DNA of 64,000 bases. Source: Siphonodentalium dalli. Lineage: Eukaryota > Mollusca > Scaphopoda > Gadilida > Siphonodentaliidae. The notes beneath the pieces are model-generated. The model saw nothing but the letters and a program-made list of their open reading frames with translations, had not been told where the DNA came from and searched no databases. The translations under genes and the position numbers were made by a program. This document shows, in pieces, positions 1 through 64,000 of this stretch; within the stretch, counting starts at the first letter, position 1, and each line of letters opens with the position of its first letter. Location: the NCBI GenBank assembly GCA_032622095.1, contig CP136061.1, positions 11,423,287-11,487,286 of the forward strand, written 5' to 3'.

Positions 1-3000
1 TGTGGTGAGGTACCGGTGTGTGTTTCTGTATTCGGCATTGTTCATGCATGTATCGTTGTGGTGAGGTACCGGTGGGTGTTTATGTATTCTACATTGTTCA
101 TGCCTGTATCGTTGTGGTGAGGTACCGGTGTGTATTTCTGTATTCTGCATTGTTCATGCCTGTATCGTTGTGGTGAGGTACCGGTGGGTGTTTCTGTATT
201 CTGCATTGTTCATGCCTGTATCGTTGTGGTGAGGTACCGGTGGGTGTTTCTGTATTCTGCATTGTTCATGCCTGTATTGTTGTGGTGAGGTACCGGTGGG
301 TGTTTCTGTATTCTACATTGTTCATGCCTGTATTGTTGTGGTGAGGTACCGGTGGGTGTTTCTGTATTCTGCATTGTTCATGTCTGTATCGTTGTGTTGA
401 GGTACCGGTTGGTGTTTCTGTATTCTGCATTGTTCATGCCTGTATCGTTGTGGTGAGGTACCGGTGGGTGTTTCTGTATTCTGCATTGTTCATGCCTGTA
501 TCGTTGTGGTGAGGTACCGGTTGGTGTTTCTGTATTCTGCATTGTTCATGCCTGTATCGTTGTGGTGAGGTACCGGTGGGTATTTCTGTATTCTGCATTG
601 TTCATGCCTGTATCGATGTGGTGAGGTACCGGTGGGTGTTTCTGTATTCTGCATTGTTCATGCCTGTATCGTTGTGGTGAGGTACCGGTGTGTATTTCTG
701 TATTCTGCATTGTTCATGCCTGTATCGTTGTGGTGAGGTACCGGTGGGTGTTTCTGTATTCTGCATTGTTCATGCCTGTATCGTTGTGGTGAGGTACCGG
801 TGGGTGTTTCTGTATTCTGCATTGTTCATGCCTGTATCGGTGTGGTGAGGTACCGGTGTGTGTTTCTGTATTCTGCATTGTTCATGCCCGTATCGTTGTG
901 GTGAGGTACCGGTGGGTATTTCTGTGTTCTGCATTGTTCATGTCTGTATCGTTGTGGTGAGGTACCGGTGGGTGTTTCTGTATTCTTCATTGTTCATGCC
1001 TGTATCGTTGTGGTGAGGTACCGGTGGGTGTTTCTGTATTCTGCATTGTTCATGCCTGTATCGTTGTGGTGAGGTACCGGTTGGTGTTTCTGTATTCTGC
1101 ATTGTTCATGCCTGTATCGTTGTGGTGAGGTACCGGTGAGTATTTCTGTATTCTGCATTGTTCATGCCTGTATCGTTGTGGTGAGGTACCGGTGGGTGTT
1201 TCTGTATTCTGCATTGTTCATGCCTGTATCGTTGTGGTGAGGTACCGGTGGGTGTTTCTGTATTCTGCATTGTTCATGCCTGTATCGTTGTGGTGAGGTA
1301 CCGGTGTGTATTTCTGTATTCTGCATTGTTCATGCCTGTATCGTTGTGGTGAGGTACCGGTGGGTGTTTCTGTATTCCGCATTGTTCATGCCTGTATCGA
1401 TGTGGTGAGGTACCGGTGTGTGTTTCTGTATTCTGCATTGTTCATGCCTGTATCGTTGTGGTGAGGTACCGGCGGGTGTTTCTGTATTCTGCATTGTTCA
1501 TGCCTGTATCGTTGTGGTGAGGTACCGGTTGGTGTTTCTGTATTCTGCATTGTTCATGCCTGTATCGTTGTGGTGAGGTACCGGTGAGTGTATCTGTATT
1601 CTGCATTGTTCATGCCTGTATCGTTGTGGTGAGGTACCGGTCTGTGTTTCTGTATTCTGCATTGTTCATGCCTGTATCGTTGTGGTGAGGTACCGGTGGG
1701 TGTTTCTGTATTCTGCATTGTTCATGCCTGTATCGTTGTGGTGAGGTACCGGTGGGTATTTCTGTATTCCGCATTGTTCATGTTTGTTTCGTTGTGGTGA
1801 GGTACCGGTGGGTGTTTCTGTATTCTGCATTGTTCATGCCTGTATCGTTGTGGTGAGGTACCGGTGGGTGTTTCTGTATTCTGCATTGTTCATGCCTGTA
1901 TCGATGTGGTGAGGTACCGGTGGATGTTTATGTATACTACATTGTTCATGCCTGTATCGTTGTGGTGAGGTACCGGTGGGAGTTTCTGTATTCCGCATTG
2001 TTCATGCCTGTATCGTTGTGGTGAGGTACCGTTGGGTGTTTCTGTATTCTGCATTGTTCATGCCTGTATCGTTGTGGTGAGGTACCGGTGGGTGTTTCTG
2101 TATTCTGCATTGTTCATGTCTGTATCGTTGTGGTGAGGTACCGGTAGGTGTTTCTGTATTCTGCATTGTTCATGTCTGTATCGTTGTGGTGAGGTACCGG
2201 TGGGTGTTTCTGTATTCTACATTGTTCATGCCTGTATCGTTGTGGTGAGGTACGGGTGGGTGTTTCTGTATTCTGCATTGTTCATGTCTGTATCGTTGTA
2301 GTGAGGTACCGGTGGGTGTTTCTGTATTCCGCATTGTTCATGCCTGTATCGTTGTGGTGAGGTACCGGTGGGTGTTTCTGTATTCTACATTGTTCATGTC
2401 TGTATCGTTGTGGTGAGGTACATGTGGGTGTTTCTGTATTCTGCATTGTTCATGCCTGTATCGTTGTGGTGAGGTACCGGTAGGTGTTTCTGTATTCTGC
2501 ATTGTTCATGTCTGTATCGTCGTGGTGAGGTACCGGTTGGTGTTTCTGTGTTCTGCATTGTTTATGCCTGTATCGATGTGGTGAGGTAAGGGTGGGTGTT
2601 TCTGTATTCTGCATTGTTCATGCCTGTATCGTTGTGGTGAGGTACCGGTGGGTGTTTCTGTATTCTACATTGTTCATGTCTGTATCGTTGTGGTGAGGTA
2701 CCGGTGGGTGTTTCTGTATTCTGCATTGTTCATGTCTGTATCGTCGTGGTGAGGTACCGGTGGGTATTTCTGTATTCCGCATTGTTCATGCCTGTATCGT
2801 TGTGGTGAGGTACCGGTGGGTGTTTCTGTATTCTACATTGTTCATGTCTGTATCGTTGTGGTGAGGTACCGGTGGGTGTTTCTGTATTCTGCATTGTTCA
2901 TGTCTGTATCGTTGTGGTGAGGTACCGGTGGGTATTTCTGTATTTTGCATTGTTCATGCCTGTATCGATGTGGTGAGGTACCGGTGTGTATTTCTGTATT

Positions 3001-6000
3001 ATGCATTGTTCATGCCTGTATCGTTGTGGTGAGGTACCGGTGGGTGTTTCTGTATTCTGCATTGTTCATGCCTGTATCGTTGTGGTGAGGTACCGGTGGG
3101 TGTTTCTGTATTCTGCATTGTTCATGCCTGTATTGTTGTGGTGAGGTACCGGTGGGTGTTTCTGTATTCTGCATTGTTCATGCCTGTATCGTTGTGGTGA
3201 GGTACCGGTGGGTGTTTCTGTATTCTGCATTGTTCATGCCTGTATCGTTGTGGTGAGGTACCGGTGGGTGTTTCTGTATTCTACATTGTTCATGCCTGTA
3301 TCGTTGTGGTGAGGTACCGGTGGGTGTTTCTGTATTCTGCATTGTTCATGACTGTATCGTTGTGGTGAGGTACCGGTGGGTGTTTCTGTATTCTGCATTG
3401 TTCATGCCTGTATCGTTGTGGTGAGGTACCGGTGGGTATTTCTGTATTCTGCATTGTTCATGCCTGTATCGTTGTGGTGAGGTACCGGAGTGTATTTCTG
3501 TATTCTGCATTGTTCATGCCTGTATCGTTGTGGTGAGGTACCGGTGGGTGTTTCTGTATTTTGCATTGTTCATGCCTGTATCGTTGTGGTGAGGTACCGG
3601 TGGGTGTTTCTGTATTCTGCATTGTTCATGCCTGTATCGTTGTGGTGAGGTACCGGTGGGTGTTTCTGTATTCAGCATTGTTCATGCCTGTATCGTTGTG
3701 GTGAGGTACCGGTGGGTGTTTATGTATTCTGCATTGTTCATGCCTGTATCGTTGTGGTGAGGTACCGGTGGGTGTTTCTGTATTCTGCATTGTTCATGCC
3801 TGTATCGTTGTGGTGAGGTACCGGTGGGTGTTTCTGTATTCTGCATTGTTCATGCCTGTATCGTTGTGGTGAGGTACCGGTGGGTGTTTATGTATTCTGC
3901 ATTGTTCATGCCTGTATCGTTGTGGTGAGGTACCGGTGGGTGTTTCTGTATTCTGCATTGTTCATGCCTGTATTGTTTTAGTGAGGTACCGGTGGGTGTT
4001 TCTGTATTCTGCATTGTTCATGCCTGTATCGTTGTGGTGAGGTACCGGTGGGTGTTTCTGTATTCTGCATTGTTCATGCCTGTATCGTTGTAGTGAGGTA
4101 CCGGTGGGTGTTTCTGTATTTTGCATTGTTCATGCCTGTATCGTTGTGGTGAGGTACCGGTGGGTGTTTCTGTATTCCGCATTGTTCATGCCTGTATCGT
4201 TGTAGTGAGGTACCGGTGGGTGTTTCTGTATTCTGCATTGTTCATGCCTGTATCGTTGTGGTGAGGTACCGGTTGGTGTTTCTGTATTCTGCATTGTTCA
4301 TGCCTGTATCGTTGTGGTGAGGTACCGGTGGGTGTTTCTGTATTCTGCATTGTTTATGCCTGTATCGTTGTGGTGAGGTACCGGTGGGTGTTTCTGTATT
4401 TTGCATTGTTCATGCCTGTATCGTTGTGGTGAGGTACCGGTGGGTGTTTCTGTATTCCGCATTGTTCATGCCTGTATCGTTGTGGTGAGGTACCGGTTGG
4501 TGTTTCTGTATTCTGCATTGTTCATGCCTGTATCGTTGTGGTGAGGAACCGGTGGGTGTTTCTGTATTCTGCATTGTTCATGCCTGTATCGTTGTGGTGA
4601 GGTACCGGTGGGTGTTTCTGTATTATGTATTGTTCATGCCTGTATCGTTGTGGTGAGGTACCGGTGGGTATTTCTGTATTCTGCATTGTTCATGCCTGTA
4701 TCGTTGTGGTGAGGTACCGGTGGGTGTTTCTGTATTATGCATTGTTCATGCCTGTATCGATGTGGTGAGGTACCGGTGGGTGTTTCTGTATTCCGCATTG
4801 TTCATGCCTGTATCGTTGTAGTGAGGTACCGGTGGGTGTTTCTGTATACTGCATTGTTCATGCCTGTATCGTTGTAGTGAGGTACCGGTGGGTGTTTCTG
4901 TATTCTGCATTGTTCATGCCTGTATCGTTGTGGTGAGGTACCGGTGGGTGTTTCTGTATTCTGCATTGTTCATGCCTGTATCGTTGTGGTGAGGTACCGG
5001 TGGGTGTTTCTGTATTCTGCATTGTTCATGCCTGTATCGTTGTGGTGAGGTAACGGTGGGTGTTTCTGTATTCTGCATTGTTCATGTCTGTATCGTTGTG
5101 GTGAGGTACCGGTGGGTGTTTCTGTATTCTGCATTGTTCATGCCTGTATCGTTGTGGTGAGGTACCGGTGGGTGTTTCTGTATTCTGCATTGTTCATGCC
5201 TGTATCGTTGTGGTGAGGTACCGGTGTGTATTTCTGTATTCTGCATTGTTCATGCCTGTATCGTTGTGGTGAGGTACCGGTGGGTGTTTCTGTATTCTGC
5301 ATTGTTCACGCCTGTATCGTTGTGGTGAGGTACCGGTGGGTGTTTCTGTATTCCGCATTGTTCATGCCTGTATCGTTGTGGTGAGGTACCGGTGTGAGTT
5401 TCTGTATTCTGCATTTTTCATGTCTGTATCGATGTGGTGAGGTACCGGTGGGTGTTTCTGTATTCTGCATTGTTCATGTCTGTATCGATGTGGTGAGGTA
5501 CCGGTGGGTGTTTCTGTATTCTGCATTGTTCATGCATGTATCGTTGTGGTGAGGTACTGGTGGGTGTTTCTGTATTCTGCATTGTTCATGCATGTATCGT
5601 TGTGGTGAGGTACCGGTGTGTATTTCTGTATTATGCATTGTTCATGCCTGTATCGTTCTGGTGAGGTACCGGTGGGTGTTTCTGTATTCTGCATTGTTCA
5701 TGTCTGTATCGTTGTGGTGAGGTACCGGTGGGTGTTTCTGTATTCGGCATTGTTCATGCCTGTATCGTTGTGGTGAGGTAACGGTGTGTATTTCTGTATT
5801 CTGCATTGTTCATGCCTGTATCGTTGTGGTGAGGTACCGGTGTGTATTTCTGTATTCTGCATTGTTCATGCCTGTATCGTTGTGGTGAGGTACCGGTGGG
5901 TGTTTCTGTATTATGCATTGTTCATGCCTGTATCGTTGTGGTGAGGTACCGGTGTGTGTTTCTGTATTCTGCATTGTTCATGCCTGTATCGTTGTGGTGA

Positions 6001-7059
6001 GGTACCGGTGTGTGTTTATGTATTCTGCATTGTTCATGCCTGTATCGTTGTGGTGAGGTACCGGTGGGTATTTCTGTATTCTGCATTGTTCATGCCTGTA
6101 TCGTTGTGGTGAGGTACCGGTGGGTGTTTCTGTATTATGCATTGTTCATGCCTGTATCGTTGTGGTGAGGTACCGGTGTGTATTTCTGTATTCTGCATTG
6201 TTCATGCCTGTATCGTTGTGGTGAGGTACCGGTTGGTGTTTATGTATTCCGCATTGTTCATGTCTGTATCGTTGTGGTGAGGTACCGGTGGGTGTTTCTG
6301 TATTCTGCATTGTTCATGCCTGTATCGTTGTGGTGAGGTACCGGTGTGTATTTCTGTATTCTGCATTGTTCATGCCTGTATCGTTGTGGTGAGGTACCGG
6401 TGGGTGTTTCTGTATTCTGCATTGTTCGTGCCTGTATCGTTGTGGTGAGGTACCGGTGTGTGTTTCTGTATTCTGCATTGTTCATGCCTGTATCGTTGTG
6501 GTGAGGTACCGGTGGGTGTTTCTGTATTCTGCATTGTTCATGCCTGTATCGTTGTGGTGAGGTACCGGTGGGTATTTCTGTATTCTGCATTGTTCACGCC
6601 TGTATCGTAGTGGTGAGGTACCGGTGGGTGTTTCTGTATTCTGCATTGTTCATGCCTGTATCGTTGTGGTGAGGTACCGGTGTGTGTTTCTGTATTCTGC
6701 ATTGTTCATGCCTGTATCGTTGTGGTGAGGTACCGGTGGGTGTTTCTGTGTTCTGCATTGTTCATGCCTGTATCGTTGTGGTGAGGTACCGGTTGGTGTT
6801 TCTGTATTCTGCATTGTTCATGCCTGTATCGTTGTGGTGAGGTACCGGTTGGTGTTTCTGTATTCTGCATTGTTCATGCCTGTATCGTTGTGGTGAGGTA
6901 CCGGTTGGTGTTTCTGTATTCTGCATTGTTCATGCCTGTATCGTTGTGGTGAGGTACCGGTGGGTATTTCTGTATTCTGCATTGTTCATGCCTGTATCGT
7001 TGTGGTGAGGTACCGGTTGGTGTTTCTGTATTCTGCATTGTTCATGCCTGTATCGTTGT

Positions 7060-8630
7060 GGTGAGGTACCGGTGGGTGTTTCTGTATTCTGCATTGTTCA
7101 TGCCTGTATCGTTGTGATGAGGTACCGGTGGGTGTTTCTGTATTCTGCATTGTTCATGCCTGTATCGTTGTGGTGAGGTACCGGTGGGTATTTCTGTATT
7201 CTGCATTGATCATGCCTGTATCGTTGTGGTGAGGTACCGGTGGGTGTTTCTGTATTCTGCATTGTTCATGCCTGTATCGTTGTGGTGAGGTACCGGTGGG
7301 TATTTCTGTATTCTGCATTGTTCATGCCTGTATCGTTGTGGTGAGGTACCGGTGGGTGTTTCTGTATTCTGCATTGTTCATGCCTGTATCGTTGTAGTGA
7401 GGTACCGGTGGGTGTTTCTGTATTCTGCATTGTTCATGCCTGTATCGTTGTGGTGAGGTACCGGTTGGTGTTTCTGTGTTCTGCATTGTTCATGCCTGTA
7501 TCGTTGTAGTGAGGTACCGGTGGGTGTTTCTGTATTCTGCATTGTTCATGCCTGTATCGTTGTGGTGAGGTACCGGTTGGTGTTTCTGTGTTCTGCATTG
7601 TTCATGCCTGTATCGTTGTGGTGAGGTACCGGTGGGTGTTTCTGTATTCTGCATTGTTCATGCCTGTATCGTTGTAGTGAGGTACCGGTGGGTGTTTCTG
7701 TATTCTGCATTGTTCATGCCTGTATCGTTGTGGTGAGGTACCGGTTGGTGTTTCTGTATTCTGCATTGTTCATGCCTGTATCGTTGTGGTGAGGTACCGG
7801 TGGGTGTTTCTGTATTCTGCATTGTTCATGCCTGTATCGTTGTGGTGAGGTACCGGTGGGTGTTTCTGTATTCTGCATTGTTCATGCCTGTATCGTTGTG
7901 GTGAGGTACCGGTGGGTGTTTCTGTATTCTGCATTGTTCATGCCTGTATCGTTGTGATGAGGTACCGGTGGGTGTTTCTGTATTCTGCATTGTTCATGCC
8001 TGTATCGTTGTGGTGAGGTACCGGTGGGTATTTCTGTATTCTGCATTGTTCATGCCTGTATCGTTGTGGTGAGGTACCGGTGGGTGTTTCTGTATTCTGC
8101 ATTGTTCATGCCTGTATCGTTGTGGTGAGGTACCGGTGGGTATTTCTGTATTCTGCATTGTTCATGCCTGTATCGTTGTGGTGAGGTACCGGTGGGTGTT
8201 TCTGTATTCTGCATTGTTCATGCCTGTATCGTTGTAGTGAGGTACCGGTGGGTGTTTCTGTATTCTGCATTGTTCATGCCTGTATCGTTGTGGTGAGGTA
8301 CCGGTTGGTGTTTCTGTGTTCTGCATTGTTCATGCCTGTATCGTTGTAGTGAGGTACCGGTGGGTGTTTCTGTATTCTGCATTGTTCATGCCTGTATCGT
8401 TGTGGTGAGGTACCGGTTGGTGTTTCTGTGTTCTGCATTGTTCATGCCTGTATCGTTGTGGTGAGGTACCGGTGGGTGTTTCTGTATTCTGCATTGTTCA
8501 TGCCTGTATCGTTGTAGTGAGGTACCGGTGGGTGTTTCTGTATTCTGCATTGTTCATGCCTGTATCGTTGTGGTGAGGTACCGGTTGGTGTTTCTGTATT
8601 CTGCATTGTTCATGCCTGTATCGTTGTGGT
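7060..8630 (+). repeat. 840-bp (15-monomer) tandem doublet inside the 56-bp array
   Basis: The marker GTTGTGATGA at 7111 recurs at 7951. The following GTTGTAGTGA markers at 7391, 7501 and 7671 recur at 8231, 8341 and 8511, all +840 bp. The GTTGG..TGTGTTC monomers between them also repeat in order. A private change in copy 1 (ATTGATCATG near 7207) shows that the copies have begun to diverge or that conversion was incomplete. Confidence 0.9.
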
Positions 8631-8965
8631 GAGGTACCGGTTGGTGTTTCTGTGTTCTGCATTGTTCATGCCTGTATCGTTGTGGTGAGGTACCGGTGGG
8701 TGTTTCTGTATTCTGCATTGTTCATGCCTGTATCGTTGTAGTGAGGTACCGGTGGGTGTTTCTGTATTCTGCATTGTTCATGCCTGTATCGTTGTGGTGA
8801 GGTACCGGTGGGTGTTTCTGTATTCTGCATTGTTCATGCCTGTATCGTTGTGGTGAGGTACCGGTTGGTGTTTCTGTATTCTGCATTGTTCATGCCTGTA
8901 TCGTTGTGGTGAGGTACCGGTGGGTGTTCTGTATTCGGCATTGTTCATGCCTGTATCGTTGTGGT
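7740..8965 (+). repeat. Long-range duplicated block, partner of 18435-19660
   Basis: The ordered variants match the block at 18435-19660 at a constant +10695 bp, which is 191 monomers minus 1 bp. Both blocks end with the same rare pair of changes in one monomer: loss of one T in the GTTTCTG run (about 8927 and 19622) and TTCGGC in place of TTCTGC. Sharing a rare indel plus a linked substitution makes independent origin unlikely. Upstream, 6735-7075 resembles 18157-18500 in the same way at about +11423 bp, so the distant copy looks like a version lacking one 840-bp unit. Confidence 0.85.
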
Positions 8966-9059
8966 GAGGTACCGGTGGGTATTTCTGTATTCTGCATTGT
9001 TCATGCCTGTATCGTTGTGGTGAGGTACCGGTGGGTGTTTCTGTATTCTGCATTGTTCA

Positions 9060-9780
9060 TGCCTGTATCGTTGTGGTGAGGTACCGGTGTGTATTTCTGT
9101 ATTCTGCATTGTTCATGCCAGTATCGTTGTCGTGAGGTACGGATGGGTGGTTCTGTATTCTGCATTGTTCATGCCTGTATCGTTGTGGTGAGGTACCGGT
9201 GTGTGTTTCTGTATTCCGCATTGTTCATGCCTGTATCGTTGTGGTGAGGTACCGGTTGGTGTTTCTGTATTCTGCATTGTTCATGCCTGTATCGTTGTGG
9301 TGAGGTACCGGTTGGTGTTTCTGTATTCTGCATTGTTCATGCCTGTATCGTTGTGGTGAGGTACCGGTGGGTGTTTCTGTATTCCGCATTGTTCATGCCT
9401 GTATCGTTGTGGTGAGGTACCGGTGGATGTTTCTGTATTCTGCATTGTTCATGCCTGTATCGTTGTGGTGAGGTACCGGTGTGTGTTTCTATATTATGCA
9501 TTGTTCATGCCTGTATCGTTGTGGTGAGGTACCGGTGGGTGTTTCTGTGATCTGCATTGTTCATGCCTGTATCGTTGTGGTGAGGTACCGGTGGGTGTTT
9601 CTGTATTCTGCATTGTTCATGCCTGTATCGTTGTGGTGAGGTACCGGTGGGTGTTTCTGTATTCTACATTGTTTATGCCTGTATCGTTGTGGTGAGGTAC
9701 CGGTGGGTGTTTCTGTGATCTGCATTGTTCATGCCTGTATCGTTGTGGTGAGGTACCGGTGGGTGTTTCTGTATACTGCA
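9060..9780 (+). repeat. Block with a distant partner at 27478-28200 (about 18.4 kb away)
   Basis: The rare combination ATGCCAGTATCG, GTCGTGAGG and TACGGATGGG at 9117-9150 is repeated at 27535-27568, +18418 bp. That is 329 monomers minus the 6 bp of deletions lying between. The match continues through GGTGGATG (9423 and 27785), CTATATTATGC (9489 and 27907), GTGATCTGC and CTACATTGTTTATG. One monomer has been lost and another gained on the way. Confidence 0.87.
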
Positions 9781-10750
9781 TTGTTCATGCCTGTATCGTT
9801 GTGGTGAGGTACCGGTGTGTGTTTCTGTATTCTGCATTGTTCATGCCTGTATCGTTGTGGTGAGGTACCGGTGTTTGTTTCTGTATTCTGCATTGTTCAT
9901 GCCTGTATCGTTGTGGTGAGGTACCGGTGGGTGTTTCTGTATTCTGCATTGTTCATGCCTGTATTGTTGTGGTGAGGTACCGGTTGGTGTTTCTGTATTC
10001 TGCATTGTTCATGCCTGTATCGTTGTGGTGAGGTACCGGTGGGTGTTTCTGTATTCTGCATTGTTCATGCCTGTATCGTTGTGGTGAGGTACCGGTGGGT
10101 GTTTCTGTATTCTGCATTGTTTATGCCTGTATCGTTGTGGTGAGGTACCGGTTGGTGTTTCTGTATTCTACATTGTTCATGCCTGTATCGTTGTGGTGAG
10201 GTACCGGTTGGTGTTTCTGTATTCTACATTGTTCATGCCTGTATCGTTGTGGTGAGGTACCGGTGTGTATTTCTGTATTCTGCATTGTTCATTCATGTAT
10301 CGTTGTGGTGAGGTACCGGTGGGTATTTCTGTATTCTGCATTGTTCATGTCTGTATCGTTGTGGTGAGGTACCGGTGGGTGTTTCTGTATTCTGCATTGT
10401 TCATGCCTGTATCGTTGTGGTGAGGTACCGGTGGGTGTTTCTGTATTCTGTATTGTTCATGCCTGTATCGTTGTGGTGAGGTACCGGTGGGTGTTTCTGT
10501 ATTCTGCATTGTTCATGCCTGTATCGTTGTGGTGAGGTACCGGTGGGAGTTTCTGTATTCTGCATTGTTCATGGCTGTATCGTTGTAGTGAGGTACCGGT
10601 GGGTGTTTCTGTATTCTGCATTGTTCATGCCTGTATCGTTGTGGTGAGGTACCGGTGGGTGTTTCTGTATTCTGCATTGTTCATGCCTGTATCGTTGTGG
10701 TGAGGTACCGGTTGGTGTTTCTGTATTCTGCATTGTTCATGCCTGTATCG

Positions 10751-13700
10751 TTGTAGTGGGGTACCGGTGGGTGTTTCTGTATTCTGCATTGTTCATGCCT
10801 GTATCGTTGTAGTGGGGTACCGGTTGGTGTTTCTGTATTCTACATTGTTCATGCCTGTATCGTTGTGGTGAGGTACCGGTGGGTGTTTCTGTATTCTGCA
10901 TTGTTCATGCCTGTATCGTTGTGGTGAGGTACCGGTGGGTGTTTCTGTGATCTGCATTGTTCATGCCTGTATCGTTGTGGTAAGGTACCGGTGGGTGTTT
11001 CTGTATTCTGCATTGTTCATGCCTGTATCGTTGTGGTGAGGTACCGGTGGGTGTTTCTGTATTCTGCATTGTTCATGCCTGTATCGTTGTGGTGAGGTAC
11101 CGGTGGGTGTTTCTGTATTCTGCATTGTTCATGCCTGTATCGTTGTGGTGAGGTACCGGTGGGTGTTTCTGTATTCTGCATTGTTCATGCCTGTATCGTT
11201 GTGGTGAGGTACCGGTGGGTGTTTCTGTATTCCGCATTGTTCATGCATGTATCGTTGTGGTGAGGTGCCGGTGGGTGTTTCTGTATTCTGCATTGTTCAT
11301 GCCTGTATCGTTGTGGTGAGGTACCGGTGGGTATTTCTGTATTCCGCATTGTTCATGCTTGTATCGTTGTGGTGAGGTACCGGTGTGTGTTTCTGTATTC
11401 TGCATTGTTCATGCCTGTATCGTTGTGGTGAGGTACCGGTGGGTATTTCTGTATTCCGCATTGTTCATGCATGTATCGTTGTGGTGAGGTACCGGTGTGT
11501 GTTTCTGTATTCCGCATTGTTCATGCTTGTATCGTTGTGGTGAGGTACCGGTGTGTGTTTCTGTATTCTGCATTGTTCATGCCTGTATCGTTGTGGTGAG
11601 GTACCGGTGGGTATTTCTGTATTCTGCATTGTTCATGCCTGTATCGTTGTGGTGAGGTACCGGTGGGTATTTCTGTATTCCGCATTGTTCATGCATGTAT
11701 CGTTGTGGTGATGTACCGGTGTGTGTTTCTGTATTCCGCATTGTTCATGCATGTATCGTTGTGGTGAGGTACCGGTGTGTGTTTCTGTATTCCGCATTGT
11801 TCATGCATGTATCGTTGTGGTGAGGTACCGGTGTGTGTTTCTGTATTCCGCATTGTTCATGCTTGTATCGTTGTGGTGAGGTACCGGTGTGTGTTTCTGT
11901 ATTCTGCATTGTTCATGCATGTATCGTTGTGGTGAGGTACCGGTGTGTGTTTCTGTATTCCGCATTGTTCATGCTTGTATCGTTGTGGTGAGGTACCGGT
12001 GGGTGTTTATGTATTCTGCATTGTTCATGCCTGTATCGTTGTGGTGAGGTACCGGTGGGTATTTCTGTATTCCGCATTGTTCATGCATGTATCGTTGTGG
12101 TGAGGTACCGGTGTGTGTTTCTGTATTCTGCATTGTTCATGCCTGTATCGTTGTGGTGAGGTACCGGTGGGTGTTTCTGTATTCTGCATTGTTCATGCCT
12201 GTATCGTTGTGGTGAGGTACCGGTGGGTGTTTCTGTATTATGCATTGTTCATGCCTGTATCGTTGTGGTGGGGTACCGGTGGGTGTTTCTGTATTCTGCA
12301 TTGTTCATGCCTGTATCGTTGTGGTGAGGTACCGGTGGGTGTTTCTGTATTCCGCATTGTTCATGCCTGTATCGTTGTGGTGAGGTACCGGTTGGTGTGT
12401 CTGTATTCTACATTGTTCATGCCTGTATCGTTGTGGTGAGGTACCGGTGTGTATTTCTGTATTCTGCATTGTTCTTGCCTGTATCGTTGTGGTGAGGTAC
12501 CGGTGTGTGTTTCTGTATTCCGCATTGTTCATGCCTGTATCGTTGTGGTGAGGTACCGGTGGGTATTTCTGTATTCTGTATTGTTCATGCCCGTATCGTT
12601 GTGGTGAGGTACCGGTGTGTATTTCTGTATTCTACATTGTTCATGCCTGTATCGTTGTGGTGAGGTACCGGTGGGTGTTTCTGTATTCTGCATTGTTCAT
12701 GTCTGTATCGTTGTGGTGCGGTACCGGTGGGTGTTTCTGTATTCTGCATTGTTCATGCCTGTATCGTTGTGGTGCGGTACCGGTGGGTGTTTCGGTATTC
12801 TGCATTGTTCATGCCTGTATCGTTGTGGTGAGGTACCGGTTGGTGTTTCTGTATTATGCATTGTTCATGCCTGTATCGATGTGGTGAGGTACCGGTGGGT
12901 ATTTCAGTATTCTGCATTGTTCATGCCTGTATCGTTGTGGTGAGGTACCGGTGGGTGTTTCTGTATTCTGCATTGTTCATGCCTGTATCGTTGTGGTGAG
13001 GTATCGGTGGGTATTTCTGTATTCTGCATTGTTCATGCCTGTATCGTTGTAGTGGGGTACCGGTGGGTGTTTCTGTATTCTGCATTGTTCATGCCTGTAT
13101 CGTTGTAGTGGGGTACCGGTTGGTGTTTCTGTATTCTACATTGTTCATGCCTGTATCGTTGTGGTGAGGTACCGGTGGGTGTTTCTGTATTCTGCATTGT
13201 TCATGCCTGTATCGTTGTGGTGAGGTACCGGTGGGTGTTTCTGTGATCTGCATTGTTCATGCCTGTATCGTTGTGGTAAGGTACCGGTGGGTGTTTCTGT
13301 ATTCTGCATTGTTCATGCCTGTATCGTTGTGGTGAGGTACCGGTGGGTGTTTCTGTATTCTGCATTGTTCATGCCTGTATCGTTGTGGTGAGGTACCGGT
13401 GGGTGTTTCTGTATTCTGCATTGTTCATGCCTGTATCGTTGTGGTGAGGTACCGGTGGGTGTTTCTGTATTCTGCATTGTTCATGCCTGTATCGTTGTGG
13501 TGAGGTACCGGTGGGTGTTTCTGTATTCCGCATTGTTCATGCATGTATCGTTGTGGTGAGGTGCCGGTGGGTGTTTCTGTATTCTGCATTGTTCATGCCT
13601 GTATCGTTGTGGTGAGGTACCGGTGGGTATTTCTGTATTCCGCATTGTTCATGCTTGTATCGTTGTGGTGAGGTACCGGTGTGTGTTTCTGTATTCTGCA

Positions 13701-15342
13701 TTGTTCATGCCTGTATCGTTGTGGTGAGGTACCGGTGGGTATTTCTGTATTCCGCATTGTTCATGCATGTATCGTTGTGGTGAGGTACCGGTGTGTGTTT
13801 CTGTATTCCGCATTGTTCATGCTTGTATCGTTGTGGTGAGGTACCGGTGTGTGTTTCTGTATTCTGCATTGTTCATGCCTGTATCGTTGTGGTGAGGTAC
13901 CGGTGGGTATTTCTGTATTCTGCATTGTTCATGCCTGTATCGTTGTGGTGAGGTACCGGTGGGTATTTCTGTATTCCGCATTGTTCATGCATGTATCGTT
14001 GTGGTGATGTACCGGTGTGTGTTTCTGTATTCCGCATTGTTCATGCATGTATCGTTGTGGTGAGGTACCGGTGTGTGTTTCTGTATTCCGCATTGTTCAT
14101 GCATGTATCGTTGTGGTGAGGTACCGGTGTGTGTTTCTGTATTCCGCATTGTTCATGCTTGTATCGTTGTGGTGAGGTACCGGTGTGTGTTTCTGTATTC
14201 TGCATTGTTCATGCATGTATCGTTGTGGTGAGGTACCGGTGTGTGTTTCTGTATTCCGCATTGTTCATGCTTGTATCGTTGTGGTGAGGTACCGGTGGGT
14301 GTTTATGTATTCTGCATTGTTCATGCCTGTATCGTTGTGGTGAGGTACCGGTGGGTATTTCTGTATTCCGCATTGTTCATGCATGTATCGTTGTGGTGAG
14401 GTACCGGTGTGTGTTTCTGTATTCTGCATTGTTCATGCCTGTATCGTTGTGGTGAGGTACCGGTGGGTGTTTCTGTATTCTGCATTGTTCATGCCTGTAT
14501 CGTTGTGGTGAGGTACCGGTGGGTGTTTCTGTATTATGCATTGTTCATGCCTGTATCGTTGTGGTGGGGTACCGGTGGGTGTTTCTGTATTCTGCATTGT
14601 TCATGCCTGTATCGTTGTGGTGAGGTACCGGTGGGTGTTTCTGTATTCCGCATTGTTCATGCCTGTATCGTTGTGGTGAGGTACCGGTTGGTGTGTCTGT
14701 ATTCTACATTGTTCATGCCTGTATCGTTGTGGTGAGGTACCGGTGTGTATTTCTGTATTCTGCATTGTTCTTGCCTGTATCGTTGTGGTGAGGTACCGGT
14801 GTGTGTTTCTGTATTCCGCATTGTTCATGCCTGTATCGTTGTGGTGAGGTACCGGTGGGTATTTCTGTATTCTGTATTGTTCATGCCCGTATCGTTGTGG
14901 TGAGGTACCGGTGTGTATTTCTGTATTCTACATTGTTCATGCCTGTATCATTGTGGTGAGGTACCGGTGGGTGTTTCTGTATTCTGCATTGTTCATGTCT
15001 GTATCGTTGTGGTGCGGTACCGGTGGGTGTTTCTGTATTCTGCATTGTTCATGCCTGTATCGTTGTGGTGCGGTACCGGTGGGTGTTTCGGTATTCTGCA
15101 TTGTTCATCCCTGTATCGTTGTGGTGAGGTACCGGTTGGTGTTTCTGTATTATGCATTGTTCATGCCTGTATCGATGTGGTGAGGTACCGGTGGGTATTT
15201 CAGTATTCTGCATTGTTCATGCCTGTATCGTTGTGGTGAGGTACCGGTGGGTGTTTCTGTATTCTGCATTGTTCATGCCTGTATCGTTGTGGTGAGGTAT
15301 CGGTGGGTATTTCTGTATTCTGCATTGTTCATGCCTGTATCG
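10751..15342 (+). repeat. 2296-bp (41-monomer) tandem doublet inside the 56-bp array
   Basis: The rare double marker GTAGTGGGGTACC, followed by a GTTGG/CTAC monomer, occurs at 10751 and again at 13047, exactly 2296 bp (41 x 56) later. The whole ordered series of variants then repeats until about 13046 and 15342, where the second copy diverges (GTTGAGGTGAGG). Reading the copies side by side I saw two differences: ATCGTTG to ATCATTG at about 14949, and CATGCC to CATCCC at about 15110. Identity is therefore about 99.9%, and the duplication is very recent or an assembly duplication. The individual monomers in it differ from each other far more than the two copies do. Confidence 0.93.
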
Positions 15343-18300
15343 TTGAGGTGAGGTACCGGTGGGTGTTTCTGTATTCTGCATTGTTCATGCCTGTATCGAT
15401 GTGGTGAGGTACCGGTTGGTGTTTCTGTATTATGCATTGTTCATGCCTGTATCGATGTGGTGAGGTACCGGTGGGTATTTCTGTATTCTGCATTGTTCAT
15501 GCCTGTATCGTTGTGGTGAGGTACCGGTGGGTGTTTCTGTATTCTGCATTGTTCACGCCTGTATCGATGTGGTGAGGTACCGGTGGGTGTTTCTGTATTC
15601 TGCACTGTTCATGTCTGTATCGTTGTGGTGAGGTACCGGTAGGTGTTTCTGTATTCTGCATTGTTCATGTCTGTATCGTTGTGGTGAGGTACCGGTGGGT
15701 GTTTCTGTATTCTGCATTGTTCATGCCTGTATCGTTGTGGTGAGGTACCGGTGGGTGTTTCTGTATTCTGCATTGTTCATGCCTGTATCGTTGTGGTGAG
15801 GTACCGGTGGGTGTTTCTGTATTCTGCATTGTTCATGCCTGTATCGTTGTGGTGAGGTACCGGTGGGTGTTTCTGTGTTCTGCATTGTTCATGCCTGTAT
15901 CGTTGTGGTGAGGTACCGGTGGGTGTTTCTGTGTTCTGCATTGTTCATGTCTGTATCGTTGTGGTGAGGTACCGGTTGGTGTTTCTGTATTCTGCATTGT
16001 TCATGCCTGTATCGTTGTGGTGAGGTACCGGTTGGTGTTTCTGTATTCTGCATTGTTCATGCCTGTATCGTTGTGTTGAGGTACCGGTTGGTGTTTCTGT
16101 ATTTTGCATTGTTCATGCCTGTATCGATGTGGTGAGGTACCGGTGTGTATTTCTGTATTCTGCATTGTTCATGCCTGTATCGTTGTGGTGAGGTACCGGT
16201 GTGTGTTTCTGTATTTTGCATTGTTCATGCCTGTATCGTTGTGGTGAGGTACCGGTGGGTATTTCTGTATTCTGCATTGTTCATGCCTGTATCGATGTGG
16301 TGAGGTACCGGTGTGTATTTCTGTATTCTGCATTGTTCATGTCTGTATCGTTGTGGTGAGGTACCGGTTGGTGTTTCTGTATTCTGCATTGTTCATGCCT
16401 GTATCGATGTGGTGAGGTACCGGTGTGTATTTCTGTATTCTGCATTGTTCATGTCTGTATCGTTGTGGTGAGGTACCGGTGGGTGTTTCTGTATTTTGCA
16501 TTGTTCATGCCTGTATCGTTGTGGTGAGGTACCGGTGTGTATTTCTGTATTCTGCATTGTTCATGTCTGTATCGTTGTGGTGAGGTACCGGTGGGTGTTT
16601 CTGTATTTTGCATTGTTCATGCCTGTATCGTTGTGGTGAGGTACCGGTGGGTATTTCTGTATTCTGCATTGTTCATGCCTGTATCGTTGTGGTGAGGTAC
16701 CGGTGTGTATTTCTGTATTCTGCATTGTTCATGCCTGTATCGTTGTGGTGAGGTACCGGTGAGTATTTCTGTATTCTGCATTGTTCATGCCTGTATCGTT
16801 GTGGTGAGGTACCGGTTGGTGTTTCTGTATTCTGCATTGTTCATGCCTGTATCGTTGTGGTGAGGTACCGGTTTGTGTTTCTGTGTTCTGCATTGTTCAT
16901 GCCTGTATCGATGTGGTGAGGTACCGGTGTGTGTTTCTGTATTCTGCATTGTTCATGTCTGTATCGTTGTGGTGAGGTACCGGTGGGTGTTTCTGTATTC
17001 TACATTGTTCATGCCTGTATCGTTGTGGTGAGGTACCGGTGGGTATTTCTGTATTCTGCATTGTTCATGCCTGTATCGTTGTGGTGAGGTACCGGTGGGT
17101 GTTTCTGTGTTCTGCATTGTTCATGCCTGTATCGTTATGGTGAGGTACCGGTGGGTGTTTCTGTGTTCTGCATTGTTCATGCCTGTATCGTTGTGGTGAG
17201 GTACCGGTGTGTGTTTCTGTATTCTACATTGTTTATGCCTGTATCGTTGTGGTGAAGTACCGGTGTGTGTTTCTGTATTCTGCATTGTTCATGCCTGTAT
17301 CGTTGTAGTGAGGTACCGGTGGGTGTTTCTGTATTCTGCATTGTTCATGCCTGTATCGATGTGGTGAGGTACCGGTGTGTGTTTCTGTATTCTGCATTGT
17401 TCATGCCTGTATCGTTGTGGTGAGGTACCGGTGGGTGTTTCTGTATTCTGCATTGTTCATGCCTGTATCGATGTGGTGAGGTACCGGTTGGTGTTTCTGT
17501 ATTCTGCATTGTTCATGCCTGTATCGTTATGGTGAGGTACCGGTTGGTGTTTCTGTATTCTGCATTGTTCATGCCTGTATCGTTGTGGTGAGGTACCGGT
17601 TGGTGTTTCTGTATTCTACATTGTTCATGCCTGTATCGTTGTGGTGAGGTACCGGTGGGTGTTTCTGTGTTCTGCATTGTTCATGCCTGTATCGTTATGG
17701 TGAGGTACCGGTTGGTGTTTCTGTATTCTGCATTGTTCATGCCTGTATCGTTGTGGTGAGGTACCGGTGGGTGTTTCTGTATTCTGCATTGTTCATGCCT
17801 GTATCGTTATGGTGAGGTACCGGTTGGTGTTTCTGTATTCTGCATTGTTCATGCCTGTATCGTTGTGGTGAGGTACCGGTGGGTGTTTCTGTATTCTGCA
17901 TTGTTCATGCCTGTATCGTTGTGGTGAGGTACCGGTGGGTGTTTCTGTATTCTGCATTGTTCATGCCTGTATCGTTGTGGTGAGGTACCGGTGGGTATTT
18001 CTGTATTCTGCATTGTTCATGCCTGTATCGTTGTGGTGAGGTACCGGTGGGTGTTTCTGTATTCTGCATTGTTCATGTCTGTATCGTTGTGGTGAGGTAC
18101 CGGTGGGTATTTCTGTATTCTGCATTGTTCATGCCTGTATCGTTGTGGTGAGGTACCGGTGGGTGTTTCTGTGTTCTGCATTGTTCATGCCTGTATCGTT
18201 GTGGTGAGGTACCGGTTGGTGTTTCTGTATTCTGCATTGTTCATGCCTGTATCGTTGTGGTGAGGTACCGGTTGGTGTTTCTGTATTCTGCATTGTTCAT

Positions 18301-18434
18301 GCCTGTATCGTTGTGGTGAGGTACCGGTTGGTGTTTCTGTATTCTGCATTGTTCATGCCTGTATCGTTGTGGTGAGGTACCGGTGGGTATTTCTGTATTC
18401 TGCATTGTTCATGCCTGTATCGTTGTGGTGAGGT

Positions 18435-19660
18435 ACCGGTTGGTGTTTCTGTATTCTGCATTGTTCATGCCTGTATCGTTGTGGTGAGGTACCGGTGGGT
18501 GTTTCTGTATTCTGCATTGTTCATGCCTGTATCGTTGTGGTGAGGTACCGGTGGGTGTTTCTGTATTCTGCATTGTTCATGCCTGTATCGTTGTGGTGAG
18601 GTACCGGTGGGTGTTTCTGTATTCTGCATTGTTCATGCCTGTATCGTTGTGATGAGGTACCGGTGGGTGTTTCTGTATTCTGCATTGTTCATGCCTGTAT
18701 CGTTGTGGTGAGGTACCGGTGGGTATTTCTGTATTCTGCATTGTTCATGCCTGTATCGTTGTGGTGAGGTACCGGTGGGTGTTTCTGTATTCTGCATTGT
18801 TCATGCCTGTATCGTTGTGGTGAGGTACCGGTGGGTATTTCTGTATTCTGCATTGTTCATGCCTGTATCGTTGTGGTGAGGTACCGGTGGGTGTTTCTGT
18901 ATTCTGCATTGTTCATGCCTGTATCGTTGTAGTGAGGTACCGGTGGGTGTTTCTGTATTCTGCATTGTTCATGCCTGTATCGTTGTGGTGAGGTACCGGT
19001 TGGTGTTTCTGTGTTCTGCATTGTTCATGCCTGTATCGTTGTAGTGAGGTACCGGTGGGTGTTTCTGTATTCTGCATTGTTCATGCCTGTATCGTTGTGG
19101 TGAGGTACCGGTTGGTGTTTCTGTGTTCTGCATTGTTCATGCCTGTATCGTTGTGGTGAGGTACCGGTGGGTGTTTCTGTATTCTGCATTGTTCATGCCT
19201 GTATCGTTGTAGTGAGGTACCGGTGGGTGTTTCTGTATTCTGCATTGTTCATGCCTGTATCGTTGTGGTGAGGTACCGGTTGGTGTTTCTGTATTCTGCA
19301 TTGTTCATGCCTGTATCGTTGTGGTGAGGTACCGGTTGGTGTTTCTGTGTTCTGCATTGTTCATGCCTGTATCGTTGTGGTGAGGTACCGGTGGGTGTTT
19401 CTGTATTCTGCATTGTTCATGCCTGTATCGTTGTAGTGAGGTACCGGTGGGTGTTTCTGTATTCTGCATTGTTCATGCCTGTATCGTTGTGGTGAGGTAC
19501 CGGTGGGTGTTTCTGTATTCTGCATTGTTCATGCCTGTATCGTTGTGGTGAGGTACCGGTTGGTGTTTCTGTATTCTGCATTGTTCATGCCTGTATCGTT
19601 GTGGTGAGGTACCGGTGGGTGTTCTGTATTCGGCATTGTTCATGCCTGTATCGTTGTGGT
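18435..19660 (+). repeat. Long-range duplicated block, partner of 7740-8965
   Basis: This is the second copy of the block at 7740-8965. The GTTGTGATGA marker is at 18646, and the 55-bp monomer with TTCGGC is at about 19622-19632. It is followed by monomers that no longer match the partner (TTCTGTATTG near 19683 and TTATGC near 19743). Confidence 0.85.
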
Positions 19661-19789
19661 GAGGTACCGGTGGGTGTTTCTGTATTCTGTATTGTTCATG
19701 CCTGTATCGTTGTGGTGAGGTACCGGTGGGTGTTTCTGTATTATGCATTGTTCATGCCTGTATCGATGTGGTGAGGTACCGGTGGGTGT

Positions 19790-22030
19790 TTCTGTATTCT
19801 GCATTGTTCATGCCTGTATCGTTGTGGTGAGGTATCGGTGGGTGTTTCTGTATTCTGCATTGTTCATGCCTGTATCGTTGTGGTGAGGTACCGGTTGGTG
19901 TTTCTGTATTCTACATTGTTCATGCCTGTATCGTTGTAGTGAGGTACCGGTGGGTGTTTCTGTATTCCGCATTGTTCATGCCTGTATCGTTGTGGTGAGG
20001 TACCGGTGGGTGTTTCTGTATTCTGCATTGTTCATGCCTGTATCGTTGTGGTGAGGTACCGGTGGGTGTTTCTGTATTCTGCATTGTTCATGCCTGTATC
20101 GTTGTGGTGAGGTACCGGTTGGTGTTTCTGTATTCTGCATTGTTCATGCCTGTATCGTTGTGGTGAGGTACGGGTTGGTGTTTCTGTATACTGCATTGTT
20201 CATGCCTGTATCGTTGTGGTGAGGTACCGGTGGGTATTTCTGTATTCTGCATTGTTCATGCCTGTATCGTTGTGGTGAGGTACCGGTTGGTGTTTCTGTA
20301 TTCTGCATTGTTCATGCCTGTATCGTTGTGGTGAGGTACCGGTGGGTGTTTCTGTATTCTGCATTGTTCATGCCTGTATCGTTGTGGTGAGGTACCGGTG
20401 GGTGTTTCTGTATTCTGCATTGTTCATGCCTGTATCGATGTGGTGAGGTACCGGTGTGTGTTTCTGTATTCTGCATTGTTCATGCCTGTATCGTTGTGGT
20501 GAGGTACCGGTTTGTGTTTCTGTATTCTGCATTGTTCATGCCTGTACGTTGTGGTGAGGTACCGGTGTGTATTTCTGTATTCTGCATTGTTCATGCCTGT
20601 ATCGTTGTGGTGAGGTACCGGTGGGTGTTTCTGTATTCTGCATTGTTCGTGCCTGTATCGTTGTGGTGAGGTACCGGTGGGTGTTTCTGTATTCTGCATT
20701 GTTCATGCCTGTATCGTTGTGGTGAGGTACCGGTTTGTGTTTCTGTATTTTGCATTGTTCATGCCTGTATCGTTGTGGTGAGGTACCGGTGGGTGTTTCT
20801 GTATTCTGCATTGTTCATGCCTGTATCGTTGTGGTGAGGTACCGGTGTGTGTTTCTGTATTCTGCATTGTTCATGCCTGTATCGTTGTGGTGAGGTACCG
20901 GTGGGTGTTTCTGTATTCTGCATTGTTCATGCCTGTATCGTTGTGGTGAGGTACCGGTGGGTGTTTCTGTATTCTGCATTGTTCATGCCTGTATCGTTGT
21001 GGTGAGGTACCGGTGGGTGTTTCTGTATTCTGCATTGTTCATGCCTGTATCGTTGTGGTGAGGTACCGGTGGGTGTTTCTGTATTCTGCATTGTTCATGC
21101 CTGTATCGTTGTGGTGAGGTACCGGTGGGTGTTTCTGTATTCTGCATTGTTCATGCCTGTATCGTTGTGGTGAGGTACCGGTGGGTGTTTCTGTATACTA
21201 CATTGTTCATGCCTGTATCGTTGTGGTGAGGTACCGGTGGGTGTTTCTGTATTCTGCATTGTTCATGCCTGTATCGTTGTAGTGAGGTACCGGTGGGTGT
21301 TTCTGTATTCTGCATTGTTCATGCCTGTATCGTTGTGGTGAGGTACCGGTGTGTATTTCTGTATTCTGCATTGTTCATGCCCGTATCGTTGTGGTGAGGT
21401 ACCGGTGGGTGTTTCTGTATTCTGCATTGTTCATGCCTGTATCGTTGTGGTGAGGTACCGGTATGTGTTTCTGTATTCTACATTGTTCATGCCTGTATCG
21501 TTGTGGTGAGGTACCGGTGGGTGTTTCTGTAATCTGCATTGTTCATGCCTGTATCGTTGTGGTGAGGTACGGGTTGGTGTTTCTGTATTCTGCATTGTTC
21601 ATGCCTGTATCGTTGTGGTGAGGTACCGGTGGGTGTTTCTGTATTCTGCATTGTTCATGCCTGTATCGTTGTAGTGAGGTACCGGTGGGTGTTTCTGTAT
21701 TATGCATTGTTCATGCCTGTATCGTTGTAGTGAGGTACCGGTGGGTGTTTCTGTATTCTGCATTGTTCATGCCTGTATCGTTGTGGTGAGGTACGGGTTG
21801 GTGTTTCTGTATTCTGCATTGTTCATGCCTGTATCGTTGTGGTGAGGTACCGGTGGGTGTTTCTGTATTCTGCATTGTTCATGCCTGTATCGTTGTAGTG
21901 AGGTACCGGTGGGTGTTTCTGTATTATGCATTGTTCATGCCTGTATCGTTGTGGTGAGGTACCGGTGTGTATTTCTGTATTCTGCATTGTTCATGCCTGT
22001 ATCGTTGTGGTGAGGTACCGGTGGGTGTTT
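19790..22030 (+). repeat. About 2.24-kb (40-monomer) block, partner of 23369-25610
   Basis: Shared landmarks at a constant offset (+3579, then +3580 after the 1-bp deletion at 20546) include GTATCGG at 19832 and 23411, the CGGGTTGG..TATACTGC monomer at 20171 and 23750, TTCGTGCC or TTCGTTCC at 20641 and 24221, and the GTATGTG/CTAC monomer near 21460 and 25040. The first copy alone carries the 1-bp deletion at 20546 and a TAATCTGC change near 21530. The match ends where GTTTATG at about 22030 faces GTTTCTG at about 25610. Confidence 0.9.
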
Positions 22031-23368
22031 ATGTATTCTGCATTGTTCATGCCTGTATCGTTGTAGTGAGGTACCGGTGGGTATTTCTGTATTCTGCATT
22101 GTTCATGCCTGTATCGTTGTGGTGAGGTACCGGTGGGTGTTTCTGTATTCTGCATTGTTCATGCCTGTATCGTTGTGGTGAGGTACCGGTGGGTGTTTCT
22201 GTATTCTGCATTGTTCATGCCTGTATCGTTGTGGTGAGGTACCGGTGGGTGTTTCTGTATTCTGCATTGTTCCTGTATCGTTGTGGTGAGGTACCGGTTG
22301 GTGTTTCTGTATGCTGCATTGTTCATGCCTGTATCGTTGTGGTGAGGTACCGGTGGGTGTTTATGTATTCTGCATTGTTCATGCCTGTATCGTTGTGGTG
22401 AGGTACCGGTGGGTGTTTCTGTATTCTGCATTGTTCATGCATGTATCGTTGTGGTGAGGTACCGGTGTGTGTTTCTGTATTATGCATTGTTCATGCCTGT
22501 ATCGTTGTGGTGAGGTACCGGTTGGTGTTTCTGTATTCTGCATTGTTCATGCCTGTATCGATGTGGTGAGGTACCGGTGGGTGTTTCTGTATTCTGCATT
22601 GTTCATGCCTGTATCGATGTGGTGAGGTACCGGTGGGTGTTTCTGTATTCTGCATTGTTCATGCCTGTATCGTTGTGGTGAGGTACCGGTGGGTGTTTCT
22701 GTATTCTGCATTGTTCATGCCTGTATCGTTGTGGTGAGGTACCGGTGGGTGTTTCTGTGTTCCGCATTGTTCATGCCTGTATCGTTGTGGTGAGGTACCG
22801 GTGGGTGTTTCTGTATTCTGCATTGTTCATGCCTGTATCGTTGTGGTGAGGTACCGGTGGGTGTTTCTGTATTCTGCATTGTTCATGCCTGTATCGTTGT
22901 GGTGAGGTACCGGTGGGTGTTTCTGTATTCTGCATTGTTCATGCCTGTATCGTTGTGGTGAGGTACCGGTTGGTGTTTCTGTATTCTGCATTGTTCATGC
23001 CTGTATCGTTGTGGTGAGGTACCGGTGGGTGTTTCTGTATTCTGCATTGTTCATGCCTGTATCGGTGTGGTGAGGTACGGGTGAGTGTTTCTGTATTCTG
23101 CATTGTTCATGCCTGTATCGTTGTGGTGAGGTACCGGTGGGTGTTTCTGTATTCTGCATTGTTCATGCCTGTATCGTTGTGGTGAGGTATCGGTGGGTGT
23201 TTCTGTATTCTGCATTGTTCATGCCTGTATCGTTGTGGTGAGGTACCGGTTGGTGTTTCTGTATTCTACATTGTTCATGCCTGTATCGTTGTGGTGAGGT
23301 ATCGGTGGGTGTTTCTGTATTCTGCATTGTTCATGCCTGTATCGTTGTGGTGAGGTACCGGTGGGTAT

Positions 23369-25610
23369 TTCTGTATTCTGCATTGTTCATGCCTGTATCG
23401 TTGTGGTGAGGTATCGGTGGGTGTTTCTGTATTCTGCATTGTTCATGCCTGTATCGTTGTGGTGAGGTACCGGTTGGTGTTTCTGTATTCTACATTGTTC
23501 ATGCCTGTATCGTTGTAGTGAGGTACCGGTGGGTGTTTCTGTATTCCGCATTGTTCATGCCTGTATCGTTGTGGTGAGGTACCGGTGGGTGTTTCTGTAT
23601 TCTGCATTGTTCATGCCTGTATCGTTGTGGTGAGGTACCGGTGGGTGTTTCTGTATTCTGCATTGTTCATGCCTGTATCGTTGTGGTGAGGTACCGGTTG
23701 GTGTTTCTGTATTCTGCATTGTTCATGCCTGTATCGTTGTGGTGAGGTACGGGTTGGTGTTTCTGTATACTGCATTGTTCATGCCTGTATCGTTGTGGTG
23801 AGGTACCGGTGGGTATTTCTGTATTCTGCATTGTTCATGCCTGTATCGTTGTGGTGAGGTACCGGTTGGTGTTTCTGTATTCTGCATTGTTCATGCCTGT
23901 ATCGTTGTGGTGAGGTACCGGTGGGTGTTTCTGTATTCTGCATTGTTCATGCCTGTATCGTTGTGGTGAGGTACCGGTGGGTGTTTCTGTATTCTGCATT
24001 GTTCATGCCTGTATCGATGTGGTGAGGTACCGGTGTGTGTTTCTGTATTCTGCATTGTTCATGCCTGTATCGTTGTGGTGAGGTACCGGTTTGTGTTTCT
24101 GTATTCTGCATTGTTCATGCCTGTATCGTTGTGGTGAGGTACCGGTGTGTATTTCTGTATTCTGCATTGTTCATGCCTGTATCGTTGTGGTGAGGTACCG
24201 GTGGGTGTTTCTGTATTCTGCATTGTTCGTTCCTGTATCGTTGTGGTGAGGTACCGGTGGGTGTTTCTGTATTCTGCATTGTTCATGCCTGTATCGTTGT
24301 GGTGAGGTACCGGTTTGTGTTTCTGTATTTTGCATTGTTCATGCCTGTATCGTTGTGGTGAGGTACCGGTGGGTGTTTCTGTATTCTGCATTGTTCATGC
24401 CTGTATCGTTGTGGTGAGGTACCGGTGTGTGTTTCTGTATTCTGCATTGTTCATGCCTGTATCGTTGTGGTGAGGTACCGGTGGGTGTTTCTGTATTCTG
24501 CATTGTTCATGCCTGTATCGTTGTGGTGAGGTACCGGTGGGTGTTTCTGTATTCTGCATTGTTCATGCCTGTATCGTTGTGGTGAGGTACCGGTGGGTGT
24601 TTCTGTATTCTGCATTGTTCATGCCTGTATCGTTGTGGTGAGGTACCGGTGGGTGTTTCTGTATTCTGCATTGTTCATGCCTGTATCGTTGTGGTGAGGT
24701 ACCGGTGGGTGTTTCTGTATTCTGCATTGTTCATGCCTGTATCGTTGTGGTGAGGTACCGGTGGGTGTTTCTGTATACTACATTGTTCATGCCTGTATCG
24801 TTGTGGTGAGGTACCGGTGGGTGTTTCTGTATTCTGCATTGTTCATGCCTGTATCGTTGTAGTGAGGTACCGGTGGGTGTTTCTGTATTCTGCATTGTTC
24901 ATGCCTGTATCGTTGTGGTGAGGTACCGGTGTGTATTTCTGTATTCTGCATTGTTCATGCCCGTATCGTTGTGGTGAGGTACCGGTGGGTGTTTCTGTAT
25001 TCTGCATTGTTCATGCCTGTATCGTTGTGGTGAGGTACCGGTATGTGTTTCTGTATTCTACATTGTTCATGCCTGTATCGTTGTGGTGAGGTACCGGTGG
25101 GTGTTTCTGTATTCTGCATTGTTCATGCCTGTATCGTTGTGGTGAGGTACGGGTTGGTGTTTCTGTATTCTGCATTGTTCATGCCTGTATCGTTGTGGTG
25201 AGGTACCGGTGGGTGTTTCTGTATTCTGCATTGTTCATGCCTGTATCGTTGTAGTGAGGTACCGGTGGGTGTTTCTGTATTATGCATTGTTCATGCCTGT
25301 ATCGTTGTAGTGAGGTACCGGTGGGTGTTTCTGTATTCTGCATTGTTCATGCCTGTATCGTTGTGGTGAGGTACGGGTTGGTGTTTCTGTATTCTGCATT
25401 GTTCATGCCTGTATCGTTGTGGTGAGGTACCGGTGGGTGTTTCTGTATTCTGCATTGTTCATGCCTGTATCGTTGTAGTGAGGTACCGGTGGGTGTTTCT
25501 GTATTATGCATTGTTCATGCCTGTATCGTTGTGGTGAGGTACCGGTGTGTATTTCTGTATTCTGCATTGTTCATGCCTGTATCGTTGTGGTGAGGTACCG
25601 GTGGGTGTTT
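23369..25610 (+). repeat. About 2.24-kb (40-monomer) block, partner of 19790-22030
   Basis: Second copy of the 40-monomer block described at 19790-22030. It is separated from the first copy by about 24 monomers (22030-23369), which include the 4-bp-deleted monomer at 22271. It keeps the full TATCG where the partner has lost a T at 20546. Confidence 0.9.
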
Positions 25611-27250
25611 CTGTATTCTGCATTGTTCATGCCTGTATCGTTGTGGTGAGGTACCGGTGGGTGTTTCTGTATTATGCATTGTTCATGCCTGTATCGTTGT
25701 GGTGAGGTACCGGTGTGTATTTCTGTATTCTGCATTGTTCATGCCTGTATCGTTGTGGTGAGGTACCGGTGGGTGTTTCTGTGTTCCGCATTGTTCATGC
25801 CTGTATCGTTGTGGTGAGGTACCGGTGGGTGTTTCTGTATTCTGCATTGTTCATGCCTGTATCGTTGTGGTGAGGTACCGGTGGGTGTTTCTGTATTCTG
25901 CATTGTTCATGTCTGTATCGTTGTGGTGAGGTACCGGTGGGTATTTCTGTATTCTGCATTGTTCATGCCTGTATCGTTGTGGTGAGGTACCGGTGTGTAT
26001 TTCTGTATTCTGCATTGTTCATGCCTGTATCGTTGTGGTGAGGTACCGTTGGGTGTTTCTGTATTCTGCATTGTTCATTCCTGTATCGTTGTGGTGAGGT
26101 ACCGGTGGGTGTTTCTGTATTCTGCATTGTTCATGTCTGTATCGTTGTGGTGAGGTACCGGTGGGTATTTCTGTATTCTACATTGTTCATGCCTGTATCG
26201 ATGTGGTGAGGTACCGGTGGGTGTTTCTGTATTCTGCATTGTTCATGCCTGTATCGTTGTAGTGAGGTACCGGTGGGTGTTTCTGTATTATGCATTGTTC
26301 ATGCCTGTATCGTTGTAGTGAGGTACCGGTGGGTGTTTCTGTATTCTGCATTGTTCATGCCTGTATCGTTGTGGTGAGGTACGGGTTGGTGTTTCTGTAT
26401 TCTGCATTGTTCATGCCTGTATCGTTGTGGTGAGGTACCGGTGGGTGTTTCTGTATTCTGCATTGTTCATGCCTGTATCGTTGTAGTGAGGTACCGGTGG
26501 GTGTTTCTGTATTATGCATTGTTCATGCCTGTATCGTTGTGGTGAGGTACCGGTGTGTATTTCTGTATTCTGCATTGTTCATGCCTGTATCGTTGTGGTG
26601 AGGTACCGGTGGGTGTTTCTGTATTCTGCATTGTTCATGCCTGTATCGTTGTGGTGAGGTACCGGTGGGTGTTTCTGTATTATGCATTGTTCATGCCTGT
26701 ATCGTTGTGGTGAGGTACCGGTGTGTATTTCTGTATTCTGCATTGTTCATGCCTGTATCGTTGTGGTGAGGTACCGGTGGGTGTTTCTGTGTTCCGCATT
26801 GTTCATGCCTGTATCGTTGTGGTGAGGTACCGGTGGGTGTTTCTGTATTCTGCATTGTTCATGCCTGTATCGTTGTGGTGAGGTACCGGTGGGTGTTTCT
26901 GTATTCTGCATTGTTCATGTCTGTATCGATGTGGTGAGGTACCGGTGGGTGTTTCTGTATTCTGCATTGTTCATGTCTGTATCGTTGTGGTGAGGTACCG
27001 GTGGGTATTTCTGTATTCTGCATTGTTCATGTCTGTATCGTTGTGGTGAGGTACCGGTGGGTGTTTCTGTATTCTGCATTGTTCATACCTGTATCGTTGT
27101 GGTGAGGTACCGGTGGGTGTTTCTGTGTTCTACATTGTTCATGCCTGTATCGTTGTGGTGAGGTACCGGTGTGTATTTCTGTATTCTGCATTGTTCATGC
27201 CTGTATCGTTGTGGTGAGGTACCGTTGGGTGTTTCTGTATTCTGCATTGT
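25230..27250 (+). repeat. Overlapping 1008-bp and 1176-bp duplications inside the 56-bp array
   Basis: The series GTAGTG / TTATGC / GTAGTG / CGGGTTGG at 25230-25900 recurs at about 26240-26910, +1008 bp (18 monomers; TATGC at 25281 and 26289). A second series, with ACCGTTGGG followed by TTCATTCC, occurs at 26045 and 27221, +1176 bp (21 monomers). The two unequal offsets overlap, so more than one exchange event took place here. Confidence 0.85.
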
Positions 27251-27477
27251 TCATTCCTGTATCGTTGTGGTGAGGTACCGGTGGGTGTTTCTGTATTCTG
27301 CATTGTTCATGTCTGTATCGTTGTGGTGAGGTACCGGTGGGTATTTCTGTATTCTACATTGTTCATGCCTGTATCGATGTGGTGAGGTACCGGTGGGTGT
27401 TTCTGTATTCTGCATTGTTCATGCCTGTATCGTTGTGGTGAGGTACCGGTGGGTGTTTCTGTATTCTGCATTGTTCA

Positions 27478-28200
27478 TGCCTGTATCGTTGTGGTGAGGT
27501 ACCGGTGTGTATTTCTGTATTCTGCATTGTTCATGCCAGTATCGTTGTCGTGAGGTACGGATGGGTGTTTCTGTATTCTGCATTGTTCATGCCTGTATCG
27601 TTGTGGTGAGGTACCGGTGGGTGTTTCTGTATTCTGCATTGTTCATGCCTGTGTCGTTGTGGTGAGGTACCGGTTGGAGTTTCTGTATTCTGCATTGTTC
27701 ATGCCTGTATCGTTGTGGTGAGGTACCGGTGGGTGTTTCTGTATTCTGCATTGTTCATGCCTGTATCGTTGTGGTGAGGTACCGGTGGATGTTTCTGTAT
27801 TCTGCATTGTTCATGCCTGTATCGTTGTGGTGAGGTACCGGTGGGTGTTTCTGTATTCTGCATTGTTCATGCCTGTATCGTTGTGGTGAGGTACCGGTGT
27901 GTGTTTCTATATTATGCATTGTTCATGCCTGTATCGTTGTGGTGAGGTACCGGTGTGTGTTTCTGTGATCTGCATTGTTCATGCCTGTATCGTTGTGGTG
28001 AGGTACCGGTGGGTGTTTCTGTATTCTGCATTGTTCATGCCTGTATCGTTGTGGTGAGGTACCGGTGGGTGTTTCTGTATTCTACATTGTTTATGCCTGT
28101 ATCGTTGTGGTGAGGTACCGGTGGGTGTTTCTGTGATCTGCATTGTTCATGCCTGTATCGTTGTGGTGAGGTACCGGTGGGTGTTTCTGTATTCTGCATT
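27478..28200 (+). repeat. Distant partner of 9060-9780
   Basis: Second copy of the marker series CCAGTATCG / GTCGTG / CGGATGGG / GGTGGATG / CTATATTATGC / GTGATCTGC. Most of the array between the two copies has other variant patterns, so the block was moved or was left behind by later expansion of the intervening DNA. Confidence 0.87.
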
Positions 28201-29799
28201 GTTCATGCCTGTATCGTTCTGGTGAGGTACCGGTTGGTGTTTCTGTATTCTGCATTGTTGATGCCTGTATCGTTGTGGTGAGGTACCGGTGGGTGTTTCT
28301 GTATTCTGCATTGTCCATGCCTGTATCGTTGTGGTGAGGTATCGGTTGGTGTTTCTGTATTCTACATTGTTCATGCCTGTATCGTTGTGGTGAGGTACCG
28401 GTTGGTGTTTCTGTATTCTGCATTGTTCATGCCTGTATCGTTGTGGTGAGGTACCGGTGGGTGTTTCTGTATTCTGCATTATTCATGCCTGTATCGTTGT
28501 GGTGAGGTACCGGTGGGTGTTTCTGTATTCTGCATTGTTCATGCCTGTATCGTTGTGGTGAGGTACCGGTTGGTGTTTCTGTGTTCTGCATTGTTCATGC
28601 CTGTATCGTTGTGGTGAGGTACCGGTGTGTGTTTCTGTATTCTGCATTGTTCATGCCTGTATCGTTGTGGTGAGGTACCGGTGGGTGTTTCTGTATTCTG
28701 CATTATTCATGCCTGTATCGTTGTGGTGAGGTACCGGTGGGTGTTTCTGTATTCTGCATTGTTCATGCCTGTATCGTTGTGGTGAGGTACCGGTTGGTGT
28801 TTCTGTATTCTGCATTGTTCATGCCTGTATCGTTGTGGTGAGGTACCGGTGGGTGTTTCTGTATTCTGCATTGTCCATGCCTGTATCGTTGTGGTGAGGT
28901 ACCGGTGGGTGTTTCTGTATTTTGCATTGTTCATGCCTGTATCGATGTGGTGAGGTACCGGTGGGTGTTTCTGTATTCTGCATTGTTCATGCCTGTATCG
29001 TTGTGGTGAGGTACCGGTGGGTGTTTCTGTATTCTGCATTGTTCATGCCTGTATCGTTGTGGTGAGGTACCGGTGGGTGTTTCTGTATTCTGCATTGTTC
29101 ATGTCTGTATCGTTGTGGTGAGGTACCGGTGGGTGTTTCTGTATTATGCATTGTTCATGCCTGTATCGATGTAGTGAGGTACCGGTGGGTATTTCTGTAT
29201 TCTGCATTGTTCATGCCTGTATCGTTGTAGTGAGGTACCGGTGGGTATTTCTGTATTCTGCATTGTTCATGTCTGTATCGTTGTGGTGAGGTACCGGTGG
29301 GTGTTTCTGTATTCTGCATTGTTCATGCCTGTATCGTTGTGGTGAGGTACCGGTGGGTGTTTCTGTATTCTGCATTGTTCATGCCTGTATCGTTGTGGTG
29401 AGGTACCGGTGGGTGTTTCTGTATTCTGCATTGTTCATGCCTGTATCGTTGTGGTGAGGTACCGGTGTGTATTTCTGTATTCTGCATTGTTTATGCCTGT
29501 ATCGTTGTGGTGAGGTACCGGTGGGTGTTTCTGTATTCTGCATTGTTCATGCCTGTATCGTTGTGGTGAGGTACCGGTGGGTGTTTCTGTATTCTACATT
29601 GTTCATGCCTGTATCGATGTGGTGAGGTACCGGTGTGTGTTTCTGTATTCTGCATTGTTCATGCCTGTATCGTTGTAGTGAGGTACCGGTGGGTGTTTAT
29701 GTATTCTGCATTGTTCATGCCTGTATCGTTGTGGTGAGGTACCGGTGAGTGTTTCTGTATTCTGCATTGTTCATGCCTGTATCGGTGTGGTGAGGTACC

Positions 29800-30230
29800 G
29801 GTGGGTGTTTCTGTATTCTGCATTGTTCATGCCTGTATCGGTGTGGTGAGGTACCGGTGTGTGTTTATGTATTCTGCATTGTTCATGCCTGTATCGTTGT
29901 GGTGAGGTACCGGTGTGTATTTCTGTATTCTGCATTGTTCATGCCTGTATCGTTGTGGTGAGGTACCGGTGGGTGTTTCTGTATTCTGCATTGTTCATGC
30001 CTGTATCGTTGTGGTGAGGTACCGGTTTGTGTTTCTGTATTCTGCATTGTTCATTCCTGTATCGTTGTGGTGAGGTACCGGTGGGTGTTTCTGTATTCTG
30101 CATTGTTCATGCCTGTATCGGTGTGGTGAGGTACCGGTGTGTGTTTATGTATTCTGCATTGTTCATGCCTGTATCGTTGTGGTGAGGTACCGGTGTGTAT
30201 TTCTGTATTCTGCATTGTTCATGCCTGTAT
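29800..30230 (+). repeat. 280-bp (5-monomer) duplication inside the 56-bp array
   Basis: GGTGTGGTGAGG followed by a GTGTGTGTTTATG monomer and a GTGTGTATTTC monomer occurs at 29841 and again at 30121, +280 bp. Confidence 0.8.
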
Positions 30231-33200
30231 CGTTGTGGTGAGGTACCGGTGGGTATTTCTGTATTCCGCATTGTTCATGTCTGTATCGATGTGGTGATGT
30301 ACCGGTGGGTGTTTCTGTATTCTGCATTGTTCATGTCTGTATCGTTGTGGTGAGGTACCGGTAGGTGTTTCTGTATTCCGCATTGTTCATGCCTGTATCG
30401 TTGTGGTGTGGTACCGGTAGGTGTTTCTGTATTCCGCATTGTTCATGCCTGTATCGTTGTGGTGAGGTACCGGTAGGTGTTTCTGTATTCCGCATTGTTC
30501 ATGCCTGTATCGTTGTGGTGAGGTACCGGTGTGTGTTTCTGTATTCTGCATTGTTCATGTCTGTATCGTTGTGGTGAGGTACCGGTGGGTGTTTCTGTAT
30601 TCTGCATTGTTCATGCCTGTATCGTTGTGGTGAGGTACCGGTGGGTGTTTCTGTATTCCGCATTGTTCATGCCTGTATCGTTGTGGTGAGGTACCGGTGG
30701 GTGTTTCTGTATTCCGCATTGTTCATGCCTGTATCGTTGTGGTGAGGTACCGGTGTGTATTTCTGTATTCTGCATTGTTCATGCCTGTATCGTTATGGTG
30801 AGGTACCGGTGGGTGTTTCTGTGTTCTACATTGTTCATGCCTGTATCGTTGTGGTGAGGTACCGGTTGGTGTTTCTGTATTCTGCATTGTTCATGCCTGT
30901 ATCGTTGTCGTGAGGTACCGGTGGGTGTTTCTGTATTCTGCATTGTTCATGCCTGTATCGTTGTGGTGAGGTACCGGTGGGTGTTTCTGTATTCTGCATT
31001 GTTCATGCCTGTATCGTTGTGGTGAGGTACCGGTGTGTGTTTCTGTATTCTGCATTGTTCATGCCTGTATCGTTGTGGTGAGGTACCGGTGGGTGTTTCT
31101 GTATTCTGCATTGTTCATGCCTGTATCGTTGTGGTGAGGTACCGGTGGGTGTTTCTCTGTTCTGCATTGTTCATGCCTGTATCGTTGTGGTGAGGTACCG
31201 GTGTGTGTTTCTGTATTCTGCATTGTTCTTGCTTGTATCGTTGTGGTGAGGTACCGGTGGGTGTTTCTGTATTCTGCATTGTTCATGCCTGTATCGTTAT
31301 GGTGAGGTACCGGTGGGTATTTCTGTATTCTGCATTGTTCATGCCTGTAACGTTGTGGTGAGGTACCGGTGGGTATTTCTGTATTCTGCATTGTTCATTT
31401 CTGTATCGTTGTGGTGAGGTACCGGTGGGTGTTTCTGTATTCTGCATTGTTCATGCATGTATCGTTGTGGTGAGGTACCGGTGGGTGTTTCTGTATTCTG
31501 CATTGTTCATGCCTGTATCGTTGTGGTGAGGTACCGGTGAGTGTTTCTGTATTCTGCATTGTTCATGCCTGTATCGTTGTGGTGAGGTACCGGTGAGTGT
31601 TTCTGTATTCTGCATTGTTCATGCCTGTATCGTTGTGGTGAGGTACCGGTGGGTGTTTCTGTATTCTGCATTGTTCATGCCTGTATCGTTGTGGTGAGGT
31701 ACCGGTGGGTATTTCTGTATTCTGCATTGTTCATGCCTGTATCGTTGTGGTGAGGTACCGGTGGGTGTTTCTGTATTCTGCATTGTTTATGCCTGTATCG
31801 TTGTGGTGAGGTACCGGTGGGTGTTTCTGTATTCTGCATTGTTTATGCCTGTATCGTTGTGGTGAGGTACCGGTGTGTGTTTCTGTATTCTGCATTGTTC
31901 ATGCCTGTATCGTTGTGGTGAGGTACGGGTGGGTGTTTCTGTATTCCGCATTGTTCTTGCCTGTATCGTTGTGGTGAGGTACGGGTGGGTGTTTCTGTGT
32001 TCTGCATTGTTCATGCCTGTATCGTTGTGGTGAGGTACCGGTGGGTGTTTCTGTATTCTGCATTGTTCATGCCTGTATCGTTGTGGTGAGGTACCGGTGG
32101 GTATTTCTGTGTTCTGCATTGTTCATGCCTGTATCGTTGTGGTGAGGTACCGGTTGGTGTTTCTGTATTCTGCATTGTTCATGCCTGTATCGTTGTGGTG
32201 AGGTACCGGTTGGTGTTTCTGTATTCTGCATTGTTCATGCCTGTATCGTTGTGGTGAGGTACCGGTGGGTGTTTCTGTATTCTGCATTGTTCATGCCTGT
32301 ATCGATGTGGTGAGGTACCGGTGGGTGTTTCTGTATTCTGCATTGTTCATGCCTGTATCGTTGTGGTGAGGTACCGGTTGGTGTTTCTGTATTCTGCATT
32401 GTTCATGCCTGTATCGTTGTGGTGAGGTACCGGTGGGTGTTTCTGTATTCTGCATTGTTCATGCCTGTATCGATGTAGTGAGGTACCGGTGGGTGTTTCT
32501 GTATTCTGCATTGTTCATGCCTGTATCGTTGTGGTGAGGTACCGGTGGGTGTTTCTGTGTTCTGCATTGTTCATGCCTGTATCGTTGTGGTGAGGTACCG
32601 GTGGGTGTTTCTGTATTCTGCATTGTTCATGCCTGTATCGTTGTGGTGAGGTACCGGTGGGTGTTTCTGTATACTACATTGTTCATGCCTGTATCGTTGT
32701 GGTGAGGTACCGGTGGGTGTTTCTGTGTTCTGCATTGTTCATGCCTGTATCGTTGTGGTGAGGTACCGGTGGGTGTTTCTGTATTCTGCATTGTTCATGC
32801 CTGTATCGTTGTGGTGAGGTACCGGTGGGTGTTTCTGTATACTACATTGTTTATGCCTGTATCGTTGTGGTGAGGTACCGGTTGGTGTTTCTGTGTTCTG
32901 CATTGTTCATGCCTGTATCGTTGTGGTGAGGTACCGGTGGGTGTTTCTGTGTTCTGCATTGTTCATGTCTGTATCGTTGTGGTGAGGTACCGGTGGGTGT
33001 TTCTGTATTCCGCATTGTTCATGCCTGTATCGGTGTGGTGAGGTACCGGTGTGTGTTTCTGTATTCTGCATTGTTCATGCCTGTATCGTTGTGGTGAGGT
33101 ACCGGTGTGTGTTTCTGTATTCTGCATTGTTCATGCCTGTATCGTTGTGGTGAGGTACCGGTGGGTGTTTCTGTATTCTGCATTGTTCATGCCTGTATCG

Positions 33201-34664
33201 TTGTGGTGAGGTACCGGTGGGTGTTTCTGTATTCTGCATTGTTCATGCCTGTATCGTTGTGGTGAGGTACCGGTGGGTGTTTCTGTATGCTGCATTGTTC
33301 ATGCCTGTATCGTTGTGGTGAGGTACCGGTGTGTGTTTCTATATTATGCATTGTTCATGCCTGTATCGTTGTGGTGAGGTACCGGTGGGTATTTCTGTAT
33401 TCTGCATTGTTCATGCCTGTATCGTTGTAGTGAGGTACCGGTGGGTGTTTCTGTATTCCGCATTGTTCATGCCTGTATCGTTGTGATGAGGTACCGGTGG
33501 GTGTTTCTGTATTCTGCATTGTTCATGCCTGTATCGTTGTGGTGAGGTACCGGTGGGTGTTTCTGTATTCTGCATTGTTCATGCCTGTATCGTTGTGGTG
33601 AGGTACCGGTGGGTGTTTCTGTATTCTGCATTGTTCATGCCTGTATCGTTGTAGTGAGGTACCGGTGTGTGTTTCTGTATTCTGCATTGTTCATGTCTGT
33701 ATCGTTGTGGTGAGGTACCGGTGCGTATTTCTGTATTCTGCATTGTTCATGCCTGTATCGCTGTGGTGAGGTACCGGTGTGTGTTTCTGTATTCTGCATT
33801 GTTCATGCCTGTAGCGTTGTGGTGAGGTAAGGGTGTGTATTTCTGTATTCTGCATTGTTCATGCCTGTATCGTTGTTGTGAGGTACCGGTGGGTGTTTCT
33901 GTATTATGCATTGTTCATGCCTGTATCGTTGTGGCGAGGTACGGGTGGGTGTTTCTGTATTCCGCATTGTTCATGCCTGTATCGTTGTGGTGAGGTACCG
34001 GTGTGTGTTTCTGTATTCTGCATTGTTCATGTCTGTATCGTTGTGGTGAGGTACCGGTGGGTATTTCTGTATTCTGCATTGTTCATGCCTGTATCGTTGT
34101 GGTGAGGTACCGGTGGATGTTTCTGTATTCCGCATTGTTCATGTCTGTATCGTTGTGGTGAGGTACCGGTGGGTATTTCTGTATTCTACATTGTTCATGC
34201 CTGTATCGTTGTGGTGAGGTACCGGTGGGTGTTTCTGTATTCTACATTGTTCATGCCTGTATCGTTGTGGTGAGGTACCGGTGGGTGTTTCTGTATTCCG
34301 CATTGTTCATGCCTGTTTCGTTGTGGTGAGGTACCGGTGGGTGTTTCTGTATTCTACATTGTTCATGTCTGTATCGTTGTGATGAGGTACCGGTGGGTGT
34401 TTCTGTATTCTACATTGTTCATGCCTGTATCGTTGTGATGAGGTACCGGTGGGTGTTTCTGTATTCTGCATTGTTCATGCCTGTATCGTTGTGGTGAGGT
34501 ACCGGTGGGTGTTTCTGTATTCTGCATTGTTCATGCCTGTATCGTTGTGGTGAGGTACCGGTGGGTGTTTCTGTATTCTACATTGTTCATGCCTGTATCG
34601 TTGTGGTGAGGTACCGGTTGGTGTTTCTGTATTCTACATTGTTCATGCCTGTATCGTTGTGGTG

Positions 34665-35230
34665 AGGTACCGGTGGGTGTTTCTGTATTCTGCATTGTTC
34701 ATGCCTGTATCGTTGTGGTGAGGTAAGGGTGGGTATTTCTGTATTCTGCATTGTTCATGCCTGTATCGTTGTGGTGAGGTACCGGTGTGTATTTCTGTAT
34801 TCTGCATTGTTCATGCCTGTATCGTTGTGGTGAGGTACCGGTGGGTGTTTCTGTATTCTGCATTGTTCATTCCTGTATCGTTGTGGTGAGGTACCGGTGT
34901 GTATTTCTGTATTTTACATTGTTCATGCCTGTATCGTTGTGGTGAGGTACCGGTGGGTGTTTCTGTATTCTGCATTGTTCATGCCTGTATCGTTGTGGTG
35001 AGGTAAGGGTGGGTATTTCTGTATTCTGCATTGTTCATGCCTGTATCGTTGTGGTGAGGTACCGGTGTGTATTTCTGTATTCTGCATTGTTCATGCCTGT
35101 ATCGTTGTGGTGAGGTAAGGGTGGGTATTTCTGTATTCTGCATTGTTCATGCCTGTATCGTTGTGGTGAGGTACCGGTGTGTATTTCTGTATTTTACATT
35201 GTTCATGCCTGTATCGTTGTGGTGAGGTAC
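34665..35230 (+). repeat. TAAGGGTGGGTATTTC-marked 280-bp and 112-bp duplications
   Basis: Monomers in which TACCGGT is replaced by TAAGGGT occur at about 34725, 35005 and 35117. The spacings are 280 and 112 bp (5 and 2 monomers). TTTTAC-bearing monomers near 34913 and 35193 repeat at +280 bp in the same order. Confidence 0.8.
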
Positions 35231-38200
35231 CGGTGGGTGTTTCTGTATTCTGCATTGTTCATTCCTGTATCGTTGTGGTGAGGTACCGGTGGGTGTTTCT
35301 GTATTCTGCATTGTTCATGCCTGTATCGTTGTGGTGAGGTACCGGTATGTGTTTCTGTATTCTGCATTGTTCATGCCTGTATCGTTGTGGTGAGGTACCG
35401 GTGGGTGTTTCTGTGTTCTGCATTGTTCATGCCTGTATCGTTGTGGTGAGGTACCGGTTGGTGTTTCTGTATTCTACATTGTTCATGCCTGTATCGTTGT
35501 GGTGAGGTACCGGTGGGTGTTTCTGTATTCCGCATTGTTCATGCCTGTATCGTTGTGGTGAGGCACCGGTGGGTGTTTCTGTATTCCGCATTGTTCATGC
35601 CTGCATCGTTGTGGTGAGGTACCGGTGAGTGTTTCTGTATTCTGCATTGTTCATGTCTGTATAGTTGTGGTGAGGTACCGGTGGGTGTTTCTGTATTCTG
35701 CATTGTTCATGCCTGTATCGTTGTGGTGAGGTACCGGTGGGTGTTTCTGTATTCTGCATTGTTCATGCCTGTATCGTTGTGGTGAGGTACCGGTGGGTGT
35801 TTCTGTATTCTGCATTGTTCATGTCTGTATCGTTGTAGTGAGGTACCGGTGGGTGTTTATGTATTCTGCATTGTTCATGCCTGTATCGTTGTGGTGAGGT
35901 ACCGGTGTGTATTTCTGTATTCTGCATTGTTCATGCCTGTATCGTTGTGGTGAGGTACCGGTGTGTGTTTCTGTATTCTGCATTGTTCATGCCTGTATCG
36001 ATGTGGTGAGGTACCGGTGGGTGTTTCTGTATTCTGCATTGTTCATGCCTGTATCGTTGTGGTGAGGTACCGGTATGTGTTTCTGTATTCTGCATTGTTC
36101 ATGCCTGTATCGTTGTGGTGAGGTACCGGTGGGTGTTTCTGTATTCTGCATTGTTCATGCCTGTATCGTTGTGGTGAGGTATCGGTGTGTATTTCTGTAT
36201 TCTGCATTGTTCATGTCTATCGATGTGGTGAGGTACCGGTGGGTGTTTCTGTATTCTGTATTGTTCATGCCTGTATCGTTGTGGTGAGGTACCGGTGGGT
36301 GTTTCTGTATTCTGCATTGTTCATGCCTGTATCGTTGTGGTGAGGTACCGGTGGGTGTTTCTGTATTTTGCATTGTTCATGCCTGTAAAGTTGTGGTGAG
36401 GTACCGGTGGGTGTTTCTGTATTTTGCATTGTTCATGCCTGTATCGTTGTGGTGAGGTACCGGTGGGTGTTTCTGTATTCTGCATTGTTCATGCCTGTAT
36501 CGTTGTGGTGAGGTACCGGTGGGTGTTTCTGTATTCTGCATTGTTCATGCCTGTATCGTTGTGGTGAGGTACCGGTGGGTGTTTATGTATTCTGCATTGT
36601 TCATGCCTGTATCGTTGTGGTGAGGTACCGGTGGGTGTTTCTGTATTCTGCATTGTTCATGCCTGTATCGTTGTGGTGAGGTACCGGTGAGTGTTTCTGT
36701 ATTCTGCATTGTTCATGCCTGTATCGTTGTGGTGAGGTACCGGTGGGTGTTTCTGTATTCTGCATTGTTCATGTCTGTATCGTTGTGGTGAGGTACCGTT
36801 GGGTGTTTCTGTATTCTGCATTGTTCATGCCTGTATCGTTGTGGTGAGGTACCGGTTGGTGTGTCTGTATTCTGCATTGTTCATGCCTGTATCGTTGTGG
36901 TGAGGTACCGTTGGGTGTTTCTGTATTCTGCATTGTTCATGCCTGTATCGTTGTAGTGAGGTACCGGTGGGTGTTTCTGTATTCCGCATTGTTCATGCCT
37001 GTATCGTTGTGATGAGGTACCGGTGGGTGTTTCTGTATTCTGCATTGTTCATGCCTGTATCGTTGTGGTGAGGTACCGGTGGGTGTTTCTGTATTCTGCA
37101 TTGTTCATGCCTGTATCGTTGTGGTGAGGTACCGGTGGGTGTTTCTGTATTCTGCATTGTTCATGCCTGTATCGTTGTGGTGAGGTACCGGTGGGTGTTT
37201 CTGTATTCTGCATTGTTCATGCCTGTATCGTTGTGGTGAGGTACCGGTTGGTGTTTCTGTATTCTGCATTGTTCATGCCTGTATCGTTGTGGTGAGGTAC
37301 CGGTGGGTGTTTCTGTATTCTGCATTGTTCATGCCTGTATCGTTGTGGTGAGGTACCGGTTGGTGTTTCTGTATTCTGCATTGTTCATGCCTGTATCGTT
37401 GTGGTGAGGTACCGGTGGGTGTTTCTGTATTCTGCATTGTTCATGCCTGTATCGTTGTGGTGAGGTACCGGTGGGTGTTTCTGTATTCCGCATTGTTCAT
37501 GCCTGTATCGTTGTGGTGAGGTACCGGTGGGTGTTTCTGTATTCTGCATTGTTCATGCATGTATCGTTGTGGTGAGGTACCGGTTGGTGTTTCTGTGTTC
37601 TGCATTGTTCATGCCTGTATCGTTGTGGTGAGGTACCGGTGGGTGTTTATGTATTCTGCATTGTTCATGCCTGTATCGTTGTGGTGAGGTACCGGTGGGT
37701 GTTTCTGTATTTTGCATTGTTCATGCCTGTATCGTTGTGGTGAGGTACCGGTATGTGTTTCTGTATTCTGCATTGTTCATGCCTGTATCGTTGTGGTGAG
37801 GTACCGGTGTGTGTTTCTGTATTCTGCATTGTTCATGCATGTATCGTTGTGGTGAGGTACCGGTGTGTATTTCTGTATTCTGCATTGTTCATTCCTGTAT
37901 CGTTGTGGTGAGGTACCGGTGGGTGTTTCTGTATTCCGCATTGTTCATGCCTGTATCGTTGTGGTGAGGTACCGGTGGGTATTTCTGTATTATGCATTGT
38001 TCATGCCTGTATCGTTGTGGTGAGGTACCGGTTGGTGTTTCTGTATTCTACATTGTTCATGCCTGTATCGTTGTGGTGAGGTACCGGTGGGTGTTTCTGT
38101 ATTCTACATTGTTTATGCCTGTATCGTTGTGGTGAGGTACAGGTGTGTGTTTATGTATTCTGCATTGTTCATGCCTGTATCGTTGTGGTGAGGTACCGGT

Positions 38201-38249
38201 GGGTGTTTCTGTATTCCGCATTGTTCATGCCTGTATCGTTGTGGTGGGG

Positions 38250-38960
38250 TACCGGTGAGTGTTTCTGTATTCTGCATTGTTCATGTCTGTATCGTTGTGG
38301 TGAGGTACCGGTGTGTGTTTCTGTATTCTGCATTGTTCATGGCTGTATCGTTGTGGTGGGGTACCGGTGTGTGTTTCTGTATGCTGCATTGTTCATGCCT
38401 GTATCGTTGTGGTGAGGTACCGGTGGGTGTTTCTGTATTCTACATTGTTCATGCCTGTATCGTTGTGGTGAGGTACCGGTGGGTGTTTCTGTATTCTACA
38501 TTGTTCATGCCTGTATCGCTGTGGTGAGGTACCGGTGGGTGTTTCTGTATTCTGCATTGTTCATGTCTGTATCGTTGTGGTGAGGTACCGGTGGGTATTT
38601 CTGTATTCTGCATTGTTCATGCCTGTATCGTTGTGGTGAGGTACCGGTGGGTGTTTCTGTATTCTGCATTGTTCATGCCTGTATCGTTGTGGTGAGGTAC
38701 CGGTGGGTGTTTCTGTATTCTGCATTGTTCATGCCTGTATCGCTGTGGTGGGGTACCGGTGTGTGTTTCTGTATGCTGCATTGTTCATGCCTGTATCGTT
38801 GTGGTGAGGTACCGGTGGGTGTTTCTGTATTCTACATTGTTCATGCCTGTATCGTTGTGGTGAGGTACCGGTGGGTGTTTCTGTATTCTACATTGTTCAT
38901 GCCTGTATCGCTGTGGTGAGGTACCGGTGGGTGTTTCTGTATTCTGCATTGTTCATGTCT
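38250..38960 (+). repeat. 392-bp (7-monomer) duplication inside the 56-bp array
   Basis: GTGGTGGGGTACCGGTGTG followed by a TATGCTGC monomer, two CTAC monomers and an ATCGCTG monomer occurs from 38351 and again from 38743, +392 bp. Confidence 0.85.
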
Positions 38961-39309
38961 GTATCGTTGTGGTGAGGTACCGGTGAGTATTTCTGTATTC
39001 TGCATTGTTCATGCCTGTATCGTTGTGGTGAGGTACCGGTTGGTGTTTATGTATTCTGCATTGTTCATGCCTGTATCGTTGTAGTGAGGTACCGGTGGGT
39101 GTTTCTGTATTCTACATTGTTCATGCCTGTATCGTTGTGGTGAGGTACCGGTGGGTGTTTCTGTATTCTGCATTGTTCATGCCTGTATCGTTGTGGTGAG
39201 GTACCGGTGGGTGTTTCTGTATTCTGCATTGTTCATGTCTGTATCGTTGTGGTGAGGTACCGGTGGGTATTTCTGTATTCTGCATTGTTCATGCCTGTAT
39301 CGTTGTGGT

Positions 39310-41340
39310 GAGGTACCAGTGGGTATTTCTGTATTCTGCATTGTTCATGCCTGTATCGGTGTGGTGAGGTACCGGTTGGTGTTTCTGTATTCTGTATTGT
39401 TCATGCCTGTATCGTTGTGGTGAGGTACCGGTGGGTGTTTCTGTATTCTGCATTGTTCATGCCTGTATTGTTGTGGTGAGGTACCGGTTGGTGTTTCTGT
39501 ATTCTGCATTGTTCATGCCTGTATCGTTATGGTGAGGTACCGGTGGGTGTTTCTGTATTCCGCATTGTTCATGCCTGTATCGTTGTGGTGAGGTACCGGT
39601 GGGTGTTTCTGTATTCCGCATTGTTCATGCCTGTATCGTTGTGGTGAGGTACCGGTGGGTGTTTCTGTATTCTGCATTGTTCATGCCTGTATCGTTGTGG
39701 TGAGGTACCGGTGGGTGTTTCTGTATTCTGCATTGTTCGTGCCTGTATCGATGTGGTGAGGTACCGGTGTGTGTTTCTGTATTCTGCATTGTTCATGCCT
39801 GTATCGTTGTGGTGAGGTACCGGTGGGTGTTTCTGTATTCTGCATTGTTCATGTCTGTATCGTTGTGGTGAGGTATCGGTGGGTGTTTCTGTATTCTGCA
39901 TTGTTCATGCCTGTATCGTTGTGGTGAGGTACCGGTGGGTGTTTCTGTATTCTGCATTGTTCATGCCTGTATCGTTGTGGTGAGGTACCGGTGGGTGTTT
40001 CTGTATTCTGCATTGTTCATGCCTGTATCGTTGTGGTGAGGTACCGGTGGGTGTTTCTGTATTCTGCATTGTTCATGCCTGTATCGTTGTGGTGAGGTAC
40101 CGGTGGGTGTTTCTGTATTCTGCATTGTTCGTGCCTGTATCGGTGTGGTGAGGTACCGGTGGTATTTCTGTATTCTGCATTGTTCATGCCTGTATCGTTG
40201 TGGTGAGGTACCGGTTGGTGTTTCTGTATTCTACATTGTTCATGCCTGTATCGTTGTGGTGAGGTACCGGTGTGTGTTTCTGTATTCCGCATTGTTCATG
40301 CCTGTATCGTTGTGGTGAGGTATCGGTTGGTGTTTTTGTATTCTGCATTGTTCATGCCTGTATCGTTGTAGTGAGGTACCGGTTGGTGTTTATGTATTCT
40401 GCATTGTTCATGCCTGTATCGTTGTGGTGAGGTACCGGTGGGTGTTTCTGTATTCTGCATTGTTCATGCCTGTATCGTTGTAGTGAGGTACCGGTTGGTG
40501 TTTCTGTATTCTGCATTGTTCATGCCTGTATCGTTGTGGTGAGGTACCGGTGGGTGTTTCTGTATTCTGCATTGTTCATGCCTGTATCGTTTTGGTGAGG
40601 TACCGGTGGGTGTTTCTGTATTCTGCATTGTTCATGCCTGTATCGTTGTGGTGAGGTACCGGTGGGTGTTTCTGTATTCTGCATTGTTCATGCCTGTATC
40701 GTTGTGGTGAGGTACCGGTGGGTGTTTCTGTATTCTGCATTGTTCATGCCTGTATCGTTGTGGTGAGGTACCGGTGGGTGTTTCTGTATTCTACATTGTT
40801 CATGCCTGTATCGTTGTGGTGAGGTACCGGTTGGTGTTTCTGTGTTCTGCATTGTTCATGCCTGTATCGTTGTGGTGAGGTACCGGTTGGTGTTTCTGTA
40901 TTCTGCATTGTTCATGCCTGTATCGTTGTGGTGAGGTACCGGTTGGTATTTCTGTATTCCGCATTGTTCATGCCTGTATCGTTGTGGTGAGGTACCGGTG
41001 GGTGTTTCTGTATTCTGCATTGTTCATGCCTGTATCGTTGTGGTGAGGTACCGGTGGGTGTTTCTGTATTCTGCATTGTTCATGCCTGTATCGTTGTGGC
41101 GAGGTACCGGTGTGTGTTTCTGTATTCTGCATTGTTCATGCCTGTATCGTTGTGGTGGGGTACCGGTTGGTGTTTCTGTATTATGCATTGTTCATGCCTG
41201 TATCGTTGTGGTGAGGTACCGGTGTGTGTTTCTGTATTCTGTATTGTTCATGCCTGTATCGTTGTGGTGAGGTACCGGTTTGTGTTTATGTATTCCGCAT
41301 TGTTCATGCCTGTATCGTTGTGGTGAGGTACCGGTGGGTG
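39310..41340 (+). repeat. About 2-kb block, partner of 42837-44925
   Basis: The match begins at the rare TACCAGTGGG (39314 and 42841) and runs at +3527 bp (63 monomers minus 1 bp). It includes GTTATGG, the TTCGTGCC..ATCGATG pair, and a monomer missing one G after the AgeI site (40162 and 43687). The second copy then gains one monomer near 44690, after which the offset becomes +3583 up to the GGTTTGTGTTTATG monomer at 41276 and 44859. Confidence 0.9.
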
Positions 41341-41764
41341 TTTCTGTATTCTGCATTGTTCATGCCTGTATCGTTGTGGTGAGGTACCGGTGGGTGTTTC
41401 TGTATTCTGCATTGTTCATGCCTGTATCGTTGTGGTGAGGTACCGGTTGGTGTTTCTGTATTTTGCATTGTTCATGCCTGTATCGTTGTGGTGAGGTACC
41501 GGTGGGTGTTTCTGTATTCTGCATTGTTCATGCCTGTATCGTTGTGGTGAGGTACCGGTGGGTGTTTCTGTATTCTGCATTGTTCATGCCTGTATCGTTG
41601 TGGTGAGGTACCGGTTGGTGTTTCTGTATTTTGCATTGTTCATGCCTGTATCGTTGTGGTGAGGTACCGGTGGGTGTTTCTGTATTCTGCATTGTTCATG
41701 CCTGTATCGTTGTGGTGAGGTACCGGTGGGTGTTTATGTTTTCTGCATTGTTCATGCCTGTATC

Positions 41765-42725
41765 GTTGTCGTGAGGTACCGGTGGGTGTTTCTGTATTCT
41801 GCATTGTTCATGCCTGTATCGTTGTGGTGAGGTACCGGTTGGTGTTTCTGTATTCTGCATTGTTCATGCCTGTATCGTTGTGGTGAGGTACCGGTTCGTG
41901 TTTCTGTATTCCGCATTGTTCATGCCTGTATCGTTGTGGTGAGGTACCGGTGGGTGTTTCTGTATTCTGCATTGTTCATGCCTGTATCGTTGTGGTGAGG
42001 TACCGGTTGGTGTTTCTGTATTCTGCATTGTTCTTGCCTGTATCGTTGTGGTGAGGTACCGGTGGGTGTTTCTGTATTCTGCATTGTTCATGCCTGTATC
42101 GTTGTGGTGAGGTACCGGTGGGTGTTTCTGTATTTTGCATTGTTCATGCCTGTATCGTTGTCGTGAGGTACCGGTGGGTGTTTCTGTATTTTGCATTGTT
42201 CATGCCTGTATCGTTGTCGTGAGGTACCGGTGGGTGTTTCTGTATTCTGCATTGTTCATGCCTGTATCGTTGTGGTGAGGTACCGGTGGGTGTTTATGTT
42301 TTCTGCATTGTTCATGCCTGTATCGTTGTCGTGAGGTACCGGTGGGTGTTTCTGTATTCTGCATTGTTCATGCCTGTATCGTTGTGGTGAGGTACCGGTT
42401 GGTGTTTCTGTATTCTGCATTGTTCATGCCTGTATCGTTGTGGTGAGGTACCGGTTGGTGTTTCTGTATTCCGCATTGTTCATGCCTGTATCGTTGTGGT
42501 GAGGTACCGGTGGGTGTTTCTGTATTCTGCATTGTTCATGCCTGTATCGTTGTGGTGAGGTACCGGTTGGTGTTTCTGTATTCTGCATTGTTCTTGCCTG
42601 TATCGTTGTGGTGAGGTACCGGTGGGTGTTTCTGTATTCTGCATTGTTCATGCCTGTATCGTTGTCGTGAGGTACCGGTGGGTGTTTCTGTATTCTGCAT
42701 TGTTCATGCCTGTATCGTTGTGGTG
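41765..42725 (+). repeat. GTCGTGAGG-marked block, partner of 46858-47819, with an internal 560-bp doublet
   Basis: The unusual GTTTATGTTTTCTGC monomer followed by GTCGTGAGG occurs at 41731 and 42291 (+560 bp, 10 monomers) and again at 47384 (+5093 bp from the second). The stretch 41765-42725 matches 46858-47819 almost base for base. One visible difference is GGTTCGTG near 41893 against GGTTGGTG in the partner. The partner has also gained one G at about 47541. Confidence 0.9.
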
Positions 42726-42836
42726 AGGTACCGGTGGGTGTTTATGTATTCTGCATTGTTCATGCCTGTATCGTTGTGGTGAGGTACCGGTGGGTGTTTA
42801 TGTATTCTGCATTGTTCATGCCTGTATCGTTGTGGT

Positions 42837-44925
42837 GAGGTACCAGTGGGTATTTCTGTATTCTGCATTGTTCATGCCTGTATCGTTGTGGTGAGGTACC
42901 GTTTGGTGTTTCTGTATTCTGTATTGTTCATGCCTGTATCGTTGTGGTGAGGTACCGGTGGGTGTTTCTGTATTCTGCATTGTTCATGCCTGTATTGTTG
43001 TGGTGAGGTACCGGTTGGTGTTTCTGTATTCTGCATTGTTCATGCCTGTATCGTTATGGTGAGGTACCGGTGGGTGTTTCTGTATTCCGCATTGTTCATG
43101 CCTGTATCGTTGTGGTGAGGTACCGGTGGGTGTTTCTGTATTCCGCATTGTTCATGCCTGTATCGTTGTGGTGAGGTACCGGTGGGTGTTTCTGTATTCT
43201 GCATTGTTCATGCCTGTATCGTTGTGGTGAGGTACCGGTGGGTGTTTCTGTATTCTGCATTGTTCGTGCCTGTATCGATGTGGTGAGGTACCGGTGTGTG
43301 TTTCTGTATTCTGCATTGTTCATGCCTGTATCGTTGTGGTGAGGTACCGGTGGGTGTTTCTGTATTCTGCATTGTTCATGTCTGTATCGTTGTGGTGAGG
43401 TATCGGTGGGTGTTTCTGTATTCTGCATTGTTCATGCCTGTATCGTTGTGGTGAGGTACCGGTGGGTGTTTCTGTATTCTGCATTGTTCATGCCTGTATC
43501 GTTGTGGTGAGGTACCGGTGGGTGTTTCTGTATTCTGCATTGTTCATGCCTGTATCGTTGTGGTGAGGTACCGGTGGGTGTTTCTGTATTCTGCATTGTT
43601 CATGCCTGCATCGTTGTGGTGAGGTACCGGTGGGTGTTTCTGTATTCTGCATTGTTCGTGCCTGTATCGGTGTGGTGAGGTACCGGTGGTATTTCTGTAT
43701 TCTGCATTGTTCATGCCTGTATCGTTGTGGTGAGGTACCGGTTGGTGTTTCTGTATTCTACATTGTCCATGCCTGTATCGTTGTGGTGAGGTACCGGTGT
43801 GTGTTTCTGTATTCCGCATTGTTCATGCCTGTATCGTTGTGGTGAGGTATCGGTTGGTGTTTTTGTATTCTGCATTGTTCATGCCTGTATCGTTGTAGTG
43901 AGGTACCGGTTGGTGTTTATGTATTCTGCATTGTTCATGCCTGTATCGTTGTGGTGAGGTACCGGTGGGTGTTTCTGTATTCTGCATTGTTCATGCCTGT
44001 ATCGTTGTAGTGAGGTACCGGTTGGTGTTTCTGTATTCTGCATTGTTCATGCCTGTATCGTTGTGGTGAGGTACCGGTGGGTGTTTCTGTATTCTGCATT
44101 GTTCATGCCTGTATCGTTGTGGTGAGGTACCGGTGGGTGTTTCTGTATTCTGCATTGTTCATGCCTGTATCGTTGTGGTGAGGTACCGGTGGGTGTTTCT
44201 GTATTCTGCATTGTTCATGCCTGTATCGTTGTGGTGAGGTACCGGTGGGTGTTTCTGTATTCTGCATTGTTCATGCCTGTATCGTTGTGGTGAGGTACCG
44301 GTGGGTGTTTCTGTATTCTACATTGTTCATGCCTGTATCGTTGTGGTGAGGTACCGGTTGGTGTTTCTGTGTTCTGCATTGTTCATGCCTGTATCGTTGT
44401 GGTGAGGTACCGGTTGGTGTTTCTGTATTCTGCATTGTTCATGCCTGTATCGTTGTGGTGAGGTACCGGTTGGTATTTCTGTATTCCGCATTGTTCATGC
44501 CTGTATCGTTGTGGTGAGGTACCGGTGGGTGTTTCTGTATTCTGCATTGTTCATGCCTGTATCGTTGTGGTGAGGTACCGGTGGGTGTTTCTGTATTCTG
44601 CATTGTTCATGCCTGTATCGTTGTGGCGAGGTACCGGTGTGTGTTTCTGTATTCTGCATTGTTCATGCCTGTATCGTTGTGGTGGGGTACCGGTGTGTGT
44701 TTCTGTATTCTGCATTGTTCATGCCTGTATCGTTGTGGTGAGGTACCGGTTGGTGTTTCTGTATTATGCATTGTTCATGCCTGTATCGTTGTGGTGAGGT
44801 ACCGGTGTGTGTTTCTGTATTCTGCATTGTTCATGCCTGTATCGTTGTGGTGAGGTACCGGTTTGTGTTTATGTATTCCGCATTGTTCATGCCTGTATCG
44901 TTGTGGTGAGGTACCGGTGGGTGTT
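42837..44925 (+). repeat. About 2.1-kb block, partner of 39310-41340
   Basis: Second copy, with one additional 56-bp monomer near 44690 (GTGGGG followed by GTGTGTG). Private changes such as CCTGCATCG at about 43608 and TTGTCCATG at about 43764 distinguish it from the first copy. Confidence 0.9.
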
Positions 44926-45138
44926 TCTGTATTCTGCATTGTTCATGCCTGTATCGTTGTGGTGAGGTACCGGTTGGTGTTTCTGTATTTTGCATTGTTC
45001 ATGCCTGTATCGTTGTGGTGAGGTACCGGTGGGTGTTTCTGTATTCTGCATTGTTCATGCCTGTATCGTTGTGGTGAGGTACCGGTGGGTGTTTCTGTAT
45101 TCTGCATTGTTCATGCCTGTATCGTTGTGGTGAGGTAC

Positions 45139-46700
45139 CGGTTTGTGTTTATGTATTCCGCATTGTTCATGCCTGTATCGTTGTGGTGAGGTACCGGTGG
45201 GTGTTTCTGTATTCTGCATTGTTCATGCCTGTATCGTTGTGGTGAGGTACCGGTTGGTGTTTCTGTATTTTGCATTGTTCATGCCTGTATCGTTGTGGTG
45301 AGGTACCGGTGGGTGTTCTGTATTCTGCATTGTTCATGCCTGTATCGTTGTGGTGAGGTACCGGTTGGTGTTTCTGTATTTTGCATTGTTCATGCCTGTA
45401 TCGTTGTGGTGAGGTACTGGTTGGTGTTTCTGTATTCTGCATTGTTCATGCCTGTATCGTTGTGGTGAGGTACCGGTGGGTGTTCTGTATTCTGCATTGT
45501 TCATGCCTGTATCGTTGTGGTGAGGTACCGGTGGGTGTTTCTGTATTCTGCATTGTTCATGCCTGTATCGTTGTGGTGAGGTACCGGTGGGTGTTTCTGT
45601 ATTCTGCATTGTTCATGCCTGTATCGTTGTGGTGAGGTACCGGTTGGTGTTTCTGTATTTTGCATTGTTCATGCCTGTATCGTTGTGGTGAGGTACCGGT
45701 GGGTGTTTCTGTATTCTGCATTGTTCATGCCTGTATCGTTGTGGTGAGGTACCGGTGGGTGTTTCTGTATTCTGCATTGTTCATGCCTGTATCGTTGTGG
45801 TGAGGTACCGGTTTGTGTTTATGTATTCCGCATTGTTCATGCCTGTATCGTTGTGGTGAGGTACCGGTGGGTGTTTCTGTATTCTGCATTGTTCATGCCT
45901 GTATCGTTGTGGTGAGGTACCGGTGGGTATTTCTGTATTCTGCATTGTTCATGCCTGTATCGTTGTGGTGAGGTACCGGTGTGTGTTTCTGTATTCTACA
46001 TTGTTCATGCCTGTATCGTTGTGGTGAGGTACCGGTGGGTGTTTCTGTATTCTGCATTGTTCATGCCTGTATCGTTGTGGTGAGGTATCGGTTGGTGTTT
46101 CTGTATTCTGCATTGTTCATGCCTGTATCGTTGTGGTGAGGTACCGGTGGGTGTTTCTGTATTCTGCATTGTTCATGCCTGTATCGTTGTGGTGAGGTAC
46201 CGGTTGGTGTTTCTGTATTTTGCATTGTTCATGCCTGTATCGTTGTGGTGAGGTACCGGTGGGTGTTTCTGTATTCTGCATTGTTCATGCCTGTATCGTT
46301 GTGGTGAGGTACCGGTGGGTGTTTCTGTATTCTGCATTGTTCATGCCTGTATCGTTGTGGTGAGGTACCGGTTTGTGTTTATGTATTCCGCATTGTTCAT
46401 GCCTGTATCGTTGTGGTGAGGTACCGGTGGGTGTTTCTGTATTCTGCATTGTTCATGCCTGTATCGTTGTGGTGAGGTACCGGTTGGTGTTTCTGTATTT
46501 TGCATTGTTCATGCCTGTATCGTTGTGGTGAGGTACCGGTGGGTGTTTCTGTATTCTGCATTGTTCATGCCTGTATCGTTGTGGTGAGGTACCGGTGGGT
46601 GTTTCTGTATTCTGCATTGTTCATGCCTGTATCGTTGTGGTGAGGTACCGGTTGGTGTTTCTGTATTTTGCATTGTTCATGCCTGTATCGTTGTGGTGAG
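45139..46700 (+). repeat. Region of short (3-12 monomer) local re-duplications
   Basis: A GGTTTGTGTTTATG/TTCCGC monomer followed by GTGGG and GTTGG..TTTTGC monomers recurs near 44859, 45139, 45810 and 46370. Two monomers missing one T of the GTTTCTG run, at about 45315 and 45484, lie 3 monomers minus 1 bp apart. They are best explained as one deletion copied by a 3-monomer duplication. Confidence 0.75.
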
Positions 46701-46857
46701 GTACCGGTGGGTGTTTCTGTATTCTGCATTGTTCATGCCTGTATCGTTGTGGTGAGGTACCGGTTGGTGTTTCTGTATTCTGCATTGTTCATGCCTGTAT
46801 CGTTGTGGTGAGGTACCGGTTGGTGTTTCTGTATTTTGCATTGTTCATGCCTGTATC

Positions 46858-47819
46858 GTTGTCGTGAGGTACCGGTGGGTGTTTCTGTATTCTGCATTGT
46901 TCATGCCTGTATCGTTGTGGTGAGGTACCGGTTGGTGTTTCTGTATTCTGCATTGTTCATGCCTGTATCGTTGTGGTGAGGTACCGGTTGGTGTTTCTGT
47001 ATTCCGCATTGTTCATGCCTGTATCGTTGTGGTGAGGTACCGGTGGGTGTTTCTGTATTCTGCATTGTTCATGCCTGTATCGTTGTGGTGAGGTACCGGT
47101 TGGTGTTTCTGTATTCTGCATTGTTCTTGCCTGTATCGTTGTGGTGAGGTACCGGTGGGTGTTTCTGTATTCTGCATTGTTCATGCCTGTATCGTTGTGG
47201 TGAGGTACCGGTGGGTGTTTCTGTATTTTGCATTGTTCATGCCTGTATCGTTGTCGTGAGGTACCGGTGGGTGTTTCTGTATTTTGCATTGTTCATGCCT
47301 GTATCGTTGTCGTGAGGTACCGGTGGGTGTTTCTGTATTCTGCATTGTTCATGCCTGTATCGTTGTGGTGAGGTACCGGTGGGTGTTTATGTTTTCTGCA
47401 TTGTTCATGCCTGTATCGTTGTCGTGAGGTACCGGTGGGTGTTTCTGTATTCTGCATTGTTCATGCCTGTATCGTTGTGGTGAGGTACCGGTTGGTGTTT
47501 CTGTATTCTGCATTGTTCATGCCTGTATCGTTGTGGTGAGGGTACCGGTTGGTGTTTCTGTATTCCGCATTGTTCATGCCTGTATCGTTGTGGTGAGGTA
47601 CCGGTGGGTGTTTCTGTATTCTGCATTGTTCATGCCTGTATCGTTGTGGTGAGGTACCGGTTGGTGTTTCTGTATTCTGCATTGTTCTTGCCTGTATCGT
47701 TGTGGTGAGGTACCGGTGGGTGTTTCTGTATTCTGCATTGTTCATGCCTGTATCGTTGTCGTGAGGTACCGGTGGGTGTTTCTGTATTCTGCATTGTTCA
47801 TGCCTGTATCGTTGTGGTG
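46858..47819 (+). repeat. GTCGTGAGG-marked block, partner of 41765-42725
   Basis: Second copy. It contains the only net insertion seen in the whole array, GAGGGTACC at about 47541 instead of GAGGTACC. Confidence 0.9.
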
Positions 47820-47879
47820 AGGTACCGGTGGGTGTTTCTGTATTCTGCATTGTTCATGCCTGTATCGTTGTGGTGAGGT

Positions 47880-48520
47880 ACCGGTGGGTGTTTATGTATT
47901 CTGCATTGTTCATGCCTGTATCGTTATGGTGAGGTACCGGTGGGTGTTTCTGTATTCCGCATTGTTCATGCCTGTATCGTTGTGGTGAGGTACCGGTGGG
48001 TGTTTCTGTATTCCGCATTGTTCATGCCTGTATCGTTGTGGTGAGGTACCGGTGGGTGTTTATGTATTCTGCATTGTTCATGCCTGTATCGTTGTGGTGA
48101 GGTACCGGTGGGTGTTTATGTATTCTGCATTGTTCATGCCTGTATCGTTGTGGTGAGGTACCGGTGGGTGTTTATGTATTCTGCATTGTTCATGCCTGTA
48201 TCGTTGTGGTGAGGTACCGGCGGGTGTTTCTGTATTCTGCATTGTTCATGCCTGTATCGTTGTGGTGAGGTACCGGTGGGTGTTTCTGTATTCTGCATTG
48301 TTCATGCCTGTATCGTTGTGGTGAGGTACCGGTGGGTGTTTATGTATTCTGCATTGTTCATGCCTGTATCGTTATGGTGAGGTACCGGTGGGTGTTTCTG
48401 TATTCCGCATTGTTCATGCCTGTATCGTTGTGGTGAGGTACCGGTGGGTGTTTCTGTATTCCGCATTGTTCATGCCTGTATCGTTGTGGTGAGGTACCGG
48501 TGGGTGTTTCTGTATTCTGC
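47880..48520 (+). repeat. 448-bp (8-monomer) duplication inside the 56-bp array
   Basis: A GTTTATG monomer, then ATCGTTATGG and two TTCCGC monomers, occurs with ATCGTTATGG at 47922 and again at 48370, +448 bp. Confidence 0.82.
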
Positions 48521-49519
48521 ATTGTTCATGCCTGTATCGTTGTGGTGAGGTACCGGTGGGTGTTTCTGTATTCTGCATTGTTCATGCCTGTATCGATGTG
48601 GTGAGGTACCGGTAGGTGTTTCTGTATTCTGCATTGTTCATGCCTGTATCGTTGTGGTGAGGTACCGGTGGGTGTTTCTGTATTCTGCATTGTTCATGCC
48701 TGTATCGTTGTGGTGAGGTACCGGTGTGTGTTTATGTATTCTGCATTGTTCATGCCTGTATCGTTGTGGTGAGGTACCGGTGGGTGTTTCTGTATTCTGC
48801 ATTGTTCGTGCCTGTATCGATGTGGTGAGGTACCGGTGTGTGTTTATGTATTCTGCATTGTTCATGCCTGTATCGTTGTGGTGAGGTACCGGTGGGTATT
48901 TCTGTATTCTGCATTGTTCATGCCTGTATCGATGTAGTGAGGTACCGGTGGGTGTTTATGTATTCTGCATTGTTCATGCCTGTATCGTTGTGGTGAGGCA
49001 CCGGTGGGTGTTTCTGTATTCTGCATTGTTCAAGCCTGTATCGTTGTGGTGAGGTACCGGTGGGTGTTTCTGTATTCTGCATTGTTCATGCCTGTATCGT
49101 TGTGGTGAGGTACCGGTGGGTGTTTCTGTATTCCGCATTGTTCATGCCTGTATCGTTGTGGTGAGGTACCGGTGGGTGTGTCTGTATGCTGCATTGTTCA
49201 TGCCTGTATCGTTGTAGTGAGGTACCGGTAGGTGTTTATGTATTCTGCATTGTTCATGCCTGTATCGTTCTGGTGAGGTACCGGTGGGTGTTTCTGTATT
49301 CTGCATTGTTCATGCCTGTATCGTTGTGGTGAGGTACCGGTAGGTATTTCTGTATTCTGCATTGTTCATGCCTGTATCGTTGTGGTGGGGTACAGGTGGG
49401 TGTTTCTGTATTCTGCATTGTTCATGTCTGTATCGTTGTGGTGAGGTACCGGTTGGTATTTCTGTATTCCGCATTGTTCATGCCTGTATCGTTGTGGTGA
49501 GGTACCGGTGGGTGTTTCT

Positions 49520-50730
49520 GTATTCTGCATTGTTCATGTCTGTATCGTTGTAGTGAGGTACCGGTGTGTATTTCTGTATTCTGCATTGTTTATGCCTGTA
49601 TCGTTGTGGTGGGGTACCGGTGGGTGTTTCTGTATTCTGCATTGTTCATGCCTGTATCGTTGTGGTGAGGTACCGGTGGGAGTTTCTGTATTCTGCATTG
49701 TTCATGCCTGTATCGTTGTGGTGAGGTACCGGTGGGTATTTCTGTATTCTGCATTGTTCATGCCTGTATCGTTGTGGTGAGGTACCGGTGGGTGTTTCTG
49801 TATGCTGCATTGTTCATGCATGTATCGTTGTGGTGAGGTACCGGTGTGTGTTTCTGTATTCTGCATTGTTCATGCCTGTATCGGTGTGGTGAGGTACCGG
49901 TGGGTATTTCTGTATTCTGCATTGTTCATGCCTGTATCGTTGTGGTGAGGTACCGGTGGGTGTTTCTGTATTCTGCATTGTTCATGCCTGTATCGTTGTG
50001 GTGAGGTACCGGTGTGTATTTCTGTATTCTGCATTGTTCATGTCTGTATCGTTGTGGTGAGGTACCGGTGGGTGTTTCTGTATTCTGCATTGTTCATGCC
50101 TGTATCGTTGTGGTGAGGTACCGGTGTGTATTTCTGTATTCTGCATTGTTCATGTCTGTATCGTTGTAGTGAGGTACCGGTGGGTGTTTCTGTATTCCGC
50201 ATTGTTCATGCCTGTATCGTTGTGGTGAGGTACCGGTGTGTGTTTCTGTATTCTGCATTGTTCATGTCTGTATCGTTGTGGTGAGGTACCGGTGGGAGTT
50301 TCTGTATTCTGCATTGTTCATGCCTGTATCGTTGTGGTGAGGTACCGGTGGGTATTTCTGTATTCTGCATTGTTCATGTCTGTATCGTTGTAGTGAGGTA
50401 CCGGTGTGTATTTCTGTATTCTGCATTGTTTATGCCTGTATCGTTGTGGTGGGGTACCGGTGGGTGTTTCTGTATTCTGCATTGTTCATGCCTGTATCGT
50501 TGTGGTGAGGTACCGGTGGGAGTTTCTGTATTCTGCATTGTTCATGCCTGTATCGTTGTGGTGAGGTACCGGTGGGTATTTCTGTATTCTGCATTGTTCA
50601 TGCCTGTATCGTTGTGGTGAGGTACCGGTGGGTGTTTCTGTATGCTGCATTGTTCATGCATGTATCGTTGTGGTGAGGTACCGGTGTGTGTTTCTGTATT
50701 CTGCATTGTTCATGCCTGTATCGGTGTGGT
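49520..50730 (+). repeat. 840-bp (15-monomer) duplication inside the 56-bp array
   Basis: The ordered series GTAGTG / GTGTGTATTTC / GTTTATGCC / GTGGGGTACC / GGGAGTTTC / TATGCTGC / ATGCATG / ATCGGTG at 49520-49890 recurs at 50360-50730, exactly +840 bp. The copies are identical as far as I can read. They are separated by about 8 monomers of different pattern. Confidence 0.88.
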
Positions 50731-52935
50731 GAGGTACCGGTGTGTATTTCTGTATTCTGCATTGTTCATGTCTGTATCGTTGTGGTGAGGTACTGGTGGG
50801 TGTTTCTGTATTCTGCATTGTTCATGCCTGTATCGTTGTGGTGAGGTACCGGTGGGTGTTTCTGTATTCTGCATTGTTCATGCCTGTATCGTTGTGGTGA
50901 GGTACCGGTGGGTGTTTCTGTATTCTGCATTGTTCATGCCTGTATCGTTGTGGTGAGGTACCGGTGGGTGTTTCTGTATTCTGCATTGTTCATGCCTGTA
51001 TCGTTGTGGTGAAGTACCTGTGGGTGTTTCTGTGTTCTGCATTGTTCATGCCTGTATCGTTGTGGTGAGGTACCGGTGGGTGTTTCTGTATTCTGCATTG
51101 TTCATGCATGTATCGTTGTGGTGAGGTACCGGTGGGTGTTTCTGTATTCTGCATTGTTCATGCCTGTATCGTTGTGGTGAGGTACCGGTGGGTGTTTCTG
51201 TATTCTGCATTGTTCATGCCTGTATCGTTGTGGTGAGGTACCGGTGGGTGTTTCTGTATTCTGCATTGTTCATGCCTGTATTGTTGTGGTGAGGTACCGG
51301 TGGGTGTTTCTGTATTCTGCATTGTTCATGCCTGTATCGTTGTGGTGAGGTACCGGTGGGTGTTTCTGTATTCGGCATTGTTCATGCCTGTATCGTTGTG
51401 GTGAAGTACCGGTGGGTGTTTCTGTATTCTGCATTGTTCATGCCTGTATCGTTGTGGTGAGGTACCGGTTGGTGTTTCTGTATTCTGCATTGTTCATGCC
51501 TGTATCGTTGTGGTGAGGTACCGGTGGGTGTTTATGTATTCTGCATTGTTCATGCCTGTATCGTTGTGGTGAGGTACCGGTGGGTGTTTCTGTATTCTGC
51601 ATTGTTCATGCCTGTAGCGTTGTGGTGAGGTACCGGTTGGTGTTTCTGTATTCTGCATTGTTCATGCCTGTATCGTTGTGGTGAAGTACCGGTGGGTGTT
51701 TCTGTGTTCTGCATTGTTCATGCCTGTATCGTTGTGGTGAGGTACCGGTGGGTTTTTCTGTATTCCGCATTGTTCATGCCTGTATCGTTGTGGTGAGGTA
51801 CCGGTGGGTGTTTCTGTATTCTGCATTGTTCATGCCTGTATCGATGTGGTGAGGTACCGGTTGGTGTTTCTGTATTCTGCATTGTTCATGCCTGTATCGT
51901 TGTGGTGAGGTACCGGTGTGTGTTTCTGTATTCTGCATTGTTCATGCCTGTATCGTTGTGGTGAGGTACCGGTGGGTGTTTCTGTATTCTGCATTGTTCA
52001 TGCCTGTATCGTTGTGGTGAGGTACCGGTGGGTGTTTCTGTATTATGCATTGTTCATGCCTGTATCGTTGTGGTGAGGTACCGGTGGGTGTTTATGTATT
52101 CTGCATTGTTCATGCCTGTATCGTTGTGGTGAGGTACCGGTGGGTGTTTCTGTATCCTGCATTGTTCATGCCTGTATCGTTGTGGTGAGGTACCGGTGGG
52201 TGTTTATGTATTCTGCATTGTTCATGCCTGTATCGTTGTGGTGAGGTACCGGTGGGTGTTTCTGTATTCTGCATTGTTCATGCCTGTATCGTTGTGGTGA
52301 GGTACCGGTGGGTGTTTCTGTATTCTGCATTGTTCATGCCTGTATCGATGTGGTGAGGTACCGGTGGGTGTTTCTGTGTTCTGCATTGTTCATGCCTGTA
52401 TCGTTGTGGTGAGGTACCGGTGGGTGTTTATGTATTCTGCATTGTTCATGCCTGTATCGTTGTGGTGAGGTACCGGTGGGTGTTTCTGTATTCTGCATTG
52501 TTCATGCCTGTATCGTTGTGGTGAGGTACCGGTGGGTGTTTCTGTATTCTGCATTGTTCATGCCTGTATCGTTGTGGTGAGGTACCGGTTGGTGTTTCTG
52601 TATTCTGCATTGTTCATGCCTGTATCGTTGTGGTGAGGTACCGGTGGGTGTTTCTGTATTCTGCATTGTTCATGCCTGTATCGTTGTGGTGAGGTACCGG
52701 TGGGTGTTTCTGTATTCTGCATTGTTCATGCCTGTATCGTTGTGGTGAGGTACCGGTGGGTGTTTCTGTATTCTGCATTGTTCATTCATTTATCGTTGTG
52801 GTGAGGTACCGGTGGGTGTTTCTGTGTTCTGCATTGTTCATGCCTGTATCGTTGTGGTGAGGTACCGGTTGGTATTTCTGTATTCCGCATTGTTCATGCC
52901 TGTATCGATGTGGTGAGGTACGGGTGGGTGTTTCT

Positions 52936-53035
52936 NNNNNNNNNNNNNNNNNNNNNNNNNNNNNNNNNNNNNNNNNNNNNNNNNNNNNNNNNNNNNNNNN
53001 NNNNNNNNNNNNNNNNNNNNNNNNNNNNNNNNNNN
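52936..53035. other. Assembly gap of 100 N
   Basis: Exactly 100 N separate the 56-bp array from the 18-bp array. A round 100 is the usual placeholder for a gap of unknown size, so the real distance, and whether the two satellites truly adjoin, cannot be read here. Confidence 0.99.
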
Positions 53036-54128
53036 AGCCCCACATAACAGTACAGCCCCGCATAACAGTACAGCCCTGCATAACAGTACAGCCCCACATA
53101 ACAGTACAGCCCCACATAACAGTACAGCCTCACATAACAGTACAGTACAGCCCCACATAACAGTACAGCCTCACATAACAGTACAGCCCCACATAACAGT
53201 ACAGCCCCACATAACAGTACAGCCCCGCATAACAGTACAGCCCCGCATAACAGTACAGCCCCACATAACAGTACAGCCCCACACATAACAGTACAGCCCC
53301 ACATAACAGTACAGCCCCGCATAACAGACAGCCCCACATAACAGTACAGCCCCACATAACAGTACAGCCACATAACAGTACAGCCCCACATAATAGTACA
53401 GCCCCACATAACAGTACAGCCCCGCATAACAGTACAGCCCCGCATAACAGTACAGCCCCACATAACAGTACAGCCCCACATAACAGTACAGCCCACATAA
53501 CAGTACAGCCCCACATAACAGTACAGCCCCACATAACAGTACAGCCCCGCATAACAGTACAGCCCGCATAACAGTACAGCCCCACATAACAGTACAGCCC
53601 CACATAACAGTACAGCCCCACACATAACAGTACAGCCTCACATAACAGTACAGCCCCACATAACAGTACAGCCCCGCATAACAGTACAGCCCCACATAAC
53701 AGTACAGCCCCACATAACAGTACAGCCACATAACAGTACAGCCCCACATAATAGTACAGCCCCACATAACAGTACAGCCCCGCATAACAGTACAGCCCCA
53801 CATAACAGTACAGCCCCACATAACAGTACAGCCCCACATAACAGTACAGCCCCGCATAACAGTACAGCCCCGCATAACAGTACAGCCCCACATAACAGTA
53901 CAGCCCCACATAACAGTACAGCCACATAACAGTACAGCCCCACATAACAGTACAGCCCCGCATAACAGTACAGCCCCACATAACAGTACAGCCCCACATA
54001 ACAGTACAGCCCCACATAACAGTACAGCCCCACATAACAGTACAGCCCCGCATAACAGTACAGCCCCACATAACAGTACAGCCCCCACATAACAGTACAG
54101 CCACATAACAGTACAGCCCCACATAATA
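53036..54128 (+). repeat. 18-bp satellite, about 60 copies, with higher-order periodicity near 340-375 bp
   Basis: The unit is TACAGCCCCACATAACAG. Common variants are CCCCGCAT, CCTCACAT, a 2-bp shorter GCCACATAAC form (53367, 53725, 53921, 54100), a 2-bp longer CCCCACACATAAC form (about 53277 and 53616), and TAATAG (53391, 53750, 54122). Rare forms recur in pairs about 340-375 bp apart, so groups of about 20 units were amplified together. Because 18 is a multiple of 3 and the unit has no stop on the minus strand, several long minus-strand frames run through it (up to 365 codons). They read as six-residue Cys-rich repeats and switch register at every indel. I do not treat them as genes. The left end is cut by the gap. 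Confidence 0.96.
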
Positions 54129-54530
54129 GTGTATAGGAAGAATTGTCAGCGCAAAACAATCAACAGTAACCTGAAATTCCTGTACATACATGTACAGTGA
54201 TGAATAAGTAAACGACCCCTTAACCACAGCAGAATATGGGTAAATTTTCAGTATTTAGTCGGAAATATGGCTTGTTGCCATTCATCCGGAAAGCTCTCAC
54301 TGAGATCTTTCCAATGAATGGCAACAAGCCATATTTCCGACTAAATCCTGAAAAGCTACCCATAATTTTGCTGTGGTTAACCCTTTACCCAACAAACCGG
54401 CCAAAACCGGCCAAATAAAGCTTCAACAGCCCTAAAATATCTTCGGTCTGTCTCAATAGAACCATACAAATATGGATATCATTGGAACCGGCTCCTTGAC
54501 CACATTGTGATAGTTACAGTTATGCCCTGT

Positions 54531-54599
54531 GCCAATGCATTCTCTTATATATGCGAGTCGACCATAGGTCGCCTCGCATATATAAGAGAATGCATTGGC
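54531..54599. repeat. Family A hairpin 1, copy 1 (69 bp)
   Basis: The 27-base arm GCCAATGCATTC...GCGAG pairs perfectly with ...TTGGC at the other end. The stem then continues through CGACC/GGTCG with a single T-C mismatch and a 3-base ATA loop. This near-perfect cruciform-capable unit recurs twice in each of the four A copies. Confidence 0.92.
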
Positions 54600-54678
54600 C
54601 TAAAAAAAATCTTTTTTTAACACTTTTTACCATTTTTTCTTACATTCTTTAACAATTTTATAATTTGTAATGTGTTAA

Positions 54679-54747
54679 GCCAATGCATTCTCTTATATAT
54701 GCGAGGCGACCTATGGTCGACTCGCATATATAAGAGAATGCATTGGC
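54679..54747. repeat. Family A hairpin 2, copy 1 (69 bp)
   Basis: This is the reverse complement of hairpin 1. Its asymmetric centre reads GCGACCTATGGTCGA where hairpin 1 reads TCGACCATAGGTCGC. The element is therefore an inverted repeat of two inverted repeats. Confidence 0.92.
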
Positions 54748-54835
54748 ACAGGGCCGTTCTGTTGGGTAAAGGGTTAAGGGGGTCAATTACTTAGGGCATC
54801 ACTGTACAGGAGTGTTCTACATGTAGTGATTCCAT

Positions 54836-54851
54836 TTATTACATGATCCTA
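54836..54851 (+). repeat. Isolated unit of the 19-bp satellite, left of element C
   Basis: TTTATTACATGATCCTA is one unit of the array that continues at 55187. It is stranded on the left by the insertion of element C. Confidence 0.8.
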
Positions 54852-55186
54852 AGGGGGGGGGGGGTCGGAAACAAATTTCAGGCACGTATGACATTTTTTC
54901 CCTTTCGATCATTTTTTGTACCAACCCACCCCCACCGCCAATTTTTTTTTTTCCGTTTTCGGCAGTTTTTTCCGACTATTTTTTGACACCCCACCCCCCC
55001 TTTTAACACTAAAACAGAGATTTGCGGGGGGAGGAAATTCACTGTAAACAGTTGTATATGAATTTATGTGCATACTATTTATCATGTATGTTAACATGGA
55101 CATGTAAATAGGAACGAGCTTGTTGGTGGCTTTGACCACCCACCCACCCCGGCATACGTGCCGGAAGAAATTTGTTCACCCCCCCT
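54852..55186. mobile_element. Family C inverted-repeat element inserted in the 19-bp satellite (335 bp)
   Basis: The left end AGGGGGG..GGAAACAAATTTC..GGCACGTATG is matched inversely by the right end CATACGTGCCGGAAGAAATTTGTTCACCC...CCT. The imperfect terminal repeats are about 40 bp long and end in G/C runs. GATCCTA flanks both sides: TGATCCTA on the left, GGATCCTA on the right. This could be a 7-8 bp target duplication, but because the target is a tandem repeat containing that word, the duplication cannot be delimited. If the right end is read as CCCCTG it resembles a hAT terminus (CAGGG). It holds homopolymer runs and no credible coding sequence. Confidence 0.7.
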
Positions 55187-55790
55187 GGATCCTACCCTTA
55201 TTACATGATCCTACCCTTATTACATGATCCTACCCTTATTACATGATCCTACCCTTATTACATGATCCTACCCTTATTACATGATCCTACCCTTTTTCAT
55301 GATCCTACCCCTATTACATGATCCTACCCTTATTACATGATCCTACCCTTATTACATGATCCTACCCTTATTACATGATCCTACCCTTATTACATGATCC
55401 TACCCCTATTACATGATCCTACCCTTATTACATGATCCTACCCTTATTACATGATCCTACCCTTATTACATGATCCTACCCTTATTACATGATCCTACCC
55501 TTATTACATGATCCTAACCTTATTACATGATCCTACCCTTATTACATGATCCTACCCTTATTACATGATCCTACCCTTATTACATGATCCTACCCTTATT
55601 ACATGATCCCACCCTTATTACATGATCCTACCCTTATTACATGATCCTACCCTTATTACATGATCCTACCCTTATTACATGATCCTACCCTTATTACATG
55701 ATCCTACCCTTATTACATGATCCGACCTTTATTACATGATCCTACCCTTATTACATGATCCTACCCTTATTACATGATCCTACCCTTATT
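55187..55790 (+). repeat. 19-bp satellite, about 32 copies
   Basis: The unit is TACCCTTATTACATGATCC, very uniform. Scattered changes include CCCCTATT, CTAACC, CCCACCC and CCGACC, plus one 18-bp unit with CCCTTTTTCATG near 55286. The array ends abruptly in TTTCATTCAATAAACC. It has no relation that I can see to the 18-bp or 56-bp arrays. Confidence 0.96.
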
Positions 55791-56338
55791 TCATTCAATA
55801 AACCCATTCTATAAATTGTGATATCAAACATTCGTTTAATAACAGGAAATAGTGCCAGGTGACCTTTGACTTCCGGTTTGTCGTCTGTTAACATTCACAA
55901 AATTACTACGTCTCAAAATACTATGGCTTCCAATATGTTTCCAACAAACTATCATGAATAAAGAGTTTGAAAAGTTATGTCATTAAATATACGCCATTAA
56001 ATGTGCAAAAAGTCTTTATTTATCTGAGACTATTTCTTTACGCGAGCAAACAGCAAATAGTTACGAAACGTCATCTCACCTTATAGAAACTGATGTTAGT
56101 TTCGCATCCCATCTGTTGATTTAGGTATGTTTTGTCAATGTTTTGGATCATGTAATAAATAGAATCTACAACCGTCCCCAGTTTATTATGGAAATTACAA
56201 AACTCATCCAGTAAATTAGGTCTCGACTGAGCCTTTGGACTCGTTTTGTAAATTCCGCTATAAACTGGTGACTCGTTGTAGATCCACTATATATACTAAA
56301 TGTGACCCGCCATATCAAATCCAGTCGTAAGTCGGGAT
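55791..56338. other. No feature seen
   Basis: AT-rich single-copy-looking sequence. I found no long frame, no inverted repeat of note, no tRNA-like fold and no splice-bounded exon that I would defend. Confidence 0.5.
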
Positions 56339-56722
56339 TTTTTTTTACCCCTGTGCCAATGCATTCTCTTATATATGCGAGTCGACCATAGGTCGCCTCG
56401 CATATATAAGAGAATGCATTGGCCTAACAATTTTTTACAATTTTTTCTTGTTTTCTTTAAACAATTTTATAATTTCACCCCATACAGAGCCCCAGACAAA
56501 CATGAGCAGACGACACTCTTCTATATGCTTCTATATATGTGTGGGGCTCCCTGTAGGGTAATGGATGTTGTTTTTATTTTATGTCCTAAAAATTGTAAGA
56601 AACATTTATTTTTAAAAAAATGATAAAAAATTGTTAGGCCAATTCATTCTCTTATATATGCGAGGCGACCTATGGTCGACTCGCATATATAAGAGAATGC
56701 ATTGGCACAGGGTAAAAAAAAA
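56339..56722. mobile_element. Family A foldback MITE, copy 2, armless variant
   Basis: Hairpins at 56355-56423 and 56638-56706 match the family A units; one arm reads GCCAATTCATTC. The outer arms and CCCTTTACCC ends of copies 1, 3 and 4 are absent. Instead CCCTGTGCC and GGCACAGGG are flanked by facing T8-9 and A8-9 runs, which extend the inverted repeat. The spacer between the hairpins contains family F copy 1. With no TTAA at either side, this copy either moved by a different route or lost its ends. Confidence 0.85.
56483..56555 (-). mobile_element. Family F micro-element, copy 1 (about 73 bp)
   Basis: The ends TACAGAGCCCCAGAC and GTGGGGCTCCCTGTA are an inverted pair. The reverse complement aligns along its full length with 61571-61642, sharing CAGGGAGCC, GAAGCAT, GAGTG, CGTCTGCTC and GGGCTCT. 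It lies inside the spacer of family A copy 2. It is far too short to code. Its class is unknown. Confidence 0.6.
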
Positions 56723-56803
56723 TGGTACATCCATGATCCATCTGCCTGGAAATAAGTCACCCTTTACTAAGTTTACTATAAACTTATACTGCTATCCTCA
56801 AAG

Positions 56804-57012
56804 TACAGTAATGCTCTAAATAATCGACTCCTTAACCACAGCCGAATTATGGGTAACTTTTCAGGATTAAGTCGGAAATATGGTTTATTCTACTTATGGC
56901 TCACTGAGAGCTTTCCGATGAATGGCAACAAGCCATATTTCCGACTAAATGCAGAAAAGCTATCCATAATTCTGCTTTGTTTAAGGAGTCGATTATTTAG
57001 AGCATTACTGTA
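56804..57012. mobile_element. Family B palindromic MITE, copy 2, intact (209 bp)
   Basis: The inverted ends are TACAGTAATGCTCTAAATAA and its complement finishing in GCATTACTGTA. TCGACTCCTTAACCACAGC on the left faces GCTTTGTTTAAGGAGTCGA on the right. The central arms contain AAGTCGGAAATATGG and CCATATTTCCGACTAAAT. It provides the unoccupied version of the TTAA into which family A inserted in copy 1. Confidence 0.9.
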
Positions 57013-57299
57013 ATTGACCTGAAAACTGGGGTGATACCCCGGTAATGACCGCGGGTTTTACTGGCAGTATATGATATCTACCATGGTATCGATATGGTCA
57101 CTGGAGTGGAGCTACGGTACATGATACCTTGGTCTATTAGCATCTGCTGTGCCCCCTTATAATGAGATAATGGTAACTTCCACGGCCCCATGCACGTAAC
57201 GTTATTGACACAACCCTTATCTTGAGATGCGTTCACTCACACAAGAATGAGGGGGAATTTATTTGGCAGGCCTGCGGGACCTGTGTGCAGTTAATCTCA
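57013..57299. other. No feature seen
   Basis: No long frame and no clear repeat. A small GATATCTACCATGGTATCGATATGG-like partial palindrome near 57073 is the only structure noticed. Confidence 0.5.
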
Positions 57300-57692
57300 T
57301 ACCCTGCTGGACAAAACAAGTGTTGGCACCCGCGGTGTATTTGCCGTTCGGGCCGCGGTGTCAGAGTTTGTAACTGCAGTTGAGCACCGCAGCCGAACGG
57401 CAAGTACTAGTACACTCAGACACTGCGGCCAAACAGCAAGTTCACTGCGGCCAAAAGGCAACTACCCCTCGCAGTCGAACGACATGTACACCGTGGTTAG
57501 ATTTCTGGTTTGTATTGTCTTTTTTCAGTTTGATGACAGTACACCGTGACAACTACACCATGCTGAATGGCAATTATACCGCTGCCCAACTGTAGTTAGC
57601 CGGTGGAGCCGCGGTGTAGTTGCATTTCGGGCCGCGGTGGCAACGCTAACCGCACCGCAGTTAAGTGGACACTTGTTTTGTCCAGCAGGGTA
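57300..57692. mobile_element. Family D TA-flanked element, copy 1 (about 393 bp)
   Basis: It is bounded by TA on both sides, with terminal inverted repeats CCCTGCTGGACAAAACAAG (and two further bases) on the left and the complement on the right. The interior has a GC-rich tandem of roughly 20-24 bp units built on GCCGAACGGCAAGTACAC (57388-57500), then a unique-looking stretch with GATTTCTGGTTTGTAT. The right subterminal part contains GCCGCGGTG repeats. TA flanks suggest Tc1/mariner-like target choice, supported by copy 3 sitting in a TA of copy 2. No transposase is present. The short frames here (for example 57358-57549) are by-products of the repeat. Confidence 0.85.
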
Positions 57693-58326
57693 GCATTAGT
57701 GCCGATGGTTGGAGGGATTACTAGTATTTAGTGTGGTGATTGTGTTTACATAGCTAATCCTATTGTGATGCGCCCTACTGACGAAGCAACCCTTCTATCA
57801 TGTTATTGTTCGGCGATTGATTTATTGTTTTATGATAAACCGCAGTAGATATGCGAGTGTACTTATTAACTAACTGCTTTCCTATCGATAGCAAAAGTCG
57901 ATCAAACCACGGTTGTCGAAATATAAGACTCAATGTTGCGGAAAATGATAGTATCAGGGATAGCATTTGGCAAATTCTAAAGAATTTGGCAAAAATAAAT
58001 ATCATTTGGCAAAAGTAAATTTTGGTCCAGCGCGGACCCTGGCCATAACCCGTACATGACTCTCTCTCTGGTGGGTCACTCAGTGTCAGCTGTATTCACT
58101 CACACTTGGGCCATTTTGGGGAGAATATACCGGTATGTGCTGATGGTGCTCACTTCAGTTGAACGACGTAAGGTGAGACACACTATTTATTTGATAAAAT
58201 AACTGTTCTAATGTACTGAGCCGCGTTTTCGTGGTGTTTCGACCTGCCGGGTATTACACTGCTTCCGTTTGTCAGTTACACGACACGGAAACAACTACGA
58301 GATAACTCGTAGTGGCAATCAATGTG
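57693..58326. other. No gene seen; short TTTGGCAAA repeats
   Basis: Mostly single-copy-looking sequence. At 57965-58020 the word ATTTGGCAAA recurs three times at about 19-30 bp spacing. A 76-codon minus-strand frame (57775-58005) ends near it, but has no recognisable family or splice context. Confidence 0.5.
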
Positions 58327-58779
58327 TTAACCCTTTACGCAACAGAACGGCCCTGTGCCAATGCATTCTCTTATATATGCGAATCGACCATAGGTCGCCT
58401 CGCATATATAAGAGAATGCATTGGCTTAACAAATATTAAAAATGATAAAAGTGCCAAAGAATGTAGAAAAATATTATAAAAATTGTTAAAAAATGTAAGA
58501 AAAAATTATAAAATTGTTAAAGAATGTAAGAAAAAATGGTAAAAAGAATTTTTTTAGGCCAATGCATTCTCTTATATATGCGAGGCGACCTATGGTCGAC
58601 TCGCATATATAAGAGAATGCATTGGCACAGGGCATAACTGTAACCATCACAATGTGGTCAATCAACCGGTTCCAATGATATCCATATTTGTATGGTTTTA
58701 TTGAGACAGACCGAAGATATTTTAGGCTGTTGAAGCTTTATTTGGGCGTTTTTGGCCGTTTTGTTGGGTAAAGGGTTAA
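58327..58779 (+). mobile_element. Family A piggyBac-like foldback MITE, copy 3 (453 bp with both TTAA)
   Basis: TTAA at 58327-58330 and 58776-58779 bounds the ends TTAACCCTTTACGCAACA and TGTTGGGTAAAGGGTTAA. Hairpins are at 58357-58425 and 58558-58626. The spacer repeats an A-rich unit of about 30 bp containing TTGTTAAAGAATGTAAG. The long arm with CAATGTGGTC, GAGACAGACCG and TTGAAGCTTTATTTGG is on the right, inverted relative to copy 1. Confidence 0.92.
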
Positions 58780-59252
58780 CTGTGGTCAGTCGTCCTTATA
58801 TATATAATATATAATATAATAACCCAGTCCCACATATGACCCACAATCACTAGAATGACAACAAAAAGCTGCTGCGATATTTGTTTATAGTGAGTCGTGA
58901 CTACAATATACCAACAGCGTACAGGCCCTCCATTTGACCACGTGTTTCTGAGCCATATATTATTACACTTCTCAAGAAATAAAGAACTACAAATATCGAT
59001 ATCTGATCACTCTGAGCTTTAATGGGTGGGTTCCTCGACTTGAATTAAATATTTTTCACCCCCGAAGCCAAAGAAACAAGTGCACCGCTAGGCGTAGGTA
59101 ACGCCCCCCGACTGTACAATCAGAGAGGATTTTTCTTATTTTTGTGCAAATGCTTATTAAATGGCACTTTGTAAAGTTATGTTATTCATGAGTAAACAAT
59201 CCAAAATCAAGTAATCATCTGGAAACCAAAAAAAAGTAGCAGAAAACCTGAT
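58780..59252. other. No gene seen; AT-rich TATATAATA stretch at 58797-58822
   Basis: A short TA-rich microsatellite-like run directly follows family A copy 3. The rest shows no frame or repeat that I can support. Confidence 0.5.
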
Positions 59253-59834
59253 ATGGGGAAATCTTGTCCCCCTGGCTGGTCTATTAGCATACCATAGATC
59301 AACTGAATTGAGTTAGCGAAACCAAAGTTATGAGTTGAAACGTTCGTATGCCACAGAAAACTGAATTTTCTAAGTCCAAAAAGGGGCGTAACTCTGGAAA
59401 AAAATGGGCGGACGAAACCGCAGTTATGGGGAAATATTGTCCCCCTGGCTGGTCTATTAGCATACCATAGATCAACTGAATTGAGTTAGCGAAACCAAAG
59501 TTATGAGTTGAAACGTTCGTACGGACAATTTTCTAAGTCCAAAAAGGGGCGTAACTCTGGAAAAAATGGGCGGACGAAACCAGCAGTTATGGGGAAATCT
59601 TGTCCCCCCGGCTGGTCTATTAGCATACCAAAGATCAACTAAATTGAGTTAGCGAAACCAAAGGTATGAGTTGAAACGTTCATACGGGTCGACAATTTTC
59701 TAAGTCCAAAAAGGAGCGTAACTCTGGAAAAAATGGGCGGATGAAACCGCAGTTATGGGGAAATCTTGTCCCCCTGGCTGGTCTATTAGCATACCATAGA
59801 TCAACTGAATTGAGTTAGCGAAACCAAAGTTCTT
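59253..59834 (+). repeat. About 165-bp tandem repeat, 3.5 units
   Basis: Units begin ATGGGGAAATCTTGTCCCCC at about 59253, 59426, 59589 and 59754, giving spacings of 173, 163 and 165 bp. Each contains TGGTCTATTAGCATACC, TTGAGTTAGCGAAACC, TTCTAAGTCCAAAAAGGGG and AATGGGCGGA. The last unit is cut short and runs straight into the tetranucleotide repeat. The head of each unit can fold (GGGGAAATCTTGTCCCC). Confidence 0.93.
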
Positions 59835-59904
59835 ACGGACGGAAGGACGGACGGACGGAAGGACGGAAGGACAGACGGAAGGACAGACGGAAGGACGGAC
59901 GGAC
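59835..59904 (+). repeat. GGAC/GGAA-type tetranucleotide microsatellite (about 70 bp)
   Basis: GGAC, GGAA and AGAC words are repeated without interruption. On the minus strand this is the GTCC/TTCC run that makes a Pro/Ser/Val-Arg-rich spurious frame (59700-59945). Confidence 0.95.
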
Positions 59905-59914
59905 CCACTATATA

Positions 59915-59942
59915 CCCCCAAATCTCCATCGGAGATCGGGGG
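59915..59942. repeat. 28-bp terminal hairpin closing the 165-bp repeat unit
   Basis: CCCCCAAATCTCC, ATC and GGAGATCGGGGG form a stem of about 12 bp with one bulge, a few bases after the microsatellite. The order tandem unit, GGAC run, CCACTATATA and hairpin looks like the 3' structure of a dispersed element rather than chance neighbours. I recall similar tails in invertebrate repeats but cannot verify it here. Confidence 0.65.
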
Positions 59943-60164
59943 CATAATAACAATTTAGGAGCGTCTGATCGGATTGAGTACCTTTAACCGGCTACAAAAA
60001 TAGGTGAACTGTTCCAGAACCAGTTTATGTGGCATTGTAGGCTAATTGGTTTATATACACACGGGATTGTGAAGGGTGCTCAGGAGCAGATAGCTGATAA
60101 TAGCGGATATTCATGGTATAATTTGAAGCCAATAGAATCAGACAGCAAAAGGAGCATGAGACCA
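59943..60164. other. No feature seen
   Basis: Short spacer between the 165-bp repeat and element E. Short opposed frames (60025-60308) cross its border with E and have no recognisable content. Confidence 0.45.
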
Positions 60165-60766
60165 GATAACACTGGGGCCCTGCGAATCGGGCATTTTCAT
60201 CTCGAATCGAATCGGCCAAATAATTTCAAATCGCATCGAATCTCAAATCGAATCATTACATCAATCGTAACAATAGTGACGATGTATACATGTATATCAC
60301 TTGACTGAGTGTATCAATTTACTAACTTCGTTATGTGATCGTCGGTATATATTGTAAATATTATCCATAAATGGATCAAATTCACATTTAACCAATTAAG
60401 TGCGCAATCTTTGTGGCTATCTCTGCTAAATAATATCGAAATGTTATCATAAGCAATAATGAAGTCAGTAAGTATTCACGTAGCTGAAGTTTGACATGAA
60501 ATTTTGCTAGATCAGTTTCATTAGTTGTGCAATGCTTCGGTGGTCTATATAGTATAGCTCAGTCTACAACAGTGTTTGTAATATGTGGTCTTTCGATGGT
60601 GTCATAAACTATCTTCGCGAAAAAGCAATATGTCCATTGCCATAATGAGAATACAACTGGTGCCAGTGATTCGTTACAATTCAAATCTGGACAGCCGATT
60701 TCGAATTGAAATCGAATCAGACGAAAGATTCCGAATCGAGTCGAATCGCAGGGCCCCAGACAACAC
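60165..60766. mobile_element. Family E hAT-like non-autonomous element with 8-bp target duplication
   Basis: The element proper is 60173-60758 (586 bp). Its ends are TGGGGCCCTGCGA on the left and the complement TCGCAGGGCCCCA on the right. It is flanked by GATAACAC (60165-60172) and GACAACAC (60759-60766), an 8-bp duplication with one mismatch. Eight-base duplications and short GC-rich ends are typical of hAT. Subterminal regions are full of CGAATC words on both sides (for example 60205-60260 and 60690-60748), resembling the transposase-binding clusters of that superfamily. No transposase frame is present. Confidence 0.75.
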
Positions 60767-61097
60767 CTACATGTATATAAATTAACAATTTGAGGCTATC
60801 AACTTTCAAACAACAATAACACTTGCAACCGCGATGACGTCTATTTAAGTTTATAAATTCAACTAAATTTCCATCTAATCAATGGTGCCGACTTCTCTGT
60901 GGTCGACTTCATGTGGGGCCGTTCTCGTATGCGGTCGATTTATGTAGATCATGGCATGAATCTCTGGTCAGGCTAATGCCCGTAGAGATAATATTCCACT
61001 AGAATAAAACCTGGGAACTTTTTGGAGTTTTGACAGGGAACCTTATAAAGTCGAAAAAATAATGCGGGGAATATTATTCTCTGTTATTATGTGTTCC
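60767..61097. other. No feature seen
   Basis: No long frame or repeat. It ends at the TTAA of family A copy 4. Confidence 0.5.
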
Positions 61098-61559
61098 TTA
61101 ACCCTTTACCCAACAAAACGGCCCTGTGCCAACGCATTCTCCTATATATGCGAGTCGACCATAGGTCACCTCGCAATTATAAGAGAATGCATTGGCTTAA
61201 CACATATTAAAAATTATAAAATTGTCAAAGAATGTAGAAAAATATTATAAAAATTGTAAGAAAAAATTATAAAATTGTTAAAGAATGTAAGAAAAAAATG
61301 GTAAAAAGTGTTAAAAAAGATTTTTTTTTAGGCCAATGCATTATCTTATATATGCGAGGCGACCTATGGTCGACTCGCATATATAAGAGAATGCATTGGC
61401 ACAGGGCATAACTGTAACCATCACAATGTGGTCAAGGAACCGGTTCCAATGACATCCATATTTGTATGGTGTTATTGAGACAGACCGAAGATATTTTAGG
61501 CTGTTGAAGCTTTATTTGGGCGTTTTTTGGCCGTTTTGTTGGGGTAAAGGATTTATTAA
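61098..61559 (+). mobile_element. Family A piggyBac-like foldback MITE, copy 4, degenerate right end
   Basis: The left end is TTAACCCTTTACCCAACA at 61098. Hairpins at 61128-61196 and 61332-61400 have several stem mismatches (AACGCATTCTCC, GGTCACCTCGCAATTAT, TTATCTTATA). The right end reads GTTGGGGTAAAGGATTTATTAA instead of GGGTAAAGGGTTAA, so it is mutated or carries a small insertion before a TTAA at 61556. It has the same orientation as copy 3 and is the most decayed of the four. Confidence 0.87.
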
Positions 61560-61570
61560 GAGATTTATCC

Positions 61571-61642
61571 CACAGGGAGCCTCACACAGATGGAAGCATG
61601 CACTGCAGAGTGCCGTCTGCTCCAGTCTATGTAGGGCTCTAT
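61571..61642 (+). mobile_element. Family F micro-element, copy 2 (about 72 bp)
   Basis: CACAGGGAGCCTCACAC at the left and GTAGGGCTCTATA at the right match the inverted ends of copy 1. The interior shares GAAGCAT, AGAGTG and CGTCTGCTC in the same order as the reverse complement of 56483-56555. It lies only about 12 bp beyond family A copy 4, whereas copy 1 lies inside family A copy 2. Confidence 0.55.
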
Positions 61643-61769
61643 AAAGGGCTAAATGATTTTATGAGCGATTTTGCTTTGCGTTGCTTGCAATTATGGAATT
61701 TCTCCTGGGTAATTAATTCAATGTTTATTGCGATATCGGTCAAGTCTGAGAATAATGTGCCTGTCATTT

Positions 61770-61862
61770 GCAGAATGAGGTCCCCAGAGGGTGAATTTAG
61801 TGAAGCTATCCCGCATAGCAGGCTAACATCACTAAATTCACCCTCTGGGGACCTTATTCTGC
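61770..61862. repeat. 93-bp foldback with 34-bp arms
   Basis: GCAGAATGAGGTCCCCAGAG and the following GGTGAATTTAGTGA pair with TCACTAAATTCACC and CTCTGGGGACCTTATTCTGC across a ~25-base loop. One mismatch (G against T) is visible. The arms are too alike for an old structure. I see no other copy in the window. The 159-codon plus-strand frame 61598-62077 runs through both arms and family F, which argues against its being a gene. Confidence 0.85.
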
Positions 61863-62338
61863 TTAGGCCTCATCTTCTCTGGAAAGTTTCTTTATTATCA
61901 AATTTCTATAGATTCTATTTCTTTTTTAGATTAATATTATTTACCCTAAGGTGTCTGACCTGTTCATGCCCTCAGGATATTTCATCCTTAGTTGGAACAT
62001 CCAGTTTTATATTACGTTTCGCTGACGTCGGGTGTTGTTCTCGATGTCTGAGTCAGTATGTGAGACATCTGACATGATATAAGTGGTAGTTGTGATTACT
62101 GACTAGCTTTTGTGAGCATTTGATATAACCCTAATGTGTTGTTGGATTCTTGTTGTAAGAGTTTAAAACAGATTGTTGGGAGCGGTTTAATTTTTTATAA
62201 ATTATTTGTGGAGTGCTTTTGTCAAGTGTTTGAGGTACATGTATATGTCCTGTCAGGTTTCGGAGGGGTGTACCACTAGGTTATTGTCCAGTATTTGGGA
62301 GTTGTATACTGGGCAGAGCTTTGGCAATGTTGATTATA

Positions 62339-62695
62339 TTAGTTAAGTTTTACTTGTGCTTTTGGCTTTAGAGGGCGTTTCCGTGGTAGGGTATCTTTTT
62401 TCAGTCTGATTTCAGTGACTGAAATGAAGTAGGGGTCTTTGACCTTTTCCTTTTTTAGGTATTCTAGTCTGACCATATTCCTCTTTCTTAGCTCCAAATT
62501 GAGTCTTGTTAGGAGTGTATCTATTGCTTCTTCTGCCTCATTTCTTTCCGTAAGTGGGAATGAGGCATTGAGTTTGGCAATGAATTCCGATTTGTCAAGT
62601 CGGGATTGTGTGAGTTCTTTGTTGATTTGTATAATGTTAAGTGAAGCCAGGGTTGGGTAAATGTGGCCGTATTTGGGAAGCACATACCCCGCACC
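62339..62695 (-). CDS. Possible terminal exon of an unrecognised protein (118 codons plus stop)
   Basis: The minus strand is open from 62725 to a TAA at 62341-62339. The only upstream initiator in this frame is GTG, unlikely in a eukaryote. A good 3' splice acceptor, TTTTCTCCCAACAG, lies immediately before 62695, so I read it as an exon beginning at codon GGT. The product starts GAGYVLPKYGHIYP and is hydrophilic and charged. Its middle (LTERNEAEEAIDTLLTRLN) looks helical and perhaps coiled coil. Its C-terminus is strongly basic (KKDTLPRKRPLKPKAQVKLN). I do not recognise the family. Composition is less repeat-like than the surroundings, which favours a real or recently real coding segment. It could be a piece of a mobile-element protein. 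No canonical AATAAA is visible just downstream, and I could not place an upstream exon. Confidence 0.22.
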   Translation of the reverse strand, partial: GAGYVLPKYGHIYPTLASLNIIQINKELTQSRLDKSEFIAKLNASFPLTERNEAEEAIDTLLTRLNLELRKRNMVRLEYLKKEKVKDPYFISVTEIRLKKDTLPRKRPLKPKAQVKLN

Positions 62696-62725
62696 CTGTT
62701 GGGAGAAAATTTTGCTGTTTATCAC

Positions 62726-63660
62726 TGAAAATTAGCCATTTCCTTGCACTTGAGACAACTTTTTTAATTAAACATTTCTTTGATACAGACCTTGTTTTGA
62801 GGTAGAATGTCTGCACGCAGCGACTGCCAGACCTCCCGTATTCATGGCTGTAGCTCAGAATTCAGCCCCCACCAATGACTTACCGATGTATAATGTGCAT
62901 TTTGAGGGGAAATAGTGGGTCAGAAAGTTGGAACTTATAGACAGAAATCTAATGTAAATTAAAATACAAGAGGCTGATTACTACTAAACATTCGCCAACA
63001 AAGCATTACCCAGGATGGTGTAGACAACTGTGCACTGGGTCCTCGCTACTGACCATGTCTTATTCAGGCACCAAGTGCAGAATTCCTTGCAATCTTTATT
63101 CATCAGTGTTAGTGATCGCTCGTCCTGTGTAAAAAGGGAGCTGAGCTAGGACTGGCTATTTTGTGGCCAATATTTAGTCAATGTTGGGAGGAGATTTAGG
63201 CTGCTGGATGGCCTGCCGTAGTAGCAGAAACACTGGTGAAGCTTCAAGGAGTGTCTTTTTTTGTTTTTGTGCGTATGGCTCCTGTGTGCAGATATTAGTT
63301 TGTTGGATACTAACTCGTTGACTAAGAGGTATAAGTTGTTCGATCAAGCAGCGGTTTAAGAATTATATGTGTTGTTCCGCTTTGACGATTTTAATTCGGA
63401 CATTTCTTGTGGGCTTGTATAAAGGATTTTTTTATAGGGGGATATTGATTTTCACGTGTGGAGATTTTTCGTGTCTTTTGGCGGGATGATACAGGACACG
63501 CCTTCATCACGCCTTCTATTATCCGTATTTGAGGTTGGTTCACATGTGTCGGATTGTTCGACTTCTGTGTCTGTGGTGAGCTATACATCGCTGGATGATG
63601 ATACGGCTGTAATTTGTGTAATATAGTAAGTAGTTGGGATGATTAGTTACAAGATTAAAG
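62726..63660. other. No feature seen
   Basis: No long frame, tandem repeat or convincing inverted repeat. If the 62339-62695 exon is real, its upstream exons on the minus strand should lie here or beyond the window. I could not identify one. Confidence 0.45.
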
Positions 63661-63884
63661 GTTCGTTCGGCCACGGTGTCAGTGTTTGTAACTGCAGTTG
63701 AGCACCAAGGCCGAACGGCAAGTACACCGCTGCCAAACGGCAAGTGCAATGTACACTGCGGCCGAACGGCAAGTACACCATGGCCGAAAGGCAACTACAA
63801 CCCGGCCGAATGGCATGAACACCATGATTAGATTTCTGGTTTGTATCATCTTTTTTCAGTTTAATGAACGTACACCGCGGCAAC
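63661..63884 (+). mobile_element. Family D element, copy 2, left-truncated and interrupted by copy 3
   Basis: From GTTCGTTCGGCC at 63661 it aligns with copy 1 from about 57343: CAGTGTTTGTAACTGCAG, then GAACGGCAAGTACACC tandem units, GATTTCTGGTTTGTAT and CTTTTTTCAGTTT. The left terminal repeat is missing. At the TA of GGCAACTA, where copy 1 continues, copy 2 is broken by the start of copy 3. Confidence 0.85.
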
Positions 63885-64000
63885 TACCCTGCTTGACAAA
63901 ACAAGTGTCCACCTAACCGCGGTGCAGTTAGCGTTGCCACCGTGGCTGAAATGCAACTACACCGCGGCTCCACCGGCTAACTACAGTTGGGCCGCGGTGT
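63885..64000 (-). mobile_element. Family D element, copy 3, cut by the window edge
   Basis: TACCCTGCTTGACAAAACAA at 63885 is the family D terminus. The following 90 bp match the reverse complement of the right arm of copy 1, including GTTAGCGTTGCCACCG and GCTCCACCGGCTAACTAC. It is therefore inserted in the opposite orientation, at a TA inside copy 2. Confidence 0.85.

Follow-up and report, generated by a model that had tools for sequence, protein, structure and literature searches.

The 56-bp satellite studied here has very probably grown in place from a leader segment of one dead retrotransposon copy on contig C1. Its monomer is homologous to the leader of a dispersed element, the arrays lie in register with that element, blocks of several units are duplicated within the array, and close copies are confined to C1. 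We analysed a window of 64,000 nucleotides (G000:C1:11423287-11487286) together with its surroundings in a 2.23-Gb assembly of nine contigs, of which C1 measures 277 Mb.

Positions 1-52935 of the window form a tandem array of the 56-bp unit with 945.5 copies and 95% matches (TRF). This is the right-hand third of what we call array 1, and it lies on the + strand, which is the strand of the parent retrotransposon. The array is unbroken, has a single orientation and contains no foreign insert, just as the first-pass annotation had described it (945 units). Cyclic alignment of the window array to its consensus gives 2.4% mismatches, 13 deleted bases and one inserted base. Exactly ten monomers are length variants (starting near 8905, 19600, 20495, 22230, 36170, 40144, 43671, 45294, 45461 and 47532), and their net change of -12 bases recovers the indel ledger of ten variants drawn up in that annotation. 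A head-to-tail array of 945.5 non-coding monomers in the window is satellite DNA, and chance is not an issue as an explanation for a 56-bp array of such length. The earlier extent of "at least 53 kb" described a true long satellite, but 53 kb is only about one third of array 1. Likewise, the array was correctly followed to 52935, but the stop at this position is a 100-N assembly gap (52936-53035), which had been overlooked, and no biological edge of the array. The next assembled piece opens with an 18-bp minisatellite unrelated to the satellite (53036-54130), and its adjacency to the array is only scaffolded.

Array 1 begins upstream of the window, at C1:11326520 (position 3234 of the left-flank locus L034), and measures ~149.7 kb from this left edge to the gap, or ~2,673 units by length. 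We read 89.7 kb of it directly; in the other 60 kb (C1:11333287-11373286 and 11383287-11403286), satellite is indicated by pattern matches and the total count. The true right end of array 1 was not found in the assembly; a junction of the type expected there, with satellite-type bases, occurs once, and this is at a second array. Array 2 (~121.9 kb, ~2,170 units) is located 0.7 Mb from array 1 on the same contig and strand and has the same left flank; it was read directly at its right end only, and its continuity rests on the total match count.

An exact 202-bp pattern has 45 matches in the assembly, all on the + strand, 26 of them in array 1 and 19 at C1:12048535-12161759, with no match on the other eight contigs. 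Array 2 includes a stretch of ~50 kb without any exact 202-bp match. With up to 3 mismatches, a 55-bp unit has 4580 forward and 0 reverse matches in the whole assembly. Since 95.9% of the units in directly read stretches match at that threshold, the 4580 matches correspond to ~267 kb, and ~4650 would be expected from both spans (271.6 kb / 56 x 0.959). The agreement between ~267 kb of matches and ~272 kb of spans leaves little room for close copies elsewhere or for large foreign stretches inside the arrays. Close copies thus amount to ~0.012% of the 2.23-Gb assembly, about all of it accounted for by the two arrays; it should be noted that these counts are of units with at most 3 mismatches over 55 bases, and that strongly diverged relatives beyond the element copies would escape them.

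The presence of two arrays might be due to segmental duplication or to unmerged alleles. In the latter case, array 2 would be the other allele and no second locus, and part of the assembled length would be artefactual; this is compatible with growth in place, and we regard it as a serious possibility without quite favouring it. Array 1 ends at a gap and only one right junction was found, as would fit alleles. Furthermore, the two arrays have their left flank in common (bases 1-409 of the 411-bp query described below; 2137 left-flank bases at 93%). The query alignment includes a net gap of 34 bases, consistent with two units of a 17-bp repeat. The right flank at window 61640-63640 is also present in inverted orientation at C1:12660704-12662821, with 94-99% identity. 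Nevertheless, the flanks differ by a stretch of ~12.5 kb, and for a 3-kb piece located 100 kb upstream of array 1, the 40 places scored are all dispersed repeats, with no long second copy among them. Array 1 is also not a copy of few units: we found 328 distinct unit types among 1302 units. These observations are compatible with alleles as well. We advance only tentatively the full proposition that a segment that is not tandem in the parent element gave rise to the satellite in a single dead copy, with the two arrays (>149.7 kb and ~121.9 kb) being alleles of one locus. If they are alleles, a single locus would be highly length-variable on a 100-kb scale before any spread, and births and losses of 56-bp units could be counted.

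The 18-bp minisatellite next to the gap also has an inverted second copy, at C1:12667671-12668980. The window contains 3 exact 58-bp matches to it and the inverted copy contains 14, indicating that the length or the homogeneity of the 18-bp array differs between the two copies. Window 54431-61500 holds repeated near-perfect palindromes that are MITE-like, with arms of ~80 bp and up to 99% complementarity; the same palindromic sequence is present in an open reading frame relic by array 2 (L058:741-800) and, as judged by eye, in the left flank of array 1 (L034). Within the same part of the window we found a 19-bp array, GATCCTACCCTTATTACAT, at 55188-55794 (32 copies, 97% matches), and at 59252-59904 a tandem repeat of 163 bp (3.5 copies) with an ACGG-type repeat behind it, an arrangement that resembles dispersed invertebrate repeats. 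Array 1 is preceded, at a distance of ~420 bp from its left edge, by an interstitial telomere-like stretch, (AACCCT)x10.7 (L034:2753-2816). On another contig, the first 10 kb of C2 (L050, G000:C2:1-10000) are one 26-bp tandem array, TAGTTAGTCTTCTGTACGCGTAGTAT, of 384.8 copies with 92% matches, which is a candidate for a terminal or major satellite.

The parent element was identified with a 411-bp query comprising the left flank and the first monomer (L034:2880-3290), for which 40 of 1751 candidates were scored. Two of these are the array edges, and the other 38 are distributed over all nine contigs with 69-81% identity. The monomer starts at query base 355, and 28 of the 38 copies align past base 385 and thus into the monomer (22 in one piece and 6 with a second piece). 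We read seven element copies, and all of them consist of leader, one monomer-like segment and more leader, after which the element sequence continues; over 43-55 bases, the segment and the satellite consensus are 78-83% identical. The satellite monomer is thus homologous to a dispersed element in 28 of 38 scored copies and in all seven that were read. The ancestral segment of ~54 bp, GTGTTGAATCC...GGTACCGGGAGG (limits set by hand), is situated in the 5' leader before ORF1, and the leader sequence expected past the right end of array 1 is GGGAGGCTGCTA... Six of the seven copies run into the same gene start, often with broken frames (MATQTKKQRLAR... is open in copy L053), whereas L055 diverges soon after the ATG.

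The same leader contains a second, smaller repeat, which forms a tandem of 17 bp x 3.1 beside array 1 (L034:3092-3144). This 17-19 bp repeat has three copies at array 1 and probably one at array 2 (net gap 34 bases), and a separate element copy, L051, shows a three-fold run of it. Tandem duplication thus seems to occur readily in the leader of this element.

Growth of the array inside the element predicts that, at the right end, the last satellite unit borders immediately on the remaining leader. The junction pattern with satellite-type bases on its left side matches 13 places in the genome at up to 3 mismatches. The sole 2-mismatch match, C1:12162982-12163022, is the right end of array 2 and adjoins the last listed array-2 match. 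At the diagnostic position, 11 of the twelve places with 3 mismatches have TGTCTC, as in the element, and the remaining one (C2:35841178) has TGTATCG, by pattern match.

At the array-2 junction (L058), the last two units are followed by ~36 bp of leader. The last unit and the leader together are 82-85% identical to five of the seven copies, and 81% and 78% to the other two. After the leader, L058 has a deletion of ~138 bp relative to copy L052, and the ORF1 sequence past the deletion is 73-75% identical to five of the seven copies and 65% to L057, with no similarity to L055. This ORF1 relic contains stops and a nested palindromic repeat and has a knuckle-like motif, CFNCQGYSHGQ, at its end, which looks CCHC-like by eye. 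Differences between L058 and the five copies at codon positions 1, 2 and 3 sum to 93, 56 and 159, respectively (the five comparisons are not independent), which indicates that the relic was once a coding frame; among the five copies themselves, the bias is weaker, with strictly most differences at the third position in 7 of 10 pairs. Both arrays are in register with the element at their left edge, and array 2 is also in register at its right edge via the predicted junction, so that it is bracketed on both sides by one dead element copy.

Judging from the layout of leader and ORF1, the codon bias and motifs, the element is probably a LINE-type (non-LTR) retrotransposon, and its ORF1 may resemble Jockey-type proteins. 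Pfam returned no match for the ORF1 pieces, and no RVT_1 match lies within 10 kb of a listed element copy among the 150 scored of 38,730 candidates, which were compared by eye; the nearest scored match is ~24 kb away from a listed copy, on the upstream side, on C2. Type I ORF1 proteins with RRM and CCHC are described for I, Jockey and related clades (PMC4120745). The present element resembles these LINEs in having a leader followed by ORF1 and in the knuckle-like motif that ends the array-2 relic, but differs in that its ORF1 has no Pfam match and no reverse transcriptase is linked to it.

Tandem monomers are known from the leaders of LINEs: mouse L1 carries its own, and other LINEs have them as well. 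The leader of a retrotransposon subfamily could thus already have contained 56-bp monomers in tandem, and the array would then have expanded from this short tandem. The small tandem in the leader beside array 1 and the three-fold run in L051 are in line with such an origin. We nevertheless consider it unlikely, since the segment is single in each of the seven copies that were read, out of 38 scored copies and 1751 candidates, since a dimer pattern of the element type occurs at 0 places in the genome (exact pattern, searched without a positive control), and since the counts are explained without satellite-like units outside C1.

The internal structure of the array is what repeated tandem duplication of blocks would leave, with blocks that reach at least 33 units. 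It contains 31 exact repeated runs of at least six whole units, the longest of which covers 33 units (1848 bp, 23 distinct unit types) and is located at window 10752 and 13048. When the unit order was shuffled 50 times, such runs numbered 0.04 on average and the longest comprised 6 units, and this difference points to homogenisation by multi-unit exchange. The repeated runs occur at lags of 3 to 206 units. A higher-order repeat was considered and rejected, as there is no global higher-order period in the array; among the larger lags 41 stands out, which is also the lag of the 33-unit run. Neighbouring units are 95.9% alike compared with a median of 95.6%; similarity thus hardly falls with distance, which calls for some mixing over long range. 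Of the first 40 units at the left edge, unit 3 has 5 changes and unit 4 has 2, and none of the remaining units has more than 3. The duplications might be due to unequal exchange or to replication slippage.

We propose that a dispersed element, probably of LINE type, carried a single segment of ~54 bp in its 5' leader, and that in one copy on C1 this segment was tandemly duplicated to give the 56-bp unit. Growth in place would have produced ~2,670 units or more in array 1 and ~2,170 units in array 2, and growth and homogenisation may be ongoing via duplication of multi-unit blocks, by unequal exchange or replication-based misalignment. The two arrays would either descend from one expanded copy by duplication or represent two alleles. 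In this scheme, we infer the recombination mechanism and the absence of a host function.

A coding function was rejected, as a unit of 56 bp is not divisible by 3 and stops are present on both strands of the consensus. The longest open reading frame wholly inside the array encodes 129 amino acids, and three listed frames (111, 106 and 243 amino acids) cross the N gap into the next array. We also rejected an RNA function: Rfam gave no match for window 1-2000 at E up to 1 or for window 52800-64000 at the gathering score, and the single-strand DNA fold of two units is nothing unusual (z -0.51).

The first-pass annotation had suggested a major chromosomal satellite (centromeric, pericentromeric or subtelomeric); in this case, the assembly would contain only a piece of it. 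Satellite arrays are often missing from assemblies and long contigs, and the length, homogeneity and single orientation of the array would suit this proposal. However, a major satellite would be found on many chromosomes or make up a large share of the genome, whereas all 45 exact 202-bp matches fall into two clusters on C1 that together represent the ~0.012% given above. Moreover, these are located at 11.3-12.2 Mb of a 277-Mb contig, and the array ends inside one dead element, which makes a major satellite very unlikely. The search of the monomer against its parent genome, which had been suggested as a check, led to one chromosomal region and to a transposon; within the assembly, this is largely the outcome that had been named as speaking against the proposal. 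No CENP-B box was seen by eye in the monomer, and no named 56-bp satellite was found in the literature (titles and abstract openings, and one open library). Finally, satellite DNA is known in circular form, but arrival of the array from elsewhere, e.g., as extrachromosomal circular DNA inserted into the element, is extremely improbable and, given the in-register ends, close to refuted, since the element's own segment is the first and last unit with element sequence on both sides and no donor array is present among the satellite matches.

How satellites arise must often be reconstructed from old and scattered relics. In the present assembly, one can see the parent element, the ancestral segment in single copy, the interrupted element copy on either side, and the expanded array. 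This permits direct study of the first step and of the unit of growth, and would allow array length to be compared between animals at one defined locus. We are most likely looking at satellite DNA close to its birthplace rather than at a major centromere repeat.

Satellites derived from pieces of transposons are already known, and the present array is a clean new example. A 2025 review names untranslated regions of LINEs as satellite sources (PMC12628747). In Lathyrus sativus, long satellites have formed from short tandem repeats in the 3' UTR of Ogre LTR elements; the study reports nine satellites of this kind, with expansion mainly in the primary constrictions (Vondrak et al., PMC7004042). 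The two systems share long arrays made from a piece of a dispersed retrotransposon, and the Lathyrus elements are dispersed with mostly short arrays (PMC7004042). In the present case, the source is a leader segment, single in the seven copies read, and one chromosome region is expanded. The LINE-derived satellites described in PMC9659126 include the common cetacean satellite (L1 3' end), chicken HinfI (CR1) and PROsat (L1 ORF2). As in the present case, their monomers have sequence in common with a LINE, but they derive from the 3' part or ORF2, and ours from the 5' leader. What is particular here is that a leader segment present in single copy (seven copies read) is expanded in one region, and that the host element copy is preserved to the left and right of the expansion.
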